From positions 62,001-126,000 of the forward strand of contig CANRNN010000002.1 in assembly GCA_947632025.1 (NCBI GenBank): DNA of 64,000 nucleotides. The letters are read 5' to 3'. The stretch comes from an uncultured Clostridia bacterium (lineage in GTDB: Bacteria > Bacillota > Clostridia > Oscillospirales > Ruminococcaceae). The translations under genes and the position numbers were made by a program. Positions 1 through 64,000 of this stretch are shown in pieces. Every line of letters begins with the position of its first letter. Within the stretch, counting starts at the first letter, position 1. Under the pieces are notes generated by a model, which did not search any database, had not been told where the DNA came from, and worked only from the letters and a program-made list of their open reading frames with translations.

Positions 1-157
1 GCTCCATAGCGCCGCCGCCCACCTGTTTTGTAAATTCTTTTGTTTCAAGCTCCTCCTGCACGCGGGTCATATCCTCCTGCATTTTCTGAGCTTTGCGAAC
101 CATCTGGTTCATATTCGCGTTGGAATTCTGATATTCCTTCGGAAGTCTGGATTTCAT
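1..157 (-). CDS. ybaB: YbaB/EbfC nucleoid-associated protein, 3' end outside window
   Basis: The first 52 residues are visible; they read MKSRLPKEYQ and continue with a Met/Gln/Lys-rich amphipathic helix (QMVRKAQKMQEDM) followed by VQEELETKEF, the usual start of the YbaB/EbfC family. These are small dimeric DNA-binding proteins. The gene lies 18 bp behind dnaX on the same strand, and an AAAGGA box sits about 10 bases before the ATG. The order SRP RNA - dnaX - ybaB (normally then recR) is conserved in Bacillus and Clostridia, which supports the call. The C-terminal half is cut off by the window edge. Confidence 0.85.
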   Translation of the reverse strand, partial: MKSRLPKEYQNSNANMNQMVRKAQKMQEDMTRVQEELETKEFTKQVGGGAME

Positions 158-175
158 AATTTAACATTCCTTTCG

Positions 176-2230
176 TTATTCTTTATATTCGATATCCACG
201 CCCAGCTCCTGCGCTTTGGAAATAAACTCCTCCACGGGAGTTTTCTCCCTCGGAGCAGCGGGCTTTTCCTCAATTATAACCTGTACCGACGCACCCAGAG
301 CCTGCGAGAGATTTTTCTCGAACACCGCCAGCTCCTCGCCTTTAAGGTTTGCCAGCAGCAGCGGATTTTCCGATGTTATCACAAGCTTTCCGCTTTCCAT
401 TCTCACGCCCGAATCTGCCAGCAGCCTTGCCATGACCACTCCCATTTTCGGCAGTGCGCCTTTCCATTTCTCCTCGGTTATTTCTTCAAGTTTCGGCAGT
501 GCGCCGTCCCCGTCCTTTTCCTGTCCTTCCGGAGCTTCGGAGCCTGCTTCATCAGCCTTTTCCTTTACGGGAATTTCGTCCGCCTTATCCGTCTTTTCCG
601 CAATAACAGCCGCGCCCGTCTTTTCCACAACAGCCGCCCTGTCCGTGTCAGCCGCCTTTACCGCCCCGTCTGCTTTTTCGGGAACGGGAGCGTTAGCGTC
701 CGGCGGTTCGGGGAATCCCACCCCCGACGGCAGCGGATACCCGTCGTCAAACGGAAGCTCGTCAAATGCCGGAGGTTCATCGAACGGAGGCGGTCCGTCA
801 AATGGCGGAGGCTCGGAAAAACCGTCACTATGTCCCGCCGTTCCTGCCGAATTTACAGCACTTGCCGTTCCTGTCGCCCCTGTCGTTTCTGTTGCCGCCG
901 TGGAATTTGCCGACCCTGCTGACCCTGCTGTCCCTGCCGCCCCTGTTGCCTGTGCTGTGCGCCTGACGCTTTCAAGCATAGAGCGCGTTTTCTCGGCTTT
1001 TGCCTTTTCGGCGGGAGTAGTCGGCACTTTCGGAGCGTCGGGAACGAACGGTATCTCCGGCAGCGGCTTTATCTCCACAGCCTTCGCCGTGAAAGACGCG
1101 GCTTTTCTTGCCGAAGAGCCGTATCCGTCCGCGTCCGCGCCTGAATCCGTATAACCGGTACACATTTTCACAAAGCACATTTCCGCAAGTGTCTTGCGCT
1201 GTTTTACCCTTGAGATCCCGTCCGCGCATTGCTGCAAAAGCGTTATACACCGAAGTATTTCGGGAAGCGTATACAAAGCCGCTATTCTTTTAAGCTCCGC
1301 TCTCTCGTCCGGCAGAGCCGAAAGAAGATCTTCCGCGTCGGGCGCGGATTTTATCAGCATAAGGTCGCGGTAATGCCCCGAAAGCTCGTCTATAAGTATC
1401 GAGATATCCTTTGCGCCCTTGTGAAGCTCTCCGAGCAGCCGCAGACACCCCGCGGCATCTCCTGCCGCAGTCATTTCCGAAAACTCGAACAAATGCCTTT
1501 TGTCCGCCACGCCCGCACATTCGCGCACGACCGCAGCCGTTATCCTGCCCTCGGCAGCCGCGCAGCGGTCAAGGATAGACAGCGCGTCCCTCATGCCCCC
1601 GTCCGACAGCCTTGCTATAAGCTCGGCGGCGTCCTCTTCAAGCGTGACGTTTTCCTTTTTCGCGACGTCAATAAGCCGCCTTGCGCTTTCCGCGGCGTCC
1701 ACTCTCCTGAACTCGAACCGCTGACACCTTGAAATTATCGTCGCGGGAACTTTCTGAAGCTCCGTCGTCGCCAGTATAAACTTGACGTGCGCCGGCGGCT
1801 CTTCCAGGGTTTTCAGCAGCGCGTTGAACGCCGCCGACGACAAATTATGCACCTCGTCAATGATGTACACCCTGAATCTGCACGACACGGGCGTATAGTC
1901 CACCTCGTCGCATATAGCCCTCACGTCGTCGACTTTGTTGTTGGAAGCCGCGTCCATTTCGACGATATCGGTCGCCTGACCGCTAAGTATTTCCCGACAG
2001 CGCTCACATTCAAGGCACGGGCTTCCGTTTTTCGGGTCAAGGCAGTTTACCGCCATCGCCAGTATTTTGGCGCAGGTGGTTTTTCCCGTTCCTCTTGACC
2101 CCGTAAAAAGGTACGCGTGTCCCGTCGAGCCGCTCATCACCTGATTACGCAGGGTAGTGGTTATATGCTCCTGCGAGATAACGTCGTCAAACGTCCTCGG
2201 ACGATATTTTCTGTACAGCGCAAGATACAC
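176..2230 (-). CDS. dnaX: DNA polymerase III subunit gamma/tau
   Basis: Clamp-loader ATPase that opens the sliding clamp at the replication fork. The 684-residue protein begins MYLALYRKYRPRTFDDV, the family signature. It has a Walker A motif GSRGTGKT at residues 44-51, a four-cysteine zinc site (C63, C72, C75, C78), a DEVH Walker B, the sensor LATTE and the SRC arginine-finger motif ISRCQRF. Residues of roughly 385-590 form a low-complexity Ala/Thr/Pro/Glu linker containing a PPFDGPPPFDEPP stretch, followed by a short C-terminal tau-like domain. The start is GTG. No frameshift site is obvious. It lies directly downstream of the SRP RNA and upstream of ybaB. Confidence 0.97.
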   Translation of the reverse strand: MYLALYRKYRPRTFDDVISQEHITTTLRNQVMSGSTGHAYLFTGSRGTGKTTCAKILAMAVNCLDPKNGSPCLECERCREILSGQATDIVEMDAASNNKVDDVRAICDEVDYTPVSCRFRVYIIDEVHNLSSAAFNALLKTLEEPPAHVKFILATTELQKVPATIISRCQRFEFRRVDAAESARRLIDVAKKENVTLEEDAAELIARLSDGGMRDALSILDRCAAAEGRITAAVVRECAGVADKRHLFEFSEMTAAGDAAGCLRLLGELHKGAKDISILIDELSGHYRDLMLIKSAPDAEDLLSALPDERAELKRIAALYTLPEILRCITLLQQCADGISRVKQRKTLAEMCFVKMCTGYTDSGADADGYGSSARKAASFTAKAVEIKPLPEIPFVPDAPKVPTTPAEKAKAEKTRSMLESVRRTAQATGAAGTAGSAGSANSTAATETTGATGTASAVNSAGTAGHSDGFSEPPPFDGPPPFDEPPAFDELPFDDGYPLPSGVGFPEPPDANAPVPEKADGAVKAADTDRAAVVEKTGAAVIAEKTDKADEIPVKEKADEAGSEAPEGQEKDGDGALPKLEEITEEKWKGALPKMGVVMARLLADSGVRMESGKLVITSENPLLLANLKGEELAVFEKNLSQALGASVQVIIEEKPAAPREKTPVEEFISKAQELGVDIEYKE

Positions 2231-2269
2231 AGCCCCAACTCCCCCGATTTACTGTTCTGAAAACAAAAC

Positions 2270-2401
2270 GAACGCCCTCGATTATGGGAACAGACTTGCT
2301 GCGGCACACAGAGAAATCCGCTTAATGCTGCTCGGTTCCCCGCCTGACATGGTTCACAGCACTCTGTTGCACAGGGTCTGCCCCCATAATCGAAAGCGTT
2401 C
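2270..2401 (-). ncRNA. ffs: Signal recognition particle RNA (small bacterial type)
   Basis: On the minus strand the segment contains the domain IV core GTCAGGCGGGGAACCGAGCA, with a GGAA tetraloop and the asymmetric loop that binds Ffh. The 5' end GAACGCTTTCGATTATGGG pairs with the 3' end CCCATAATCGAGGGCGTTC to close a single long hairpin of about 132 nt. There is no room for an Alu domain, so this is the short form rather than the roughly 270-nt Bacillus form. Position just upstream of dnaX matches the scr-dnaX order of Firmicutes. The exact ends are inferred from the pairing. Confidence 0.9.
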
Positions 2402-2428
2402 CGTGCTATACAATATACATATATTTAT

Positions 2429-2457
2429 ATTATACCATTTTTTCTCCGAAAAATCAA
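2429..2457 (-). promoter_or_regulatory. Sigma-A promoter of SRP RNA
   Basis: On the minus strand TTGATT (2452-2457) and TATAAT (2429-2434) are separated by exactly 17 bp. Transcription would begin about 20 bases upstream of the mature SRP RNA. Confidence 0.8.
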
Positions 2458-2529
2458 GTAGTTTTCCGCAATTTCTTTTTTTCGTGAAAAGCGGTTTTTT
2501 CGGCGTGAAATGCAGTCATACGCCGGGTT

Positions 2530-4104
2530 TCAGCTTCCGAACGAGCCGAAGCCGCCTATTTCCGCGCCGAGCCAGAAATGTCTGTTTCTGAACTGTTCGG
2601 AGATCCCCGTGATATTTTCGGGGATACTGTCTGCCACGACGCTTACGACGTTTCTCACGAACAGTCCCGAAATCGTTTCGGGAAGTGAGCCGAGATATTT
2701 TTTCCCGCCGAATTCTCCGAGAAGCTCCGCCGAAAAGCTCTCCGACGTTTTCCCTATGGCGAAGCCGTTATGGACTATCTCGTACACGCCGCCGCTCAGT
2801 CTTAGGGTTATCCCGTCGCCGTTTTTGACGTTTTTGGAGATATACGCCTGTCTTGTTACCGCCTCGGCGGGCGCTCCCGAAATAAAGGAGTACCTGTTTA
2901 TATCCTCGGCTTTTCCCGCGCTTACGCCGACGCACCGCGTCTGTCCGTCCTGTTGTTGTTCTGTTTTCGCGAACCGACCGCCGGTGTTTCCGACGAACGT
3001 CATTTCGCCCTGACAGCACAGTATTTCGGGATTTTTTCCGGAGATCGCCTGTTCGATATACCCGCGCTCCTCTTCGGTCAGAGTTTCCTCCGCGAAGCCG
3101 AAAATGTACAGCCGTTCGGGTTCGGGGTCAAGCTCCTTTATTTCCGAAAGCTCCGCTATGACCGTACCGCCGCGTACCGCCGTCATAAGCGAGCCGCCCT
3201 CGCTCCCGCACAGTTTCCCCGCAAGCGCGCCGCAGTCCAGAGCCGTTCCTTTTTCATCCGTTCCCGCATATCCGCACAGCTCCGAGAACAGCTCCACAGC
3301 CGCGTCCTCGCCGCCGCACCTTGCCGAAAAGCGCTTTATGAACACGTCCCGCGTCATAGTTTTCGCGCCGTAGTCCCACAGCACGTCCGCCAGCTTCCTT
3401 GAAAGCGAAACCTCTTTCCCGACGGTATGCGCTATTCCAAGCCCCGTGAACAGCCCGCTCAGATACTCCGCGTATCCGCCGTTTCGGCAGAGGACGGCGC
3501 ATTTTCCGTCATACAGCTTCAAGCCCTCTCCCACTTCCGTCCTCGGCAGCGCCGAGAATTTTTCAAGGAACGGGTCGCGTTTTACTTCCGGTTTTACTTC
3601 CGGTTCGGGTTTTACTTCCGTTTCCGCAGAAACCGCAGCCGCTACAGTTGCCGCCGTTGCCGTTTCGGGAATTTCCGAAACCGAAGCCGCAGCCGAAGCC
3701 GTTTCAGCCGTCACTGTTACTTCTGCGGTTTCCGTAAATTTCCCGGAAAGACGACCGCACTTGACGGCTCTCGGACAGTCCTCTTTCGAGCAGCGACATT
3801 CGATAACAAGCTCGCCGCCGTCGTACACCAGACCGTGCGTCACCTCGCCGTCCGTGTTGAACTTGCAGGGCTTTATGTCCAGAAACTCTTCCTGAGCTTC
3901 CGTCAGCGGCGCCGTCAGCCCATTCTTCTCTGCGTGTTCGCGCAGCTTTATAAGCGCCGCCCTGTCGTATATCCGCGACACGAACCGCGCGTCTTTTTCG
4001 GGGAGATCTCCCCCCGCAAGGCTTTCCTGCGAGCGTATAAATATATTGCTCCTTATGTCGATATTCGACCCGTCGGATATGTATATGTTGTCCTTGTTGT
4101 CCAT
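2530..4104 (-). CDS. Unknown protein of Hsp70-linked cluster, helicase-C-like segment
   Basis: This 524-residue protein is not recognised as a whole. Residues 103-116 hold four closely spaced cysteines (C103, C105, C110, C116) that could bind zinc. An Ala/Thr/Val/Glu-rich linker follows at about 125-185. The segment starting GKCAVLCRNGGYAEYL resembles the start of the UvrD-type helicase C-terminal domain, and the last 100 residues (GGVYEIVHNGFAIGKTSE...) resemble a small beta domain seen at the C-terminus of some helicase-like proteins. No Walker A motif is present, so it cannot be an active helicase. It begins 12 bp after the Hsp70-like gene and is surely co-transcribed. The helicase link is a weak inference. 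Confidence 0.6.
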   Translation of the reverse strand: MDNKDNIYISDGSNIDIRSNIFIRSQESLAGGDLPEKDARFVSRIYDRAALIKLREHAEKNGLTAPLTEAQEEFLDIKPCKFNTDGEVTHGLVYDGGELVIECRCSKEDCPRAVKCGRLSGKFTETAEVTVTAETASAAASVSEIPETATAATVAAAVSAETEVKPEPEVKPEVKRDPFLEKFSALPRTEVGEGLKLYDGKCAVLCRNGGYAEYLSGLFTGLGIAHTVGKEVSLSRKLADVLWDYGAKTMTRDVFIKRFSARCGGEDAAVELFSELCGYAGTDEKGTALDCGALAGKLCGSEGGSLMTAVRGGTVIAELSEIKELDPEPERLYIFGFAEETLTEEERGYIEQAISGKNPEILCCQGEMTFVGNTGGRFAKTEQQQDGQTRCVGVSAGKAEDINRYSFISGAPAEAVTRQAYISKNVKNGDGITLRLSGGVYEIVHNGFAIGKTSESFSAELLGEFGGKKYLGSLPETISGLFVRNVVSVVADSIPENITGISEQFRNRHFWLGAEIGGFGSFGS

Positions 4105-4115
4105 AGCTCCCTCGT

Positions 4116-5570
4116 TCAGCCGTTCAGCGCGGTATCATAGTAGAACGTAAGTCCGTTCACGCTGTATATCTTTTCCTTTTTGTCCTCGGCGGAGTTTTCC
4201 GTAATTATCCGTATCCTTGCGGTCTGCGTTTCGTCGATGCCTGCCGTTATCTTTATTTTCTCTCCGAGGAAGCCCTTTATCGGGACGGATATCCTCTCGC
4301 GGATACGCCTGCTGCCTTCCGAAGCCACGATAACGTGCGCCTCGTTCGTATCCTCCACCGCCGAGAACGTGTATTCGGCGCTTTTCGAGCCGACCCCGTC
4401 GGAATCCTTTTTCAGCAGCGGGAACATCGTCCCGTCCGACATTATTATCCCCATATCGTCCGTCAGCCTGAAGCCGCCCTCCGCGAACGCCGACGCTGCC
4501 GCGCCCTTTGCCGAAATAAACTGCGGCTTTTCGGGAATTATCAGCTTTTCCTTGCCGAACCGCGCCTGCAAGGCGTCCGTAAACGCCCTTAAGTTTCCCG
4601 AACCGCCCGCGGCTATAACGGCGCTTATTTCGCCGTCGCTTATTCCCGCTTCGGCAAGCGTTTTATCGACCGCGCCCATTACTCTGTCCTCTACTGTCGG
4701 ACGCACGATTTCAAAAAGCATATCGTTCGTCACGGTAATGGTCTTTGTCCCGTAAACGCCGTAGTCGTGTACTGTAAGCGGGAAATCCCTGCCGTCCGCG
4801 GAGAGCTGTATCTTCGCGCGCTCTGCCGCCGCAAACAGCTTGTCGCGCTCTGCGGGAGGCATTTCCGAAAAGGCGGCTGCTTTTGACTTATCGTCAAGGG
4901 TCTTGCCGAATTCGGCGTGTATCTTCTGCGCCAGAGCCCTGTCGATATCGCCGCCGCCTGTTTCCTCGGAGCGGACGGCTTCCTCGCGTATCCTGCCGTT
5001 TTCGGACGAGAGTATGCTTATATCCAGTCTTTCTCCGCCCCAGTCGCAGATCATCACGCGCCCCTTGTCCCGTATCGTTTCGTAAACGGAAAGAAACGCC
5101 GCTGTCGGCTCGGAGATAAAGCCGGTTATTTTTATCTCGGCTTTTTTCGCGGCTTCGGCGAGGTCGCGTCTGGCTTCGGGAGAAAGGTCTGCGGGGAACG
5201 AAAACGCCGCTTCTTTCACGTCGATGCTGTACCGTTTTTGTATCACGCGCTTAAGGCAGCGGAAATATTCCGACGTAAGCTGTCTGGCGCTGCATTCCTT
5301 GCCGTTTATGGAGATGGTCTTTCCCGTTCCGAGCAGCGACTTCAACGGCGAAACCAGTCTGCAGCTTTCCGAAAGAGCCTCGCGGCTTTTGCGCACCTTA
5401 TTCCCGAAAAAGACCTTGTTCTCCTCGGAAATAGCCATAAGCGACGCGAACGGAAACTCTCCCTCCTCGCCTAAGACGGACATTTTCTCGCTCTGTCCGT
5501 CGCGGGTAACGCTTACGACCGAGGTGCTGAACGTTCCGAAATCTATTCCGATAAAGCTCCCTGTTTTCAT
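4116..5570 (-). CDS. Hsp70/DnaK-like ATPase lacking the C-terminal lid
   Basis: The protein starts with the actin/Hsp70 phosphate-1 loop GIDFGTFSTSV (residues 8-18), has phosphate-2 CDWGGERLDISIL, the EPTAAFLSVYE segment and the adenosine motif IAAGGSGNLRAF. At 484 residues it is shorter than DnaK (about 610): a complete nucleotide-binding domain is followed by a short beta-rich region (MGIIMSDGTMFPLL ... IKGFLGEKIKITAGI) but no helical lid. It is therefore a divergent Hsp70, not the housekeeping DnaK, and no dnaJ or grpE is near. It sits between two uncharacterised genes in one minus-strand operon, probably acting on a partner encoded there. Confidence 0.85.
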   Translation of the reverse strand: MKTGSFIGIDFGTFSTSVVSVTRDGQSEKMSVLGEEGEFPFASLMAISEENKVFFGNKVRKSREALSESCRLVSPLKSLLGTGKTISINGKECSARQLTSEYFRCLKRVIQKRYSIDVKEAAFSFPADLSPEARRDLAEAAKKAEIKITGFISEPTAAFLSVYETIRDKGRVMICDWGGERLDISILSSENGRIREEAVRSEETGGGDIDRALAQKIHAEFGKTLDDKSKAAAFSEMPPAERDKLFAAAERAKIQLSADGRDFPLTVHDYGVYGTKTITVTNDMLFEIVRPTVEDRVMGAVDKTLAEAGISDGEISAVIAAGGSGNLRAFTDALQARFGKEKLIIPEKPQFISAKGAAASAFAEGGFRLTDDMGIIMSDGTMFPLLKKDSDGVGSKSAEYTFSAVEDTNEAHVIVASEGSRRIRERISVPIKGFLGEKIKITAGIDETQTARIRIITENSAEDKKEKIYSVNGLTFYYDTALNG

Positions 5571-5598
5571 TGAATTTCCCCCTTATTCCGAAGAAAAG

Positions 5599-5646
5599 CG
5601 TATAAACGTATAAGCGTACAAAAGTACGAGAGTACAAAGTACGGTA
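5599..5646. repeat. Degenerate octanucleotide tandem array
   Basis: About six 8-bp units of the form CGTATAAA / CGTACAAA / AGTACGAG follow one another between the 215-residue gene and the Hsp70-like gene. It resembles the heptad arrays elsewhere in the window but with a different unit length. Confidence 0.6.
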
Positions 5647-5649
5647 ATA

Positions 5650-6297
5650 TCAGCTCTGTTTGCAGAACTCTTCCAGAGCGGCTATGATGCCGCGCGCTTC
5701 GTCAGCCGAAACGTCGGTTTCCGCCCACAGTCCGTTGGACAGCTGTTCGGGAGCTTTCATATCCGCCTTGTCAAGCTCGTCATATGTAAACTTTCCGTCC
5801 ACGCCCGACGCCGAATTTGCGACTGCCATCTTGAACGGATATTTCTCGATAAGCAGCTCCAGCTCGTCTACGAACGAGTAATCGGAAGCCGTGTTTTTAT
5901 CTTCAGCAGCGCCGGCGGCAGGCGGATTGCCGCCGCTGTTTTCGCTGTGGTTTTCGCGCTCGCCGCTGTCCTTGCTGTTTTCGGACGGGGCAGGGGAGCT
6001 GCCGTCTGAGCCGCTGCCCGTGCAGTCGGAGTTTACGGGAAGCGTCACGCCCAGCCTTGCAAGGTCGCCTGCAAGGTCCACCGCCAGCACGCGCTTCTTG
6101 CATTCCGCGAAGCCCGCTCTGAGGGTTTCCACCGCCGAAATATTCTTTTTAGCCGCCGCGAGTATCTCCTGAGCCTTGTTCCAGTCGTCCATATCAATCG
6201 CGCTGTGCGCTATTTTCCTCTGTTCGGAAAGCGCGCCTTCCAGCGCCTTTTCAAAAGCCGCCAGTCCCTGCTTCAAAGAAATAGTTTCGTCTGCCAT
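5650..6297 (-). CDS. Unknown helical protein, first gene of Hsp70-like operon
   Basis: A 215-residue protein without a recognised family. The N-terminal 85 residues are strongly helical and charged (ISLKQGLAAFEKALEG, EILAAAKKNISAVETL), compatible with a coiled coil. Residues about 95-135 are a Ser/Gly/Asn/Glu-rich linker, and the C-terminal 75 residues form a small acidic domain (KYPFKMAVANSASGVDGKFT). No signal peptide or membrane span is seen. The gene lies 79 bp upstream of the Hsp70-like ATPase on the same strand. It may be a client, co-chaperone or adaptor, but that is inference from position only. Confidence 0.6.
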   Translation of the reverse strand: MADETISLKQGLAAFEKALEGALSEQRKIAHSAIDMDDWNKAQEILAAAKKNISAVETLRAGFAECKKRVLAVDLAGDLARLGVTLPVNSDCTGSGSDGSSPAPSENSKDSGERENHSENSGGNPPAAGAAEDKNTASDYSFVDELELLIEKYPFKMAVANSASGVDGKFTYDELDKADMKAPEQLSNGLWAETDVSADEARGIIAALEEFCKQS

Positions 6298-6370
6298 AAT
6301 TTTTTACCTCACGATCGTTTTTATTAAAGCCGCTTTTTTCAGCCTTTGATTTACAGTATCCGATTACATA

Positions 6371-7636
6371 TTACAGGTCGTATTTTCCGTTTGCGAAATC
6401 GAGAGTCGCGAAATAGTCGTCGGCGGTTTCGGCGCGGCGGATAAGCTTTATGCTGCCGTCCTCGCGCAGAAGCAGCTCCGCCGAGCGCAGCTTTCCGTTG
6501 TAGTTGTAGCCCATGGAGTGACCGTGCGCTCCCGTATCGTGGATAGCGATATAGTCGCCCGTTTCTATTTCCGGCAGCATTCTGTCCACCGCGAATTTAT
6601 CGCAGTTTTCGCACAGTCCGCCCGTCACGTCGTACTTGTGGTCGCAGGGCGCGTTTTCTTTGCCGAGGACGGTTATGTGGTGATATGCTCCGTAAATCGC
6701 GGGACGCATAAGGTTTGCGGCGCACGCGTCAAGCCCGATGTAATCCTTATAGATGTGCTTTTCGCGGATAGCCGTCGCGATAAGCATACCGTAAGGCGCG
6801 AGCATAAACCGTCCAAGCTCCGTGAATATCGCGACATCTCCCATACCCGCCGGCACGAGTATCTCCTCGTAAGCTTCGCGCACCTTTTCGCTGATAACGT
6901 TGATGTCGTTGGGGGTCTGGTCGGGACGGTAGGCAATTCCTATGCCGCCGCTTAAGTTTATGAAAGTGAATTCGATACCTGTCTTATCGCGGATATCCAC
7001 AGCCGTGCGGAACATTATCCTTGCGAGAGTGGGGTAGTAGTCGTTGGTGAGGGTATTCGACGCCAGAAAAGCGTGCATACCGAATTGTTTCGCGCCGTGC
7101 TTTTTGAGGATAGAATATCCCTCAATAAGCTGGTCATAGGTGAAGCCGTACTTTGCGTCGCGGGGAGTGTCCATAACGTTCGGCGAACCGTCGGTCTTGA
7201 ATTCTCCGCCCGGATTATACCGGCAGCATATCGTGGCGGGTATTCCCGTAAGCCTGTCGAGGACCTCTATATGCGTTATATCGTCAAGGTTTATGATAGC
7301 TCCAAGGTCGTAGGCTTTTATGAAGTCGTCGTCGGGAGTGGCGTTTGACGAGAACATCATATCCGTAGTTCTTGCTCCGACGGCTCTTGAAAGAATAAGC
7401 TCGTTATAGCTTGAGCAGTCGAATCCGCAGCCCTCCTCCATAAGTATCTTCATAATGAACGGGTTCGGGGTAGCCTTTACGGCGAAATATTCGCGGAAGC
7501 CCTTGTTCCACGAAAACGCCTTGTACAGCGCCCTTGCGTTCTCGCGGATACCCTTTTCGTCGTAGATATAAAACGGCGTCGGGTATTTTTTGACGATACT
7601 GTCGATAAGTTCCTTTGTAACAAACGGTTTTTTCAT
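6371..7636 (-). CDS. lysA: Diaminopimelate decarboxylase family protein
   Basis: PLP-dependent fold-III decarboxylase that converts meso-diaminopimelate to lysine in the last step of lysine synthesis. The 421-residue length is typical. The PLP lysine lies in the motif YFAVKATPNP (K54). The substrate-site cysteine region reads GGLCENCDKF, and the glycine-rich phosphate loop is in NLSGGIGIAY. The C-terminal part contains the AYG/HDTGAHGHSMGYNYNG segment. A consensus promoter lies about 50 bp upstream. It is a single-gene unit. A related carboxynorspermidine or arginine decarboxylase is possible, but these motifs favour LysA. Confidence 0.85.
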   Translation of the reverse strand: MKKPFVTKELIDSIVKKYPTPFYIYDEKGIRENARALYKAFSWNKGFREYFAVKATPNPFIMKILMEEGCGFDCSSYNELILSRAVGARTTDMMFSSNATPDDDFIKAYDLGAIINLDDITHIEVLDRLTGIPATICCRYNPGGEFKTDGSPNVMDTPRDAKYGFTYDQLIEGYSILKKHGAKQFGMHAFLASNTLTNDYYPTLARIMFRTAVDIRDKTGIEFTFINLSGGIGIAYRPDQTPNDINVISEKVREAYEEILVPAGMGDVAIFTELGRFMLAPYGMLIATAIREKHIYKDYIGLDACAANLMRPAIYGAYHHITVLGKENAPCDHKYDVTGGLCENCDKFAVDRMLPEIETGDYIAIHDTGAHGHSMGYNYNGKLRSAELLLREDGSIKLIRRAETADDYFATLDFANGKYDL

Positions 7637-7684
7637 AGCTGATTTTCCTTTCTGTATTTAGGTCAGACTGCGCTAACGACCATT

Positions 7685-7713
7685 ATTATACATTATTTTT
7701 CGGCACTTGTCAA
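7685..7713 (-). promoter_or_regulatory. Sigma-A promoter of lysA
   Basis: TTGACA (7708-7713) and TATAAT (7685-7690) on the minus strand are 17 bp apart. The -35 hexamer contains the TGA stop codon of the truncated duplicate just upstream. Confidence 0.8.
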
Positions 7714-7781
7714 GAGCTTGCCCCTCTCACGGCAAACGCGACGATTTCCGCGTTCAGCGCTTCAACATCATATTGTGCCAT
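7710..7781 (-). pseudogene. Truncated 23-codon duplicate of the start of the upstream TPR-like gene
   Basis: The minus strand encodes MAQYDVEALNAEIVAF followed by seven unrelated residues and TGA. This matches the beginning of the next gene upstream (MPENNIETLNAEIAEF). The leader is also shared: both have GAAAGGAACATAAAATG-like sequence before the start. The copy begins 16 bp after the stop codon of its parent, so it looks like a tandem duplicate that was deleted except for its ribosome-binding site and first 16 codons. The break falls at the lysA promoter. Confidence 0.65.
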
Positions 7782-7796
7782 TTTATGTTCCTTTCG

Positions 7797-8438
7797 TTAT
7801 CTGTCGTCGAATTTCCTGAAAATCGGCGCTAATATACGCGAGATAAGCCTGATGAAGAAGTTCGGCTTCTTTTTCTGTTTAGCCTGTTCTTCCTCCCATT
7901 CAGCGAGTTCTTCCGCCATTTTCTCGGACATCTTTTCGCACTCGCGGGCTTTTTCATCCTGACCTGCAACACGGTAGGTATTTGCAAGGTCCAGATACCT
8001 GAGGTCAATGCGGCGCTTTCTCTTAAGCTCCAATGTATCGCACGCGTCTATGCAGAACGTCAGACAGTCGATAGCGTCCTGTATAAGTTCGGGAGTGGAA
8101 TATTTTTCATTCGGGATTATCTCCTCCAGCGTCGTGAAATACTCGAAATGAATATCATACGAATCTGGGCAAAGTTCGAGCGCCTTATGATAGTACGGGA
8201 TGCCATTTTCGAGGTCTTGACCGAAAACCACCGTCCAGCAGCCTAAAAAACAGCAAAATTTTCCTAACTCCTCACGGATTTCGCCGTCGGGATCGGGATA
8301 TTTTGAAACTATTGCGCCTGCGTCTGCAAGATATTGACTGCGAATATCATCATCTTTAAGTTTTTCGTCGATGTCTTTGTACTTTTCATGAAACTCTGCA
8401 ATTTCGGCGTTCAGAGTTTCAATGTTGTTTTCAGGCAT
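7797..8438 (-). CDS. Tetratricopeptide-like helical protein with amphipathic C-terminus
   Basis: The chosen start (MPENNIETLNAEI) follows AAAGGAACATAAA; the longer open frame upstream overlaps another gene and has no ribosome site. The 213-residue protein is helical, with repeat-like pairs such as GIPYYHKALELCPDSYDIHFEYFTTL and RYLDLANTYRVAGQDEKARECEKM that resemble TPR units. The tail is a Glu-rich helix, then a Lys-rich segment and a hydrophobic/basic stretch (NFFIRLISRILAPIFRKF) that could dock on the membrane. No catalytic motif is visible. A truncated duplicate lies directly downstream. Confidence 0.65.
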   Translation of the reverse strand: MPENNIETLNAEIAEFHEKYKDIDEKLKDDDIRSQYLADAGAIVSKYPDPDGEIREELGKFCCFLGCWTVVFGQDLENGIPYYHKALELCPDSYDIHFEYFTTLEEIIPNEKYSTPELIQDAIDCLTFCIDACDTLELKRKRRIDLRYLDLANTYRVAGQDEKARECEKMSEKMAEELAEWEEEQAKQKKKPNFFIRLISRILAPIFRKFDDR

Positions 8439-8467
8439 TTTATGTTCCTTTCTCTTATTTATAAATG

Positions 8468-8800
8468 CTAATCGCTGAACCACGAGCCGTTGTATTTCTT
8501 CTGCGCACGGTTTCCTATCAAAAAACAGGCAGCAAAGCCGACGCCGAACAATATCCACCCAAACTCGGTATGTAAAATAAGGTCGACAATTCCGACAAGG
8601 CAGATGCATACACCCAAGATGACCATTCCTATGCCCCAAAGCGTCGTGTATGCCTTAACGTCCTCGGTTTTTACGTTTTTACAGTGATAGTCGTGTATCA
8701 ACCGTATTTTCTGCTTTTTCCACAGCAATACCCCGACTGTGATAAACAAAATGCCTATCGGCAAAGTAATTATCATTTCAACTATTCCTGCGGCATACAT
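8468..8800 (-). CDS. DUF3784-like small membrane protein
   Basis: The start ATG at 8800 has a GGAGG box at good distance and gives 110 residues (MYAAGIVEMI). There are three hydrophobic segments, about residues 5-23, 47-67 and 71-91, separated by a charged loop with the segment DYHCKNVKTEDVKAY that is typical of DUF3784 proteins in Firmicutes. Their function is unknown. A longer frame starting at 8872 is possible but has no clear ribosome site. Confidence 0.65.
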   Translation of the reverse strand: MYAAGIVEMIITLPIGILFITVGVLLWKKQKIRLIHDYHCKNVKTEDVKAYTTLWGIGMVILGVCICLVGIVDLILHTEFGWILFGVGFAACFLIGNRAQKKYNGSWFSD

Positions 8801-8924
8801 TTTAGTCACCCTCCCAACAACACAGCGAGGTTTTAGATTTAAGGCGGGCGCAATGATGAACATTCCCGCCAAGACGTTCGGCTTTTTCGGTTAAGCTGCA
8901 CCGTCGCATTAACCGTTCATATTT

Positions 8925-9254
8925 TTAATTAAGTCCGCTCACGGCAATCAAAAACATTGTTAAAACAAGCGCGATTTTCCCTATAATAAACCACCTGCGG
9001 GCATGGCGAAACTGTTTCTCCGTGCAGTTTTCGGGACGCGAAAAAACGTTGGTGTGCTGTGGCGATACAGAGCAAAGCGTACATATGCCGTAGATAATGA
9101 CCGTCAAAATCAACATTATTATTGCCTCGCCCGATATTTTCCCAAGCGCAAACATCAAAATATATCCCGCGACAGCGCACGCCGTGACAATAATCGCCGC
9201 TATCTCAGCGAACTTTTCGCCTTTAGTGTAAATCAGCTTTTCATTAGCGTTCAT
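8925..9254 (-). CDS. Small three-span membrane protein
   Basis: A 109-residue protein with a charged start (MNANEKLIYTKGEKFAE) and hydrophobic segments at about residues 16-36, 42-62 and 88-107. It shows no family motif that I recognise. Its ATG overlaps the stop of the nucleotidyltransferase-like gene by 4 bp, so the two are translationally coupled. Confidence 0.6.
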   Translation of the reverse strand: MNANEKLIYTKGEKFAEIAAIIVTACAVAGYILMFALGKISGEAIIMLILTVIIYGICTLCSVSPQHTNVFSRPENCTEKQFRHARRWFIIGKIALVLTMFLIAVSGLN

Positions 9255-9484
9255 AACGGTTCTCCTTTCGTCTTTGCAGTTAAGCCGCGCCGCTTGTTAT
9301 TACAGCAAATCAATTCTATCCCGCAGTCTGTCATAATGTCAATATCGCTGAAACGGTCGAAATTCCCCTCGGCATACGAGCCGAAAATAAACGCGCTGCG
9401 TATCGTTGAAAAACAGGACATCGCCGCTTTGATATTTTCGATAACAGCTTTCCGGTCGTCTGTTGTGTTGTTAATTTCTGACAT
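9251..9484 (-). CDS. Short nucleotidyltransferase-fold (MNT-like) protein
   Basis: The 77-residue protein carries the nucleotidyltransferase core FIFGSYAEGNFDRFSDIDI, i.e. the GS motif followed by D-x-D that binds metal. Minimal nucleotidyltransferases usually have about 95-110 residues and a third acidic residue; here the chain ends soon after the D-x-D with a basic tail (CCNNKRRGLTAKTKG). It may be a truncated gene kept by coupling: its start overlaps the previous gene by 14 bp and its end overlaps the next by 4 bp. No HEPN partner is adjacent, so a complete MNT-HEPN toxin system is not supported. Confidence 0.55.
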   Translation of the reverse strand: MSEINNTTDDRKAVIENIKAAMSCFSTIRSAFIFGSYAEGNFDRFSDIDIMTDCGIELICCNNKRRGLTAKTKGEPL

Positions 9485-10070
9485 TTTCTTTCCGACCTGT
9501 AAACGTCATAAAAAACGCCGCAACGCCTATGAAGATGTTGACAAAGCTCCCCAAAACGAAAATCCCGCCCAGAACGGAAATTATCAGCAGCCCTATCCTC
9601 AGCACCCACGCCGCTTTACCGCGACCGCACGCGTACCACGCAAGCACCGACATTATCGGAGTAAACGCCGCGAACACGCTCCAGTACCGTATATAAGCCT
9701 TGCTGTAATACAGTCCCGCAAGCTCCGCGAAAAGGTAATATGCGGGTATCATTCCCGCACACATCAGCAGCACATACGCCGCCGCCCGAAACGGATTTTT
9801 CGTCAGCCTGCAGATAACTACTCCCAGAAATATCCAGAAAGTTATTCCCGAAGTTATTACCGAAAGCGTTTCGTCGAGGAACGTTTTGACAGAACCCGGC
9901 AGTCCGGGTATACCCCACCCGCGAAAATCTGCCGCGTCAACATATTTCGAGAAAACTCCCAGCGCCGCGCCAAGTGCCAGAAATCCCGCGCAGCAAAGCA
10001 GGAATTTCCACACGGGAATTTTCTCGTTGTCCGAGCGTATCCCGTGAAGAAAGCGCTTTAGTCCGGTCAT
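9471..10070 (-). CDS. Multi-span membrane protein
   Basis: The ATG at 10070 is preceded by AAAGGACGGGCT; an in-frame GTG five codons earlier lies inside that ribosome site and is unlikely. The 199-residue protein has about five hydrophobic segments (around residues 20-40, 67-90, 97-118, 128-148, 155-190). It has no recognised catalytic motif. It leads a run of overlapping minus-strand genes that continues to 8925. Confidence 0.6.
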   Translation of the reverse strand: MTGLKRFLHGIRSDNEKIPVWKFLLCCAGFLALGAALGVFSKYVDAADFRGWGIPGLPGSVKTFLDETLSVITSGITFWIFLGVVICRLTKNPFRAAAYVLLMCAGMIPAYYLFAELAGLYYSKAYIRYWSVFAAFTPIMSVLAWYACGRGKAAWVLRIGLLIISVLGGIFVLGSFVNIFIGVAAFFMTFTGRKENVRN

Positions 10071-10081
10071 AGCCCGTCCTT

Positions 10082-10891
10082 TCACACATTCATATACTTA
10101 TTCAGAAACTCTATCGACAGCGGTATCCAGCGCCTTACGTTCGGACGGTAGTAGCTCTCGTCAACGCCGCTTGCCTTGTCGCAGCAGGCTATTCCGTGCG
10201 GTCCCTCGTCAAACAGGTGGAACTCCACGGGTATCTTGTTGGAAATGCACGCTTTCGCCATAACCAGCGAGTTGTGCGCCGACACCGAATTGTCGTTTGC
10301 CGTGTGCCAGAGGAATATCGGCGGAGTTTTCGGAGTAACCCGGTTTTCAAGCGACAATCTCGACAGGTCCGAGCGCGAAGCCTCTTCTCCAAGCAGCACC
10401 TTGAAGCTCCCCTCGTGGGGCGCGGTCACTCCGCTTATCACGGGATAGCACAGCACCGCGGCGTTCGGGCGAAGCTCTTCCGGTTCGCAGCCTATTGCCT
10501 TTACTATAGAGTTATCGCTCCACATAGTTGCAAGGCAGCCTGCTATATGTCCTCCTGCCGAACACCCAAGCACCGCGAGTTTTTCGGGGTCTATCCCGAA
10601 CTCGTCGGCTCTTGCTCTTATTTTGTAGAATGTGTAAGCCGCGTCCATAAGCGCCGCGGGGAATCTTGCGTTACAGGTATATGTCACCACGAAAGCCGCA
10701 TACCCTGCCGCCAGATACTGCAGTGCTATAGGTTCGCCCTCGCGCTCGGAGCAGTGAGTATAACCTCCTCCGGGGAAGATGACTATTCCCGGACGTTTTT
10801 CACAGAACGCCAGTCCACCCACGGCGTCGGGCTTATAAGCTTTTACATATGCGGTTTTTTCCGCGTTTATAGAAAAGGTTTTTATCTGCAT
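10082..10891 (-). CDS. Alpha/beta hydrolase, BD-FAE/acetylesterase type
   Basis: A 269-residue serine hydrolase of the kind that removes acyl groups from plant polysaccharides. The oxyanion loop is FPGGGYTHCSEREGEP, the nucleophile elbow is GCSAGG, the acid lies in HTANDNSVSAH and the histidine in EGPHGIA. No signal peptide is seen, so it probably acts on imported acetylated sugars or oligosaccharides. The start at 10891 was chosen because GGAGGC lies 9 bases before it and a consensus promoter just upstream; the longer open frame would begin before the promoter. Confidence 0.85.
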   Translation of the reverse strand: MQIKTFSINAEKTAYVKAYKPDAVGGLAFCEKRPGIVIFPGGGYTHCSEREGEPIALQYLAAGYAAFVVTYTCNARFPAALMDAAYTFYKIRARADEFGIDPEKLAVLGCSAGGHIAGCLATMWSDNSIVKAIGCEPEELRPNAAVLCYPVISGVTAPHEGSFKVLLGEEASRSDLSRLSLENRVTPKTPPIFLWHTANDNSVSAHNSLVMAKACISNKIPVEFHLFDEGPHGIACCDKASGVDESYYRPNVRRWIPLSIEFLNKYMNV

Positions 10892-10928
10892 AAAAATATT
10901 GCCTCCACAAAAAATAACTCTTACTTTT

Positions 10929-10957
10929 ATTATAACATTTTCCGCGAAATTTTTCAA
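10929..10957 (-). promoter_or_regulatory. Sigma-A promoter of the esterase gene
   Basis: TTGAAA (10952-10957) and TATAAT (10929-10934) on the minus strand are 17 bp apart, 38 bp before the esterase start codon. Confidence 0.8.
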
Positions 10958-10969
10958 GGGGATTTTGAA

Positions 10970-10994
10970 AAAAGCCCCTTTTCGGGGCATTTTT
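10970..10994 (-). terminator. Intrinsic terminator upstream of the esterase promoter
   Basis: The hairpin GCCCCGAAAAGGGGC is followed on the minus strand by TTTTTT. It would end transcripts coming from the glycosyltransferase side before the esterase promoter. A T run on the other side makes it bidirectional. Confidence 0.7.
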
Positions 10995-10999
10995 GGAAA

Positions 11000-11240
11000 A
11001 CTCGACCCCCTCCCGTTTATGGGGGAGGGGGTGACGGTATATATTCGGCGACCCTTTGCGCCATACGCAGCGGGGGGCGGGGCGGGCGAATCTGCTTCGC
11101 AGATTCAAGCCGCGGGCATACCGCAGCCCCGCGCTGCACAGCAGCGCGGAACGGCTTCGCCGTTTATGCGCGAAGCGCGGCTGCGGTTCGCCCACGGCAA
11201 GCTCCCGCTGAAAGCGGGAGCGCCCGCCCCGCCCCCGCTG
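11000..11240. other. GC-rich multi-branched hairpin block
   Basis: A non-coding stretch with nested inverted repeats. A hairpin of Cs and Gs lies at 11006-11031. A 20-bp outer stem pairs 11068-11088 with 11221-11240 (GGGCGGGGCGGGCG against CGCCCGCCCCGCCC). Inside it are GAATCTG-loop-CAGATTC (11088-11106), CCGCAGCC/GGCTGCGG (11121-11128 with 11179-11186) that itself encloses CGCGCTGC-loop-GCAGCGCG (11130-11148) and ACGGC-loop-GCCGT (11151-11163), and GCTCCCGCT-loop-AGCGGGAGC (11201-11221). It could be a structured RNA or a cruciform-forming repeat. No plausible gene overlaps it. Confidence 0.6.
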
Positions 11241-11317
11241 CCCTTAAGTCCCGACGGCAGCCGAGATTTTCGGCTTGCATGAATATGAATATAGAGAAGC
11301 GCCGCGCATATCGGATA

Positions 11318-11365
11318 TAGGCGCGGGTGTCGGGTATCGGGTATCAGGTTTTAGGTTTTAGGCTT
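11318..11365. repeat. Heptad array of a second sequence type
   Basis: On the minus strand consecutive heptads read CCTAAAA, CCTAAAA, CCTGATA, CCCGATA, CCCGACA. The TAA of the first supplies the stop codon of the small protein that ends here. The unit differs from the TAGAGGT-type arrays, but the position at a gene end is the same. Confidence 0.65.
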
Positions 11366-11569
11366 CAGACGGTACTTTCGGTAGAAATCCGCTATGTCCT
11401 TGTCGCTGCGGCAGAGTTCCGCGTAATGTAACCGCTTGTCTGTCTTGCTGTAAAAGCCGATAAGCGTTTCTCCCGTGCAGACCGAGCTTTCGACCCTTAT
11501 GTCCTCGGCGGAAAAACCGTCCGGCAGCGGCACGCCGGCATCACTTTTTCTTAGTTTTATACTCTTCAT
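11351..11569 (-). CDS. Small unknown protein overlapping the glycosyltransferase end
   Basis: A 72-residue protein (MKSIKLRKSDAGVPLPDGFS) whose ATG lies 28 bp inside the end of the glycosyltransferase gene, suggesting translational coupling. It has no membrane segment. The sequence IRVESSVCTGETLIGFYSKTDKRLHYAELCRSDKDIADFY looks like a compact alpha/beta fold, but I do not recognise it. Its stop codon TAA comes from a heptad array. An in-frame TTG two codons earlier is a less likely start. Confidence 0.55.
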   Translation of the reverse strand: MKSIKLRKSDAGVPLPDGFSAEDIRVESSVCTGETLIGFYSKTDKRLHYAELCRSDKDIADFYRKYRLKPKT

Positions 11570-12908
11570 CTCCAAACAGATCCTCTATTCCGAGCAGCTT
11601 GTCTATAACGCGGTTGTTGCGGCTGCGTATCTCGGCGGGTATCCCGCGGAATTGCTGTATGCCGTCGGTTATCCCGTCTATCATACGGAAAAATTCGTCC
11701 GAAAGCACCTGTTCGCGGTTTCGGTTAGTCTTTCCGCTCATACATTTTTCGATAACGGTAAAGTAGCGGTCGTAGGCGCGCTTTACGGCGGTGTCCCACG
11801 AAACGTATACCTCGTTCATGGCGTTCTCGCCGAAGGCGTGTATCTCTGCGCGTTTCGAGAGCGCGGTTTTAAGCTTGTCCGCAATATCCTCCGCGTCGGC
11901 GTTTACCAGTATTCCCGAATGACCGTCCTTTATCCCCTCGGCGGCGCAGCTTCCTTTAAGCAGCAGGGAAGCCGTCCCGCAGGCAGCCGCTTCTCTCACG
12001 ACAATTCCGTTCGTGTCATAGTCCGACGGGAACAGGAAAAGCTCTCCCGCCGTGTAGAAAACGCGCAGCTCCTCGCGGTCGGTTACCGCTCCCGTAAAAA
12101 TGCAGTATCCGTACACGCCTATCTCCTTTGCGTAGGCTTCTATCTCCTCGCGGTCAAGACCGTCCCCCACGAACATCATCTTGAATTTTCTCTTTTCGCC
12201 CGAATCCGCCAGACGCTTTATCCCGTCGAGGATAAGACGTATCCCCTTGTACCACAAAAGCCGCCCCACGAATAAAAACAGGAACGTATCGTCATCTATA
12301 CCGTACTTTGCGCGCAAAGCTTCCGCCTTTGAGCGGTCGGCGCGACCTTTCGGGAAATCCACGCCGTTTTCCATAACGACGTAGTCGCCCTCGTATCCTA
12401 TGCTCCGCAGATTTTCGCCCGCGCCGCGGCTTACCGTCCACACTTCGTCGCAGGAGGAGATGTTGTTGACAAGGAATTTAAGTACCGGTTCCCACATAAT
12501 CTTATGCGGCAGCGCCCTTTTCACGTCTATGTCGAATTTGGTGTGATAGGTCATAATTATCGGAACATTGGTTTTCTCGCGGAGAACTCTTGCCATAACG
12601 GTCGACGCGAACGGACAGTGACTGTGTATTATGTCGAAATCCGCAGCCGCCAGCTCGTCCAGCGCCCTGCTTGAAAACGGGTATCCCATTCTGTAGCCGC
12701 ATAATTTTTCCGTGATGTTAAGGCTTCTGTACCTGACCACGCCGTAGCTGAAGTTATCCGATGCTTCGGGGTGGCGCGGCGTTGCAACTGTCACCGAACC
12801 CAGTCCTGCCGAAATAATTTCCGCATAATTTGTCACGACGTTCACCACGCCGTCTATCAGCGGCGGGAAGGAATCGTTCATAAGGCACACATTGAGCTTT
12901 TCTGTCAT
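11541..12908 (-). CDS. Glycosyltransferase family 4 (GT-B) protein
   Basis: A 455-residue retaining glycosyltransferase. The N-terminal domain begins LNVCLMNDSFPPLIDGV, as in enzymes that glucosylate diacylglycerol or cell-envelope lipids. The C-terminal domain has VGRLLWYKGIRLILD and the donor site FPSDYDTNGIVVREAAACG, in which the first acidic residue of the E-x7-E motif is Asp. Residues beyond about 375 form a helical tail ending in KTKKK. The start at 12908 follows GAGG; the longer open frame would cross the promoter. The acceptor cannot be told from sequence. Confidence 0.85.
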   Translation of the reverse strand: MTEKLNVCLMNDSFPPLIDGVVNVVTNYAEIISAGLGSVTVATPRHPEASDNFSYGVVRYRSLNITEKLCGYRMGYPFSSRALDELAAADFDIIHSHCPFASTVMARVLREKTNVPIIMTYHTKFDIDVKRALPHKIMWEPVLKFLVNNISSCDEVWTVSRGAGENLRSIGYEGDYVVMENGVDFPKGRADRSKAEALRAKYGIDDDTFLFLFVGRLLWYKGIRLILDGIKRLADSGEKRKFKMMFVGDGLDREEIEAYAKEIGVYGYCIFTGAVTDREELRVFYTAGELFLFPSDYDTNGIVVREAAACGTASLLLKGSCAAEGIKDGHSGILVNADAEDIADKLKTALSKRAEIHAFGENAMNEVYVSWDTAVKRAYDRYFTVIEKCMSGKTNRNREQVLSDEFFRMIDGITDGIQQFRGIPAEIRSRNNRVIDKLLGIEDLFGDEEYKTKKK

Positions 12909-12969
12909 AAAAATAAAACCTCGTTCTGAGAATATTGCGGGCAAATTACAAAATAATATCACTAATAAT

Positions 12970-12998
12970 ATTATATTACATTCCCTCAGATAAATCAA
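12970..12998 (-). promoter_or_regulatory. Sigma-A promoter of the glycosyltransferase gene
   Basis: TTGATT (12993-12998) and TATAAT (12970-12975) on the minus strand are 17 bp apart, about 60 bp before the start codon. Confidence 0.75.
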
Positions 12999-13050
12999 GA
13001 GCGATTTTTTATTTTTTGCGGATTTTTTGAGCCGCCGCCGCAGTATTGCA

Positions 13051-13695
13051 TTACAGCAGAGCCTGCCGCAGCTTTTCGAGAATTTTTTTCTCGCGTCTGG
13101 AAACGTTCACCTGTGACATACCCACCGCCTGTGCTGTCTGAGCCTGCGTCATTCCGCGGAAATACCTAAGCGTTATAAGCAGCCTGTCCTCTTTCGGCAG
13201 GGCTTCCAGACACTGCCCCAAAGCGACCCTGTCCACGACGGAACATTCCTCTCCCTCTGACGGTATATCGAAACTTGAACCGTCCTCGGCGTTTGTGAGC
13301 GATATTGTGGGGCTTCCCGCCGCGAGAGCTTCCTCGGCTTCTTCAAGGGATATGCCGAGATATTCGGCTATTTCCGATACGGTAGGCTCACAGCCGTTTT
13401 TAATAGAAAGCTCCTCTGCCGCGCGCGCCGTCCGCCTTGAAAGCTCCTTAAGCGAGCGCGAGATCTTGACCTCTCCGAAATCGCGGAACAGCCGCTTTAT
13501 CTCGCCGACGATAACAGGCACGGCATACGTCGAGAATTTCACTCCGCGCGAAAAATCGAAGTTGTCATAAGCCTTTACAAGCCCCACGCTTCCCGCCGAA
13601 AAAAGCTCCTCGTATTCTATCCCGCGCCCTCGGAAGCGGTTTGCGAGGGCGTGTACGAGCGGGATATTTTTTGTTATGAACTCGTCACGCGTCAC
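13051..13695 (-). CDS. sigF: Sporulation sigma factor SigF
   Basis: A 214-residue sigma-70 factor of the SigB/F/G group. Region 2 reads LVHALANRFRGRGIEYEELFSAGSVGLVKAYDNFDFSRGVKFSTYAVP, region 3 starts SIKNGCEPTVSEIAEYLGIS, and region 4 has LRYFRGMTQAQTAQAVGMSQVNVSRREKKIL. It overlaps the end of spoIIAB by 11 bp and is the third gene of a complete spoIIA operon, which identifies it as the forespore factor SigF rather than SigG. SpoIIAB holds it inactive until SpoIIAA is dephosphorylated. Confidence 0.95.
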   Translation of the reverse strand: MTRDEFITKNIPLVHALANRFRGRGIEYEELFSAGSVGLVKAYDNFDFSRGVKFSTYAVPVIVGEIKRLFRDFGEVKISRSLKELSRRTARAAEELSIKNGCEPTVSEIAEYLGISLEEAEEALAAGSPTISLTNAEDGSSFDIPSEGEECSVVDRVALGQCLEALPKEDRLLITLRYFRGMTQAQTAQAVGMSQVNVSRREKKILEKLRQALL

Positions 13696-14158
13696 GCGTA
13701 TCCTCCGTATCCGGCGGGAGTTTTCCTTTCAGCTTTATTTCCATATAAACGTCCGTTCCCCGACCCACAGCCGACCGCACGCGCAGCTTGTCCGTGAAGC
13801 TTTCCATTATCGTAAAGCCCAGACCCGAATGTTCCTCCTCGGCGGGAGCGGTCGTGAAAGTCGGGCGCATAGCCTCTCCGACATTTTCTATACCCGCGCC
13901 TTTGTCCTTGATATGTACGGCGAGAGTGCCGTCCGAAAACAGCCGAAGCGTCATCTCGACGAAGCCCTCTCTGTCGCGGTAGCCGTGGTCAATGGAGTTT
14001 GTGACTGCTTCTGACACGGCGGTTTTGACGGCGGCTATTTCCTTTACGGTAGGGTCGCGCTGCATAGCGAACGCGGCGGCTATGGCGCGTGCTGTTCCCT
14101 CGTTTCTGGAGAGAGCGGGGAAACGCGTTTTAAGCTCGTTTACAATTTCCTTTTTCAT
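13685..14158 (-). CDS. spoIIAB: Anti-sigma F factor and SpoIIAA kinase
   Basis: A GHKL-type serine kinase/anti-sigma factor of 157 residues. The N box is AVTNSIDHGY, the G1 box DKGAGIENV and the G2 box HSGLGFTIMESFTD. It binds SigF and phosphorylates SpoIIAA. The N-terminus (MKKEIVNELKTRFPALSRNEGTARA) is the expected beta/alpha region. The chain is slightly longer than the Bacillus protein (146), with a Lys/Pro/Asp tail that overlaps sigF. It lies 18 bp after spoIIAA. Confidence 0.95.
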   Translation of the reverse strand: MKKEIVNELKTRFPALSRNEGTARAIAAAFAMQRDPTVKEIAAVKTAVSEAVTNSIDHGYRDREGFVEMTLRLFSDGTLAVHIKDKGAGIENVGEAMRPTFTTAPAEEEHSGLGFTIMESFTDKLRVRSAVGRGTDVYMEIKLKGKLPPDTEDTRDA

Positions 14159-14176
14159 TTTTTAATACCGAACTCC

Positions 14177-14497
14177 TTAATTTTTCGCGGCGGTTCTGTT
14201 TTCGGCGATAAGTCTTGAAAGCCCCGACAGCCGCAGCACCTCTGCGGTATCGCTGCCGACATTTTTAAGTATCAGCCTGCCGCCGTATGCTTTTACAGCC
14301 TTCATTCTTCCGAGAACGAGCCCCACGCCCGAACTGTCCATAAATCCCACGCCTTCCAAGTCAAGAATAAGCGTATCGGGTCTTGACGAAAAGATGATCT
14401 CGTCTAAAGCCGACCGAAGCTCTCTTGCGGCATGGTGGTCTATGTCGCCCGTTATTGCGGCGGTTATTCTGCCGCCGTCGTTGTAGATTTTCAGCAA
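14177..14497 (-). CDS. spoIIAA: Anti-anti-sigma factor
   Basis: A 106-residue STAS-domain protein. The conserved phosphorylation motif GFMDSSGVGLVLGR contains the serine phosphorylated by SpoIIAB. The start codon is TTG, preceded by AAGGGGGG at 7 bases. It is the first gene of the spoIIA operon. Upstream a possible promoter (TCGACA, 18 bp, TATCAT on the minus strand) is present, but I do not see a clear SigH consensus, the form used in Bacillus. Confidence 0.94.
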   Translation of the reverse strand: MLKIYNDGGRITAAITGDIDHHAARELRSALDEIIFSSRPDTLILDLEGVGFMDSSGVGLVLGRMKAVKAYGGRLILKNVGSDTAEVLRLSGLSRLIAENRTAAKN

Positions 14498-14713
14498 AAG
14501 TATCCCCCCTTAAATTCAAAGGGAGTACCACAGTCCTGACCCTGTTCTTCCCGATAAGAGCAGAGCGCGGTGAGCGGGCCCTTTTAGAATATGATACCAC
14601 ACCCGCGTACATTTTTTTGTCGATATGCGGCAGAAGGATTTAGATTTTTTAGAGGGAAAAGGGCGTATTCTCCGCTTTTAAGATGAAAATAGTCCAATAT
14701 TGATTGCACGCAA

Positions 14714-14992
14714 TTAGAAGCGAGAGGTGAGAGGTTAGAGGTTAGAGGTTAGAGCAGCTGCCGCTGCGGGTGTTCGCTTCGCGCCGTGACGAAAACTTGC
14801 AATAATATTGCGCGAGAAAATTCAAGATAATTTTCACAGAAAAAGGTCGGCGAAAACAAATCGTCGACCTTTTATTTTTTAGTCAAATATCGTCCGTTTT
14901 AATCTCTTGCGTAGCAATTTAAATCGTTCGCGTCAGCGAACGTACTTTGTAATCTAACCTCTAACCTCTCACCTCTAACTTCTTGAACGCGC
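14714..14992. repeat. Modular repeat, copy 1 (forward, with terminator)
   Basis: A 279-bp element. It opens with a heptad array (AGAGGTTAGAGGTTAGAGG), then module A (TTCGCTTCGCGCCGTGACG ... TTGCGCGAGAA ... GATAATTTTCACAG), a terminator hairpin GGTCGGCGA/TCGTCGACC with T runs (14845-14880), and module B (CTCTTGCGTAGCAATTTAAAT, stem CGTTCGC/GCGAACG at 14925-14942, GTACTTTGTAATCTAACCTC). It closes with an inverted heptad array. The right array supplies the stop codon of the ABC transporter gene. The stretch 14498-14713 before it holds the spoIIAA leader and nothing else that I can name. Confidence 0.85.
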
Positions 14993-16717
14993 CATTATTA
15001 GTTCTGCATAGAATCCTTTCTTCGCCATCAATTCTTTGTGGTTCCCCTGCTCTACAATATGCCCCGCGTTCATAACCAGAATCAGATCCGCGTCGCGTAT
15101 CGTCGATAGCCTGTGCGCTACCACAAAACTCGTCCGCCCACGCATAAGCTCGTTAAACGCGCTTTGTATCCGCATCTCCGTGCGCGTGTCAATCGACGAC
15201 GTGGCTTCGTCCAGAATAAGCATAGGCGGCGGCGACAACATAACTCTTGCTATGGAAAGCAGCTGCCGCTGTCCCTGCGAAAGCTCCGCTCCGCCCGAAA
15301 TTACCGTGTCATAGCCGTTCTTAAGCCGGCTGATGAACCCGTGAGCGTGCGCCGCCTTTGCCGCAGCGACTATTTCCTCGTCCGAAGCGTCCGGCTTTCC
15401 GTAGGCGATGTTGTCGCGCACCGTCCCCTTAAATATCCACGTTTCCTGTAAAACTATTCCGAAATTCCCTCTAAGACTGTCCCTTGTAAGCTCCCGCACG
15501 GGTATGCCGTCCACCGAAATGACCCCGCCCGTCGTGTCGTAAAACCGCATAAGCAGGTTTATAAGCGTCGTCTTGCCGCAGCCCGTGGGTCCGACAATGG
15601 CGATATGCTGTCCGCTTTTCACGCAGAGGTCGAGGTGTTCGATAAGCGGTTTTTCGGGAGTATACGAGAAGCTCACGTCCGACATATCGACGTTTCCCGT
15701 GCAGTTTTCGAGGACTTTGCCGTCCTTGTCGGAGCTTTCGGACTTCTCGTCAAGAAACGTGAATATCCTGCCCGCAGACGCTAGGGCATTCTGAAGCTCC
15801 GTTATAACTCCCGAAATCTCGTTGAAGGGCTTTGTGTACTGGTTCGCGTACTGCAGGAACGCCGAAAGGTCGCCTATCGTGAACGCTCCCGAAGCTGCCC
15901 TGACCGCGTTAAGCGCTCCGAATATCCCCACGCCCGCGTACACAAGGGAATTTACGAACCGCGTCGACGGATTCGTAAGCGCGGAATAAAACTGCGCCCG
16001 CCTGCCGCAGATGTTAAGACGGGAATTCACCTCCGAAAATTTCCGCTCGGCGGTTTCCTCGTAACCGAATGTTTTTATAAGCCGCTGAGAGCCGATATAT
16101 TCGTTGACAAGCCCCGTAAGCTCCCCGCGTATAGCCGACTGTTCGCGGAATTTGTTGAAGCACAGACTTGATATAACTCCCGCTACCGCGAACGACAGCG
16201 GAGTAAGCACGACCACCACGAGAGTTATCTTAAGATCCAGCGAAGCCATAAAGAACAGCGTTCCGAAGATCGTCACCACTCCCGTAAAAAGCTGCTGAAA
16301 GCCCTGCAAAAGCCCCTCGGAAACGGCGTCCACGTCGTTTACGACGCGTGAGATGATATCGCCGTGCGGCACGGCGTCTATATATTTCAGCGGAAGTTCT
16401 CCGAGCTTTGCGAAGATATCCCTGCGCAGTTTTTTTACTGTTCCGTGAGCGGTCTTGTTCGCGCAGAAATTCATCAGCCACCTAAGTCCTGCGACTGCGG
16501 GTATTATCACGGCAATCTTAAGCAGCGGCACGCTCATTTTTTCGAGAGCGCCCTCAGCTCCTATAAAATCGACCGCCTGACCCAAAAGCACGGTAGTATA
16601 CAACGACAGCAACGTTCCCGCTGCAGCGCACACCATCATAGCAGCCAACAAAAAGCGCTGGGCTTTTAGATAGTGTAAAAGGCGGAGAAGAGAGCCCGTT
16701 TTGTTGATTTTATTCAT
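14975..16717 (-). CDS. ABC exporter half-transporter (multidrug/lipid type), consensus-Glu subunit
   Basis: A 580-residue type IV half-transporter: six membrane helices to about residue 320, then the ATPase domain with Walker A GPTGCGKT, Q-loop GIVLQETWIF, signature LSQGQRQLL and Walker B MLILDEATSSID with the catalytic Glu. The signature has Gln in place of the first Gly, as in subunits that pair with a degenerate partner. The partner gene lies 17 bp upstream. The last codons read RSRS then TAG, and this TAG lies in the heptad array of the adjacent repeat. Confidence 0.9.
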   Translation of the reverse strand: MNKINKTGSLLRLLHYLKAQRFLLAAMMVCAAAGTLLSLYTTVLLGQAVDFIGAEGALEKMSVPLLKIAVIIPAVAGLRWLMNFCANKTAHGTVKKLRRDIFAKLGELPLKYIDAVPHGDIISRVVNDVDAVSEGLLQGFQQLFTGVVTIFGTLFFMASLDLKITLVVVVLTPLSFAVAGVISSLCFNKFREQSAIRGELTGLVNEYIGSQRLIKTFGYEETAERKFSEVNSRLNICGRRAQFYSALTNPSTRFVNSLVYAGVGIFGALNAVRAASGAFTIGDLSAFLQYANQYTKPFNEISGVITELQNALASAGRIFTFLDEKSESSDKDGKVLENCTGNVDMSDVSFSYTPEKPLIEHLDLCVKSGQHIAIVGPTGCGKTTLINLLMRFYDTTGGVISVDGIPVRELTRDSLRGNFGIVLQETWIFKGTVRDNIAYGKPDASDEEIVAAAKAAHAHGFISRLKNGYDTVISGGAELSQGQRQLLSIARVMLSPPPMLILDEATSSIDTRTEMRIQSAFNELMRGRTSFVVAHRLSTIRDADLILVMNAGHIVEQGNHKELMAKKGFYAELIMARSRS

Positions 16718-16734
16718 AATGTTCAGTTACCTCT

Positions 16735-18441
16735 TTACTGCTGTGTACCAAATATTTCTTTATAGACGCTGCAAGTTTCAAGCAACATTTCGTGCTTGCC
16801 ATAGCCCAACGCCTTGCCCTCGTCAAGAACCAGTATGTTGTCCGCGTCCATAATGGAATTAGTTCGCTGCGAAATTATTATCTTGGCAGCGGGTACCGCT
16901 TTCAGAGCCTCGCGGAGTTTCGCGTCAGTGCCGTAATCAAGCGCGCTGGAGCTGTCGTCAAGTATCAATATCTCCGCGCCCTGCGCCACCGCCCGCGCGA
17001 TAGTCAATCGCTGCTTCTGTCCGCCCGAAAAGTTCTTGCCGCCCTGCAATACCACCGCGTCAAGACCGCCGTCAAGCTTTTCCGTAAAGTCCCGCGCCTG
17101 CGCCGTTTCCAGAGCCTGCCACAAAACTTCGTCCGGAATGTCCGTCCTGCCCATGGTGAGATTTTCCCGAAGCGTTCCCGACAAAAGCTCCGCTTTCTGC
17201 GGCACAACAGCCACCAGACGGCAGAGCGTCCCCGCCGTGAATTCCTTTATGTCCGCGCCGTTTATCCGTATCGTGCCGCCTGTGCGGTCGTAGGCGCGGC
17301 GCACAAGCTCCGAAAGCGTCGTTTTTCCCGAACCCGTGCCGCCTATAACGCCCACGGTCTGACCGCGCTGCAATATAAACGAGATGTTTTCAAGGGAATT
17401 TTTCCCGTCGACATACGAAAAGCACACGTTTTCAAATTCGAGAGCAGGCGCGTCGGGACGGGTGTCGGGGTCGTGTTCCGGAAACCTGACGGAGCTTTCC
17501 GTGTCGAACACCTCGTTTATTCTCGCCGAAGAAGCCGCCGCTCTCGTGAAAATGCCGACAAGGTTCGCCACCACGACAAGCGCCAGGGATATCTGCGTCA
17601 TATAATTTATAAGCGCTATGACTTTTCCCTGAGTAAGCCCGTCCGTTCCGACGGCGGCAAATCCCCCGCCGAAGTACGCCAGAGCCAGATACGCGACATT
17701 CACGACGACAAATATGGCGGGGTCCAACAGCGCGTTTATGCGCCCCGCGCGGACGGCGGCACGGCGGTATTCCTCGGTCTTTTCGTCGAAGCGGGCTTTT
17801 TCGTAATCCTGCCGCGAGAATGCCCGAACCACGCGCACGCCCTCAAGGTTCTCACGGGTGATGCGGGAGATGCCGTCAAGGGCTTTCTGTTGTTTTCTGA
17901 AGAGCTTTACGGACGCTTTCATTACGGGATACATCACCGCCACAATAAGCGCCATAGCCGCAAGGAAGATAAGCGACAACCTCGGCGACACTGCAAACGA
18001 CATCGCCGTTGCGCCTATCACGAGGAACGGCGCGCGCACGACAAGCCGTATAAGCATAGCGACAGCCTGCTGGACGGCGTTTACGTCGTTGGTTATTATG
18101 GTGATAAGGGCGGGCGTGCCGAATTTATCGAGTTCCCGACAGGAGAGCGAGTTTATGTGCCGGCACAGGTCGTCCCGCAGGCGCGTTCCCACGCCCTGAG
18201 AAGCGCGGGAAGCCATATACTGGCACACCACCGCGCAAGTCAGACCTGCCGCCGCCAGAATGACGAGCGTCAAGCCTTTTTTCCAAATGTAGGCGGTATC
18301 GCCGTTTGCTATTCCGATGTCTATTATGTCCGCCATAATAAGCGGCACGATAAGTTCAAATATCGCCTCGGTCAGCTTACAGGCGGGACCTATGGTGACA
18401 TTGAAAATAAATTCTTTCAAATATCTTGCAAGGCGCAGCAA
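16735..18441 (-). CDS. ABC exporter half-transporter, degenerate-site subunit
   Basis: A roughly 568-residue half-transporter with six membrane helices and an ATPase domain: Walker A GGTGSGKT, signature FSGGQKQRL, Walker B ILILDDSSSALD. The catalytic Glu is replaced by Asp, as in one subunit of heterodimeric exporters such as BmrCD and TM287/288. Together with the next gene it should form an asymmetric heterodimer. The start was set at the TTG at 18441 because AAGGAG lies about 8 bases upstream; an earlier in-frame TTG at 18459 precedes that site. Confidence 0.88.
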   Translation of the reverse strand: MLRLARYLKEFIFNVTIGPACKLTEAIFELIVPLIMADIIDIGIANGDTAYIWKKGLTLVILAAAGLTCAVVCQYMASRASQGVGTRLRDDLCRHINSLSCRELDKFGTPALITIITNDVNAVQQAVAMLIRLVVRAPFLVIGATAMSFAVSPRLSLIFLAAMALIVAVMYPVMKASVKLFRKQQKALDGISRITRENLEGVRVVRAFSRQDYEKARFDEKTEEYRRAAVRAGRINALLDPAIFVVVNVAYLALAYFGGGFAAVGTDGLTQGKVIALINYMTQISLALVVVANLVGIFTRAAASSARINEVFDTESSVRFPEHDPDTRPDAPALEFENVCFSYVDGKNSLENISFILQRGQTVGVIGGTGSGKTTLSELVRRAYDRTGGTIRINGADIKEFTAGTLCRLVAVVPQKAELLSGTLRENLTMGRTDIPDEVLWQALETAQARDFTEKLDGGLDAVVLQGGKNFSGGQKQRLTIARAVAQGAEILILDDSSSALDYGTDAKLREALKAVPAAKIIISQRTNSIMDADNILVLDEGKALGYGKHEMLLETCSVYKEIFGTQQ

Positions 18442-18475
18442 AACGATTCTCCTTTTCAAATTCCGTCATATAATA

Positions 18476-18504
18476 ATTATACACCAAAAACATCTTTTTG
18501 TAAA
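18476..18504 (-). promoter_or_regulatory. Sigma-A promoter of the ABC exporter operon
   Basis: TTTACA (18499-18504) and TATAAT (18476-18481) on the minus strand are 17 bp apart. It is back to back with the plus-strand promoter at 18512-18540. Confidence 0.75.
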
Positions 18505-18511
18505 TAGCATA

Positions 18512-18540
18512 TTGACAAAAAACCTTTTTAATGCTATAAT
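18512..18540 (+). promoter_or_regulatory. Sigma-A promoter abutting repeat copy 2
   Basis: TTGACA (18512-18517) and TATAAT (18535-18540) are 17 bp apart. The repeat element begins at the very next base, so transcripts to the transglutaminase-like gene at 18844 would carry nearly the whole repeat as leader. Confidence 0.8.
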
Positions 18541-18832
18541 AGAGGTTAGATAGTAAGATGTTAGAGGTTAGAGTTCAGAGAACGCCCGCCTGCGGCGGTC
18601 GATTCCGATTGCTACGCAAGAGATTATCACGGACGAAACGTTTTCGTGATGATTTTTACCTCTTACGTCTGAAAATTGTCTGCAATATTCTCGCGCAATA
18701 GCATTATAAGTTTTTGTCCACGCGCGAAGCGTACTGTCGGCGGCGACCCGCCGCCGTAGCAATTGAAATCGTCGGCAAAGCCGACGTACTTTGAAATCTA
18801 ACCTCTATCCTCTAGCTTTCTAACTTCTAGCA
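18541..18832. repeat. Modular repeat, copy 2 (reverse, rearranged, no GGTCGGCGA terminator)
   Basis: Heptads (GAGGTTAGA, TTAGAGGTTAGAG) open the element. Inverted module B (GATTGCTACGCAAGAGATTA) and inverted module A (CTCGCGCAATAGCATTATAAG, GTCCACGCGCGAAGCG) follow. A second module B end in forward orientation carries the stem GTCGGC/GCCGAC (18771-18785) and GTACTTTGAAATCTAACC, then inverted heptads. In the middle is another hairpin (ATCACG ... CGTGAT followed by GATTTTT). It forms the 5' leader of the next gene. Confidence 0.8.
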
Positions 18833-18843
18833 GGTGATTAAAT

Positions 18844-20310
18844 ATGAAAACACTGTTGTCAATAATAACCGCTCTGTATACGGTCGCGGGGAGCTTCACC
18901 CTGCCTACTCCGCAAGCCCCCGCCGTGTCAAAGGATTCGGGAAGCTACCTCGCAGGCGAGCCTTTGACCGTATACCTGACCGCAGAGCCCGATTCACAGC
19001 TCTTTTACAAGCTGAACGGCGGCGAATATAAGCCCTATACCGGCGGGGTCGTTATCTCCGAAAGTACCGTGCTGTCGGCGTATTCCCAGAAGTACGGCGT
19101 GAAAAGCGAAGTAGTCCGCAAGTCGTTCGTGTTCAAGCCCGCCGTGTCCTTAGACGTTTCGGGAGCGCAGGGTGAAGAGCGCACCGTGCGCCTTAAGTCC
19201 TCCGACAAGAAACTTGTCGTGCGCTATATCATCACCGATAAGGGAAGCTCCGATACACCCGACTCCTCTTCCGATATTTTCCCCGCAGAGGGCATTAAAA
19301 TAACAAAAACCTGTACTCTTAAGCTTATCGCGCTCAGACACGGCTATGCCCCGTTCGAGCTGTCGCAGGATTTTACCGTAAATCCGAAAACTACAACTCC
19401 CACTACTCCCACCACTCCTAAAAAGCCTACAACTCCAACGACACCTACTACTCCAACTACTCCCACGACACCGACTACTCCTACAACTCCAACCACACCT
19501 ACGACACCTACTACTCCCACCACACCTACTACTCCTACAACTCCCGTGGACGAAACTCCGAAAATGAAGGAGAGCGGGATCCTCGGAAAATATAAACAAA
19601 AATGGAATTACAATCAGCTGAGCAGCGCTCAGAAAACAGCATACGAACGTATATACGAGGGCGTTTCGGAATACACTACCGACATAATCCCGCTGGCGGA
19701 TCTGAAACTTACGAGCGACGAGCTATGGGAAACCTACTGGGCGTTCGATTACGACAATCCGCAGTTTATAGGGCTTGGCAACGGATATAAATATTCATAT
19801 AACAACTACACGTCGTCCATAATTTCTATAACTCCTACATACGGCAGGACGAAACAGGAGATAGCTTCTATAAAGGACAAATTCGAGAACATCGCCGCGT
19901 CCGTCGTGTCCGAAGCCAAAAAGCAAGGCGGCGACAAGGCGAAACTTCGGTACATACACGACTATATCGTGAACAGCACGGTCTACAATGCGTCCGCGCC
20001 TGTTTACAGAAGCGAAGCGGACGGACCGCTGTATTACGGGACGGCGCTGTGCGAGGGATATTCAAAGGCGTTTATGTATCTTGCGCAGTCGCTGGGGTAT
20101 CAGTGCATATGCGTGGTAGGCACTGCCAACGGCGGGAACCATATGTGGAATATGGTGAAAGTCGGCGGGGTATGGTATCACGTTGACTGCACGTTTGACG
20201 ACCCTATTGTTTCGGGCGGGGGTCAGGTGCTGCGGGACAATTACTTCCTGTTAAGCGAATCCGAGATAAGCGCGGATCACATTATTGACAATCCCGTGAA
20301 ATTGCCATAA
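18844..20310 (+). CDS. Secreted transglutaminase-like protein with Thr-Pro linker
   Basis: A 488-residue protein with a signal peptide (about residues 1-22). Residues 30-100 resemble the chitobiase C-terminal-like domain (LTVYLTAEPDSQLFYKLNG), and a second beta domain runs to about 180. A linker of some 16 TTP repeats follows at about 182-236. The C-terminal domain is transglutaminase/protease-like: the catalytic Cys is in ALCEGYSKAF, the His in GNHMWNMV and the Asp in YHVDCTFDD. The codons in the linker vary although the peptide repeat is constant. It probably acts on, or attaches to, cell-surface material. The ribosome site AGGTG precedes the ATG. Confidence 0.85.
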   Translation: MKTLLSIITALYTVAGSFTLPTPQAPAVSKDSGSYLAGEPLTVYLTAEPDSQLFYKLNGGEYKPYTGGVVISESTVLSAYSQKYGVKSEVVRKSFVFKPAVSLDVSGAQGEERTVRLKSSDKKLVVRYIITDKGSSDTPDSSSDIFPAEGIKITKTCTLKLIALRHGYAPFELSQDFTVNPKTTTPTTPTTPKKPTTPTTPTTPTTPTTPTTPTTPTTPTTPTTPTTPTTPTTPVDETPKMKESGILGKYKQKWNYNQLSSAQKTAYERIYEGVSEYTTDIIPLADLKLTSDELWETYWAFDYDNPQFIGLGNGYKYSYNNYTSSIISITPTYGRTKQEIASIKDKFENIAASVVSEAKKQGGDKAKLRYIHDYIVNSTVYNASAPVYRSEADGPLYYGTALCEGYSKAFMYLAQSLGYQCICVVGTANGGNHMWNMVKVGGVWYHVDCTFDDPIVSGGGQVLRDNYFLLSESEISADHIIDNPVKLP

Positions 20311-20328
20311 ATGAAAGGAACGGAAAAT

Positions 20329-20454
20329 ATGGCAAAAAGATTTGACAAAAAACCTGACAACAAGCTTGAAAAGGCGATAATGCGCAACTGGATAATCTGC
20401 GGAGCAACAGCGGCGTTGATTATAGTGTTGACCATTATTTCAAGGGTATCGTAG
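20329..20454 (+). CDS. Small single-span membrane protein, 41 residues
   Basis: The frame reads MAKRFDKKPDNKLEKAIMRN followed by a hydrophobic helix (WIICGATAALIIVLTIISRVS). GAAAGGAACGGAAAAT precedes the ATG, and the gene starts 18 bp after the stop of the transglutaminase-like gene. A basic N-terminus and a single membrane span suggest a small membrane-anchored peptide. Its TAG stop is two bases before repeat copy 3. Confidence 0.6.
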   Translation: MAKRFDKKPDNKLEKAIMRNWIICGATAALIIVLTIISRVS

Positions 20455-20456
20455 CG

Positions 20457-20730
20457 GAAGTAAGAGGTAAGAGGTGAGGCGGCTGCCGCCGCGGGCGTTC
20501 GCTTCGCGGCAACTGCCGTTGCGGGCGAACGCTTCGCGCCGTGACGAAAACTTATAAGATAATTGCGCGAGAATATAGGGGATAATTTTCACAGAAAAAG
20601 GTCGGCGAAACAAATCGTCGACCTTTTATTTATCGTCCCGTTTTAACCTCTTGCGTAGCAATTGAAATCGCCCGCCTATGGCGGGCGTACTTTGTAATCT
20701 AACCTCTAACTTCTAAACTCTAACTTCTAG
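20457..20730. repeat. Modular repeat, copy 3 (forward, with terminator)
   Basis: The order is heptads (AAGTAAGAGGTAAGAGGTGAG), an enlarged module A with a duplicated GCGGGCG/TTCGCTTCGCG part, terminator GGTCGGCGA/TCGTCGACC (20600-20623), module B with stem CGCCCGCC/GGCGGGCG (20669-20687), and inverted heptads (TCTAACCTCTAACTTCT). The right array encodes the last four residues and the stop of the aminotransferase on the minus strand. Confidence 0.85.
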
Positions 20731-21984
20731 CGCCGCTAGGCGTACGCATACGCAGAATAATTCCATCGCCTGCCTTAATTCATCTATCGACGGGAAGGTC
20801 GGGGCTATGCGGATATTGCTGTCGTGAGGGTCCTTGCCGTAGGGGTAGGTTGCTCCCGCGTCAGTCAGAATAACTCCCGCGTCCTTTGCAAGCGCTACGA
20901 CACGCTTCGCGCACCCCTCAGGAGCATTGAACGATATGAAATACCCGCCTTTCGGGTGCGTCCACTCGCCTATGCCGCGGGGCTGTAGCTCCTTTTCAAG
21001 CATATACTCCACAAGGTCAAACTTCGGCTTGATTATAGCCGCGTGCGCGCGCATATGCTTCTCTATGCCCTCGTAATTCTTGAAAAACTTGACGTGGCGC
21101 AGCTGGTTGAGTTTGTCAAATCCGATAGTCTGGAACGCCATCTGTTTCTTGATAAAGTCAATGTTCTCCTTTGACGCGCAGATTACGGAAATTCCGCCGC
21201 CCGGAAAGGATATCTTGGACGTGGACGCAAACTCGAACACCATATCCGGATTCCCCGCCTTTTTGCACTCGTCGATTATATTCAGCAGGCTGTCGCGGTC
21301 GTCCGAGAGATGATGAACGCAGTACGCGTTATCCCAGAATATACGGAAATCCTTTGCGGCGGGCTTCAGCTTTGCCAGACGGCGGACGGTTTCGTCCGAG
21401 TAGGTTATTCCCGTAGGATTCGAGTACATCGGCACGCACCATATGCCCTTTACGGTTTCATCGGAAGCGGCAAGGCGCTCTACCTCGTCGATATCGAGGT
21501 CGCCGTTTTTATACTCCACGGTGATCATATCAATTCCGAGAGCCTGACACATAGCGAAATGGCGGTCATAGCCGGGCGCGGGGCAGATAAACTTCACGGA
21601 ATCGTACTTGCTCCACGGCTTTTCGCTTCCGAGAACGCCCAGCTGCATAGCGCGGATAATGGTGTCGTACATCATCTGAAGCGAGGAATTTCCGCCGACG
21701 ATCACCTCGGACGGCTCTACGCCGAGCATATCCGTAAACAGTTCTTTTGCTTCGGGGATACCGTCCAGCACTCCGTACGAACGGCAGTCCGCGCCGCTTT
21801 TTGAGCGGCAGTCCCCGTCCAGACAGTGCAGCAGCATATTTATAGACAGATCCAGCTGTTCCGGCGCGGGCACGCCTCTTGCCATAGTGAGCTTCAAGCC
21901 TTTGGACTTAAGTTCTTCGTACAGGCTTTCGACGGATTTTTTCTCAGCCGCGAGCTGTTCTGCGTTCATTTCGCTGTATTTCAT
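20713..21984 (-). CDS. Class I aminotransferase, MocR/AspAT-like (DUF/Asp_aminotransf family)
   Basis: A PLP-dependent aminotransferase of 423 residues. The PLP lysine is in FASTSKISFPGGG, the Asn of the cofactor pocket in YSNPTGITYSD, the pyridine-N Asp in FWDNAYCVHHL and the substrate Arg in SNIRIAPTFPS. The MARGVPAPEQLDLS start and the length place it with the clostridial aspartate aminotransferase-like group. The C-terminus reads CVCVRLAALEVRV. The last residues EVRV and the TAG stop lie inside repeat copy 3, so the native tail has been replaced. Confidence 0.85.
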   Translation of the reverse strand: MKYSEMNAEQLAAEKKSVESLYEELKSKGLKLTMARGVPAPEQLDLSINMLLHCLDGDCRSKSGADCRSYGVLDGIPEAKELFTDMLGVEPSEVIVGGNSSLQMMYDTIIRAMQLGVLGSEKPWSKYDSVKFICPAPGYDRHFAMCQALGIDMITVEYKNGDLDIDEVERLAASDETVKGIWCVPMYSNPTGITYSDETVRRLAKLKPAAKDFRIFWDNAYCVHHLSDDRDSLLNIIDECKKAGNPDMVFEFASTSKISFPGGGISVICASKENIDFIKKQMAFQTIGFDKLNQLRHVKFFKNYEGIEKHMRAHAAIIKPKFDLVEYMLEKELQPRGIGEWTHPKGGYFISFNAPEGCAKRVVALAKDAGVILTDAGATYPYGKDPHDSNIRIAPTFPSIDELRQAMELFCVCVRLAALEVRV

Positions 21985-22046
21985 AGTACATTATCCTTTC
22001 AAACGAAAAAATTATAGCCATAGCCCTAAAACTACAAACCTTTAAC

Positions 22047-22075
22047 ATTATATCACGTCCCGCAGGATTTTGCAA
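22047..22075 (-). promoter_or_regulatory. Sigma-A promoter of the aminotransferase gene
   Basis: TTGCAA (22070-22075) and TATAAT (22047-22052) on the minus strand are 17 bp apart, about 60 bp before the start codon. Confidence 0.7.
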
Positions 22076-22115
22076 GCACTTTTGTAAAATCTTTCAAAAA
22101 ATCGGCAAAAAAACG

Positions 22116-22144
22116 AAAAATCCCGTTAAAACGAACGGGATTTT
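22116..22144. terminator. Bidirectional intrinsic terminator
   Basis: The hairpin AAAATCCCGTT / AACGGGATTTT lies between the response regulator and the aminotransferase promoter. Runs of A and T on both sides make it usable in either direction. Confidence 0.75.
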
Positions 22145-22202
22145 GCAATATTACACAAAAACGGCTTGTAACATTCCGTGATATTTCTTGTATTTCTGTC
22201 AA

Positions 22203-22263
22203 ACTAAACGCCCGCTAACGGCGGGCGCTCTCTTATCTCTTACTTCTAACTTCTTACCTCTAT
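22203..22263 (-). terminator. Heptad array joined to a terminator hairpin
   Basis: On the minus strand the response regulator stop TAG begins the array (TAGAGGTAAGAAGTTAGAAG), which runs to AGATAAGAGAG and is followed directly by the hairpin CGCCCGCCGTTAGCGGGCG and TTTAGTTTG. Translation stop, heptads and transcription stop are thus fused within 60 bp. Confidence 0.7.
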
Positions 22264-22709
22264 TCGGCTTCCGGAGTTTCGGGAACGGATTCGTCGTCAA
22301 AGTCGTCGGGCATATTGTTCACAATTTCTCTCAGACGGAACAGCTCGATGATATTTTCGATTCTTCTGCGGACGAATTTAATGTTAAAAGGCTTTGTGAT
22401 AACGTCCTGAGCGTTCATATCGTAAGCCTTTGCGAGAGCCTTATTTGAGGAATCGGCGCTTATGATGAACACGGGGACGTGGTCGGAATATTTGTTCTTA
22501 TAAAAATAATCCAGCACGCCGAATCCGTCCAGCACGGGCATCATCAGGTCGGACAGCACGGCGCATATCTCGTCCTTGTGCTTTTCGTACTCTTCGATAG
22601 CCCTAAAGCCGTTTTCAGCCTCGATTATACCGTAATCGGGAAACAGGTCTTTAAGGATAGTCCTGTTGAACTCAAAATCGTCCACGATAAGGATAGTATT
22701 TTTGCTCAT
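22260..22709 (-). CDS. Single-domain response regulator
   Basis: A 149-residue receiver-domain protein. The acidic pair is in ILIVDDFEFNRT, the phosphoacceptor in VLSDLMMPVLDGFG, the Thr/Ser switch in FIISADSS and the conserved Lys in DVITKPFN. After the receiver a short helix (RIENIIELFRLREIVNNM) and an acidic tail follow; no output domain is present. The start at 22709 has GGGAGA upstream. It resembles the receiver of the giant protein at 51275, so both may take part in the same c-di-GMP signalling. The stop codon is from a heptad array. Confidence 0.88.
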   Translation of the reverse strand: MSKNTILIVDDFEFNRTILKDLFPDYGIIEAENGFRAIEEYEKHKDEICAVLSDLMMPVLDGFGVLDYFYKNKYSDHVPVFIISADSSNKALAKAYDMNAQDVITKPFNIKFVRRRIENIIELFRLREIVNNMPDDFDDESVPETPEAE

Positions 22710-22749
22710 TGCGAACTGTATCTCCCTTCTACGGAGTAAAGCACACCGC

Positions 22750-23070
22750 CGTCCGCGACCGCCCAAAAGCGTCACACACAATCACACTGCAGTACACGGC
22801 TGTCACACACAATCACCGCACGCCGTCACGCACAATCACCGTACACAACCGCACGCCGACCGACCGTTAGTTACACGCACGCCAACCGTTAGTTGCTCAC
22901 GCGCCGCCGTCAAGCCAAATCACCGCGCCGCCGAGTACAAACGCCGACCGTTAGTTGCTCACGCACCGCCGAGTACAACACCGACCGACCTTACGCGCCG
23001 CCGTATACGATCGCCGCACGACCCTCACGCGCCAACCATCGTACACGACCGCACGCGGCTTGCCGGAAAA
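22750..23070. repeat. Degenerate tandem repeats rich in CACA and CGCCG words
   Basis: This gene-free stretch is built of imperfect repeats: TCACACACAATCAC-type units (22775-22850) pass into GACCGTTAGTTGCTCACGC-type units (22860-22990). Three near copies of CCGTTAGTT(G/A)C occur at about 22862, 22885 and 22947. No ribosome site, promoter or convincing gene is seen on either strand. Confidence 0.5.
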
Positions 23071-23144
23071 GCAGAGGGCAAAAGACAAGAAACAGAGCCG
23101 GTAGAAATTAAAAAGGAGTAAACCCGCCGGAAAGGCGGACAAAA

Positions 23145-23246
23145 ATGAACGTCAAAAAACATTCAGTATGTGCAAAATCCGCTCTCGCGGAAAGCGATGA
23201 GCACCGTGCAGCGAAACCGCCGCTCCGAAAATCTCAAAGGCGATAA
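23145..23246 (+). CDS. Possible 33-residue peptide in the dockerin-gene upstream region
   Basis: The frame reads MNVKKHSVCAKSALAESDEH and ends in a basic tail. An AAGGAG box lies 27 bases upstream and is separated from the ATG by a small hairpin (CCGCCGGAAAGGCGG). If the hairpin folds, the effective spacing becomes about 11 bases. There is no known family. It could equally be non-coding. Confidence 0.25.
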   Translation: MNVKKHSVCAKSALAESDEHRAAKPPLRKSQRR

Positions 23247-23363
23247 CAAAGAACCATCGCAAAATAATACATATTGATAGACTCTGTTTCTTGGCTTTTG
23301 CCGCCTGCTATATAATTTACTATTTTATTATAGCACACTTTTTTGAAAATGTCAAGATAGTGC

Positions 23364-23392
23364 TTGAAAAAATTTTTAAGATATGATATAAT
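23364..23392 (+). promoter_or_regulatory. Sigma-A promoter of the dockerin protein gene
   Basis: TTGAAA (23364-23369) and TATAAT (23387-23392) are 17 bp apart, about 45 bp before the start codon. Confidence 0.8.
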
Positions 23393-23437
23393 ATGATTAA
23401 ATAAGTATATTTTCAGCTGAAAAGGGGCAAAATAACT

Positions 23438-25621
23438 ATGAAATATAAAAAATTTTTCTGCGCGCTGACCGCCGCTGCCGTGGCACTCGGCTCTCTGGGA
23501 GCGGCTGCGCCCGCGGGTCTGTCCGCTTTCGCCGCCGAAAAAGAACCCGATATGACTTTCGACGGTCAGCACGAGCTTGACGACACCTTAAGCGAGAGCG
23601 ACTGGGACTTCAGCGGTCTTACGGATTCCTCGGACGACGAGGAAAAGTACGAGAAAAAGGTAAAAGCCGCGTTCGGAAGTGATCTTAACAAGCTCACCTA
23701 CCGCACTCTTTCGAGAAGGACTTCGCTGGACTTAAGCGGCTGCGGTCTTACAGAGCTTCCCGTGGACGTAATAAAATATATGCCCAACCTCACAAGCATA
23801 AACCTCTCGGATAACTATCTCGAAAACGAGGACGTGCGCGCGCTCTACGCCGACAGCCTTTCAAAACTGCGCTCCATAAACTTAAGCCGCAACTACCTTA
23901 CCGCTATCCCAAGCTGGGTCGTGTCAAGCAGCGCGTCCACAAAGAATTTAAGCGAGAATTTCATAACGGGCTTTGAACCGCGAACAATAAAGACCACCGT
24001 CGACACCTATTACTTCTCCGACGGCGACCCGCTCGGCGTGGACGACTACGGAAACGCTATCTCTATCGAGGATTTCGAGGACAAGATACGCTCTACCGTC
24101 CGTTTCGGCGATAATTCCGAAATTCCCGAATTCATTCTCACGGACGACGAAGGGGAAAGCCGCATAACCGTCGACCTCGAAGCGTTCAAGTCAAAGGCGG
24201 GTCTTACCGACGACGGCGACGCGCTTATAGTATACACAAGCGCCGACAGTATCGTCGTGGATATCCCCGTGGAGCTTGCGGGGCTTGCCGAAACGAACGT
24301 TCAGGCGTACCTTATGAACGGAACAGACCTCTCGTCCGTCAAAATGCTGCTGAACGCGCTTATAGACGAGTTCTCGAAGCTCACCAAGGCGGACTATACC
24401 GAAACGAGCTGGAACAACTACGAGGGCTCTAAAAAGCTCGCCGAGGTCATAAAAGCGTCGGGAACGAGCGATTTCGACATCTACAAAAACGCGTTCGATA
24501 ACCTCAACCGCGCCAGAAAAGCCCTCGCCGAAGTCGCAAGCCAGCCCCTCACCAAAGTAATAGACGAGTACGTCAACAACGCCAAGAATTATAAGGCGGA
24601 AAATTATACCACTTCCTCCTACAGCGCGTTCCAGACGGCGCTCGACGACCTAAACGCCCTCAAAAAGGACTATAAGAACATCACCGCCAAGGAAGCCGAA
24701 TCCGCTATAAAGCGTATGCAGAACGCCATAGCGGGGCTTGTAGGCACGTCCGTGAATGTTCCGAGAACAATACCCAAAAGCGAGTTTGAGCGCGTCTACG
24801 GCACGTCCTCGCGCGTCGAGCGCACGGGCGGTTCGACCCGCGACGGCATACGCTACAGCTGGAGCTTTACGGGTACGGACGTGACCGCGCCCGCCGACTT
24901 CAATCCCGAAATAAAGGACGGAGAAGCAGCCGTTGCCGAGAACGTCCTTATCGAAGCGGGAAGCCTTGACAGCTTTTTCCTGTTCAGCACAGCCCAGACG
25001 GCGGCTTTTCCGGGAACGGGAACGCTTTCCGTGTCCTTTGCAAAAGATATGCCCGTCGGGAAAGTCTACATCTACAAATGGGATACTTCCGCGAAAAGAG
25101 GACTTCTTCAGGGCGAAACGACGCTTTCTGCAGTGACGGACAGCAACGTCTACACCCGCACCGCGAACATTCCCGTATCCGACAGCGGAACATATTACAT
25201 AAGCCCCAAGCTCAACACCTTTGACCTTGTAAGCGACGAATATACGGTCGACAATACCGCAAAGACCATAAAGCTTCCCGTTGCTCTTTCGAGAACGGCG
25301 GCGCAGTTCCGCGCCCAGATGCAGAACGGAAAATACCTCACCATACTCCGCGAGAACGGCACGACCGTTCCCGATTCGGCGGTTATGCTCAACGGAATGA
25401 CCGTTAATTCCCCGAACGGAGAAAAGTATACCGTTTATGTTATGGGCGATGTCACAAACGACGGAAGAGCCGATATTGACGACGCTCTGGAAATACTTAT
25501 AACTTTTCTTGCCGAAAGAAAGACCGAGCCGGTCACAAAATACGGAGATGTGAATTCTGACGGCGTTGCAGACATTGATGATTCGACGGTTATACTGTTG
25601 TCTTATCTGAAAAGCGTATGA
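23438..25621 (+). CDS. Secreted LRR/FIVAR-like protein with C-terminal type I dockerin
   Basis: A 727-residue exported protein with a signal peptide of about 33 residues (KKFFCALTAAAVALGSLG ... AFAAEK). Residues about 85-165 contain leucine-rich repeats (LDLSGCGLTELP, INLSDNYL, INLSRNYLTAIP). Two FIVAR-like helical repeats follow at about 310-445. A beta region then leads to a dockerin at about 665-727 with two Ca-binding repeats (GDVTNDGRADIDDALEIL and GDVNSDGVADIDDSTVIL). The dockerin implies assembly on a cohesin-bearing scaffold. The dual-repeat form is complete. The ribosome site AAAGGGG and a consensus promoter precede it. Confidence 0.85.
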   Translation: MKYKKFFCALTAAAVALGSLGAAAPAGLSAFAAEKEPDMTFDGQHELDDTLSESDWDFSGLTDSSDDEEKYEKKVKAAFGSDLNKLTYRTLSRRTSLDLSGCGLTELPVDVIKYMPNLTSINLSDNYLENEDVRALYADSLSKLRSINLSRNYLTAIPSWVVSSSASTKNLSENFITGFEPRTIKTTVDTYYFSDGDPLGVDDYGNAISIEDFEDKIRSTVRFGDNSEIPEFILTDDEGESRITVDLEAFKSKAGLTDDGDALIVYTSADSIVVDIPVELAGLAETNVQAYLMNGTDLSSVKMLLNALIDEFSKLTKADYTETSWNNYEGSKKLAEVIKASGTSDFDIYKNAFDNLNRARKALAEVASQPLTKVIDEYVNNAKNYKAENYTTSSYSAFQTALDDLNALKKDYKNITAKEAESAIKRMQNAIAGLVGTSVNVPRTIPKSEFERVYGTSSRVERTGGSTRDGIRYSWSFTGTDVTAPADFNPEIKDGEAAVAENVLIEAGSLDSFFLFSTAQTAAFPGTGTLSVSFAKDMPVGKVYIYKWDTSAKRGLLQGETTLSAVTDSNVYTRTANIPVSDSGTYYISPKLNTFDLVSDEYTVDNTAKTIKLPVALSRTAAQFRAQMQNGKYLTILRENGTTVPDSAVMLNGMTVNSPNGEKYTVYVMGDVTNDGRADIDDALEILITFLAERKTEPVTKYGDVNSDGVADIDDSTVILLSYLKSV

Positions 25622-25663
25622 TTATGACAAAGGCGTCATTATCCGCTGTATGAAAGGAATTTT

Positions 25664-26116
25664 ATGGGAACAAAAACGATCGCCGAGAACCGGCAGGTGC
25701 GTCACGAGTACTTTATCCTTGAAAGCTATGAAGCGGGGATAGAGCTGTTCGGCACGGAAGTAAAGTCCATTCGTGCGGGCGGCGTGAACCTCAAGGATTC
25801 GTGGATCTCGATAGACGGCGGAGAGGCGTTCATACGGGGAATGCACATAGCGCCCTACGAGAAAGGCAACATCTTCAACCGCGACCCGTACCGTCCGCGA
25901 AGGCTTCTTATGCACAAGAAGGAGATACTTAAGCTTTTCGGGCAGGTAAAGCAGGCGGGGCTTACGCTGATTCCCGTATCCTTATACTTCAAGGACAGTC
26001 GCGTAAAGGTTCAGGTAGGGCTTTGCAAGGGCAAAAAGCTTTACGACAAACGCGAGGACAGCAAAATTCGGGACACGGCTAGAGAAATAGAGCGCGCAAT
26101 TAAGAATGAAAAGTAA
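25664..26116 (+). CDS. smpB: SsrA-binding protein SmpB
   Basis: A 150-residue OB-fold protein that brings tmRNA to stalled ribosomes. It begins KTIAENRQVRHEYFI, followed by YEAGIELFGTEVKSIRAGGVNLKDS and HIAPYEKGN, the core of the family. The C-terminal tail KLYDKREDSKIRDTAREIER matches the helix that mimics the missing mRNA. AAAGGAATTTT precedes the ATG. No tmRNA gene was found next to it. Confidence 0.96.
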   Translation: MGTKTIAENRQVRHEYFILESYEAGIELFGTEVKSIRAGGVNLKDSWISIDGGEAFIRGMHIAPYEKGNIFNRDPYRPRRLLMHKKEILKLFGQVKQAGLTLIPVSLYFKDSRVKVQVGLCKGKKLYDKREDSKIRDTAREIERAIKNEK

Positions 26117-26136
26117 CGACAACATCGCCACCGCAA

Positions 26137-26354
26137 GAAGTTAGAAGTGAGAGGTTAGAGGTTAGATTTCAAAGTACGTCGGCTTTGCCGACGATTGAAT
26201 TGCTGCGCAAGAGATTAAAACGGATAAATCACTTGTAAGCGCAAAGGGTCATCATCGTCCACAATATTCTCGCGCAATATTACGATAAGTTTTCGTCACG
26301 GCGCGAAGCGAACTGTCAGCGGCGACCCGCCGCTCTAACCCCTAACCTCTAATC
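26137..26354. repeat. Modular repeat, copy 4 (reverse, no terminator)
   Basis: The order is heptads (AGAAGTTAGAAGTGAGAGG), inverted module B with stem CGTCGGC/GCCGACG (26177-26193) and TTGCTGCGCAAGAGATTA, a terminator-less centre (AAATCACTTGTAAGCG), inverted module A (ATTCTCGCGCAATATTACG, TCACGGCGCGAAGCG) and heptads (CTAACCCCTAACCTCTAA). Its right end supplies the stop codon of the minus-strand gene that follows. Confidence 0.85.
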
Positions 26355-27443
26355 GTACTGCTTCCAGATGCTTTCCATTCTCGCTTGGTAATCAATGGAT
26401 GAATTATTCGGGCTCTCCGGACAGGAGCGCTCGTTTTCGTCCCCGTCAAGAATTCCCCGATGTTCGGGAGAGTTGTAAAGCGCCGTTATAAGATACGCTT
26501 TCATATTCCGTATCCCGCTGCCGCTGTAGTTTAAGGATTCCAATACGCGGTCAATGTCCGAACCGTTAAGTTTCAGAAATCTGCCTGCGACGGCTGCGCG
26601 GCTTAATTCTTCACCGTTTACGCGCACAGTTTCCTTCGATGAACATATAACCTCAAGCATAACGTCTATGACTTCATCTGCCTTGTGTCTGTCAATAAAG
26701 TGCTGATACTCAATGTTAGAACGAATCAATTCTAAATACTTTTCCCTTTCCCCCTCCCCCTTCGACTTCTCCGCACCGCCGAAGGCGGTCGGGCGCTTAG
26801 GATTGGTGGGGTCAGGATTAGTTATATTAAGATTATTTATATTAGGATTATTATATAGAGCTGTGCGTTTCGTACAAAGCGAAGTGTGCGTTTCGTACAA
26901 AGCAGTTTGTGCAAAACGCTCAAAGCTGTTTGCGCGTTCCGTACATACAGTATCGTCCGTTTCGGCAGGTTTGGGCCGGATTTCTTCCGGAACAGGCTGA
27001 ACAGTCGGGACATTTTCCTGAACGGGCTGAACATTTTCCGTAAAATTACGGACGGAGCGTTCGGGGGTCTGGGAATAGGGATTGAAAGAGGACATAATTT
27101 CATCGCCCTCTACGAGATATTTTTTGAGGAGTTCCAAATCGTCCACGACGTGAAAACAGCGTCGGGAAGATTTTCCGCGCTTCTCGAAGAGGACAAGTCC
27201 CGCGCGGACGAGCAGACCTATAGCGGAATCCTGCTGACGGCGCGAGAGTGCGGTACTTTCCTGAAGGTCGGAGAGGGTCGAATAGAAGAATCCCTCGCTG
27301 TCGAGCATACCGCGCTCCTCGTAGTAGCATTGTTTTGAGAGCAGGGACGAATAGACCACTGCTGCGTTAAGTCCGAGCGAATGAGCCAAGGGTCGGTTCA
27401 CCGAAACCGTATTATTAAAATTCAAGATAGAAGTAATTAACAT
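26349..27443 (-). CDS. Replication-initiator-like protein (DUF6017-type C-terminus)
   Basis: A 364-residue protein starting MLITSILNFNNTV after GGAGGTG. The N-terminal 110 residues form a winged-helix DNA-binding region (SLGLNAAVVYSSLLSKQCYY ... LSDLQESTALSRRQQDSAIGLLVRAGLVLFEKRG) of the kind found in plasmid and conjugative-element replication initiators. A long low-complexity linker contains NPNINNLNITNPDPTNP. The C-terminus (EYQHFIDRHKADEVIDVMLEVICSSKETVRVNGE ... GSGIRNMKAYLITALYNS) matches the DUF6017 type. No origin or mobilisation genes are near, so it is probably a leftover of an integrated element. Its TAG stop lies in repeat copy 4. Confidence 0.75.
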   Translation of the reverse strand: MLITSILNFNNTVSVNRPLAHSLGLNAAVVYSSLLSKQCYYEERGMLDSEGFFYSTLSDLQESTALSRRQQDSAIGLLVRAGLVLFEKRGKSSRRCFHVVDDLELLKKYLVEGDEIMSSFNPYSQTPERSVRNFTENVQPVQENVPTVQPVPEEIRPKPAETDDTVCTERANSFERFAQTALYETHTSLCTKRTALYNNPNINNLNITNPDPTNPKRPTAFGGAEKSKGEGEREKYLELIRSNIEYQHFIDRHKADEVIDVMLEVICSSKETVRVNGEELSRAAVAGRFLKLNGSDIDRVLESLNYSGSGIRNMKAYLITALYNSPEHRGILDGDENERSCPESPNNSSIDYQARMESIWKQYD

Positions 27444-27498
27444 AAGAATACACCTCCTATTTAGATTGTAAAACATTTTGAAATGCAAAAAAATGAAG

Positions 27499-27600
27499 AA
27501 AGAGGTTAGAGGTAAGAGGTTAGATTTCAAAGTACGTCGGCTTTGCCGACGATTGAATTGCTACGCAAGAGAATAAAACGGACGAAAAGCGGGATTTTAG
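27499..27600. repeat. Modular repeat, copy 5 (partial: heptads and module B)
   Basis: Heptads (GAGGTTAGAGGTAAGAGG) and inverted module B (AAAGTACGTCGGCTTTGCCG ... TTGCTACGCAAGAGAATA) are followed by unrelated sequence at about 27585. It lies just upstream of the initiator-like gene. Confidence 0.75.
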
Positions 27601-27656
27601 TGCATAATGCCTAAAATTTCTCTGCTAAAAATCTAAATATTTATGCATTTAGTATC

Positions 27657-27685
27657 TTGTAATGCAAAGTACTTTGGTGTATAAT
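27657..27685 (+). promoter_or_regulatory. Sigma-A promoter of a putative small RNA
   Basis: TTGTAA (27657-27662) and TATAAT (27680-27685) are 17 bp apart and directly precede the long hairpin at 27691-27774. A palindrome (TGCATAA ... TTATGCA, 27601-27647) lies upstream. Confidence 0.7.
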
Positions 27686-27690
27686 AGAGT

Positions 27691-27774
27691 TATGGGGAAC
27701 AGGGGCGCGGATTCCAAAAAAACAAACTCTGCCCGTACACACAATTCTCTTCAAGGCGCTCCTGTAACCTCATA
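27691..27774 (+). ncRNA. Putative structured small RNA (long imperfect hairpin)
   Basis: TATGGGG (27691-27697) pairs with CCTCATA (27768-27774). After a 2x2 internal loop, ACAGGGGCGC (27699-27708) pairs with GCGCTCCTGT (27756-27765), including one G-U. A 47-base loop region remains. A consensus promoter ends six bases upstream. There is no open reading frame, and no clear terminator follows. I do not recognise a family; it could also be a leader for the padR operon. Confidence 0.5.
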
Positions 27775-27821
27775 TCTGGTACATAATCAAAACTTGACAG
27801 TTAAAAAAAGGTTGAAAGTGT

Positions 27822-28023
27822 GTAGAAGTTAGAAGTGAGAGGTTAGAAGTTAGATTACAAAGTACGTCGGCTTTGCCGACGATTTCAATTGCTACGCAAA
27901 AGATTATAACGGATAAATCACTTGCAAGCGACAAGGCGCATCATCGTCCACAATATTCTCGCGCAATATTACGATAAGTTTTTGTCCACGCGCGAAGCGA
28001 ACGCCCGCGGCGGCAGCCGCAGG
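27822..28023. repeat. Modular repeat, copy 6 (reverse, no terminator)
   Basis: Heptads (TAGAAGTTAGAAGTGAGAGG) lead into inverted module B with stem CGTCGGC/GCCGACG, the centre AAATCACTTGCAAGCG and inverted module A (ATTCTCGCGCAATATTACG, GTCCACGCGCGAAGCG). It ends in CGCCCGCGGCGGCAGCCGC without right-hand heptads. It forms the upstream region of the padR operon. Confidence 0.85.
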
Positions 28024-28057
28024 TAATGAAAACAATCACTAAGGGGTGACGATAAAC

Positions 28058-28390
28058 GTGAATTCCCAAATGAAACGCGGTACATTAGAGATGATCGTGC
28101 TTAGTGTGGTCCGGCGCGGGGACTGCTACGGGTACGAGCTGGTACAGCGTATCTCGGAATGTATGGAAATAACCGAGGGAACAGTCTACCCGCTTATGAA
28201 ACGCCTGAAAGACAGCGGTCTTATCGAAAGCTATATAGTGGAATCTTCAGAAGGTCCGCCAAGAAAATACTACAGGATAACAGATAACGGAAAGGGAAAG
28301 CTTGCCGCCTTGTCCGTGGAATGGTTCGCGTTCGTGAAAAGCGTAAGCAGGCTCTTGAAGGGGGACAGCTCAGATGATAGCAACGAATAA
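28058..28390 (+). CDS. PadR-family transcriptional regulator
   Basis: A 110-residue winged-helix repressor. It begins MNSQMKRGTLEMIVLSVVRRGDCYGYELVQRIS, the PadR signature, followed by EGTVYPLMKRLKDSGLIESY and RKYYRITDNGKGKL. The GTG at 28058 follows AAGGGGTG at 8 bases; an upstream in-frame GTG overlaps that site. It overlaps the next gene by 17 bp. PadR/HAAS/DUF4097 operons are a known arrangement in Firmicutes thought to sense envelope stress, with the regulator controlling its own operon. Confidence 0.92.
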   Translation: MNSQMKRGTLEMIVLSVVRRGDCYGYELVQRISECMEITEGTVYPLMKRLKDSGLIESYIVESSEGPPRKYYRITDNGKGKLAALSVEWFAFVKSVSRLLKGDSSDDSNE

Positions 28391-29426
28391 AAAGGAGTTT
28401 TTCGAGCTTCTGGACTACGAACTGAAACGCGTGGGAATAGAAGAAAATGCCGATATCCTCGCGGACTTTGAGGAGCATTTCGCCGACGGCGCTATGAGAG
28501 GTATCCCCGAAGAACAAACAGCAGAACGTCTGGGAGATATAAAGGAAATTGTAAGAGGTTATCTCAACCTCGAAAGCTCCCGTATAAACTCTATTATGGA
28601 ACGGGAACAGGAACGAAAGAAAATTTCCCTCACAAAGCCCGGTCGCTCAAATCCCGCAGATTTGTCACTTATGGACGCACGAAGCCTCGCAAACTCCGAC
28701 GCGGTTCGGGAATTTACCCCCCGCCACCTCTCCGAGGAAATTTATCCTAACGCGGGAACACTCAACAGCACAAATGTTCAAAGCGTTCCGACTTCTTCTC
28801 AAAGCACCTCTAAGCCCGTTCAGGGAGCGGTGAATATGGCGGCTCAAAGCTCAGTCCAAAACAACGCAGGACAAGCCCCGAACTCCACCCCGCAGACAGG
28901 TCAGAACGGCGGTAATGTTAATAATTCCGGAAGTTTTAACAGTTTCAACAAAAGTTTCAACAATAATTTTAACAATAATCTTAACAACGGAGTGCCGCAG
29001 CCGAACAATTCGTTCAGAGAAAACTACAGCAGCGACCGAAAAGGCGTGCTCCCGTCACAATACAAGAAGGTAACAGGCAAAAAGCCGTCGTACAAAATAA
29101 TAGATTTCTCGAACAAGTCGGTAAAGGTAAACGGCGCAAAGCTCGCAAGGGAAATAGTGCTGGACGTGCTTTTGTGGAGCTGGCTGCTGCCGCTGGTGGT
29201 GACGCTGACGGTGGAATTGTTCGTGTGGCTGACGACGTCGTCGTTTACAAACGGGATCGGAGCGTTCACGTCCCATTATTTTATAGTAAGCAGAGTGTTT
29301 CTGGCGATGGGATATTTCTCCGCGTCGGTGCTGTGCGCGCTGCTCGGATTATCAATGATAAGACCCGTGGTAATGCTCGTGAAATACGTCATAAACCGTC
29401 ATATACGGGTCATATTCGATATGTAA
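28374..29426 (+). CDS. HAAS/DUF1700-type membrane protein with Asn-rich linker
   Basis: A 350-residue protein. The N-terminal 75 residues (NKKEFFELLDYELKRVGIEE ... FADGAMRGIPEEQTAERLGDIKEIVRGYL) are a HAAS/DUF1700 helical domain. Residues about 115-225 are a Ser/Asn/Gln-rich spacer with runs such as SFNNNFNNNLNNG. The C-terminal part holds two long hydrophobic segments (VLLWSWLLPLVVTLTVELFVW and VFLAMGYFSASVLCALLGL). The HAAS domain is thought to contact the PadR regulator. The long Asn-rich spacer is unusual. Confidence 0.82.
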   Translation: MIATNKKEFFELLDYELKRVGIEENADILADFEEHFADGAMRGIPEEQTAERLGDIKEIVRGYLNLESSRINSIMEREQERKKISLTKPGRSNPADLSLMDARSLANSDAVREFTPRHLSEEIYPNAGTLNSTNVQSVPTSSQSTSKPVQGAVNMAAQSSVQNNAGQAPNSTPQTGQNGGNVNNSGSFNSFNKSFNNNFNNNLNNGVPQPNNSFRENYSSDRKGVLPSQYKKVTGKKPSYKIIDFSNKSVKVNGAKLAREIVLDVLLWSWLLPLVVTLTVELFVWLTTSSFTNGIGAFTSHYFIVSRVFLAMGYFSASVLCALLGLSMIRPVVMLVKYVINRHIRVIFDM

Positions 29427-29447
29427 GTCAAGGGGGCGGATACGGCT

Positions 29448-30848
29448 ATGATAAAAGGAATAATAATTTCCGCAGCAATAAGCGTGACGTGCTTTCTGAT
29501 ATTCTTTGCGACGGAAGCACTGTACAGCGTCGTGCGCTCGTCGGGATACGACCGTAATGCAAATTCGGTATACATCGTCGAAAACGCCGAAGAAACACGG
29601 GCGGTGTTCGATACGGTGGTTCAGGGAACGGATTCCAAAACCGACTATATGTGGACGGTCAACAACGATTTCCCGAATATACACCTCAACACTTCGGGCG
29701 CGAGAGTCTTTGTAAAACAGTACGACGGCGACAGAATAAATATCTATGCGAGAGTGCCCAGCGGCAAGAAAATACACGCCGCGGCGCGGTATACTCCCGA
29801 CGATTCAGACCTCACCATAATTGCGGCAGAGCCGAACGTTTCGTTTGACGACCAGTCCGACACGTTCAATACCGTAAACTGGCGCGAGGACGTTTTCGGC
29901 GGGGACGACGGGATAGAGCTTGTCATCTCGTTTCCGAGGACGATATATGATACTCTGGAAATAAAGCACGGTTCGGGAGAGATGTATATTTCCGACCTCT
30001 ATTCCGAAAACACGAATATTGCGGTAGGTTCGGGAACGCTCGCATTTGAACGCAGCCGCGAATATCTGTCATACGCGCTGAGTACGCAGATAAACTCCGG
30101 AAAAGCGTCGCTTAAAAACGTCTACGCGCGTTCGTCGACTGTGGCGGTAAATTCGGGAACGCTGCTTGCGGAATACGGCGAAAACGGCTTCGCGCCGGCA
30201 TATATGAGCCTTGATATGAAATCGGGAAAGGCATATGTAAACGGCGGGACGTTCAAGGAATTTACCGCGAAGCTGGATTCGGGAAAGCTTATGGGAAACT
30301 TCTCGTCCGAGAAGCTTAACGCCGACGTCGGTACGGGACGCGCCGACCTTGCGGCAAAGGTGCTTTCGGAAGCGGAGCTTGATGTTTCGGGCGGAAAGCT
30401 CTGCCTGTATCCTGCCGAGGGCGGAAGTCTGGACGCGGTCTTTGTGACTTCGGGAAGTATCGAGCTTGAATACGACGGCTTGTCAAGAATGCTTACTGCC
30501 GATACCGACGACAACGCCGAATTCGGCAGCGGAGATAGTTTTATCAGCGCGTCGGTGGAAACGGGGTCGATATTTATCGGGGAATATGAAAAAGCTCCGT
30601 CCATAGAATTCACCTACCCGCTTGACCCCATACCCGAAGCGCCCACCATCTCGGCAGCTACGGACAATGGCACGGGAGTAACAGTTATTGAGCCTGACAC
30701 GGCATCTGCATATATAGGGTCAATTTCCTCCGGATATATTTCTTCAAATCAAGAACCGCAGGACAGCGGAGTGCAGCAGGATATTCCCGAACAGTCTGAC
30801 AGTGTTGAATCATCTACTTTTATCGGAAATGAGGAAAAGCAAACGTGA
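29448..30848 (+). CDS. DUF4097-type beta-helix envelope protein
   Basis: A 466-residue protein with one N-terminal membrane segment (IIISAAISVTCFLIFFATEALYSV). Repeated short beta strands follow (LEIKHGSGEMYISDLYSENTNIAVGSG, INSGKASLKNVYA, VNSGTLLAEY, LDSGKLMGNF), typical of the DUF4097 adhesin-like beta-helix. The last 90 residues are a Pro/Ser/Gln-rich tail. It lies 21 bp behind the HAAS gene in the same operon. It is probably the sensor or effector facing outwards. Confidence 0.82.
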   Translation: MIKGIIISAAISVTCFLIFFATEALYSVVRSSGYDRNANSVYIVENAEETRAVFDTVVQGTDSKTDYMWTVNNDFPNIHLNTSGARVFVKQYDGDRINIYARVPSGKKIHAAARYTPDDSDLTIIAAEPNVSFDDQSDTFNTVNWREDVFGGDDGIELVISFPRTIYDTLEIKHGSGEMYISDLYSENTNIAVGSGTLAFERSREYLSYALSTQINSGKASLKNVYARSSTVAVNSGTLLAEYGENGFAPAYMSLDMKSGKAYVNGGTFKEFTAKLDSGKLMGNFSSEKLNADVGTGRADLAAKVLSEAELDVSGGKLCLYPAEGGSLDAVFVTSGSIELEYDGLSRMLTADTDDNAEFGSGDSFISASVETGSIFIGEYEKAPSIEFTYPLDPIPEAPTISAATDNGTGVTVIEPDTASAYIGSISSGYISSNQEPQDSGVQQDIPEQSDSVESSTFIGNEEKQT

Positions 30849-31039
30849 AAAAACTGTTTATAATTAAATTATTTGGAACAAAGTTTTCTTTTACCGTACC
30901 TGTTGGATTCTCGTTCGGAGAAATATCGGAAGAGCAGCTCAAATTCTGCACAAAGGCAAAACGAATTTTTTGTCCACACATTGCAACTGGCGGCTCGCCG
31001 CCGCGGGCGTTCGCTTCGCGCCGTGACAAAAGTTTATAA
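30845..31039 (+). pseudogene. Possible gene remnant running into repeat copy 7
   Basis: A GTG overlapping the DUF4097 stop opens a frame MKKLFIIKLFGTKFSFTVPVGFS... of 64 codons. The last third is encoded by the repeat (GGSPPRAFASRRDKSL). The first 40 residues could be a short peptide or the beginning of a gene cut by the repeat insertion. Confidence 0.3.
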
Positions 31040-31214
31040 CAGTATTGCGCGAGAATATAGTGGATAATTTTCACAGAAAAAGGTCGGCGAAACAAATCGT
31101 CGACCTTTAATTTTTAGTTATCCGTTTTAACTTCTTGCGTAGCAATTCAATCGTTCGCGTCAGCGAACGTACTTTGTAATCTAACCTCTAACTTCTCACC
31201 TCTAACCTCTCTAA
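30985..31214. repeat. Modular repeat, copy 7 (forward, with terminator)
   Basis: Module A (GGCGGCTCGCCGCCGCGGGC, TTCGCTTCGCGCCGTGACA, ATTGCGCGAGAATATAGTGG) starts without left heptads. The terminator GGTCGGCGA/TCGTCGACC (31082-31105), module B with stem CGTTCGC/GCGAACG (31152-31169), and inverted heptads (TCTAACCTCTAACTTCTCAC) follow. Confidence 0.85.
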
Positions 31215-31290
31215 AACAGCATTTATTTGCAGTTTATTTTGTGTTAAAATATAGATAACACAGAAGTAATATAAAAATTGAGGTGATACA

Positions 31291-31566
31291 ATGTCCGCTA
31301 AAATGTCTGTCGGCGAATATCTCGAAAAGTATAACAGCTCCTTCGTTAAATTCGGAAGAATGTTCGCTAAAAAACTTACAGATGAAAACCTTATCTCCGC
31401 TCTGGCAGAAAAGGATCTCGAAAAACTCGCTAAGGTCTGGAAGCTCGTGTTTGAAATGCTTTCGGAAAACTCCGATAACGATAAGACCGATAAGCTTGCC
31501 GAGCTTATCTCCGCTTACGTTCAGCCCGAATCTTCAGACCCCGACAAGGAGTGTGACGACGAATGA
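31291..31566 (+). CDS. Small acidic helical protein paired with the terminase
   Basis: A 91-residue protein (MSAKMSVGEYLEKYNSSFVK) without a recognised family. It is largely helical with an acidic tail (PESSDPDKECDDE). GAGGTGATACA precedes the ATG, and the stop overlaps the terminase start by 4 bp. Its position suggests a small terminase subunit or an accessory factor, but no DNA-binding motif is clear. Confidence 0.6.
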   Translation: MSAKMSVGEYLEKYNSSFVKFGRMFAKKLTDENLISALAEKDLEKLAKVWKLVFEMLSENSDNDKTDKLAELISAYVQPESSDPDKECDDE

Positions 31567-32786
31567 CTTTCTCCCCGAAACAACAAGCCGTGCTTTCACT
31601 GCTGCGAAACGGCGGATTTCGGCGCATAAATATCTTCGAGGGCAGCGTCCGCAGCGGAAAAACTTGGATCTCTATGGTCGTGTGGGGATTCTGGATAGCA
31701 GGTTCGCCGAAAGGTTCGGCGTATCTTATGGCAGGGAAAACTCTCGGAACTCTTAAAAGAAATGTTCTGGAGCCTATGCAGTCCCTGTTCGGCAGCGCCT
31801 TTTCATTCAACATTCCCAAAAAAGAAGCCGTCCTTTTCGGCAGGAAAATATATCTCGAAGGCGCGTCCAATTCCGAAAGCGAAAGCAAAATACGCGGTAT
31901 GACGCTTATGGGAGCATACTGCGACGAGCTGACATTGTTTGACGAGGATTTTTTTGTTATGCTGCTTTCAAGGCTCTCCGAAAAGAACGCAAAGCTTTTT
32001 GCGACGACAAATCCCGACAGCCCGCGCCACTGGGTCAAGCGCGACTATCTCGACAACAAGACGCTTGATTTATTGTCCGTAAAATTCACGCTGGAAGACA
32101 ACATTTTCCTGCCGCGAGAGTATGTGGACACGCTCAGGCGGGAGTTTACGGGAGTGTTCTACGACCGCTATATTCTCGGAAAATGGACGGTGGCGGAAGG
32201 TCGCGTATACGAGAGCTTTTCGAGAGCGTGCGTTATCCCGTCAAAGGAGATAGCGCGGCGATTTTCGGAGGACCCGCCTATATTCTCGGTGATAGGGGTT
32301 GATTACGGCGGCAGTGCAAGTGCTTCGGCGTTTGTTCAGGTGGTGTTCGGTCGGGGATTCAGGAACGTGTATGTCGTATCGGAGCATTACGACAGCGCGA
32401 ACCGTTCGGCGGAAGTGCTTATCTCGGAGTTTACGGAGTATGCGCGGCGGGCTTGCGGGGTATTTCCCGTGGCGGCGGTATATTGTGACAGCGCGGAGCA
32501 GCTGCTGGTAAAGAGTTTCCGGCAGGCTGTGCGGCTCAACGTAAAGAACGCCCTGAAGCGTCCGATAAACACGCGGATAAACCTGTTGAACCGTCTGATA
32601 AGCGCGGGACGTTTTTTTGTATCTGAGGATTGCCCGCACGTTGTGGAAGCGGTAGAGGGAGCGGTCTGGGACGAGAGCGACACTCACCGCGACAAGCGTC
32701 TTGACGACGGAACGTCCAACATTGACAGTCTTGACGCGCTCGAATACGGTTTAGAAAGATATGAAAGGGAGCTTTTCGGTTTGTAG
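31563..32786 (+). CDS. Phage terminase large subunit, PBSX type
   Basis: A complete 407-residue TerL. The ATPase has Walker A GSVRSGKT, Walker B MGAYCDELTLFDED and the coupling motif LFATTNPDSPRHW. The RNase H-like nuclease has VIGVDYGG, VYCDSAEQ and a late Asp in NIDSLDALEYGLERY. It would cut and pump viral DNA into a capsid. No portal, capsid or tail gene is near, and repeat copies flank it on both sides. All active-site residues remain, so it has been kept or acquired recently. The TAG stop is provided by the heptad array of repeat copy 8. Confidence 0.9.
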   Translation: MTFSPKQQAVLSLLRNGGFRRINIFEGSVRSGKTWISMVVWGFWIAGSPKGSAYLMAGKTLGTLKRNVLEPMQSLFGSAFSFNIPKKEAVLFGRKIYLEGASNSESESKIRGMTLMGAYCDELTLFDEDFFVMLLSRLSEKNAKLFATTNPDSPRHWVKRDYLDNKTLDLLSVKFTLEDNIFLPREYVDTLRREFTGVFYDRYILGKWTVAEGRVYESFSRACVIPSKEIARRFSEDPPIFSVIGVDYGGSASASAFVQVVFGRGFRNVYVVSEHYDSANRSAEVLISEFTEYARRACGVFPVAAVYCDSAEQLLVKSFRQAVRLNVKNALKRPINTRINLLNRLISAGRFFVSEDCPHVVEAVEGAVWDESDTHRDKRLDDGTSNIDSLDALEYGLERYERELFGL

Positions 32787-32888
32787 AAGTAAGAGGTGAG
32801 AGGTTAGAGCGGCGAATCGCCGCTGATAGTTCGCTTCGCGCCGTGACAAAAACTTATAAGATAATTGCGCGAGAATATAGTGGATAAG
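32784..32888. repeat. Modular repeat, copy 8 (partial: heptads and module A)
   Basis: Heptads (TAGAAGTAAGAGGTGAGAGG) that begin with the terminase stop codon are followed by module A (GCGGCGAATCGCCGC, TTCGCTTCGCGCCGTGACA, TTGCGCGAGAATATAGTGG). Similarity ends at about 32888. Confidence 0.8.
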
Positions 32889-32918
32889 GGATTTTGAGCG
32901 TAAAGTTTTAAAAACTGC

Positions 32919-32947
32919 TTGACTATTTTTGCGAAAGGCGTTATAAT
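32919..32947 (+). promoter_or_regulatory. Sigma-A promoter of the 52-residue protein
   Basis: TTGACT (32919-32924) and TATAAT (32942-32947) are 17 bp apart, about 47 bp before the GTG start. Confidence 0.75.
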
Positions 32948-32993
32948 ATAAGTAACGGGAAAAACATTGTGTTAAAATATCGGGGGCGATAAT

Positions 32994-33152
32994 GTGACGA
33001 GTGATGAATTATGCACACAATACGAATTGCTTGTTGCGCTTATTGAAACAGGCAATGCCGACAAGGCGGTCGAGATACTGAAAGACGCTGTAAAACGCAT
33101 TAAAGGCACGGATAACGAATCTTCCAAATCCGACAGCGCAAACAAAAACTAG
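32994..33152 (+). CDS. Small helical protein, 52 residues
   Basis: The frame starts with GTG seven bases after GGGGG and reads MTSDELCTQYELLVALIETG, then NADKAVEILKDAVKRIK and a polar tail. It looks like a TPR-like helix pair. The TAG stop touches the first base of repeat copy 9. A consensus promoter supports expression. The family is unknown. Confidence 0.5.
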   Translation: MTSDELCTQYELLVALIETGNADKAVEILKDAVKRIKGTDNESSKSDSANKN

Positions 33153-33395
33153 GCGGCTGCCGCCGCGGGCGTTCGGCGGCGAATCGCCGCTGATAGTTCG
33201 CTTCGCGCCGTGACGAAAACTTATAAGATAATTGCGCGAGAATATTCAAGATAATTTTCACAGAAAAAGGTCGGCGAAACAAATCGTCGACCTCTTATTT
33301 TTTAATCTGAAAATCGTCCGCAATTTTCTCGCGCAGTAGCATTATAAGTCCTCGTCCACGCGCGAAGCGAACGCCCGCGGCGGCAGCCGCTCGGT
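33153..33395. repeat. Modular repeat, copy 9 (inverted dimer of module A around the terminator)
   Basis: Forward module A (GGCGGCTGCCGCCGCGGGCG, TTCGCTTCGCGCCGTGACG, TTGCGCGAGAATATTCAAG), the terminator GGTCGGCGA/TCGTCGACC (33269-33292), and then inverted module A (TTTTCTCGCGCAGTAGCATT, GTCCACGCGCGAAGCG, CGCCCGCGGCGGCAGCCGC). Module B and the heptads are missing. The whole block is one large palindrome. Confidence 0.8.
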
Positions 33396-33500
33396 GTTTT
33401 GCGAAAGCAAAACCGAATTTGCCATTAGGGCAATTCGAGAAAAATAGTGCTAGCAAAGAGCGCTCGCCGAAGGAGAGTGCCTTTGTGCCTACAAAAAGAT
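33396..33500. repeat. Run of small hairpins
   Basis: Successive inverted repeats: CGGTGTTTTGCGAAAGCAAA (33391-33414), GAATTTGCCATTAGGGCAATTC-like (33414-33436) and an imperfect hairpin around 33457-33485. They lie between repeat copy 9 and the tRNA terminator and hold no gene. Confidence 0.45.
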
Positions 33501-33514
33501 TAACATAATATCCG

Positions 33515-33554
33515 TACAGAAAACAACAATCCCAGCAGAGCAACCCCTGCTGGG
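33515..33554 (-). terminator. Intrinsic terminator of tRNA-Leu
   Basis: On the minus strand CCCAGCAGGGGTTGCTCTGC closes with TGGG and is followed by ATTGTTGTTTTC. Confidence 0.75.
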
Positions 33555-33578
33555 AAACGGTGCAGGGCATTGCCCTGC

Positions 33579-33662
33579 TGGTGCGAGTGACGAGACTTGA
33601 ACTCGTACGTCAAAGACACACGCCCCTCAAACGTGCCTGTCTGCCTATTCCAGCACACTCGC
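33579..33662 (-). tRNA. tRNA-Leu (anticodon GAG)
   Basis: An 84-nt class II tRNA with encoded CCA. The acceptor stem GCGAGTG pairs with CACTCGC. The anticodon arm is CACGT, loop TTGAGGG, GCGTG, giving anticodon GAG. The variable arm is long, and the T arm is ACGAG-TTCAAGT-CTCGT. It reads CUC and CUU leucine codons. Its 3' end faces the repeat-rich island. Confidence 0.96.
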
Positions 33663-33680
33663 ATTACTGACGACTTTATT

Positions 33681-33709
33681 ATTATACCACATTCAAACAA
33701 ATTTGTCAA
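33681..33709 (-). promoter_or_regulatory. Sigma-A promoter of tRNA-Leu
   Basis: TTGACA (33704-33709) and TATAAT (33681-33686) on the minus strand are 17 bp apart, 19 bp before the mature tRNA. Confidence 0.85.
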
Positions 33710-33776
33710 GGGCTTTCCGAAAAAATTTTTTCAAATCCTAAAATTTTTTTCCAAGCCCGAATCGGAACGGTAAACA

Positions 33777-33809
33777 CGGAAAATTCCCGCCGCATCCCGA
33801 CGGGAATTC
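33777..33809 (-). terminator. Intrinsic terminator after the CAP lipoprotein gene
   Basis: On the minus strand AATTCCCGTCGGGATGCGGC closes with GGGAATTTTCC. It lies 80 bp behind the stop codon. Confidence 0.6.
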
Positions 33810-33888
33810 CTGTACATATATTACAGATTACAGTTAATTGAATAGCACTGAAGCCCGTTTGCTTTGGCGCTCCGGCTCTTGCCGAATC

Positions 33889-34740
33889 TTACCAATTCGC
33901 GGGAGTGAAGAAAAGCTGCGACCAGCAGCGGCGTCCGTTCTCGTAGTAGTAGCCGGCGCCCATATATTCAAGATCCGGATCGAGAATGTTCTCGCGGTGA
34001 CCCGTGCTGTTCATCCACCCGTTTACTACCTCGCTCGGCGAAAGCTGACCCATTGCAACGTTCTCGGCGCAGGAGAGGTAATTTAAGCCGTTTTCCTTTA
34101 GTATCGTGAAGCAGCTTGTCCCGTTGGGGCGCGTGTGACCGTATGTAACCGTATTTTCCCACGCGCGCTGAACGGCAAGCGCGGACAGCTTGTCCATCTT
34201 CTTTAACGGTTCTAAGCCGTAATTCGCACGCTGCTGATTCGTAAGTCTGAACACCTCGTCACAGAATGCCGCTTCGTCGGCGGTCTGTCTGCGCTGATTG
34301 TACGGTCCGATTATATTCGGATCTTGTACTGCTTCCGGCTCTTTCGCGGAGCTTGCGGCGCTTGATTTGCTTGACGTGCTTTTTGCGCTTGATTTACCTG
34401 ACTGAACGGCGGAACTTGACGACTTAGCTAACGAACATATACTAGCCGATGAACTTTTCTCGCTTGAAGAGCTAGCCGCCGAACTTGATGAACTTGAAGA
34501 ACTTATCGAACTCGAAGAACTAACCGAACTTACAGACGGCTGCTGTTCCTGCAAGCCGATAAGGTTCTCGTTTGAGGAACTGCCCGCCGAAACTGCTCCC
34601 GATGAAACGGACGAGCTAGACGTACCGGACGAGCTTTGAGAAACGGAAGAACTTCCGTTCTCCTCTGAATTGCGGCAGCCCGTTCCGAGCGCCGCTGCCA
34701 ACATTCCCGCTGCAATAACGCATAATATTCTGTTTTTCAT
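33889..34740 (-). CDS. CAP/SCP-domain lipoprotein with Ser-rich stalk
   Basis: A 283-residue lipoprotein: the signal peptide ends in the lipobox LGTGC (Cys at about residue 22). A Ser/Ala-rich stalk runs from about 30 to 130 with long Ser runs. The C-terminal domain is of the CAP type (EVFRLTNQQRANYGLEPLK), with the conserved His in YGHTRPNG, Glu in SCAENVAMG and His in STGHRENIL. Related bacterial proteins occur on spores and cell surfaces, with unclear activity. The promoter at 34828 overlaps the end of the next gene. Confidence 0.9.
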   Translation of the reverse strand: MKNRILCVIAAGMLAAALGTGCRNSEENGSSSVSQSSSGTSSSSVSSGAVSAGSSSNENLIGLQEQQPSVSSVSSSSSISSSSSSSSAASSSSEKSSSASICSLAKSSSSAVQSGKSSAKSTSSKSSAASSAKEPEAVQDPNIIGPYNQRRQTADEAAFCDEVFRLTNQQRANYGLEPLKKMDKLSALAVQRAWENTVTYGHTRPNGTSCFTILKENGLNYLSCAENVAMGQLSPSEVVNGWMNSTGHRENILDPDLEYMGAGYYYENGRRCWSQLFFTPANW

Positions 34741-34827
34741 AATACCTCGCTTAAATCATCTGACCCGAATCGAATAAAAAAATAATCATATTATCACACT
34801 TTTTGCCGAAAAGAGTAATATAAAGAT

Positions 34828-34856
34828 ATTATAACATATTTTATCCGATTTGTCAA
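34828..34856 (-). promoter_or_regulatory. Sigma-A promoter of the CAP lipoprotein gene
   Basis: TTGACA (34851-34856) and TATAAT (34828-34833) on the minus strand are 17 bp apart. It begins two bases after the stop codon of the NusG-II protein gene. Confidence 0.8.
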
Positions 34857-34857
34857 G

Positions 34858-35223
34858 TCACGTCCGAGCGTCGGTATCATTTTCCAAATTTATAATAACA
34901 ATCTCCAGTCTGTGCGGCAGGCAGACGATAGGGACGTTTCCGCCGCTTATGGCGCCTGTTTTCACGCAGACCTTGTCGGGGCAGTCCGCCGAAACGACGG
35001 ATATTTCTCCGTTTTGAACGCGGACGGTGTTATAGCCGCTTTCACATTCAACCGTAAACTCACAGTCCTCCGAAAGCGGCACGGTCCGTATCACTCTGCC
35101 GTTTAAGCGTATTTCGGCGGCAGGGTCTTTGACCTCGGCGTTTTTCATAAATATCCACACCGTTATCAGTATCCCCGCCAGCAGCACCAGCGCCGCCGTC
35201 GGGATAATTATTTTCTTGTCCAT
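34858..35223 (-). CDS. NusG domain II-containing membrane-anchored protein
   Basis: A 121-residue protein starting MDKKIIIPTAALVLLAGILITVWIF, one N-terminal membrane anchor. The rest is a NusG domain II (PF07009-like) beta fold: RLNGRVIRTVPLSEDCEFTVE, YNTVRVQNGEISVVSADCPDKVCVKTG and VCLPHRLEIVI. Such proteins are widespread in Firmicutes, often near lipid or redox genes. The ATG at 35223 is preferred because the longer frame lacks a ribosome site. Confidence 0.8.
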   Translation of the reverse strand: MDKKIIIPTAALVLLAGILITVWIFMKNAEVKDPAAEIRLNGRVIRTVPLSEDCEFTVECESGYNTVRVQNGEISVVSADCPDKVCVKTGAISGGNVPIVCLPHRLEIVIINLENDTDART

Positions 35224-35239
35224 AATATTATATAGCTCC

Positions 35240-35275
35240 AAAAAAAGCGCACCCCGTCCACTATTGCGGACGGGG
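35240..35275 (-). terminator. Intrinsic terminator after the membrane sensor gene
   Basis: On the minus strand CCCCGTCCGCAATAGTGGAC closes with GGGG and is followed by TGCGCTTTTTTT. It ends the sigma/sensor transcript. Confidence 0.8.
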
Positions 35276-35290
35276 GCTTTCATTTATTCC

Positions 35291-37480
35291 TCAGTCGACG
35301 ATGATATCGAGTTTTAAGCTTCCGTTTTCCTCGGCGAGCTTTATGCTCCTTGAGAAATACGCGGTCTTTCCGTTGAACGTTCCCGCCTTGATATAGAGCG
35401 TGCCGCTTGTGGAATTATCCATTACAAGCACCGTTTCGGAAATATTCACCTGACTCAGACCGCCGTCGGAGTATTCGGACGAGCCGTCCGTTATCCCGCA
35501 GCGTGCCTTAAGCTCGCTGCCTGCGGTTTTCGTGAAGCAAGCCTTTATCGTATCCGAGAGTTTGTCGGCGGTATCTATCCCGCACTTAGCACACATTCTC
35601 CCCGCGAGGGCGTTCGTCAGACCCAGACCCGCGTTTACTGCCGCTCTCTGAGCCGCCGAAGCGTTTTCGTTCGGAATAATGAACGTCAGTGTTTCGGACA
35701 GCGCCTTTGCCGAGTATGTCGCAGGGATTATTCTGACCGAGCCGTTGCTTACGAGAGCCATATATTTAGCGGAAAGACTGCGCTTGAAATCTATTTTCTT
35801 CATAACAGCCGCATTCGCCTTGACGGGCGATATTGTGCCGCCGCTTACTGTATAATATTCATCTCCGAGCGAGAAAGTATCGGACGATATGCCGAAGCTG
35901 ATGTCGCCGTTTCCGGAGATGGGGATAAGCTTATCCGTTCCGGGGTCGAGAATGAAGCGTTCTGCTCCCGAAAGGACGGCGAAACTGAACGCCGAGTTTG
36001 CGGCGGTCGAGTAAGCTCCGCCGAGCCTTGCTATTTCGCTGTATTCGCCTGTATATTTCATAACGGAGGTATTTTCCCCGTCAAATTCGCTGTAGTACAC
36101 CGCGCCGTTCTTTGCCGCGAGTATGGACAGACCCGTACCCGAAACAGCGCAGCCCGTGCTTGCGGTAACATATCCCGTGAGGTTTGCGGTATAGATGTAG
36201 TTTGTGTCGTCCTCAAGGATATTAAGCGCGAGGGTATCGTAAAGCTCGCTGTAAGCCGCTTCGGCGACAGAGCCGCCCAGCACCATATCTTCGATATGCA
36301 TATCGTTGATAGTGCCGTTTGTCGCGTCGAGAATGAACATCTTCGAGCGCACGCCGTTTTCGCAGCCTGTTATCATCATACGGCTTCCGCTTTCGGAGAT
36401 CCAGCAGACTTTCGCGTCGGAAACAGCCTGTTTCGCGAGCAGCGTTTCGCTTTCTCCGTTATATCTGTAAAGGCGGACTTCGTCGGCGCTCTTTACATAG
36501 TAGACGTCCTCGCTTATGAAGTACGTTCTCTGCGCGCCCACGTCGTCGGTAATGTACGAAGGCTTTTCGTAGCTGTCGGGCAGCTTCACGCCTTCGGGAA
36601 GTTTATCCTTTGTATTTATTGCCGATGTGGTGTCGGAGGTATTGCTGTTATCCGGCTGACTTCCCGCGGAAACGGTCGGGTCATCTGTTGTATCCGAGGT
36701 ATCGGGCATACTGTTGCCGCCGTTCGGAGAGGAGTTATCGTTGTAGTCGGGGTCGCCGCCCAAATTGCCGCCTACTCCTGTGCCGTCGATATCGCCCGTG
36801 CCGCCCGTGCCGCCTGTGCCGCCCATATTGTTCTTATCTCCGTTGACGGGAGCGGTATCGGAGTTTGTGTTGCTGTTGTTTTCTATAGGTTCTTCGCTCT
36901 TTACGGGATTCAGACCCTCAAGGTTCTTGTTGGTGACTATTTCGGTCAGAAAGACGTTCTGATTGTCGTTAAGCGCCGAGATCATATATCCCGCGCAGTT
37001 TATGACAGCGCCGTTTATTTTATCGCTGCCGCTGTTGAAAACGGTTTCTATCTCCGAGCTTCCGCTAACTGTCGAGCCGTCCTCCATATAAAGCATTTTC
37101 ACGGGGATATCCGAAAATTCCGTTATAACGCCCCTTGCTTCGGCGGGGGTCAGCGGTCTTGCGAATGTCACAAGCACGTCCTGAAGCTCGCTGGAATTCT
37201 GGTTCTTGCGCATTTCCTCTATAGCGCGCTGTATGCGCTGCTGTTCGGACAGTGCCGCAAGGTCGTTGCTGTTGTCATAATTTGCGCCGTGATGATTGCC
37301 CATAGTCATAATGCCTGTTCCGACTATGACCACTGCCGCGGCGACAGCCGTGCTCATTCCTATATAGAGTGGGAGGGGCTTTTTAGCCGCGAGCTTGCCT
37401 TTTTTCGCGTTCGCCAGAATTTTGTCCTTATCGAACATATATTCTTCCATAATTTCCTTATAGAAATCGCGTTTATTCAT
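35291..37480 (-). CDS. Single-span membrane protein with large outer sensor domain (putative anti-sigma factor)
   Basis: A 729-residue protein. About 36 cytoplasmic residues (MNKRDFYKEIMEEYMFDKDK) precede one membrane helix (LYIGMSTAVAAAVVIVGTGIM). A helical and beta region follows (about 75-190), then a Gly/Asn/Asp/Thr-rich linker (about 200-300), and a beta-propeller-like domain with repeated strands (QRTYFISEDVYYVKSADEVRLY, MFILDATNGTINDMHIE). It lies about 200 bp behind the ECF sigma gene, the usual position of the cognate anti-sigma factor. The short inner part has no recognised ZAS motif. Confidence 0.75.
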   Translation of the reverse strand: MNKRDFYKEIMEEYMFDKDKILANAKKGKLAAKKPLPLYIGMSTAVAAAVVIVGTGIMTMGNHHGANYDNSNDLAALSEQQRIQRAIEEMRKNQNSSELQDVLVTFARPLTPAEARGVITEFSDIPVKMLYMEDGSTVSGSSEIETVFNSGSDKINGAVINCAGYMISALNDNQNVFLTEIVTNKNLEGLNPVKSEEPIENNSNTNSDTAPVNGDKNNMGGTGGTGGTGDIDGTGVGGNLGGDPDYNDNSSPNGGNSMPDTSDTTDDPTVSAGSQPDNSNTSDTTSAINTKDKLPEGVKLPDSYEKPSYITDDVGAQRTYFISEDVYYVKSADEVRLYRYNGESETLLAKQAVSDAKVCWISESGSRMMITGCENGVRSKMFILDATNGTINDMHIEDMVLGGSVAEAAYSELYDTLALNILEDDTNYIYTANLTGYVTASTGCAVSGTGLSILAAKNGAVYYSEFDGENTSVMKYTGEYSEIARLGGAYSTAANSAFSFAVLSGAERFILDPGTDKLIPISGNGDISFGISSDTFSLGDEYYTVSGGTISPVKANAAVMKKIDFKRSLSAKYMALVSNGSVRIIPATYSAKALSETLTFIIPNENASAAQRAAVNAGLGLTNALAGRMCAKCGIDTADKLSDTIKACFTKTAGSELKARCGITDGSSEYSDGGLSQVNISETVLVMDNSTSGTLYIKAGTFNGKTAYFSRSIKLAEENGSLKLDIIVD

Positions 37481-37678
37481 TCGCGGTGCCTCCCTTCATT
37501 AAAAAATACGCCATTTTGTTAAAAAGTAATACATCGGACGCAGAAAGTCCGTATATCCGTATATAAAAAGGTCTGTTCTTAAGGACTTAAATCCGCCCTC
37601 GGAACTCCCAAAATCTGCCGCCCTCTCAAAGAACCGCCCGCTTCCAAAAAGCCGCCCCTCAAAAGACCTAGCCGCCCC

Positions 37679-38224
37679 TTAGAGCCGGAACTTTTTCTTT
37701 TGGCGCTCTATCGTGCGGTAGAGCTTGTTCTTGACGGACGAAAGGTTCATATTGAGCCGTTCGGCTATCTCGTCAAGTTTCATATCACAAACGAAATAGA
37801 GGTAGAATATCTGCCCCGTCGTTTCGTCGGTTTTCATTATATCATCAAATATCTGCCGCGCCAGGACCTTGTTGTTGACGGTGTCCTCCAGAAGCGGCGC
37901 GTCGCGCGACAGCTCCGCTTCAAGCGAAGCCGATTCCTCTTCGGCAAAATCGGACATATTCTTTTCGCGGCTGCGTTTCTTTATGAAACCCGAAAGGAAC
38001 GTCCTGCACTCGAACTTCGCCATATTTATAAGGAATGCTTCCGGAACCTCGATGTCCTCGTAGCCCTTTTCGGTTATTCGTTTGTAAAAGCGCGAATAGA
38101 CGTTCTGTACAATGTCCTCCGCGTCCTGAAAGCGCGCCGCGTGCGCCGCGACGTACCGTGAAACGGATTTGAACGTTTCGGTATAGACTTGGTTAAAAAA
38201 TGTGTCGATCTCGGTTTTTCCCAA
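37679..38224 (-). CDS. ECF-type RNA polymerase sigma factor
   Basis: A 181-residue sigma factor with region 2 (SRYVAAHAARFQDAEDIVQNVYSRFYKRI) and region 4 (FYLYFVCDMKLDEIAERLNMNLSSVKNKLYRTIERQKKKF). The start was set at the TTG at 38224, which has GAGGTG 8 bases before it; the longer frame to 38419 is low-complexity and lacks a ribosome site. It is followed by the membrane sensor gene, making a sigma/anti-sigma pair. The 455 bp upstream up to the repeats at 38410 show no other gene. Confidence 0.85.
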   Translation of the reverse strand: MGKTEIDTFFNQVYTETFKSVSRYVAAHAARFQDAEDIVQNVYSRFYKRITEKGYEDIEVPEAFLINMAKFECRTFLSGFIKKRSREKNMSDFAEEESASLEAELSRDAPLLEDTVNNKVLARQIFDDIMKTDETTGQIFYLYFVCDMKLDEIAERLNMNLSSVKNKLYRTIERQKKKFRL

Positions 38225-38409
38225 CGCCGTTTCACCTCGCTTTTCGCGCACTGAGCATTTCGGATAAGTCCCGCTCTGCCCTTTGAGTCCCGCCCCTCGG
38301 ATAAACTCCGAGCCCGCGAGCCGTCGGACAGCCATGCCCCGCGCCGTCACGGGATCCGCGTCAAAAAAACCGCCGCCTTTCACGCCAAAAGCTGTAACAC
38401 CTAAACGTT

Positions 38410-38545
38410 TACTCCACAATTGCTACTTCCGCACCGAAGTTATCCCCGACGCTTCCTCCGCGCCGAAGTCCCCCGACGCTTCCTCCGCACCGAAGTTACC
38501 CCCGGCACTTCCTCCGCACCGAAGTCCCCAACGCTTTCGCAAATG
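38410..38545. repeat. Minisatellite, about four units of 27-31 bp
   Basis: Units of the form CTTCCTCCGCACCGAAGT followed by TACCCCCGG or CCCCCGACG are repeated four times head to tail. The surrounding gene-free stretch (38225-38797) holds only this array and the promoter of the next gene. Confidence 0.75.
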
Positions 38546-38703
38546 TTTACGTTTTTTCCTTACGCACCCGTAGTCGTCAGATACAGGTGAAAAGTTTCAG
38601 CTATTTTTTCCGGCTTTGGTATTTTCCGTCCGGCTCACTGTCCGAAATATACAATATATATTATAGCACAAAAAAACTTTTTTGTCAAATTTTGCCGAGC
38701 CCC

Positions 38704-38732
38704 TTTACAAAACTTAAAAAATGTGGTATACT
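38704..38732 (+). promoter_or_regulatory. Sigma-A promoter of the aminotransferase gene
   Basis: TTTACA (38704-38709) and TATACT (38727-38732) are 17 bp apart, with TGTGG just before the -10 box. Confidence 0.7.
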
Positions 38733-38797
38733 TATAATGTATGTAGATTTTTCGGATTATTCCGAACAGATAAAAAGTTCTCAAAAGAGGTATTGAT

Positions 38798-39985
38798 ATG
38801 CTTAAACCGTTTTCAGATAAGGTCGCGTCGCTCGCTCCGTCCGCTATAAGAGAGATCCTTAAATTCACCGCCGACCCCGAAGTTATAAGCTTCGCCGCGG
38901 GAAATCCCGCGCCCGAAGCGTTCCCCGTGGAAACTATCTCTAAATTGTCCGCCGATATTTTCGCCGAAGAGCCGATAAACGCCCTGCAGTACTCCGTCAC
39001 CGAGGGATATATGCCGCTCAGAAAATGGCTGGAGAGCGACCTGCGCTCTAAAAATATGTTCGCGGACGGCGATATGGTCATAGTCACGGCAGGCGCACAG
39101 CAGGCAATAGAAGTCACCGCAAAGATCCTCTGCAACGAGGGGGACGTGATACTCTGCGAAGATCCGAGCTTTATCGGTTCGCTGAACGCGTTCAGAAGCT
39201 ACGGCGTAAAGCTTGCAGGAGTGCCGACGGATAAGGACGGAATGCTGCCCGACGCTCTCGAAGCGGCTCTGAAAGCAAATCCTACCGCAAAATTCATCTA
39301 CACGATACCGAATTTCCAGAATCCGACGGGAAATACCACCACCCTCGAAAGAAGAAAGGCTTGTCTGGAGCTTGCGAAAAAGTATTCCGTCTATATTCTG
39401 GAGGATAATCCTTACGGCGATCTGCGGTTTGCGGGAGAGCCCGTGCCGAGCTATAAGTCGCTCGATACCGACGGACACGTCCTGTATGCGGGGACGTTCT
39501 CGAAAGTGCTTGCCCCAGGACTTCGCGTGGGGTATCTGTGCGGAGCGTCGGAGCTTCTCGCGAAAGCGGTCGTGGGACTTCAGACTTCCACCGTCCACAC
39601 CAATATCTGGGCGCAGATGCTGGTGTACAGATTCGTCACGACCGTCGACCTTAAAGAACATCTCAAGCGACTGCAGGGCATCTACCGCTCCAAGTGCAGG
39701 CGTATGCTTGACGGTCTGCACGCGAATATGCCCGACTGCGTGACCTATTCAAATCCCGAAGGCGGATTGTTCATCTGGGCGACTATGCCCGAAAAGTACG
39801 ATATGAACGCTTTCTGCACGGAAGCTGTCAAAAATAAAGTCGCGGTCGTCCCCGGAAACGCGTTCCTCGCGGACGAAAACGCCGTTTCACATTCGTTCAG
39901 GCTGAATTTCTCCACGCCGACGGACGAGCAGCTCGACCGCGGCACGGAAATCCTCGGACAGACCGCAAAACGTTTCTTTAAGTAA
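38798..39985 (+). CDS. PLP-dependent aminotransferase (2-aminoadipate/aromatic type)
   Basis: A 395-residue fold-I aminotransferase of the LysN/MocR-catalytic type. It begins with an N-terminal arm (FSDKVASLAPSAIREILKFT) and SFAAGNPAPEAFP. The cofactor pocket has TAGAQQAIE and TIPNFQNPTGN, the Asp is in LEDNPYGDL, the PLP lysine in GTFSKVLAPGLRVGY and the substrate Arg in FRLNFSTP. It probably acts on aromatic, branched-chain or aminoadipate substrates. AAGAGG precedes the ATG. trpS follows 41 bp downstream. Confidence 0.88.
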   Translation: MLKPFSDKVASLAPSAIREILKFTADPEVISFAAGNPAPEAFPVETISKLSADIFAEEPINALQYSVTEGYMPLRKWLESDLRSKNMFADGDMVIVTAGAQQAIEVTAKILCNEGDVILCEDPSFIGSLNAFRSYGVKLAGVPTDKDGMLPDALEAALKANPTAKFIYTIPNFQNPTGNTTTLERRKACLELAKKYSVYILEDNPYGDLRFAGEPVPSYKSLDTDGHVLYAGTFSKVLAPGLRVGYLCGASELLAKAVVGLQTSTVHTNIWAQMLVYRFVTTVDLKEHLKRLQGIYRSKCRRMLDGLHANMPDCVTYSNPEGGLFIWATMPEKYDMNAFCTEAVKNKVAVVPGNAFLADENAVSHSFRLNFSTPTDEQLDRGTEILGQTAKRFFK

Positions 39986-40026
39986 ATTCCGGATAAATAT
40001 CCGATATCCCAAGAAAGGCATTTTTT

Positions 40027-41028
40027 ATGGAAGAACAGAAGAAAAAGAAAATATTGAGCCTTATCCAGCCGACAAATACTCCTCACCTCGGAAACTATCT
40101 CGGAGCTATGCAGAATTGGGTAAAAATGCAGGAGGAATTCGACTGCACCTACGGCATTGCCGACCTGCACTCGATAACCGTGCGGCAGGACCCCGCAAAG
40201 CTCCGCGCGCAGATAAAGGAAAGCTACGCGCTGCTTATAGCCGTGGGACTTGACCCCGAAAAATCGACGCTGTTCGTGCAGGGGCATAATCCCAACCACG
40301 CGGAGCTTTCGTGGATCTTGTCGTGTTATACGCAGTTCGGGGAGCTTTCGCGTATGACGCAGTTCAAGGACAAGTCCGCCAAGCACCCCGAAAACATAAA
40401 CGCGGGGCTTTTCACTTATCCCGTGCTTATGGCGGCGGATATTCTGCTGTATCAGGCGGACCTTGTTCCGGTAGGGCAGGACCAGCTGCAGCATCTGGAG
40501 CTTGCGAGAAATATCGTCCAGCGCTTCAACGGGATCTACGGCGACGTGTTCACTATGCCCGAAGGCTATATCACCAAGGCTACCGCAAAAGTGATGTCGC
40601 TTCAGGAGCCGACAAAGAAGATGTCCAAGTCCGACGAGAATCCCAATGCTTCTGTATGGGTGCTTGACGACCGCGACACGATAATCCGCAAGTTCAAACG
40701 CGCCGTCACCGACAGCGAAAGCGAGGTCTGCGCCCGCGAGGGAAAAGACGGCATTATAAATCTTATGTCCATTTACGGCGCGGTCACGGGAAAGAATTTC
40801 GACGAGATAGAATCCGAATTCAAGGGCAAAGGCTACGGCGAATTCAAGCTTGCCGTCGGAGAAGCCGTCGCGGATAAACTCGCTCCCATGCAGGCGGAGT
40901 TCAGGAGGATTTCCGCCGACAAGGGCTATATCGAGGACTGTATGAAAAAAGGCGCGGAAAAGGCGTTCAGGGCTTCCCGCAGGACGCTTCAAAAGGTTCA
41001 GAAGAAAGTGGGATTTATTGTATTCTGA
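40027..41028 (+). CDS. trpS: Tryptophanyl-tRNA synthetase
   Basis: Class I synthetase that charges tRNA-Trp. The 333-residue length is typical. The HIGH-type motif is PTNTPHLGNYLGA (about residues 15-27) and the KMSKS motif is KKMSKSDENP. DLHSITVRQ, LMAADILLYQ and VGQDQLQHLELAR are characteristic of TrpRS. AGAAAGG lies upstream. It is probably co-transcribed with the aminotransferase. No T-box leader was seen. Confidence 0.96.
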   Translation: MEEQKKKKILSLIQPTNTPHLGNYLGAMQNWVKMQEEFDCTYGIADLHSITVRQDPAKLRAQIKESYALLIAVGLDPEKSTLFVQGHNPNHAELSWILSCYTQFGELSRMTQFKDKSAKHPENINAGLFTYPVLMAADILLYQADLVPVGQDQLQHLELARNIVQRFNGIYGDVFTMPEGYITKATAKVMSLQEPTKKMSKSDENPNASVWVLDDRDTIIRKFKRAVTDSESEVCAREGKDGIINLMSIYGAVTGKNFDEIESEFKGKGYGEFKLAVGEAVADKLAPMQAEFRRISADKGYIEDCMKKGAEKAFRASRRTLQKVQKKVGFIVF

Positions 41029-41099
41029 CAAAAATCCGACGGGAATTTCGCGCTTTCTTGTGAGAAATGCACAAATTTTTTTCAAATTCAAAAAAGCCC

Positions 41100-41128
41100 T
41101 TGAAAAAAGGCTCGGATTCTGCTATAAT
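41100..41128 (+). promoter_or_regulatory. Sigma-A promoter of rpmB
   Basis: TTGAAA (41100-41105) and TATAAT (41123-41128) are 17 bp apart, about 45 bp before the rpmB start. Confidence 0.8.
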
Positions 41129-41173
41129 ATTTGTTGTGACTTATAAAATTCAATCGGAAGGACGGTGTTATAT

Positions 41174-41371
41174 ATGGCAAAATGTGAAATTTGCGGAAAG
41201 GGCGTATCCTTCGGTATCAAGGTTTCCCATTCCCACAGACGTTCTAACAGGACTTTCAAGCCGAATGTCATGAAGGTGAAGGCTGTAGTAAACGGCACTC
41301 CGTGCAGGGTGTACGCTTGCTCGCGCTGTCTGCGTTCGGGGCTTGTTCAGCGTGCGGGTCACGCGGGCTGA
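41174..41371 (+). CDS. rpmB: 50S ribosomal protein L28
   Basis: A 65-residue L28. It starts MAKCEICGKGVSFGIKVSHS, followed by RRSNRTFKPNV and a C-terminal CSRCLRSG. The four cysteines (in CEIC and CSRC) form a zinc site as in many Firmicutes L28 proteins. The ATG at 41174 follows GGAAGGACGG; the two-codon longer frame is not needed. It has its own promoter and terminator. Confidence 0.96.
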   Translation: MAKCEICGKGVSFGIKVSHSHRRSNRTFKPNVMKVKAVVNGTPCRVYACSRCLRSGLVQRAGHAG

Positions 41372-41378
41372 TATTTGG

Positions 41379-41462
41379 CGCGCGGGGGCTGTGATGTTTG
41401 AAGCACGCGCGGGGTTGTGATGTTCGCGGCGGCTGAGGGCTGTGATGTTTGAAGCACGCGCA
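41379..41462. repeat. Tandem repeat in the rpmB 3' region
   Basis: GGGGGCTGTGATGTTTGAAG-CACGCGC occurs twice (about 41387 and 41435), with a shorter partial copy (GGTTGTGATGTT) between them. It lies between the rpmB stop and terminator. Confidence 0.6.
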
Positions 41463-41501
41463 GCTTATCGGACAATGACTGAAACAAACATATGCAAATT
41501 T

Positions 41502-41527
41502 CGGCAGTGAAAGCACTGCCGTTTTTT
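41502..41527 (+). terminator. Intrinsic terminator of rpmB
   Basis: CGGCAGTG-AAAG-CACTGCCG is followed by TTTTTT. Confidence 0.85.
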
Positions 41528-41574
41528 GTTATGCGCTCCGGAAATTTGAGGATACGAAAACCGGGAAAGCAGAT

Positions 41575-41596
41575 CCCCCGCCTTTTTGGGCGGGGG
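41575..41596. terminator. GC hairpin at the end of the micro-ORF transcript
   Basis: CCCCCGCC-loop-GGCGGGGG is a strong hairpin at the 3' end of the minus-strand unit. No long T run follows, so termination is only presumed. Confidence 0.45.
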
Positions 41597-41599
41597 AGC

Positions 41600-42495
41600 G
41601 TTATATTCAATTTTATGAAATTAAAGGCTTAATATTACATCGGACTGTACTCCTTGCGTCAGAATTTATGTTCCTCGCAAAATTCAACGTCCATCGGTAT
41701 CAATCCTTTCTCACGTTATCCCGTATCAGATCCCGACTCGTACATTGTCATCACCACTTTCTCTCAAAGCAGCTTATCTATGTAAACGCGTTAGGCGATA
41801 AAGGATCTGCGGAGCGTATACTCACCGTGAGTTCTGTTTTAGCGGCTAAATGCCTTACATTGACGGATTCCGCACTTTCGTCCGTGCGGATCATCGTCCT
41901 CACGTTCAGCTCAACGGATCGCGGCAGCGACTCCGCAGACCGAGGAAGATGGTTCAGTACTTTCCATGGGACTCGCTTCCTTTCTGCATCTTGCTGAAAT
42001 TCCCGCATATACAAAGCGGGGGGCTTTTCCTACTCAAGCCATCGGACTCTCCTCCTTGTTATCGCTTGCGTGATACCCCACGCCGTCCGATCTCACATCA
42101 GAGTGACCATTGGACTTACTCCTTTCGGCTTTTTTGGAGTCGGGACGCTAAAAGTCCTCTTCCCGTCAAAGCTCCTGACAAGACCGCGCCTTGCGGCTGT
42201 ACATTCCGAACATTCGCGGCTTTTCGCTCCAAACGTTCTCGGCTTAGTACTTTTGCGCCTCGCAGCTTCGTACTCCCGTGCCTCGCGGCTCGTAATTTAC
42301 GCACCCTGCGGCTCCGTACTTACGCACCCTCGCACCCTCGCACCCTCGGTGGCTTTGACTTTTGCTTCGGACCCTCGAAAGCTTATTCGGCTCTCTCAAG
42401 CGGCAGCGGCGATCCACTCTCTTGAGCAGCAGCCCGCTTCCTCGTCCCGCGGATAGACCCGCACCGACCTCTCGGCTTGCCTTCGGGTTTTTCCT
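41600..42495 (-). other. Transcribed-looking region with five SD-ATG modules and micro-ORFs
   Basis: About 880 bp with a consensus minus-strand promoter and no ordinary gene. Five times the minus strand shows a Shine-Dalgarno box, 8-9 bases, then ATG, mostly as AAGGAG-NNN-AGTCCGATG. The ATGs end at 42110 (MVTLM, stop), 42042 (MA, stop), 41967 (18 codons, MESTEPSSSVCGVAAAIR), 41694 (11 codons, MDVEFCEEHKF) and 41640 (ATG directly followed by TAA). A weaker sixth precedes MTMYESGSDTG (about 41752). A 78-codon frame (41778-42014) overlaps but has no ribosome site. A run of about 23-bp degenerate repeats occupies 42170-42345. It could be a leader RNA, a decayed peptide operon or a large structured RNA. 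Confidence 0.5.
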
Positions 42496-42502
42496 TAACT
42501 AT

Positions 42503-42531
42503 ATGATAACATATTTTTTGGGCAAAGTCAA
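42503..42531 (-). promoter_or_regulatory. Sigma-A promoter of the micro-ORF region
   Basis: TTGACT (42526-42531) and TATCAT (42503-42508) on the minus strand are 17 bp apart. Confidence 0.7.
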
Positions 42532-42647
42532 TAGATTTTTTCAACTTTTTTATTGTGATTTTGTATATATTTTTTGGAGAAAATTAGTGTAAAGTGATGA
42601 AAATCGCGGCGATAAAGGAAAAAACACAAAGTTCCTGAAAATTCCAC

Positions 42648-42676
42648 TTGACAAAGCGGCGGAAATCGTGTAAAAT
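42648..42676 (+). promoter_or_regulatory. Sigma-A promoter of the DUF1292 gene
   Basis: TTGACA (42648-42653) and TAAAAT (42671-42676) are 17 bp apart, about 57 bp before the start codon. Confidence 0.8.
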
Positions 42677-42733
42677 ATACTTAGCGTGATGCTTGGGGCA
42701 AATGTTGTTCACGCAGAAGGAGCAAGTGCCAAT

Positions 42734-43090
42734 ATGTCGGAAAACGAAAACACTTACCTCGACGAGGAAGAGGGCGTGATAGAGCTTGAGGACGAGGACG
42801 GAAACGTTTCAAGATTCGAGTTCGTCGACAGAGCCGAGCTGGACGGAGTGACCTACTACGCACTTATCCCCGCCGATTATGACGAGGACGAAACCGCCGA
42901 GTTCGTCGTGCTGAAAGAAACCGACATAAACGGCGAAATAATGCTCGCGACCGTGGACGATGACGACGAATATAACCGCGCAGGGGAAATGTTCATTCAG
43001 AGATTTTCAAGCCTGCCGGATATCGACCTCGACGATGACGACGACGGCGGGGAGGACGGCGAGGACGGCGACCCCAAAGCCGACGGCTGA
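42734..43090 (+). CDS. DUF1292 family acidic protein
   Basis: A 118-residue, very acidic cytosolic protein. The core EGVIELEDEDGNVSRFEFVDRAELDGVTYYALIPADYDE and FVVLKETDINGEIMLATVDDDDEYN is the DUF1292 domain. The C-terminus is a run of Asp/Glu/Gly. Family members occur next to yrrK/ruvX-like genes in Firmicutes, with unknown function. The ATG at 42734 follows AAGGAG at 11 bases; the upstream in-frame ATG has no ribosome site. Confidence 0.88.
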   Translation: MSENENTYLDEEEGVIELEDEDGNVSRFEFVDRAELDGVTYYALIPADYDEDETAEFVVLKETDINGEIMLATVDDDDEYNRAGEMFIQRFSSLPDIDLDDDDDGGEDGEDGDPKADG

Positions 43091-43149
43091 TCCACGCACA
43101 TACAATATTAACACCCAAAAAAACCGCGGCTTCGTTCGCCGCAAATTAC

Positions 43150-43360
43150 CCAAACCAAAACACACTGCCTTGTTTGCATATGCTTGCAGCTATGATCCAA
43201 CACTAATTTAACGGGATTTCGACTCCGGCGTCGGATTGCAGACCTCCTTCGGGCTTTCGCCCGTTGTTGGCGGGAGCGTGAACACGTCGGGCGATCTTAC
43301 CCACCCTGCCTTCGCGGGTTTTATGACGCAGCTTACGGCAAGGCGGTGCATATTAGAGAA
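43150..43360 (+). ncRNA. ssrS: Putative 6S RNA
   Basis: CACTGCCTTG (43163-43172) pairs with CAAGGCGGTG (43339-43348) to enclose 186 nt, the usual size of 6S RNA. Inside are several hairpins (CGAC/GTCG at about 43219, CGGGC-TTTC-GCCCG at about 43253, CCTGC-CTTC-GCGGG at about 43307) and open internal loops, giving a long rod with bulges. The 3' part GCGGGTTTTATGACGCAGCT then TACGGCA resembles the end of Firmicutes 6S RNAs as I remember it. A strong terminator follows. There is no open frame. A promoter is not evident, so it may be processed from the DUF1292 transcript. Confidence 0.5.
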
Positions 43361-43389
43361 AAAAGCGGACTTGTCGTCCGCTTTTTTTA
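43361..43389. terminator. Bidirectional terminator joined to a heptad array
   Basis: AAAAAAGCGGAC-loop-GTCCGCTTTTTTT is a strong hairpin with A and T runs on either side. The heptad array begins within the T run. Confidence 0.85.
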
Positions 43390-43455
43390 GAGGTTAGAGG
43401 TAAGAGGTTAGAAGTTGGGTTAGAGGTTAGAAGTTAGAGGTTAGAAATAAGAGTG
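43387..43455. repeat. Heptad array
   Basis: About nine units such as TAGAGGT, TAGAGGT, AAGAGGT, TAGAAGT, with one interruption (TGGGTTAGAGG), without modules A or B. Confidence 0.8.
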
Positions 43456-43576
43456 GGGGATTTTTTGTAAAAAATCGGTTTACCCCCTTTTTTTTTTGAG
43501 AAAATTGTGTTATAATGTTATTATGTATAGTTGTGCAGTCCGCAAAATGCGGATAATATTACAGCGAGGTGTTTTT

Positions 43577-44443
43577 ATGGCGTTCTGCGATCTTCCGCCC
43601 GTCACCGTTATCGACGATAAGGCAGGTATGACATACATACTCGGCGAAACTTTCGCCGTATATAACGCGACCCCCGAACCGCCCGTGGTCTATGACTGGA
43701 ATTCGGTAAAGTTCGTGTCCGTCACAAGAAAAGAATTCAAAATAACCGCAGGAAGCCGTACCTTTGCCTTCCGTACAGGTCTTTTCAAGTCCATAGACGA
43801 AACACTGCGGGCTATCGCAATAATCGAAGTCCGTCAGAGAGATTACGGCTTCGACTATGTACACGAGCGGAGAATGTTCCCGCTTAAATCTATGTACCGC
43901 GAAATGTCCGCGGGAAAGGAATGTTACATCGGCGAGGGCACTCTCGACGAGGGCGAAACAGCCGCGTCGTTCATTACTCTGCTGAATTTCAAACTTATGA
44001 AATTCCTGTGGCTCGTGGCGTTCCTTATTATGTTCGTCACGGCGGCTATACTCCACTGGAAAATAGGTCTTACGCGCGACAATGTCCTCTACTTTATCCC
44101 CATATCCATAGCAAGCGGAGGTATCATCGCGCTGCTGGTATACATCATCACCCACATTGTGGCAAGGATCCGCTTCAAGCAGCTGCGTGACGCGGATATG
44201 GCGGCAAGCGGTATGATAACTTTCGTGGTGTGCAGAGCGGGCTTTGCGGCGTGCGCTTCCTGCGTTTACGAGAGCAGGGACCTTATCCCGTGGAGCGAAA
44301 TGGACTACTTTGTAGAATCCGACAAGATGTTCATAATCTACAAAAACAACGCTCCCGCCGCGTATATCCCGAAAAAGGCTTTTGAAAAAAAGACAGTCAA
44401 TTCCGTCGCGGATATAATAGCGCTGAGTCTGGAGCAGCGATAA
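43577..44443 (+). CDS. Unknown two-span membrane protein
   Basis: A 288-residue protein starting MAFCDLPPVTVIDDKAGMTY after GAGGTG. The N-terminal 130 residues are a beta-rich cytosolic part. Two membrane segments follow (LMKFLWLVAFLIMFVTAAIL and ILYFIPISIASGGIIALLVYIITHIV, about residues 140-195). A C-terminal domain (MAASGMITFVVCRAGFAACA ... SEMDYFVESDKMFIIYKNN) looks like a YcxB-type fold, a weak inference. It is followed 53 bp later by another unknown gene. Confidence 0.6.
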   Translation: MAFCDLPPVTVIDDKAGMTYILGETFAVYNATPEPPVVYDWNSVKFVSVTRKEFKITAGSRTFAFRTGLFKSIDETLRAIAIIEVRQRDYGFDYVHERRMFPLKSMYREMSAGKECYIGEGTLDEGETAASFITLLNFKLMKFLWLVAFLIMFVTAAILHWKIGLTRDNVLYFIPISIASGGIIALLVYIITHIVARIRFKQLRDADMAASGMITFVVCRAGFAACASCVYESRDLIPWSEMDYFVESDKMFIIYKNNAPAAYIPKKAFEKKTVNSVADIIALSLEQR

Positions 44444-44496
44444 GCGTTTTGCGCGTTTTATGAACCTAATTATCCATATCAAAAAGGAGTGATCCT

Positions 44497-45933
44497 GTGG
44501 GCGATCTGAAGTCCGAAACGTTAAGCTTCGAGGATAAAAGCGTAACGCTCGTTTCGGTAAAAAACGGAGAAGCGGCAATAGGCGTCTGCAGCGCGGGCTA
44601 TACCGGAATGGGCGGCACGGGCGCAGTGTCAAAGGTGTTCTTTATCGGCGGCGAGGCTATAATGAACATCGCCTGCCCGAACCATAACCATAAGCAGAGC
44701 AGCAAGCTGATGTGCTTTTCTCCCGGATACAAGGGCTATGACCAGAAAATATACAACGTACTTAACGTGTGCTTTAGCAGGCTCGTGGCGGGAGAGCCGG
44801 CATTTGCCGCGCTTAAAGACCTGCTTAATCTCCTTCAGGACGGAGTGTATACGCTGTATGTGTCGGATTATTACCCGACGGACGGCGCGGGGAATTTCTT
44901 CTGGGGAGCGTACAACGTATCCCACGAGGTACACGGCACGGCGGACCGCAACCGCGTCATAGGAAACAGCGTCTATAAGCCGTGCTTCCTTATCCCGTCG
45001 CAGCCGCTGGATTATTATACCTCCAAGATGAAAGTACAGGCGGACGAGCGCGTAAAGGGTCGTGATATACAGGGGATAGCCTACCATATTTCGGGCTTCC
45101 ATTCGATATTGCTTAAAGGACATCACGGCGCTGTGGCGTGCGCCGAGGCGGATATCCCGTTCAGATGTCTGGTGATAGAAAAAGTGTGCGAGCCGTATAC
45201 CGACCCCGTCGTGCTGCCCGATCCCGATCCCGTTCCCGCTCCGACAGCGGAGGAAGAAGCGGCAGCCGAGAGCGACGAGGCACAGGTGCAGCAGCAGGCT
45301 CAGGTCCCGCAGACCGCGGCACAGCCGATAACGCCGCCCGTGTTTGTCCCGGAAGGGATAACGGGATTCAGAAGCGCGTCGCTGAAACTGCCGATAGAAA
45401 CGATACCGAAAGAAATGCTGAAGCTTATACTGGAAGGCAGAAGCGAGTATAAGCCAAGACAGTTCAACGCCCTGCTCGCGAAGATGAACGCTCCGAGAAG
45501 AAAGGCGGTAAGCAACAACGTCCTGCCGCTGACCGTTCTCGAAAAAGCCGAGAAGATGCCCGACGTGGAAATGCTCGAAAGCGCGTTCGCGATAAGCTCT
45601 ATTTCCGATGAGCAGCTGAATTGCCTGCTTGCGGGAGATGTGGAGTGCAACGGCGAGGTGATAGTATCTCCCAACTTCTACCAGAGCATCGTCACGGCGT
45701 GCAATTATCTCCAGTTTACCGACCCGAAGCGCTTTGTGGACTTTACGATAGCGATAATGGATAATCCGGAGCTTTCGGCGACGCACGAGTATGTTTCGTC
45801 AAGAGCGCTGTGCTTCGGCTCGAACAAAAAACTGTTCAGGTTTTTCAGCGACGCTCTGGCAAGCGGTGACGCAAAGTACGATAAAATACTGCCCGCCGCA
45901 AATAAGTTCGCGTCAAGATATAAGGAGAAGTAA
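44497..45933 (+). CDS. Unknown cytosolic protein
   Basis: A 478-residue protein with a GTG start seven bases after AAGGAG. Residues 1-235 form a globular alpha/beta domain with many Gly and aromatic residues (GEAAIGVCSAGYTGMGGTGAVSKVFFIGGEAIM, CPNHNHKQSSKLMCFSPGYKGYDQ). A Pro/Ala/Glu/Gln linker (about 245-285) leads to a helical C-terminal domain (SLKLPIETIPKEMLKLILEG ... RSEYKPRQFNALLAKMNAP). No signal peptide or catalytic motif is recognised. It lies between the two-span membrane protein and the cellulase on the same strand. Confidence 0.6.
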   Translation: MGDLKSETLSFEDKSVTLVSVKNGEAAIGVCSAGYTGMGGTGAVSKVFFIGGEAIMNIACPNHNHKQSSKLMCFSPGYKGYDQKIYNVLNVCFSRLVAGEPAFAALKDLLNLLQDGVYTLYVSDYYPTDGAGNFFWGAYNVSHEVHGTADRNRVIGNSVYKPCFLIPSQPLDYYTSKMKVQADERVKGRDIQGIAYHISGFHSILLKGHHGAVACAEADIPFRCLVIEKVCEPYTDPVVLPDPDPVPAPTAEEEAAAESDEAQVQQQAQVPQTAAQPITPPVFVPEGITGFRSASLKLPIETIPKEMLKLILEGRSEYKPRQFNALLAKMNAPRRKAVSNNVLPLTVLEKAEKMPDVEMLESAFAISSISDEQLNCLLAGDVECNGEVIVSPNFYQSIVTACNYLQFTDPKRFVDFTIAIMDNPELSATHEYVSSRALCFGSNKKLFRFFSDALASGDAKYDKILPAANKFASRYKEK

Positions 45934-45954
45934 ACGCCTGCCGTAACGGGAGGT

Positions 45955-46036
45955 TCTCCGGGCTTCAAGGCGGCTCTCTATGCTTCAAGGCGGCTCTCTA
46001 TGCTTCTAAGGAGGTTCCCTATGTTTTCTGTGTTCT
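45955..46036 (+). repeat. Triplicated RBS-ATG unit before the cellulase gene
   Basis: Three 20-23-bp units read GGCTTCAAGGCGGCTCTCTATG, GCTTCAAGGCGGCTCTCTATG and GCTTCTAAGGAGGTTCCCTATG (adjacent units share ends). Each has a purine-rich box 7-8 bases before an ATG. The first ATG opens MLQGGSLCF ending at a TAA that overlaps the true AAGGAGG; the second is in frame with the cellulase. Confidence 0.7.
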
Positions 46037-48882
46037 CTGCGTCAAGGTACAGCTTGAAATTCAGAATAGCCGCGGCGGCGTCCGCGTGCGCCGTCCTGCT
46101 GGCGGGCTGCTCGGACAGGAACGGAGCGTTTTCAGCGGAACAAAGCGGCTCGTCGTCCGTTTATTCCGACAGCGATTCCGCAAACAGCGGCTCGGCTGAT
46201 AATACAAACAGCGGGAATGTAGGCGGAGAGAACAGCGGGGGCGCTATTTCGAGCGACGAGCCTTACACCGAATCCGAGGGCGAACATTCCATGATAATCC
46301 CGCCCGACGGAGAGAGCCTGCCGTCCGATAACGACACGAGCGGCTCTCAGAGTTCGTCCGGGAACGGCGGAAATAACAGTAACAGTAATGGTAACAGCTC
46401 TTCGGGACAAGGCGGCGTCACGCCTTCCAAACCTAGCGGCACGACCTCAAAGCCGAACGGCGGCGGGACGACCTCTACGGGAAATCAGACCGAGGGGACA
46501 AAGTCCACGGGCAAGTTCAACTACGGAGAGGCTCTGCAGAAGTCTATCCTGTTCTACGAGCTGCAGAGAAGCGGCGATATCGACGAGAAAACCATTCGCA
46601 CCAACTGGCGCGGCGACAGCGGCTTGAACGACGGCGCGGACGTGGTTCTTGACCTTACGGGAGGACTTTACGACGCGGGCGACAACGTGAAGTTCAACCT
46701 GCCGATGGCGTACACGGCGGCGATGCTGGCGTGGAGCGTCTACGAGGACAAGGACGCGTATCAGAAAAGCGGACAGCTTTCCTACGCTCTCGGAAATATC
46801 AAGTGGATATGCGACTACCTTATTAAATGTCACCCGTCGGCGGACGTGTACTACTATCAGGTCGGCGACGGAAACGCAGACCACGCGTGGTGGGGTCCTG
46901 CGGAAGTTATGCAGATGAACCGCCCCGCGTACAAAGTCGACAGAAACGCTCCGGGGTCGACTGTCGCGGGAGAAGCTGCGGCGGCGCTTGCGGCGTGCGC
47001 GGCGGTCTACAAGGATATCGACAAGGCGTATGCCGATAAATGTCTGACCCACGCGAAGCAGCTTTATAATTTCGCGGAAACCACAAAGTCCGACGCGGGG
47101 TATACTGCCGCGAACGGATTTTATAACTCGTGGAGCGGATTTTACGATGAATTAACCTGGGCGGCGGCATGGCTGTACATAGCGACCAAGGACAGCTCCT
47201 ATCTGAACAAGGCGAAACAGTACGAGCCGCAGTGCGGCGGCGACTACAAGTGGACAATGTGCTGGGACGACAAGTATACGGGCGCAGTGTGCCTGCTGGC
47301 GGAGCTTACGGGGGACGCGAAGTACAAACAGAAAATAGAGAAAAATCTCGACTGGTGGACGGGCAAGCACGGCGAATCGGTAACATATTCGCCGAAAGGC
47401 TTGGCGTGGCTGCAGCAGTGGGGATCGCTGAGATACGCGACAACGGCGGCGTTTATCGCGCTGTCTTGGGCGGAAAGCGGAAAATGCACTTCGTCGAGGG
47501 TTTCGGAGTATACGCAGTTTGCCGAAAGTCAGGTGGACTACGCTCTCGGAAGCACGGGACGGAGCTTTGTGGTGGGATTCGGCGTGAATCCTCCCGAACA
47601 CCCGCACCACAGAACCGCGCAGGGCTCTTGGGCGGACAATATGAACGAGCCGAATTATCACCGTCACACGCTTTACGGCGCGCTTGTCGGAGGTCCTGCG
47701 GACGCTTCGGACAACTACACCGATTCCGTGGGCGATTATACCGCGAACGAGGTCGCGTGCGACTATAACGCGGGATTTACGGGCGCGCTCGCGAAAATGT
47801 ACAATAAATACGGCGGGCAGACGCTTAAAAACTTCGGCGCGGTCGAAAAAGTCGGCGAGGAGATGTACGTCGAACACAGAATTAACGCGTCGGGGAACGA
47901 CTTCACGGAAATAAAGGCTGTCGTGTACAACAAGTCCGCGTGGCCCGCGAGAGTTGCCGAAAACCTTGAGCTTCGGTATTTCGTGGATCTTTCGGAGCTT
48001 TCCGACCCCGCAAGCCTGAAAGTTTCGCTGAATTACGCCGAGGGCGCGTCGTTCGGGGGACTGTACGAGTGGAACAAGTCGAAAAATCTCTACTACGTTT
48101 CCATTCGGTTCAACAGCAAGATTTACCCCGGCGGTCAGAGCGCGTATAAAAAGGAAGTTCAGTTCAGAATGAGCGCGGCGGGCTGGAATCCCGACAACGA
48201 CCCGTCTTATAAGGAAATAAAAGGCTCGAACGGCTCGGAGCTCGTGCGGGCGGCGTCCGTCGGGCTTTTCGAGAACAATACTCTCGTGTTCGGCACTCTG
48301 CCGGACGGAAAGTCGGCGGGGACGGTAACTCCTCCCGCGTCGTCAGGCAGCAAGAGCAGTCAGAGTACACAGTCCGCCCAAAGCGCACAGAATACTCAAA
48401 GCAGCACACAGAGCAGCCCGAATAATCCGACGGGAGCAAAGGACGGCTTGAAAGTTTCCCTCTCGCAGAATCAGACGAGCGGGCAGGGGAATTCCATTCA
48501 GTTCAACGTGGAAATATCAAACGGCACAGGCTCGGATATAAGCCTGTCGCAGCTTGAAATAGACTACTTCTTCACGAAAGACGGAAAGGACGCTCTGAAT
48601 TTCGCCTGCTATCACGCGGCTGTCCAGGGCGGCGCGTATGAGGCGGTGACGGATAAGGTCCGCGCGGAGTTTTCGGGAGTTTCGGGCAAAAACGCCGACA
48701 CGAAATGCGCCGTGAAATTCAGCGGCGGAACGCTTCCGGCGGGCTCGTCGCTTACCGTGCAGTGCAATATAAATCCCGCCGACTGGAGCAACTTTGACCT
48801 CGGAAACGATTATTCCGCAGGAAACGCCGACAACCTCTACATCACCAAAAACGGCTCTCCTCTTTTCGGCTCAAGACCGTAA
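46021..48882 (+). CDS. GH9 cellulase with CBM3 modules, lipoprotein
   Basis: A 953-residue endoglucanase. The signal peptide ends in the lipobox LLAGCS, so it is tethered to the membrane rather than released. A Ser/Gly/Asn linker (about 40-160) leads to the GH9 catalytic domain ([18 protein letters not shown] ... ): the catalytic Asp pair is in [12 protein letters not shown], a conserved His in [10 protein letters not shown] and the acid Glu in [14 protein letters not shown] fused CBM3c-like module follows ([19 protein letters not shown]), then a Ser/Gln/Thr linker and a C-terminal CBM3 ([27 protein letters not shown]). No dockerin is present. The start at 46021 has AAGGAGG. Confidence 0.93.
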
Positions 48883-48967
48883 TTAGAGGTTAGCGGTTAG
48901 AAGTTAGAGGTTAGAAGTTAGAGGTTAGAAGTTAGAGGTTAGAGGTTAGAAGTTAGAGGTTAGAGTG
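48883..48967. repeat. Heptad array after the cellulase gene
   Basis: About eleven units alternating TAGAGGT and TAGAAGT (one TAGCGGT) start immediately after the TAA stop of the cellulase and end at the terminator hairpin. Confidence 0.85.
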
Positions 48968-48999
48968 TGGAAGCCCGCCCGATGGCGGGCTTCTTTGTG
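48968..48999 (+). terminator. Intrinsic terminator of the cellulase gene
   Basis: GAAGCCCGCC-CGAT-GGCGGGCTTC followed by TTTG. It is fused to the preceding heptad array. Confidence 0.75.
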
Positions 49000-49063
49000 C
49001 CGTTAAAATAACTAAAATAAATGCCGGTAGTTTGTGAAAAATCAATAAAATTCACAAAAATTA

Positions 49064-49093
49064 TTGACAAGAGAGTGTATAATATGATAAAAT
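49064..49093 (+). promoter_or_regulatory. Sigma-A promoter of the chemoreceptor gene
   Basis: TTGACA (49064-49069) and TAAAAT (49088-49093) are 18 bp apart, about 66 bp before the start codon. Confidence 0.7.
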
Positions 49094-49159
49094 AATAATA
49101 AGGGCGTATTGTCACCTTTTTCTATTTAAAACAGTGACAATGGAAATGAGGGGAAAAGT

Positions 49160-51082
49160 ATGAATTCAAGAATCGGAAGAAAGCTGCTGCTGGCAATAAT
49201 CATCTGTATCGTGCTGACAGTCGTCGCGGTGTCCGTCGCCACAATATCAAGAGCTTCGGCTCATAATGATAACCTTATGGGTATGCTGTCGGATACCGGT
49301 ATAAATATCCTTAAAACACGTCTGGATAACCATGTCCAGCGTATGGAGGATCTGCTGGAATATCTGGACGATTCGGGTACGGTCGAGCTTGATAACGATA
49401 CCATAAGCGAGGTATTTAAAAGCAAGAAGGAAACCGACGGCGATTTCGGCGGTCTGTGCAGGACCGACGGCAGATTCTACTGGAAAACCGATAATTACAA
49501 TATAAGCGATTTCGATTACATAAACCTCACGGCGGACGGCTTTTCGGGGATAGTCGTAGACCCTGAGGCAGGTCTTACCATTCAGTGCGCAAAGATGATA
49601 ATGCGCGGCGGCAAGCCCTTTGCGGCGGCTATCGTGGGTATGAACCTGTCGGACAGCTCGTGGCTCGACGAGATAAAGAGCGAAACCGATTCCGAGGTCA
49701 CTATATTCCAGGGCAATACGCGTTTCTCGACAACTGTCATAGGCGATAACGGTCAGCGCGCCGTCGGAACAACTATGGCGGCAAACGTCGAAAGAACCGT
49801 TATCGAAAACGGTCAGCCGTATACCGGAACAGCGGATATACTCGGTCAGAAGCACTATGTCCACTACGAGCCGCTGTACGATATAAACAACAGGATCGTC
49901 GGAGCGTATTTTTCGGGACTCTCTTCGGCGGAATCCGATAAGCTTATGATGTCGATGCTTATCACCAATATCGTCGTGGCGGTGGTCGTAGCGGGTATCT
50001 CCCTCGCAATAATGAGCTATATCGCAGTTCAGATGATAATCAAGCCCATAAAGGCAGCAGAGCGCCTTGCAAAGCGTATGAATCAAGGCACGCTCGCAAG
50101 AGAATATACCGACCTTAAACTCGGAAACGACGAGCTGGGCGATTTCGTCCGTATGCTCGAACATACTATGGCAAACCTCAACGCCTACGTCACCGATATA
50201 AAACAGGTGCTTTCCGAAATGGGAAAGGGCGACTTCACCGCACGTCCTATGGTTGAATATATCGGCGACTTCGCAGAAATAAAGGAATCCTTTACGGATA
50301 TCCGCGGGGCTCTCAAGGGCATAATCGGAAATATCAACCAGACGTCGCAGGACGTAATGCTCGGTTCAAGCAAGATAATGGACGGTTCGCAGATCCTCGC
50401 GGACGGTACGACAAAACAGGCGGCAGCTATAGAGCAGCTCTCCGCTTCCATTAACGAGGTGACTTCAAAAGTACATACCAGCGCCCAGAACGCTTCCGAA
50501 GCAGGCAAGGTTTCCGCAGAAACTTCGACCAAGATTCGTCTGCAGAACGGCGAAGTCGACAATATGCTGGAGGCTATGAGCGAAATAAAGGAAAAATCCG
50601 ACCAGATCCAGAATATTATACAGGCTATCGACGATATCGCGTTCCAGACAAATATACTCGCGCTTAACGCCGCTATCGAAGCAGCTGCAGCGGGAGCTTC
50701 CGGAAAGGGCTTCGCAGTAGTAGCCGACGAGGTAAAGAACCTCGCCGCAAAATCGGCAGAATCCGCGCGCCAGACCGGCGAGCTTATCCACGCAACTATA
50801 GAATCTGTCGAAAAGGGTACGGAAATCGCTCAGTCCACCGCCGAAACCATGAAGCAGGTAATAGAGCTTTCCGACCTTACGAACCACTACATCAACGATA
50901 TCTCCAATTCCTCCGCAGAACAGGAAGAATCCATCGAACAGATAAAGGTGGGCATAGAGCAAATTTCCGAGGTCGTTCAGCAGAACTCCATAAACGCACA
51001 GCAGACCGCAGAAGCCTGCTCGAACCTATCCGACCAGTCCACCACACTTAAACAGCAGATAGATAAACTTAAAGTTGTGTGA
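49160..51082 (+). CDS. Methyl-accepting chemotaxis protein
   Basis: A 640-residue chemoreceptor. A membrane helix (about 8-29) precedes an extracellular Cache-like sensor (about 30-262). The second helix (about 264-292) and a HAMP domain ([21 protein letters not shown], about 292-345) lead to the long signalling coiled coil. The hairpin tip reads [40 protein letters not shown], with AAAAGASG in place of the usual AARAGEQG. It should pass ligand signals to CheA. It has its own promoter and terminator and lies before the giant c-di-GMP protein. Confidence 0.93.
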
Positions 51083-51130
51083 CCCCTTTGCGTACATCAA
51101 AGCCGTTGCACAGGATAAATAATACCCCAT

Positions 51131-51158
51131 CCCCGTGGAAACACGGGGAACTTTTTTT
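51131..51158 (+). terminator. Intrinsic terminator of the chemoreceptor gene
   Basis: CCCCGTG-GAAA-CACGGGG is followed by AACTTTTTTT. Confidence 0.85.
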
Positions 51159-51209
51159 GAAAAAATATAAAAATTTAAGGAACAACAGGCAAAAGCAGGC
51201 GTAAGCTCC

Positions 51210-51238
51210 TTGACTTTTTTTGGGCAATATGGTAAAAT
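51210..51238 (+). promoter_or_regulatory. Sigma-A promoter of the giant signalling gene
   Basis: TTGACT (51210-51215) and TAAAAT (51233-51238) are 17 bp apart. Confidence 0.75.
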
Positions 51239-51274
51239 ATATTATGTATAAATATGTATTCCGCGGAGGTGCTT

Positions 51275-54200
51275 ATGGAAAAGAAAGTAACTGTTCTTAT
51301 CGTAGATGACCTTGACCTCAATGTCGAAATGCTGACGGATATACTGAAGGATAACTATAATATTTTGTCGGCAGGAAACGGGGAGGAGGCTCTCGGAATA
51401 TTAAAGGAAAAATCCGCAGATCTCGTTTTGCTGGATATAATTATGCCGAAAATGGACGGCTGCGAAACACTTAAGCGTATGAGAGAGGACGAGGAGCTTA
51501 AAAATATCCCCGTCGTCGCTGTCACGTCCGAGGGCGATCCGGAGCTGAGGGCAAAGGTGCTGGAGCTGGGCGCGGTCGACTACGTCCTTAGAGGAGAGGA
51601 CGCGGACGCGTTAAAACACCGTCTGGCAAGCGTCCTGAAACTAAGCGAGCTTAATAAGCTGCGCTCCGAAAACGAAAGTATGAAGAAAAAACTCCGCTCC
51701 GAAAAGCATCTGTCCGCGCTTATGGACAATATCCCCGGCGGAATCGGAATAATCAAGACCGACGGCGAAAACGCAGCCTGCACGTTCTATAATAAGGAGC
51801 TGCCGGAGCTTTTCGGAATGTCCCCGGAGGAATTCGATATGCAGTTCATCTCGGAGGAAAAACCGAAGTGGCTGTCCGAATTCGTCAGAAACGCGGGAGA
51901 ATCGGGCAATTTTACGCAGATATTCTGCCTTGGCGACGAAAATTCCGCCGACAATTGCCAGTGGATACGCCTGAGCGCGGGCGGTCTTGACGAGCGCGAC
52001 GGCAGACGCGAGCTGTACTGCGTGTTCCTCGATATAAACGCCGAAAAGATACAGGAGCTAAGAGCGGATAAAGCAAACAAAATGCTGCACACAAACGAAA
52101 ATCACCTCGAAGCCCTGCTGGATAACGCCCCCGGCGGCATCGCCTACGCAGAGCGCGGCAGCGACGGGAAAATGGAGCTTAAATTCGCGAGCCTAGGTCT
52201 TGCGGAAATGCTCGGCTATCCCGATTTCGACGCGTGCGTAAATTCCATAACCGAAAACCCTTGCGTGGGCGTTTCCGACGAGGACGTCGGCATAATAAAG
52301 GAAAAGATCGAACGTTCGTTAAAATCGGGAAAACATCTGAAATATTCGTTCGCGTGCCTTGGCAGGGACGGCTCGGAGCTGTGGCTGCATATGCGCGGTC
52401 AGACGGCTGTGACAGACGAGGGAAAAGTCTGCCTTTACGCGTTCGTCACCAACCTCACAAAGGAAAAGCAGATAGAGGAAGAACTGCGCACAGTCGCCTA
52501 CTTCGACCCGCTTACAAAGCTGTACAACCGCTCCGCCTTTATGAAGGAAGCGCAGGAGATACTCTACAATAATCCCAGAAGGGAATATTCAATTCTTAAG
52601 CTGAATATCGGCGGATTTAAGGTAATAAACGACGTTCTCGGAAGAGATGTGGGCGACAGACTTCTGAAAGCCGTGGCGGATTCGCTTAAAAATACCATCG
52701 GCGACAGCGGCATCTGCGCAAGACTTTTCGCGGATAATTTTATGGCGCTTATCCCGTATTCCGAGCGCTCCGTCCACCCGCAGACCATTCTCGACGCGGC
52801 AGTAAAGGCGACCGAACAGGTGGGCGATATATCCCACGAGGTGCAGTACTATGTCGGCGTGTACAGAGTGACCGACTTGTCCGTGTCCGTGGACAGTATG
52901 GCGGACAGGGCTTCTATCGCGTGCAGGTCGATAACAGGCAGCTTCCGCGAGCATATCGCGTACTACGACGATAAAATGCGCCGCCGTATGATAGAGGAAC
53001 AGGAACTTTGCGACGAGAGCCACCGCGCCCTCGTAAACGGCGAGTTTTACGTCTGCTATCAGCCGATATACGGCATAAAAGCGAAAAAATTCGTAAGCGC
53101 CGAGGCGCTCGTGCGCTGGAACCACCCGACAAAGGGTCAGATACTTCCGACAAAATTTATCCCGCTGTTCGAGAAAAACGGCTTTATAGCAGAGCTTGAC
53201 CTGTATGTTCTGGAGCAGGTGTGCATATACCAGAAAAAACGCAGCGATATGGGTCTGCCGCCGTTCCCGATTTCGGTAAACGTGTCGAGAATGTCGCTGT
53301 ATAACCCGAATCTTTTCGATATAATAAGCGAGCTTACAGACCGCTACGGCGTAGACCCGAAGTATTTCAGGATAGAAATAACCGAAACCGCCTACAACGA
53401 CAATCCCGCGCAGCTGCTGGATACCGTCGGCAGACTTCGCAGACGCTGCTTTCCGGTGCTTATGGACGATTTCGGAAGCGGCTATTCGTCGCTGAATACG
53501 CTTAAGGATATACCGATAGATATCCTGAAGCTGGATATGAAGTTTATGCAGAACTTCGAGAAGAACAACCGCGTGGGCACTATCGTCACGTCTATAGCGA
53601 GAATGTCAAAGTGGCTGAACGTGCCGCTGCTGGCGGAGGGCGTGGAAACACGGGAACAGTACGAGTTTCTCGCGTCGGTAGGGTGCGCTTACATACAGGG
53701 ATTCTATTTCTCAAGACCCGTGCCGGAGGGAGATTTCACGACGCTGGTCGCTCAGGAGGAGATAACGGGCTTCGGCGGGGAGATAGAAAGCTACGGTATG
53801 GGCGAGGAGGTAAACGAGCTTCTGGGAAGCAACAGCCTCGTTTCAAAATTCATAAGCTCCGTGTTCGGAGGACTGGGCATATACGAAATGGTCGGCGATA
53901 AGCTGGAGCTTATCCGCGCAAACGACGGATATATGCAGATAATGGGCTATACTCCCGATAATTTCAGCGAGGAAAATGAAAATACCGACATCTGGTCGAA
54001 AATGCCCGCAAAGGACGCGGAAATCTCTAAAAACGCCTGCATGGAAGCCCTGCGGACGGATAAGGCGGTAAGAGCAAGCGTCAGACGCTATGACCGCAGC
54101 GGCAGAGTGCTGCATCTGGACGGTATCCACCGCCGTCTGGGAGGTACGGACGAAAATCCCATATTCTGCATAGCGTTCAATAATATCACGGATAAGATAG

Positions 54201-57200
54201 AAAGCGACAGGATATTGGAGCGCTCCCGCGACAGAATAGAACAGGCTATGAGCACCACCGATTCCGTCATTCTGGATATAGATTTCAAGGGAAATGAGGA
54301 CGGCTCGGACAGCGTATACTGCGTGGGCGACCTTTCGGCTTACGGCTTTGAAATGGAAGATATGGCTGAGTATGTGAAAGGGGGAAGAATCTTCTCGAAC
54401 GTCACGCACCCCGACGATCTGGAGAGAGTAAGGGTGTTCCACGACGACCGTACGCGGGGCAAGATCTCCGAGGAGTTCAGACTGTTCAATAAGGTCACAA
54501 ATTCCTATAAGTGGTGGAGATTTACCGAAACGCGCTCTTTCGCGCCGGACGGGTCTATAGCAAGACTTGTCGGGATAGGTACGAATATAGATAACGAAAA
54601 GAGAGCGTCAATAGCCCTCGAAGAAGCTCACGGAAGAATAAACACCGCCATGAACGATTTCAGCGAGGGCATCCTCGTTATGGAAATGTATGACGACAAG
54701 AAGGCTTCCATACTCTACAGCAATTCCAGCTTCTGGAAGATAATCGGAAAGCCCCGCAGCGATAACCCCGACATTCTCGGATACATAAGAAGCGGAGTGG
54801 ACGGCAAGGACCTTGCGGATATAATATCAAAGTCGAAAAAAGGCGAGCCGCTGCATATCACCTACCATACTACAAAAAGCGACGGACGGGGAGCGTGGAT
54901 AGATCTTAAAACAGCCCCCTCCGGTACGGGACAGACCGAACGGACATATATGGTGATAGTGTCCGACGTGACCGAACAGGTCGAAAACCGCGCGAAGCTG
55001 GACGCTATCATGAAAAACTACAAGGGCGGTCTGGCGCTTGTGGTGCGGGAAAACGACAAATATACGGTCGATTACGCAAACGACAGGTTCTTCGAGATAC
55101 TGCGCGTAAAGCCTTCCGACGGAAAGCGACTTAGTTCTATGCTCAGCGCCGCAGTGTCGTCGGGCGCGGATACGGGAGATCTGCGCATACACGGAAACGG
55201 CGTGAACAGGATAATAAGAATACATCTCGAAAAAATATCCTCGCCCGACGGTTCGGAAAGCTTTGTCGTGACCGCAAACGACGTGACCCTCAAGCGCAGC
55301 GAGTCCAAAAACAGAATAACCGAGCGTATGGCATATGCGGCAGCGGGACTGTATGATGTGGTGTACGACATAAACCTCAAAAATCATACGGCAAAGCTGG
55401 TGCAGTCCAGAAAAAAACCGCTGCTTGCACAGCAGTCGGTGGTAATGCCTGTGGATTCCGTATTCAAGGAGTGGGAGGAAAAGTTTATCCACCCCGACGA
55501 TATCAGCATCGCAAGGGCATTGTATCACGTCCCGGTGCAGAGTCCCGATTTTACGGATTCCTACGCGGAATTCAGGATATCCGACGTCCCCAACGGCAGG
55601 GAATATCACACCTACGGCGCTGTTATAGTGCGTTCGGGTCAGGACAGATGCAGCCTGTTTATGCGCGACAATATGCGCGTGGACGATACTATCGTGTCAA
55701 GTCAGGTCGCCGACCTCGACAGGATATACAGAATGGTCGCCGAGCAGACCAAGACCACAGTCATAGAGTACGACCATGTGACTAACCGCGCCGTCTGCAC
55801 GCCGTCTATCGAAGAGTACTACGCCGCAAGGCTCTCCCGCGAGGAGCTGCTGGATCGCGAGGAGTTCAGAAAGGGTCTTGCGATACACCCCGACGACCGC
55901 GGGAATTTCGCCGATTTCGTCGAGAAAGTGTACTCCTCCGACGAGGCGCAGTCCATAGTCCTCAGAATGAAAATGGCAGACGACAGCTATAAATGGTGCC
56001 GCCTTACCGTTTCCCTCACGAGAAAAGGCAGCGCGATAACAAAGTCCCTCTGCACGATAAATCAGGTACACAACGAGGTCATCGCCCGCCGCAAAGCCGA
56101 GCAGACCGACGAGCTTTTAAGAAAAACCATACGCCATATCCCCGTCGGAGCAGGCATATTCCGCTTCGACGACGGCGCGGTCGTGCCCGTGTATCTAAGC
56201 GACAATATCTACGAGATGTACGGCGTAAAACGCGGCAGCTTAGACGAAGTGCCTGTGCTTTCAGCCGAGCGGCTGGAGCGCGAGGGAAAACTCGCTCCAA
56301 ACAGCGAGGGCGAATATATTCAGGACGCACTAAGAGCAGACGGTTCGAGATTCTGGTATAACGTCAGGTACCGCGTCTTTGAGGAACAGGGCGAGCTTAT
56401 GATCTACGCCGCCGTAATAGACGTTTCCGATAAGATACAAAACAGCCGCCATAAGGCAGTCGAGGAGCAGCTGTATCAGGTGCTTATCCAGGAAACCGGA
56501 ACGATAATCTTCAACTACGCCATAGAATCCGACGAGCTGAATTATTTAAGACATACCGTCGGCGAGAAAAATTCCATCACCACTATCAGGAATTTCATCG
56601 GGAACAGCGAGCCGTTCGAGGTGCTTTCCGAAAACGACAGGGCAAACTTCGTCACCTGCCTTAAAAAACTGTCCGACGACGAGGGCGTGGAGGAGCTTCC
56701 CGTAAAAATTGACGTGGACGGCTATCCAAGACGCTTTAAGGTGTTTATGAAGAGCGTCTGCGACAGCGAGAACGTCGTGTTTGAAATTATCGGAAAGATA
56801 GAGGACGTGGACGACGAAGTCGCCCGTCTGGAAAAAATACAGGCAAAGGCAATGTACGACTCCCTTTGCGTGAATATCTACAACAAGGCGACCACCGAGG
56901 AGCTTATCAGAGCGGAGCTTGAGCGCTCCACAGGCGGCGCGCTTATGATGATAGACGTGGACGATTTCAAGAGCATAAACGACCGTCTGGGTCATATGTT
57001 CGGGGACGAGTTCCTAAAAAAGTTCGCGACGACCGTAAAGAGCATTTTCCGCGACACGGATATAGTAGGAAGATACGGCGGGGACGAGTTTTTCGTTTTT
57101 ATGCCGCACGCAACAGGCGCTTTAGCCGAAAAAAAAGGAAAGCAGATATTGCAGCGCGTGTCGCAGATCTCCGTGCCGGAGCTCGGAACGGTCAAAAGCA

Positions 57201-57916
57201 GCATAGGCGTGACGGCGGTAAATCCCGACAACAGAAACTACAAGCAGATACTTTCACAGGCGGACAGCGCGCTGTACGAGGCAAAAAACCGCGGAAAAAA
57301 CTGCGTCGTGGCGTTCAACGCCGCAACTATGGAAGAGGGCGTCTACCGTACCGAAAACGAACAGGGCGGCAGAGAGCGTACGCACAGCGTCGTCCTTTCG
57401 GGAAACCCGAATATGGCAGGCTCGCTGGCTATGAGAATATTCAGTATGCTGTACACAAGTATGGACATCACGGACGGCATAAATCAGGCGCTGGAGCTTC
57501 TCGGAAAGACTTTCGACGTGTCAAGGGCGTACATCTTCGAGGACAGTCCCGACGGAAGATTCTGCTCAAACACGTTCGAGTGGTGCAACGAGGGCGTGGA
57601 GTCGGTCATGTATTCGCTTCAGAGCGTGTCCTACAAGGACGACCTCGGCGGAAATTATCGGGAAAATATGAACGACGACGGAATCTTCTACTGCCACGAC
57701 ATAAACACATTAAGCGAAAAGCACCGCGATATCCTTGCGCGTCAGGACATAAAATCGGTATTGCAGTGCGCGATAAGCGACAAGGGAGAATTCAAGGGCT
57801 TCGTCGGCTTTGACGAGTGCCGCTCCAACAGGTTCTGGACGCAGGAACAGGTGGATTCGCTGGTGTTCCTGTCGAAGGTGATCTCCATATTCCTTATGAA
57901 AGCCCGTCTGGGCTGA
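51275..57916 (+). CDS. Giant REC-PAS-GGDEF-EAL-PAS(n)-GGDEF-GAF signalling protein
   Basis: A 2213-residue soluble protein, far longer than usual GGDEF/EAL proteins. Residues 1-120 are a receiver (phosphoacceptor D54 in LLDIIMPKMDG), but the conserved switch Lys is replaced (DYVLRGED). Two PAS domains follow (about 150-395), then a degenerate GGDEF (about 400-560, RLFADNF) and an EAL phosphodiesterase with intact motifs (AEALVRW, ITETAYND, DDFGSGYSS, EGVET; about 565-805). About eight more PAS-like domains span 860-1850. A second GGDEF (RYGGDEFF, about 1930) is intact and has an RxxD inhibition site (RDTD) five residues upstream. The C-terminus is a GAF domain (about 2045-2213). It can in principle make and break c-di-GMP. 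GGAGGTG precedes the ATG. Confidence 0.9.
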   Translation: MEKKVTVLIVDDLDLNVEMLTDILKDNYNILSAGNGEEALGILKEKSADLVLLDIIMPKMDGCETLKRMREDEELKNIPVVAVTSEGDPELRAKVLELGAVDYVLRGEDADALKHRLASVLKLSELNKLRSENESMKKKLRSEKHLSALMDNIPGGIGIIKTDGENAACTFYNKELPELFGMSPEEFDMQFISEEKPKWLSEFVRNAGESGNFTQIFCLGDENSADNCQWIRLSAGGLDERDGRRELYCVFLDINAEKIQELRADKANKMLHTNENHLEALLDNAPGGIAYAERGSDGKMELKFASLGLAEMLGYPDFDACVNSITENPCVGVSDEDVGIIKEKIERSLKSGKHLKYSFACLGRDGSELWLHMRGQTAVTDEGKVCLYAFVTNLTKEKQIEEELRTVAYFDPLTKLYNRSAFMKEAQEILYNNPRREYSILKLNIGGFKVINDVLGRDVGDRLLKAVADSLKNTIGDSGICARLFADNFMALIPYSERSVHPQTILDAAVKATEQVGDISHEVQYYVGVYRVTDLSVSVDSMADRASIACRSITGSFREHIAYYDDKMRRRMIEEQELCDESHRALVNGEFYVCYQPIYGIKAKKFVSAEALVRWNHPTKGQILPTKFIPLFEKNGFIAELDLYVLEQVCIYQKKRSDMGLPPFPISVNVSRMSLYNPNLFDIISELTDRYGVDPKYFRIEITETAYNDNPAQLLDTVGRLRRRCFPVLMDDFGSGYSSLNTLKDIPIDILKLDMKFMQNFEKNNRVGTIVTSIARMSKWLNVPLLAEGVETREQYEFLASVGCAYIQGFYFSRPVPEGDFTTLVAQEEITGFGGEIESYGMGEEVNELLGSNSLVSKFISSVFGGLGIYEMVGDKLELIRANDGYMQIMGYTPDNFSEENENTDIWSKMPAKDAEISKNACMEALRTDKAVRASVRRYDRSGRVLHLDGIHRRLGGTDENPIFCIAFNNITDKIESDRILERSRDRIEQAMSTTDSVILDIDFKGNEDGSDSVYCVGDLSAYGFEMEDMAEYVKGGRIFSNVTHPDDLERVRVFHDDRTRGKISEEFRLFNKVTNSYKWWRFTETRSFAPDGSIARLVGIGTNIDNEKRASIALEEAHGRINTAMNDFSEGILVMEMYDDKKASILYSNSSFWKIIGKPRSDNPDILGYIRSGVDGKDLADIISKSKKGEPLHITYHTTKSDGRGAWIDLKTAPSGTGQTERTYMVIVSDVTEQVENRAKLDAIMKNYKGGLALVVRENDKYTVDYANDRFFEILRVKPSDGKRLSSMLSAAVSSGADTGDLRIHGNGVNRIIRIHLEKISSPDGSESFVVTANDVTLKRSESKNRITERMAYAAAGLYDVVYDINLKNHTAKLVQSRKKPLLAQQSVVMPVDSVFKEWEEKFIHPDDISIARALYHVPVQSPDFTDSYAEFRISDVPNGREYHTYGAVIVRSGQDRCSLFMRDNMRVDDTIVSSQVADLDRIYRMVAEQTKTTVIEYDHVTNRAVCTPSIEEYYAARLSREELLDREEFRKGLAIHPDDRGNFADFVEKVYSSDEAQSIVLRMKMADDSYKWCRLTVSLTRKGSAITKSLCTINQVHNEVIARRKAEQTDELLRKTIRHIPVGAGIFRFDDGAVVPVYLSDNIYEMYGVKRGSLDEVPVLSAERLEREGKLAPNSEGEYIQDALRADGSRFWYNVRYRVFEEQGELMIYAAVIDVSDKIQNSRHKAVEEQLYQVLIQETGTIIFNYAIESDELNYLRHTVGEKNSITTIRNFIGNSEPFEVLSENDRANFVTCLKKLSDDEGVEELPVKIDVDGYPRRFKVFMKSVCDSENVVFEIIGKIEDVDDEVARLEKIQAKAMYDSLCVNIYNKATTEELIRAELERSTGGALMMIDVDDFKSINDRLGHMFGDEFLKKFATTVKSIFRDTDIVGRYGGDEFFVFMPHATGALAEKKGKQILQRVSQISVPELGTVKSSIGVTAVNPDNRNYKQILSQADSALYEAKNRGKNCVVAFNAATMEEGVYRTENEQGGRERTHSVVLSGNPNMAGSLAMRIFSMLYTSMDITDGINQALELLGKTFDVSRAYIFEDSPDGRFCSNTFEWCNEGVESVMYSLQSVSYKDDLGGNYRENMNDDGIFYCHDINTLSEKHRDILARQDIKSVLQCAISDKGEFKGFVGFDECRSNRFWTQEQVDSLVFLSKVISIFLMKARLG

Positions 57917-58046
57917 AAACAAAAAGCCGCGGGCGATTTGAGCGGCTCAAAGGATCATCGGAACGGAATGTCGCGAATGCGGCGCTCTGCTCTTTGATCT
58001 ATAATTACATTATTACATTTTATTTTGTCGAACGGAGGAGCTTATT

Positions 58047-58766
58047 ATGTTCACAAGAAACAGCAAATGGGTATTTTTGATCGGAGGCGCGGCGGGAGCG
58101 TTCCTGTCACTTATGATGGGAATTTCGGTTGGTTACGCCGCGGCGTCCAGTCTGGTTTACAGGACATCGGCGGGAGTGCTGCTCGGAATATTCACAGTCC
58201 TTACGGGATTTTTGCTCACGGCGTTTTTGCTGGTGATATACGGGGTGCTTGCGGAAATATCGTACAAATTCTCGGACAACAAGGCGGCTCTCGCGAAAAT
58301 GAACAATGAAGCCCCCGACGTTACGGAAATGAACGTCCTCACGGGGAAGCGCTATGACCCGACGGCAAAGCCCGTGCGCGTCGCTCCGCCCCGCCCCGTT
58401 GCTTATCAGCAGCCCGTACAGCCCATGCAGCAGGTACAGCAGCCTGTGCAGCCCGTACAGCCTGTACCGCAGCCCGTGCAGTCTGTACCCCAGCCCGTCC
58501 CGCAGCCTGTACCTCAGCCCGTTCCGCAACCTGTACCTCAGCCCGTTCCGCAACCTGTACCTCAGCCCGTTCCTCAGCCGGTTTCACAGCCCGTACCGCA
58601 GCCTGTTCAGGAAGTGCAGCCCGCTCCCGCAGAATCAGCGGGGCAGGTACAGCCCGAAGCGCAAGCCGTAAAGAATTGGTTCTGCCCGTATTGCGGCAAT
58701 CCCAACGACGGAGTTGCGAAGTTCTGCACGAAATGCGGAAAACAGAAAGTCAGCATCGACCAGTAA
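58047..58766 (+). CDS. Two-span membrane protein with PQPV repeats and zinc ribbon
   Basis: A 239-residue protein. Two membrane helices (about 7-32 and 42-70) are followed by a charged segment and a long Pro/Gln/Val repeat (about 125-195, many PQPV units), and the chain ends in a zinc ribbon (WFCPYCGNPNDGVAKFCTKCGKQ). The repeat is encoded by nearly identical 24-bp units at 58505-58580, so the length probably varies between strains. GGAGGAG precedes the ATG. The function is unknown. Confidence 0.75.
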   Translation: MFTRNSKWVFLIGGAAGAFLSLMMGISVGYAAASSLVYRTSAGVLLGIFTVLTGFLLTAFLLVIYGVLAEISYKFSDNKAALAKMNNEAPDVTEMNVLTGKRYDPTAKPVRVAPPRPVAYQQPVQPMQQVQQPVQPVQPVPQPVQSVPQPVPQPVPQPVPQPVPQPVPQPVPQPVPQPVSQPVPQPVQEVQPAPAESAGQVQPEAQAVKNWFCPYCGNPNDGVAKFCTKCGKQKVSIDQ

Positions 58767-58779
58767 AATCAAACAAAAA

Positions 58780-58810
58780 GCCCGCCGTACCGCACGGCGG
58801 GCATTTTTTG
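58780..58810 (+). terminator. Intrinsic terminator
   Basis: GCCCGCCGT-loop-ACGGCGGGC is followed by ATTTTTT, and preceded by AAAAA so it may also work in reverse. Confidence 0.85.
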
Positions 58811-58861
58811 CCAAAAATTTCCCGCCGACGCTGCTTTTTTGCCAAAAATCCGTAAATCCCC

Positions 58862-58890
58862 TTGAAAAAATTGTTGAATCGTGGTATAAT
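58862..58890 (+). promoter_or_regulatory. Sigma-A promoter of aspS
   Basis: TTGAAA (58862-58867) and TATAAT (58885-58890) are 17 bp apart, with CGTGG just before the -10 box. Confidence 0.8.
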
Positions 58891-58943
58891 TATTATGTAT
58901 TATTATATTTGCCGTCATTTCGACGGAGAAGAGGTTGATTTTT

Positions 58944-60719
58944 ATGGCGGATACAATGAAAGGTTTGAAAAGATCCTGCTATTGCGGCGAGGTAACTCTC
59001 GATATGAAAGATGTTACCGTCGGCGGCTTTACGCAGAGAGTGCGCGATAAGGGCGGAATCATTTTTATAGATCTCCGCGACAGAACAGGTATTGTTCAGC
59101 TCGTGTTCGACGATACCGTCGAAAAAGCCGTTTTCGAGAAAGCTAAGACCGTCCGCAGCGAGGACGTCCTGATGGTAAAGGGCATAGTGCGCCCCCGCGA
59201 GAGCGTAAACAATGATATAAAAACAGGCGGACTGGAAATCCTCGTGTCGGAGCTTCGCGTCCTCTCAAGGGCACAGACTCCGCCGTTCGAGATAGTTTCC
59301 GATTCCAAAACCAACGAGGAGCTGCGCTTGAAATACCGCTACCTCGACCTGCGCAGAAAGCCGCTTCAGGATAACCTTATAATGCGCCACAATATCGCAA
59401 AATGCGCGCGCGAGTATTTCTACGAGAACGGTTTTCTGGAGATAGAAACCCCGATGATGATAAAATCCACTCCCGAAGGCGCGAGAGATTATATCGTGCC
59501 GTCAAGAGTGCATAACGGAAAATTCTACGCCCTGCCGCAGTCGCCGCAGATGTATAAGCAGCTTCTGATGATTTCGGGCTTCGACAGATATATCCAGCTT
59601 GCAAGGTGCTTCCGCGACGAGGATCTCCGCGCCGACAGACAGCCCGAATTCACGCAGATAGACCTTGAAATGTCGTTCGTGGACGTGGACGATATCCTTG
59701 AAATTCTTGAGGGCTTCGTAAAGCGCCTGTATAAGGAAATTCTCGGCGTGGATATAAAACTCCCGCTGCCGCGCTTGACGTATGACGAGGCTATGACGCG
59801 CTACGGCTCGGACAAGCCCGATACGCGTTTCGGAATGGAAATAACCGATATTTCCGATATCGTGAAAGATACCGATTTTGCCGTATTCAGGGACGCCGTT
59901 TCAAACGGCGGCTCGGTGCGCGGGATAGTCGCGAAAAACGCGGCTACTGCGCTTACGAGAAAGGAAATAGACAAGCTCGTCGAGTTCGTCAAGGGCATAG
60001 GCGCAAAGGGCTTGGCGTATGTGCGGTGGGTGGACGACGCTCCGTCCTGCTCGTTCGCGAAGTTTATGAAAGAGGGCGAGCTTGAAAATATCCTGAAAGC
60101 CCTCGGCTGCGAAAAAGGCGACGTGGCTCTGATAGTCGCGGACAAGGATAAAGTAACTCTCCCGACGCTCGGAGCGCTGCGGCTTAAGATAGCGAAACAG
60201 CTCGACATTATCCCCGACGGCTGGGACTTCCTGTGGATAACGGAATTCCCGTTCTTCGAGTACGACGAGGAAAGCGGCGAGTGGCTCGCTATGCACCACC
60301 CGTTTACAATGCCTATGGACGAGTGTATCCCGTATCTCGATACCGACAAGGCTAAAGTCCGCGCAAAGTGCTACGACCTTGTGCTGAACGGCGTGGAGCT
60401 GCTTTCGGGGTCTATAAGAATAAACGATCCGGAGCTTCAGCAGCATATGTTTGAAATGCTCGGTATGACCGACGAGGAAATTGCCGCTAAGTTCGGATTT
60501 CTGGTGGACGCGTATAAATACGCCGCTCCTCCGCACGGCGGCGCGGGAATAGGTCTGGACAGACTGGCAATGCTTATGTGCGGGTGCGACAGCCTGCGCG
60601 ACGTGGTGGCGTTCCCGAAGGTGCAGAACGCTTCCGAGCTTATGAGCGAAGCTCCGTCCGCCGTGTCCGACGAGCAGCTTGCAGAGCTTGGGATAGCAGT
60701 GGTAAACAAAAAAGACTGA
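58944..60719 (+). CDS. aspS: Aspartyl-tRNA synthetase
   Basis: A 591-residue class II synthetase of the bacterial type. The N-terminal OB domain (CGEVTLDMKDVTVGGFTQRV) binds the anticodon. Motif 2 reads FRDEDLRADRQPEFTQIDLE and motif 3 GIGLDRLAMLMCG. A GAD insertion domain lies between them (about 285-410), as in other bacterial AspRS. EGARDYIVPSR and YALPQSPQMYKQLLM are characteristic. Whether it is discriminating or also charges tRNA-Asn cannot be told here. The ATG at 58944 is used because the two-codon longer frame has no benefit. Confidence 0.97.
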   Translation: MADTMKGLKRSCYCGEVTLDMKDVTVGGFTQRVRDKGGIIFIDLRDRTGIVQLVFDDTVEKAVFEKAKTVRSEDVLMVKGIVRPRESVNNDIKTGGLEILVSELRVLSRAQTPPFEIVSDSKTNEELRLKYRYLDLRRKPLQDNLIMRHNIAKCAREYFYENGFLEIETPMMIKSTPEGARDYIVPSRVHNGKFYALPQSPQMYKQLLMISGFDRYIQLARCFRDEDLRADRQPEFTQIDLEMSFVDVDDILEILEGFVKRLYKEILGVDIKLPLPRLTYDEAMTRYGSDKPDTRFGMEITDISDIVKDTDFAVFRDAVSNGGSVRGIVAKNAATALTRKEIDKLVEFVKGIGAKGLAYVRWVDDAPSCSFAKFMKEGELENILKALGCEKGDVALIVADKDKVTLPTLGALRLKIAKQLDIIPDGWDFLWITEFPFFEYDEESGEWLAMHHPFTMPMDECIPYLDTDKAKVRAKCYDLVLNGVELLSGSIRINDPELQQHMFEMLGMTDEEIAAKFGFLVDAYKYAAPPHGGAGIGLDRLAMLMCGCDSLRDVVAFPKVQNASELMSEAPSAVSDEQLAELGIAVVNKKD

Positions 60720-60737
60720 TATTTCACAGGGGAAAAT

Positions 60738-61205
60738 ATGGAAAGATTCGAGTACAAAAACATAAGCTCACAGGCGGCGAACGGCGACGCAAAGGCGTTT
60801 TCCGGACTGTACGCGCTTATATACAAGGAAATGTACTATACGGCGTTCTATTCTCTCGTAAGCGAAAAGGACGCTATAGAAGCGGTACAGGGCGCTGCCC
60901 GCGACGGTTTCAAGGCAATAGGACGTCTGCGCAGCGAGGAGAGTTTTCGGGTGTTTATGATGAAAACGCTCTGCTCCAGAATAAGAATGTTCTTTAAGGA
61001 CTATGGCGCAGCTCCCAAAAACCGCGACTATATGATAGCGGAAAAACAACAGATGTTCGGGCTTGAAAACGGCGACAGACTGTGTGCCGCGCTGTATATA
61101 GCGGGACGGTTCACGCCCGACGAGATATCACAGTTTACGGGAATGAGCAAGTCGCTTGTCCGAAAGCGGCTTATACGCGCACTCGACCAACTTGATCTGG
61201 ATTAG
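60738..61205 (+). CDS. Sigma-70-like factor, divergent
   Basis: A 155-residue protein with an ECF-like layout. Residues 8-70 resemble region 2 (QAANGDAKAFSGLYALIYKEMYYTAFYSLVSEKDAIEAVQGA) and residues 110-155 resemble region 4, a helix-turn-helix (ALYIAGRFTPDEISQFTGMSKSLVRKRLIRALDQLDL). It begins 18 bp behind aspS, and the membrane sensor gene follows. This repeats the sigma/sensor order seen at 35291-38224. The stop TAG is the first triplet of a heptad array. Confidence 0.75.
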   Translation: MERFEYKNISSQAANGDAKAFSGLYALIYKEMYYTAFYSLVSEKDAIEAVQGAARDGFKAIGRLRSEESFRVFMMKTLCSRIRMFFKDYGAAPKNRDYMIAEKQQMFGLENGDRLCAALYIAGRFTPDEISQFTGMSKSLVRKRLIRALDQLDLD

Positions 61206-61275
61206 AGGTAAGAAGTAAGAAGTAAGAGGTAAGAGCAGAGGTAAGAAGTAAGAATAAAGGTCAGGGGTAAGAGAA
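61203..61275. repeat. Heptad array between the sigma-like and sensor genes
   Basis: TAGAGGT, AAGAAGT, AAGAAGT, AAGAGGT, AAGAGCAG-AGGT, AAGAAGT, AAGAATAA-AGGT, CAGGGGT and AAGAGAA follow one another. It starts with the stop codon of the sigma-like gene. Confidence 0.8.
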
Positions 61276-61321
61276 GAGTGCCTTTAATGTGCGCTGTTTA
61301 CAATTTTATGGGGTGAAAAAT

Positions 61322-63994
61322 ATGACAGTTGGGGAAATGCGAAAGCTTATGCTGGAAAAGGTCGTTCCGGAAAACGTCGTCCCGCAGAATATCATTGATT
61401 TTCTGATGGACGAAAACGCCGAGCTGCCTGAGCCGGACGCGTATACATTCCTGACAAGACTAAGAACGCTTGGAATAGGAAGCGCGGATTTTCTGAACCT
61501 TATGGAGGGCTGCGGCGCTCCCGACGCGGCGGTGAACAGAATACGCTCTAATCCCGCCATGAACCTGCAAAGCCTTATCCTCACGCTTGAGGGGTCGGGA
61601 ATGACCTCAAAGGACTATACAAGAATTCTCTACACGGCGCGGCAGATATGGGAGAGAACGCTCACTATGCGTCTTGAAAGCTCCGAGAAGATATCCGGCG
61701 GCGAATACCCCGACGAATCCGCTCCCGACGAGGATTATGCCGAGTTTGACGAGCCCGATTTTTCGGACGTTATGGAACAGACCATCTCCGAGGGCGGCAC
61801 GGGCAGCACGGGCTATGGCGAGAACGGCGGGGACGGCAGCTTTGACGACTCCGACGACGATATGGTCTACACTCCGGAGATAGGCGATACTTCCGAATTT
61901 TCGGCGGACGAAACAGGCACGTTCGAGTTCGAGTACGTCCCCGACGGCGAGGACGACAAGGACGAGGAATTCGATTTTACGGGAACATTCTCCAAAGTTC
62001 CCGAAAAGCGCGCTCCCTCCGATGAAACCATGATGCTCGAAAAAGCCGTCGTTCACGACGGCAGAGCCGACAATGCCGAAACAGTATCCGGTAAAGCCGA
62101 CAGCGCCGACAACGGCGAGTACGAGTTTCACAGCGAGGAGGATATTTCCGAAAACGCCAAGACCGCGAAAAAGAATTTCAAAGTCAATATAGATTACGGC
62201 GACGAATATCCCGAAGAGCAGACCGAAGCCGTTCCGACTGAAAAAACGGGCTACAACGGCGAAACCACGATGATAATCCCCATTGACCGCGACGCTCTCG
62301 AACGCGGACTCTCCGACCTGTCGGCAGGCGCCGACAGCGACAGCGGCGAAGAATCCCGCGAAACCTGCGAAACGCCTAGCAGCACCGATTTTCCCGAAGA
62401 ATCGGAAGAAGCGGCGGAACAATCGCCTGAGCCTGAGCAGGAAAACGCCGTCTATGACGGAAACGGGGAATACGACGGCGACGAGGACTATGACGACGAC
62501 AGCGACTATGACGACGACAGCGACTATGACGACGATCCCCGCGAAAGGAAAAGACCGAACAAGGGCGCTTTGATAGCGGCTTCGGTCGGCGGGGCAGTCG
62601 TGCTGGGCGCGGGCGCGGCAGCGGGATATTTCTTCGGCTTCGGCGGAGAAAAAATCGAATTTGCCGAAAGCAGCGAGGAGATCTACCGCGAGATATACCG
62701 CGGCTATGAGAACGATTTTCCGTTCGGAGCGGAGATACCCGAATATACCGCGAACGAGAACAAGGTGTTCGGCGACGGTCTGCTGATTCACACGGACGGC
62801 TTCGGAACGTTCTCTCTGGGCAGCGACATCTATTCCGTAAGCGGCGACGGCATCTCGGCAGGAAAATTCGACGGCAGCGAAATAACGTTCTCGGAGGATA
62901 TAACGCCCCCCGACGGCGCTGTGATAGTCGCGGCTTTCGAGGACGGCGATTCGCTCGTGACCGTGTTCAGCGGTCGGCAGAGCGGATTTATGAGAATAGA
63001 AAACGGCACCGAGGTCTTTACGGTGCTTCAGGACGGACGGCTTACGGATTATCGGACGGAGAACGGAGAGATCTCCCTCGGAACGGTCTATTCCGTAAGC
63101 GGCAGCATACGGCTGGATTCCCCCGAAAGTTATCTGCCGAGGGTCGGAAAGGATACCGTGGACGCTATTCCGTTTGAAAACGTGATATTAAGCAGGACGG
63201 ACGGCTGCGCCTACGGCGTGAGCGGGTCGTATTCTCTGGAAAACGGAAGTACGGTCGAGGTGTGCGCCGCTCTCGGAAAGCCCGTCGGCGTGGGCGCGAA
63301 CGGAAGTTTCGCGTTCAGCGGCAGCGAGGATAAAGACCTGCTCGTCAAAAAGGACGGCGAGGACATCATTACCGAAAAATGCGGGAAGATAACCGCCGCG
63401 GCATTCCTGCCGGACGGCTGCGCCGTCTGCGAAAACGGCGAGGTCATAATTCGGGGAGCGGATCTGAAAGCGGTTTCAAGGGCTGCGGCTCTGACGGACG
63501 CTCCGAAGAGTCTGCGCTTTGACGGAAACTGTCTGGCGGTAAGCGGCGAGGACGGGATATTCCTGATGATAGACTGCACCGACCCCGCAAACGCTTCGTC
63601 GCTCTCGCTTACAAAGGCGAACGGCTTCGTGAGGGGCGACAGGGCTCTCGTATACGGAACGGACGACAAGAGCGCCTTCGTGACGGCGTTCGTGCTTGAA
63701 AACGGCAAGGCGTCGGAAAGCGGAGCGTTTTCCGTGGCGCTCTCGGCGGAGGAGCTTGAAACATTCGGCTTCGGCGGGACGAATACAATGCTGCTGACGG
63801 ATAAGCTCGGCGGCATAGCATACAGCTACTACGACGGAGTGTCGGTGGTGTCCGCATACGTTTCCGTCGGAAACCCGAACAAGGTCACGACGCACTTCGA
63901 CGACAGAACGGGCTATACCCTCGCCTTCACAAGCGGCGGCTCAATATTCGCCGTGAACAGCGAGGGCGCCGAAAACGTTTCGGACGACACTTGA
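61322..63994 (+). CDS. Single-span membrane sensor protein paired with the sigma-like factor
   Basis: An 890-residue protein starting MTVGEMRKLMLEKVVPENVV after GGGGTG. Residues 1-130 are a helical cytoplasmic domain. Residues 130-410 are very acidic and repetitive (Asp/Glu/Gly with YDDDSDYDDDSDYDD near 400). One membrane helix lies at about 414-437 (ALIAASVGGAVVLGAGAAAGYFFGF). The outer 450 residues form beta-propeller-like repeats (SLGSDIYSVSGDGISAGKFD, DGCAVCENGEVIIRGADL). It is complete in the window. By position and layout it is the likely regulator of the sigma-like factor, though sequence similarity to known anti-sigma factors is not visible. Confidence 0.72.
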   Translation: MTVGEMRKLMLEKVVPENVVPQNIIDFLMDENAELPEPDAYTFLTRLRTLGIGSADFLNLMEGCGAPDAAVNRIRSNPAMNLQSLILTLEGSGMTSKDYTRILYTARQIWERTLTMRLESSEKISGGEYPDESAPDEDYAEFDEPDFSDVMEQTISEGGTGSTGYGENGGDGSFDDSDDDMVYTPEIGDTSEFSADETGTFEFEYVPDGEDDKDEEFDFTGTFSKVPEKRAPSDETMMLEKAVVHDGRADNAETVSGKADSADNGEYEFHSEEDISENAKTAKKNFKVNIDYGDEYPEEQTEAVPTEKTGYNGETTMIIPIDRDALERGLSDLSAGADSDSGEESRETCETPSSTDFPEESEEAAEQSPEPEQENAVYDGNGEYDGDEDYDDDSDYDDDSDYDDDPRERKRPNKGALIAASVGGAVVLGAGAAAGYFFGFGGEKIEFAESSEEIYREIYRGYENDFPFGAEIPEYTANENKVFGDGLLIHTDGFGTFSLGSDIYSVSGDGISAGKFDGSEITFSEDITPPDGAVIVAAFEDGDSLVTVFSGRQSGFMRIENGTEVFTVLQDGRLTDYRTENGEISLGTVYSVSGSIRLDSPESYLPRVGKDTVDAIPFENVILSRTDGCAYGVSGSYSLENGSTVEVCAALGKPVGVGANGSFAFSGSEDKDLLVKKDGEDIITEKCGKITAAAFLPDGCAVCENGEVIIRGADLKAVSRAAALTDAPKSLRFDGNCLAVSGEDGIFLMIDCTDPANASSLSLTKANGFVRGDRALVYGTDDKSAFVTAFVLENGKASESGAFSVALSAEELETFGFGGTNTMLLTDKLGGIAYSYYDGVSVVSAYVSVGNPNKVTTHFDDRTGYTLAFTSGGSIFAVNSEGAENVSDDT

Positions 63995-64000
63995 CAGAAC

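Follow-up and report, generated by a model that had tools for sequence, protein, structure and literature searches.

Close relatives of an uncultured Clostridia bacterium of the gut were found to gain and lose small hairpin cassettes seated in degenerate heptad arrays, and the cores of these repeats at shared sites have been exchanged or turned round. The repeats were analyzed in a stretch of 64,000 nucleotides (G000:C2:62001-126000, hereafter the window) of a genome of 2.36 Mb in 31 contigs (G000). Together with 20 further stretches chosen from repeat matches, 21 stretches of this genome were read, about 214 kb in total.

A preliminary description of this DNA had proposed a dispersed family of modular repeats, and the counts confirmed that the family is real and far beyond chance. 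Allowing two mismatches at most, GTTAGAGGTTAGA occurred 55 times in the window, compared with 1.0 expected and a shuffle maximum of 4. Module A (26 nt, up to three mismatches) gave 6 matches in the window, the left part of module B 5, its right part 7 and the terminator-like hairpin 3, each against an expectation of 0 to 0.01. Across the whole G000 genome a two-unit heptad pattern matched 83 times and the reversed pattern, used as a control, 5 times, while one complete copy used as query returned 72 BLAST matches. The heptad arrays are intergenic and consist of degenerate tandem units of 7. When tandem periods from 4 to 12 were tested in the window, a period of 7 appeared in four arrays and otherwise only 9 and 12 were seen; the latter two are consistent with coding sequence. 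The 21 stretches contained 55 clusters with heptads or modules, 30 of which hold modules besides heptads; C1:405272 and C1:405448, counted among the module clusters, are parts of a single element, and some heptad-only clusters amount to merely two units. All nine copies of the preliminary description were found in the window. The features of the window are as follows.

14720..14979, plus strand: complete composite of heptads, module A, terminator-like hairpin, module B with the CGTTCGC stem and opposed heptads (pattern matches and RNA fold)
14841..14873, unstranded: terminator-like hairpin AAAAGGTCGGCG..CGTCGACCTTTT with a T tail, within the complete element
14925..14942, plus strand: module B hairpin, allele CGTTCGC/GCGAACG
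18538..18831, unstranded: composite with module-B ends on both sides, the left one being the mismatched stem allele
20460..20731, plus strand: composite with the CGCCCGCC stem, between convergent genes (DNA fold)
22207..22257, minus strand: GC hairpin and heptad array (heptads 22230-22257)
26140..26353, minus strand: composite with B before A and heptads on both sides
27498..27580, minus strand: half element, just heptads and module B
27828..28001, minus strand: element that lies, after a promoter-like sequence at 27657-27685, in the leader region of the PadR family gene at 28046-28390
31010..31213, plus strand: element without left heptads, with the CGTTCGC stem
32789..32878, plus strand: half element of heptads and module A
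33197..33371, unstranded: module A, terminator-like hairpin and inverted module A, without heptads
43386..43453, plus strand: lone heptad array
48882..48965, plus strand: lone heptad array of about 12 units
61201..61273, plus strand: lone degenerate heptad array

The arrays at 22230-22257, 43386-43453, 48882-48965 and 61201-61273 are additional to those described before. The canonical order of an element is heptads, module A, a T-tailed hairpin (GGTCGGCG..CGTCGACCTTTT), module B and opposed heptads. The end of module B (CGTACTTTGTAATCTAACC) adjoined an array wherever it was detected among the 55 clusters, and inside this frame modules were also found inverted, doubled or truncated. The earlier statement that copies are usually bordered by inverted heptad arrays had to be narrowed, as the copies at 27499, 27822, 30985, 32784 and 33153 are partial or have no arrays on one or both sides. 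Where opposed arrays lay no more than 600 bases apart, (GTTAGAG)n preceded (CTCTAAC)n in 26 of the 27 pairs in stretches of the genus; the single exception is a pair that spans two neighbouring elements. The same facing polarity was seen in all 14 close pairs from other taxa, which are not independent since several are related Prevotellaceae/Bacteroidales loci and two (L105 and L116) are probably kin of this genus. The element at 14714 folded as RNA with z = -10.0, its arrays pairing as an outer stem, and the element at 20457 folded as DNA with z = -4.5. The gene contexts of the elements in the window include divergent, convergent and tandem arrangements. A -10-like or SD-like motif lay within about 20 bases of 22 of 63 array clusters, a raw count without a chance control. 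The composite at 18538 begins where a promoter-like TTGACA-17-TATAAT (18512-18540) ends and occupies the leader of a transglutaminase-like gene at 18844.

A further hairpin, h, measures 30-33 nt without the flanking TAA and is seated within the heptads (contexts of the form CTCTAA-h-TAACCTC); matches to h outside heptads also occur. Of 61 genomes searched with the complete copy, 14 had matches; all 14 are among the 37 of this genus, and the matches are chiefly to the heptads. Among the matches listed, module A was found in G000 only and parts of module B also in G009 and G025. The h model (E 0.01) had matches in 27 of the 43 genomes available for the genus, with the highest counts in G034 (90), G005 (85), G009 (77), G025 (66) and G065 (54) and with 8 in G000, these counts including matches outside heptads and probably scoring a single hairpin on each strand. 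At least 118 stretches, spread over many phyla, contain three exact GTTAGAG units, and the h model gave three weak matches, all in L105, when run on 36 of these named loci. Some of the named heptad loci belong to rabbit-gut “uncultured Clostridia” MAGs that are moderately similar to this genus.

Comparison with the relatives, which are draft assemblies of 50-270 contigs, showed that both elements and h are gained or lost between close relatives at orthologous sites. G025 and G009 share 86-94% identity in blocks longer than 1 kb (90-94% in 11 of the 13 blocks). The element was missing at all four comparable window sites, 18541, 20457, 22230 and 27822, in both of these genomes, and at 18541 and 20457 in G036 as well; matches of the PadR-gene query in relatives were homologous DNA only. 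This comparison covers those four sites, as 14714 and 26137-27499 have other neighbours in the relatives and 30985-33371 was left out. At 20457 the relatives carry an ordinary terminator-like hairpin in place of the element, and wherever the T hairpin took the place of a terminator it may serve as one itself. At other sites an element is common to the relatives but its interior differs. G010 lacks the whole element that G002 and G005 have at T1, and at S1 the arrays of G025 are built of a different heptad (read by eye as ACAGTNN / NNACTGT) from the GTTAGAG of G000 and G009.

Presence or absence of h was polymorphic at eight of nine comparable sites. At S2-right, S3-right, S4-left and S11, G009 carries h and G025 does not; the reverse holds at S8 and S9. 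S7 has h in G009 and G000 but not in G025, and S4-right has it in both G009 and G025. In a second clade, h occupies T5 in G010 and G002 and is missing there in G005 and G007. S4-left is less clean than the other eight sites, its left flank being unlike in G025. At S11, h is the last part of an array, and one side shows little homology. All h copies displayed inside heptads have a single orientation relative to the heptad strand. T(A/T)A flanks both ends of h in 18 of 30 aligned copies, and apparent duplications of 3-5 bp at h are indistinguishable from the heptad unit itself.

The cores between the arrays were then compared by direct and inverted alignment scores, the 200-shuffle maximum in any test being 15.5, and flip was distinguished from replacement by comparing ten cores with one another. 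At S3 the core is clearly inverted in place between G000 and G025: the inverted alignment scored 113.0 (116 of 120 columns) and the direct one 28.0, and the two cores are each other's best match, with the next best at 67.5 and 71.5. A flip at S5 between G025 and G009 is probable, with 79.5 inverted versus 21.0 direct and a reciprocal best match, although the G009 core matches another core nearly equally (77.5). At S2 the same two genomes scored 65.5 inverted and 13.0 direct, and replacement fits as well as a flip because both cores have a closer match in the adjacent S1 core of G009 (77.0). The whole S3 core gave 71.5 inverted versus 52.0 direct between G025 and G009, and its inner part 71 of 79 columns inverted versus 55 of 83 direct; exchange between sites is as likely as a flip for S3 of G009, since its best match is S4 of G025 (80.0). 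Between G000 and G009, the direct score at S3 (67.5) exceeded the inverted one (55.0). S4 has the same orientation in G025 and G009 (104.0 direct, 22.0 inverted). Three of the four long cores common to these two genomes, S2, S3 and S5, are thus in the other orientation, wholly or in their inner part, and cores at shared sites have been exchanged or turned round. Flipping in the Prevotellaceae loci was dropped from consideration, as their frames are symmetric and orientation is meaningful only with respect to the outer genes.

The preliminary description had also reported that the stem of module B covaries between copies, so that pairing is either under selection or copied as a unit. The stems at 14925 and 31152, at 18771, 26177, 27541 and 27861, and at 20669 are as it gave them. 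Counting by the flanks and ignoring pairing, we obtained 40 copies of module B from three species, 37 of them distinct; from 43 rows listed, window 54418, window 18609, L199 and L212 were dropped as unrelated or double, and L192 was added. Pairing was found in 95.0% of 259 cells, a value reached in none of 500 shuffles. Counts of pairs with both sides altered and of pair types did not rise above the shuffles, which reached them in 321 and 479 of 500 cases, respectively. Four stem alleles occur, TCGGC, TTCGC and CCCGCC, which are paired, and ACCGCC, which is mismatched. The first base of the ACCGCC allele faces a G without compensation; 11 of the 37 distinct copies, with each of the three species represented, carry this pair. 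The fourth stem, CGACCGCC/GGCGGGCG, with its uncompensated A-G mismatch, lies in the window at 18603 on the minus strand and is absent from the preliminary description. Two copies (TTTGC and one TCGGC) pair through G-U. With 26 of the 37 distinct copies fully paired and 11 carrying an uncompensated mismatch, module-B stems do covary, but their pairing is not strictly maintained, and the pattern named earlier as a refutation, stem changes without compensation, is present in part. The identical few stems recur at unrelated sites of three species, and at S5 the stem differs (TCGGC versus TTCGC) inside unchanged flanks. Given this small allele set common to three species, the stems are mostly copied or exchanged as units, which for module B favours that half of the earlier alternative; selection on pairing and a mobile RNA, both proposed there too, are not supported by these data.

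Compensation is more varied in h than in module B, and h meets the test of compensatory change better. Its 30 copies (28 distinct) had 95.1% of 324 cells paired, and none of 500 shuffles was as high, a percentage that leans upward because hairpins were chosen as seeds, the list ended at E 9e-8 and the alignment was made to follow the structure. Slid versions of the alignment were 29-51% paired. Both sides had changed in 6 of the 12 pairs.

No transposase domain was detected among the 37 window ORFs that were scanned, a part of all its ORFs (Pfam, 1e-5), in agreement with the earlier observation. The Y1 transposase (PF01797) and reverse transcriptase (PF00078), the two families searched in draft genomes of 83-100% completeness, had no match in nine of the ten genomes with at least 30 h matches (G009, G025, G002, G005, G007, G010, G011, G034 and G064; the exception is G065), and both were set aside as drivers on this account. 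G000 has one match to each. The 23S intervening-sequence protein (PF05635), considered as a partner of the heptads, was also set aside, if less firmly, with no genome match, as the control likewise matched nowhere; a motif search near 118 named arrays gave one weak match, at L096. At the gathering score, Rfam identified only an SRP RNA (2285-2383) in the window and nothing on the repeats, and a relaxed Rfam search returned matches far under their gathering scores, so the repeats match no Rfam family, as had been suggested. Plasmid and phage collections had no match to one copy, and a viral collection none to one exact 25-base pattern.

To account for these data, we lean, at somewhat less than an even chance, toward hairpin cassettes in heptads that are remodelled by template switching or short-repeat recombination and by exchange between nested inverted repeats. 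The opposed arrays (GTTAGAG)n / (CTCTAAC)n would form an outer stem, with module B, module A and h as smaller hairpins inside it or within the arrays. Remodelling would proceed by template switching during replication, or by short-repeat recombination, between the nested inverted repeats; one arm could template the other, the segment between the arms could flip, and conversion between arrays could move hairpins and stem alleles between sites, steps that would need no dedicated transposase. At short inverted repeats, such switching reportedly homogenises arms and inverts spacers (PMC8604942, PMC8794818). In the yeast cases described, inverted spacers are a few bases long and arms of more than 9 bp are required (PMC8604942), whereas the segment turned here is about 100-135 bp. 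The S3 flip, the probable one at S5, the stem alleles shared by three species, the pairing and the presence or absence of h, and the lack of enzyme matches all speak for this mechanism, and template switching or arm conversion would explain joint change of the two arms with no need for selection on RNA. The cores at S2 and the whole S3 core of G009, which have their best matches at other sites, and the unturned S4 count against it. Against constant correction of the arms speaks the persisting mismatched allele. The placement of h at S11 resembles transposition and counts against template switching, and arrival at heptad-free sites is left unexplained by it, so that a mobilising enzyme may be needed there. 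A wider view, in which opposed heptad arrays serve bacteria at large, with the same polarity in many phyla, as a device that captures, homogenises, exchanges and flips enzyme-less hairpin cassettes and would thus form a transposase-free, replication-driven class of mobile DNA, seems to us doubtful.

The same observations can be read in other ways. Non-autonomous mobile elements, in which h and the composites are moved in trans by an enzyme and T(A/T)A in the heptads is the target of h, would fit the pairs of filled and empty sites, the uniform orientation that the displayed h copies have relative to the heptad strand, the T(A/T)A at both ends of h, the dozens of h matches per genome and the whole element missing at T1 in G010. 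We regard this as a serious candidate that is nevertheless on the unlikely side, as Y1 transposase and reverse transcriptase, the two families searched, are without a match in nine h-rich genomes and the short duplications are inseparable from the heptad unit. Pairing kept by selection, with the repeats acting as RNA or DNA signals such as terminators and leader hairpins, is improbable. The T tail of the T hairpin, the position of the 20457 element where relatives have a terminator-like hairpin and the motifs near part of the array clusters (a count without a chance control) agree with such a role, but the repeats occur in every gene context in the window, are lacking from relatives at four orthologous sites, have their modules turned, swapped and truncated, and carry the same stem alleles, one of them mismatched, at unrelated sites.

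Misassembly of repeats from short reads, which could produce false inversions and swaps, deserves mention because the assemblies of the relatives comprise 50-270 contigs, which repeats can disrupt or mix. It is very unlikely as the source of the pattern: at S3, 116 of 120 columns are identical in the inverted alignment of two independent genomes and no other core matches so well, h is only about 33 nt with most of its sites interior to contigs, and presence or absence was seen in two clades. Slightly less probable again are invertons flipped by a site-specific recombinase. The core flipped between inverted repeats in G000 versus G025 is what such a system would leave, but at S3 two nested levels, with unlike and degenerate repeat ends, differ in orientation, and neither the length nor the sequence of the arrays is constant.

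Several known systems resemble the repeats in part. Compared with invertons, there is one clear flip between species (S3, G000/G025) and one probable one (S5). Compared with MITEs, the opposed arrays correspond to inverted repeats, the duplications are inseparable from the heptads, and the 37 scanned window ORFs hold no transposase domain. REP/REPIN sequences with RAYT are likewise dispersed intergenic palindromes with compensatory changes, as described in PMC3116915, but most h-rich genomes have no Y1 transposase match, and the heptad frame belongs to the repeats studied here. Intergenic GGGAATC heptamer arrays are described in Xanthomonas, where 70 and 75 convergent pairs are given in the same array order as the GTTAGAG pairs here (PMC4692102), and TAACTGA arrays in Beggiatoaceae, cyanobacteria and Bacteroidetes (PMC4679880). 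These arrays share with ours a degenerate period of 7, an intergenic location, and a length and sequence that vary between close species, but they use other heptads, and the arrays here frame multi-hairpin cores that undergo exchange. Template-switch footprints have identical arms and inverted spacers at inverted repeats, the cases given in these accounts being single inverted repeats with short spacers in yeast genes and RNA genes, unlike the nested dispersed cassettes found here (PMC8604942, PMC8794818). Since template switching also yields covariation (PMC8794818, PMC8604942), covariation by itself is insufficient evidence of RNA function. The shared stem alleles and the exchanged or turned cores argue for a copying or mutational origin of the covariation here. 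Covarying stems are often read as the mark of a selected RNA, and the present case warns against that inference.

Open-licence PMC papers yielded no earlier report of such repeats in Clostridia. The kind is nevertheless known from cyanobacteria, which qualifies the earlier statement that no named family matches. Cyanobacterial small dispersed repeats (SDR) are 21-27 nt long, with a common structure, nested insertions and recent mobility, and they reportedly include hairpins in tandem heptamers with compensatory changes. No enzyme is known for them. Like the SDR, h is embedded in tandem heptamers and shows compensatory stem changes. The repeats are not filed as a member of SDR, because h measures 30-33 nt rather than 21-27 nt and its hosts are Clostridia rather than cyanobacteria. 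They differ further in having composites with opposed arrays and in the exchange at orthologous sites and the one clear flip demonstrated here, while the missing match to an own reverse transcriptase in nine of ten h-rich genomes stands against an RNA route that uses one. With pairs of close species that differ by 33-nt hairpin inserts, the spread of the smallest repeats and of heptamer arrays becomes testable outside cyanobacteria. In kind, the repeats are best read as working like cyanobacterial SDR, but in Clostridia.

Three matches to the search model of h, the small hairpin of 30-33 nt inside heptads, were found in the h-rich relative G065, each within a Y1 transposase match and at an offset identical in all three:

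G065:C10:1273-1305, h-model match within a Y1 transposase match
G065:C15:17795-17827, likewise
G065:C16:24798-24830, likewise

The three may reflect a connection of hairpins like h with a copy of a transposon. An element of a probable relative of the genus (L105:2665-2891) carries hairpins inside heptads with the stem GCAATCCGC/GCGGATTGC, which is another h-like stem.

Between their opposed GTTAGAG arrays, Prevotellaceae and Bacteroidales loci (L109, L120, L141, L149 and L173) have in common a short core that reads GGATTGTTTGGGATGCTG..CCAAAGGTATTC or a variant of it. Arrays of a second heptad type, TACTGTT / AATTGTC as read by eye, occur in G025 and in the second clade of the genus (L189:1130-1380; L276:6570-6670), and at the orthologous site S1 such arrays stand in G025 where G000 and G009 have GTTAGAG.

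The window also holds the following features:

2285-2383, minus strand, bacterial small SRP RNA
19391-19544, tandem repeat (9-54 bp) inside a transglutaminase-like gene
31563-32786, gene for the large subunit of a terminase (PF03237, PF04466), flanked by elements

A gene similar to this terminase gene adjoins ABC transporter genes in the relative G036.
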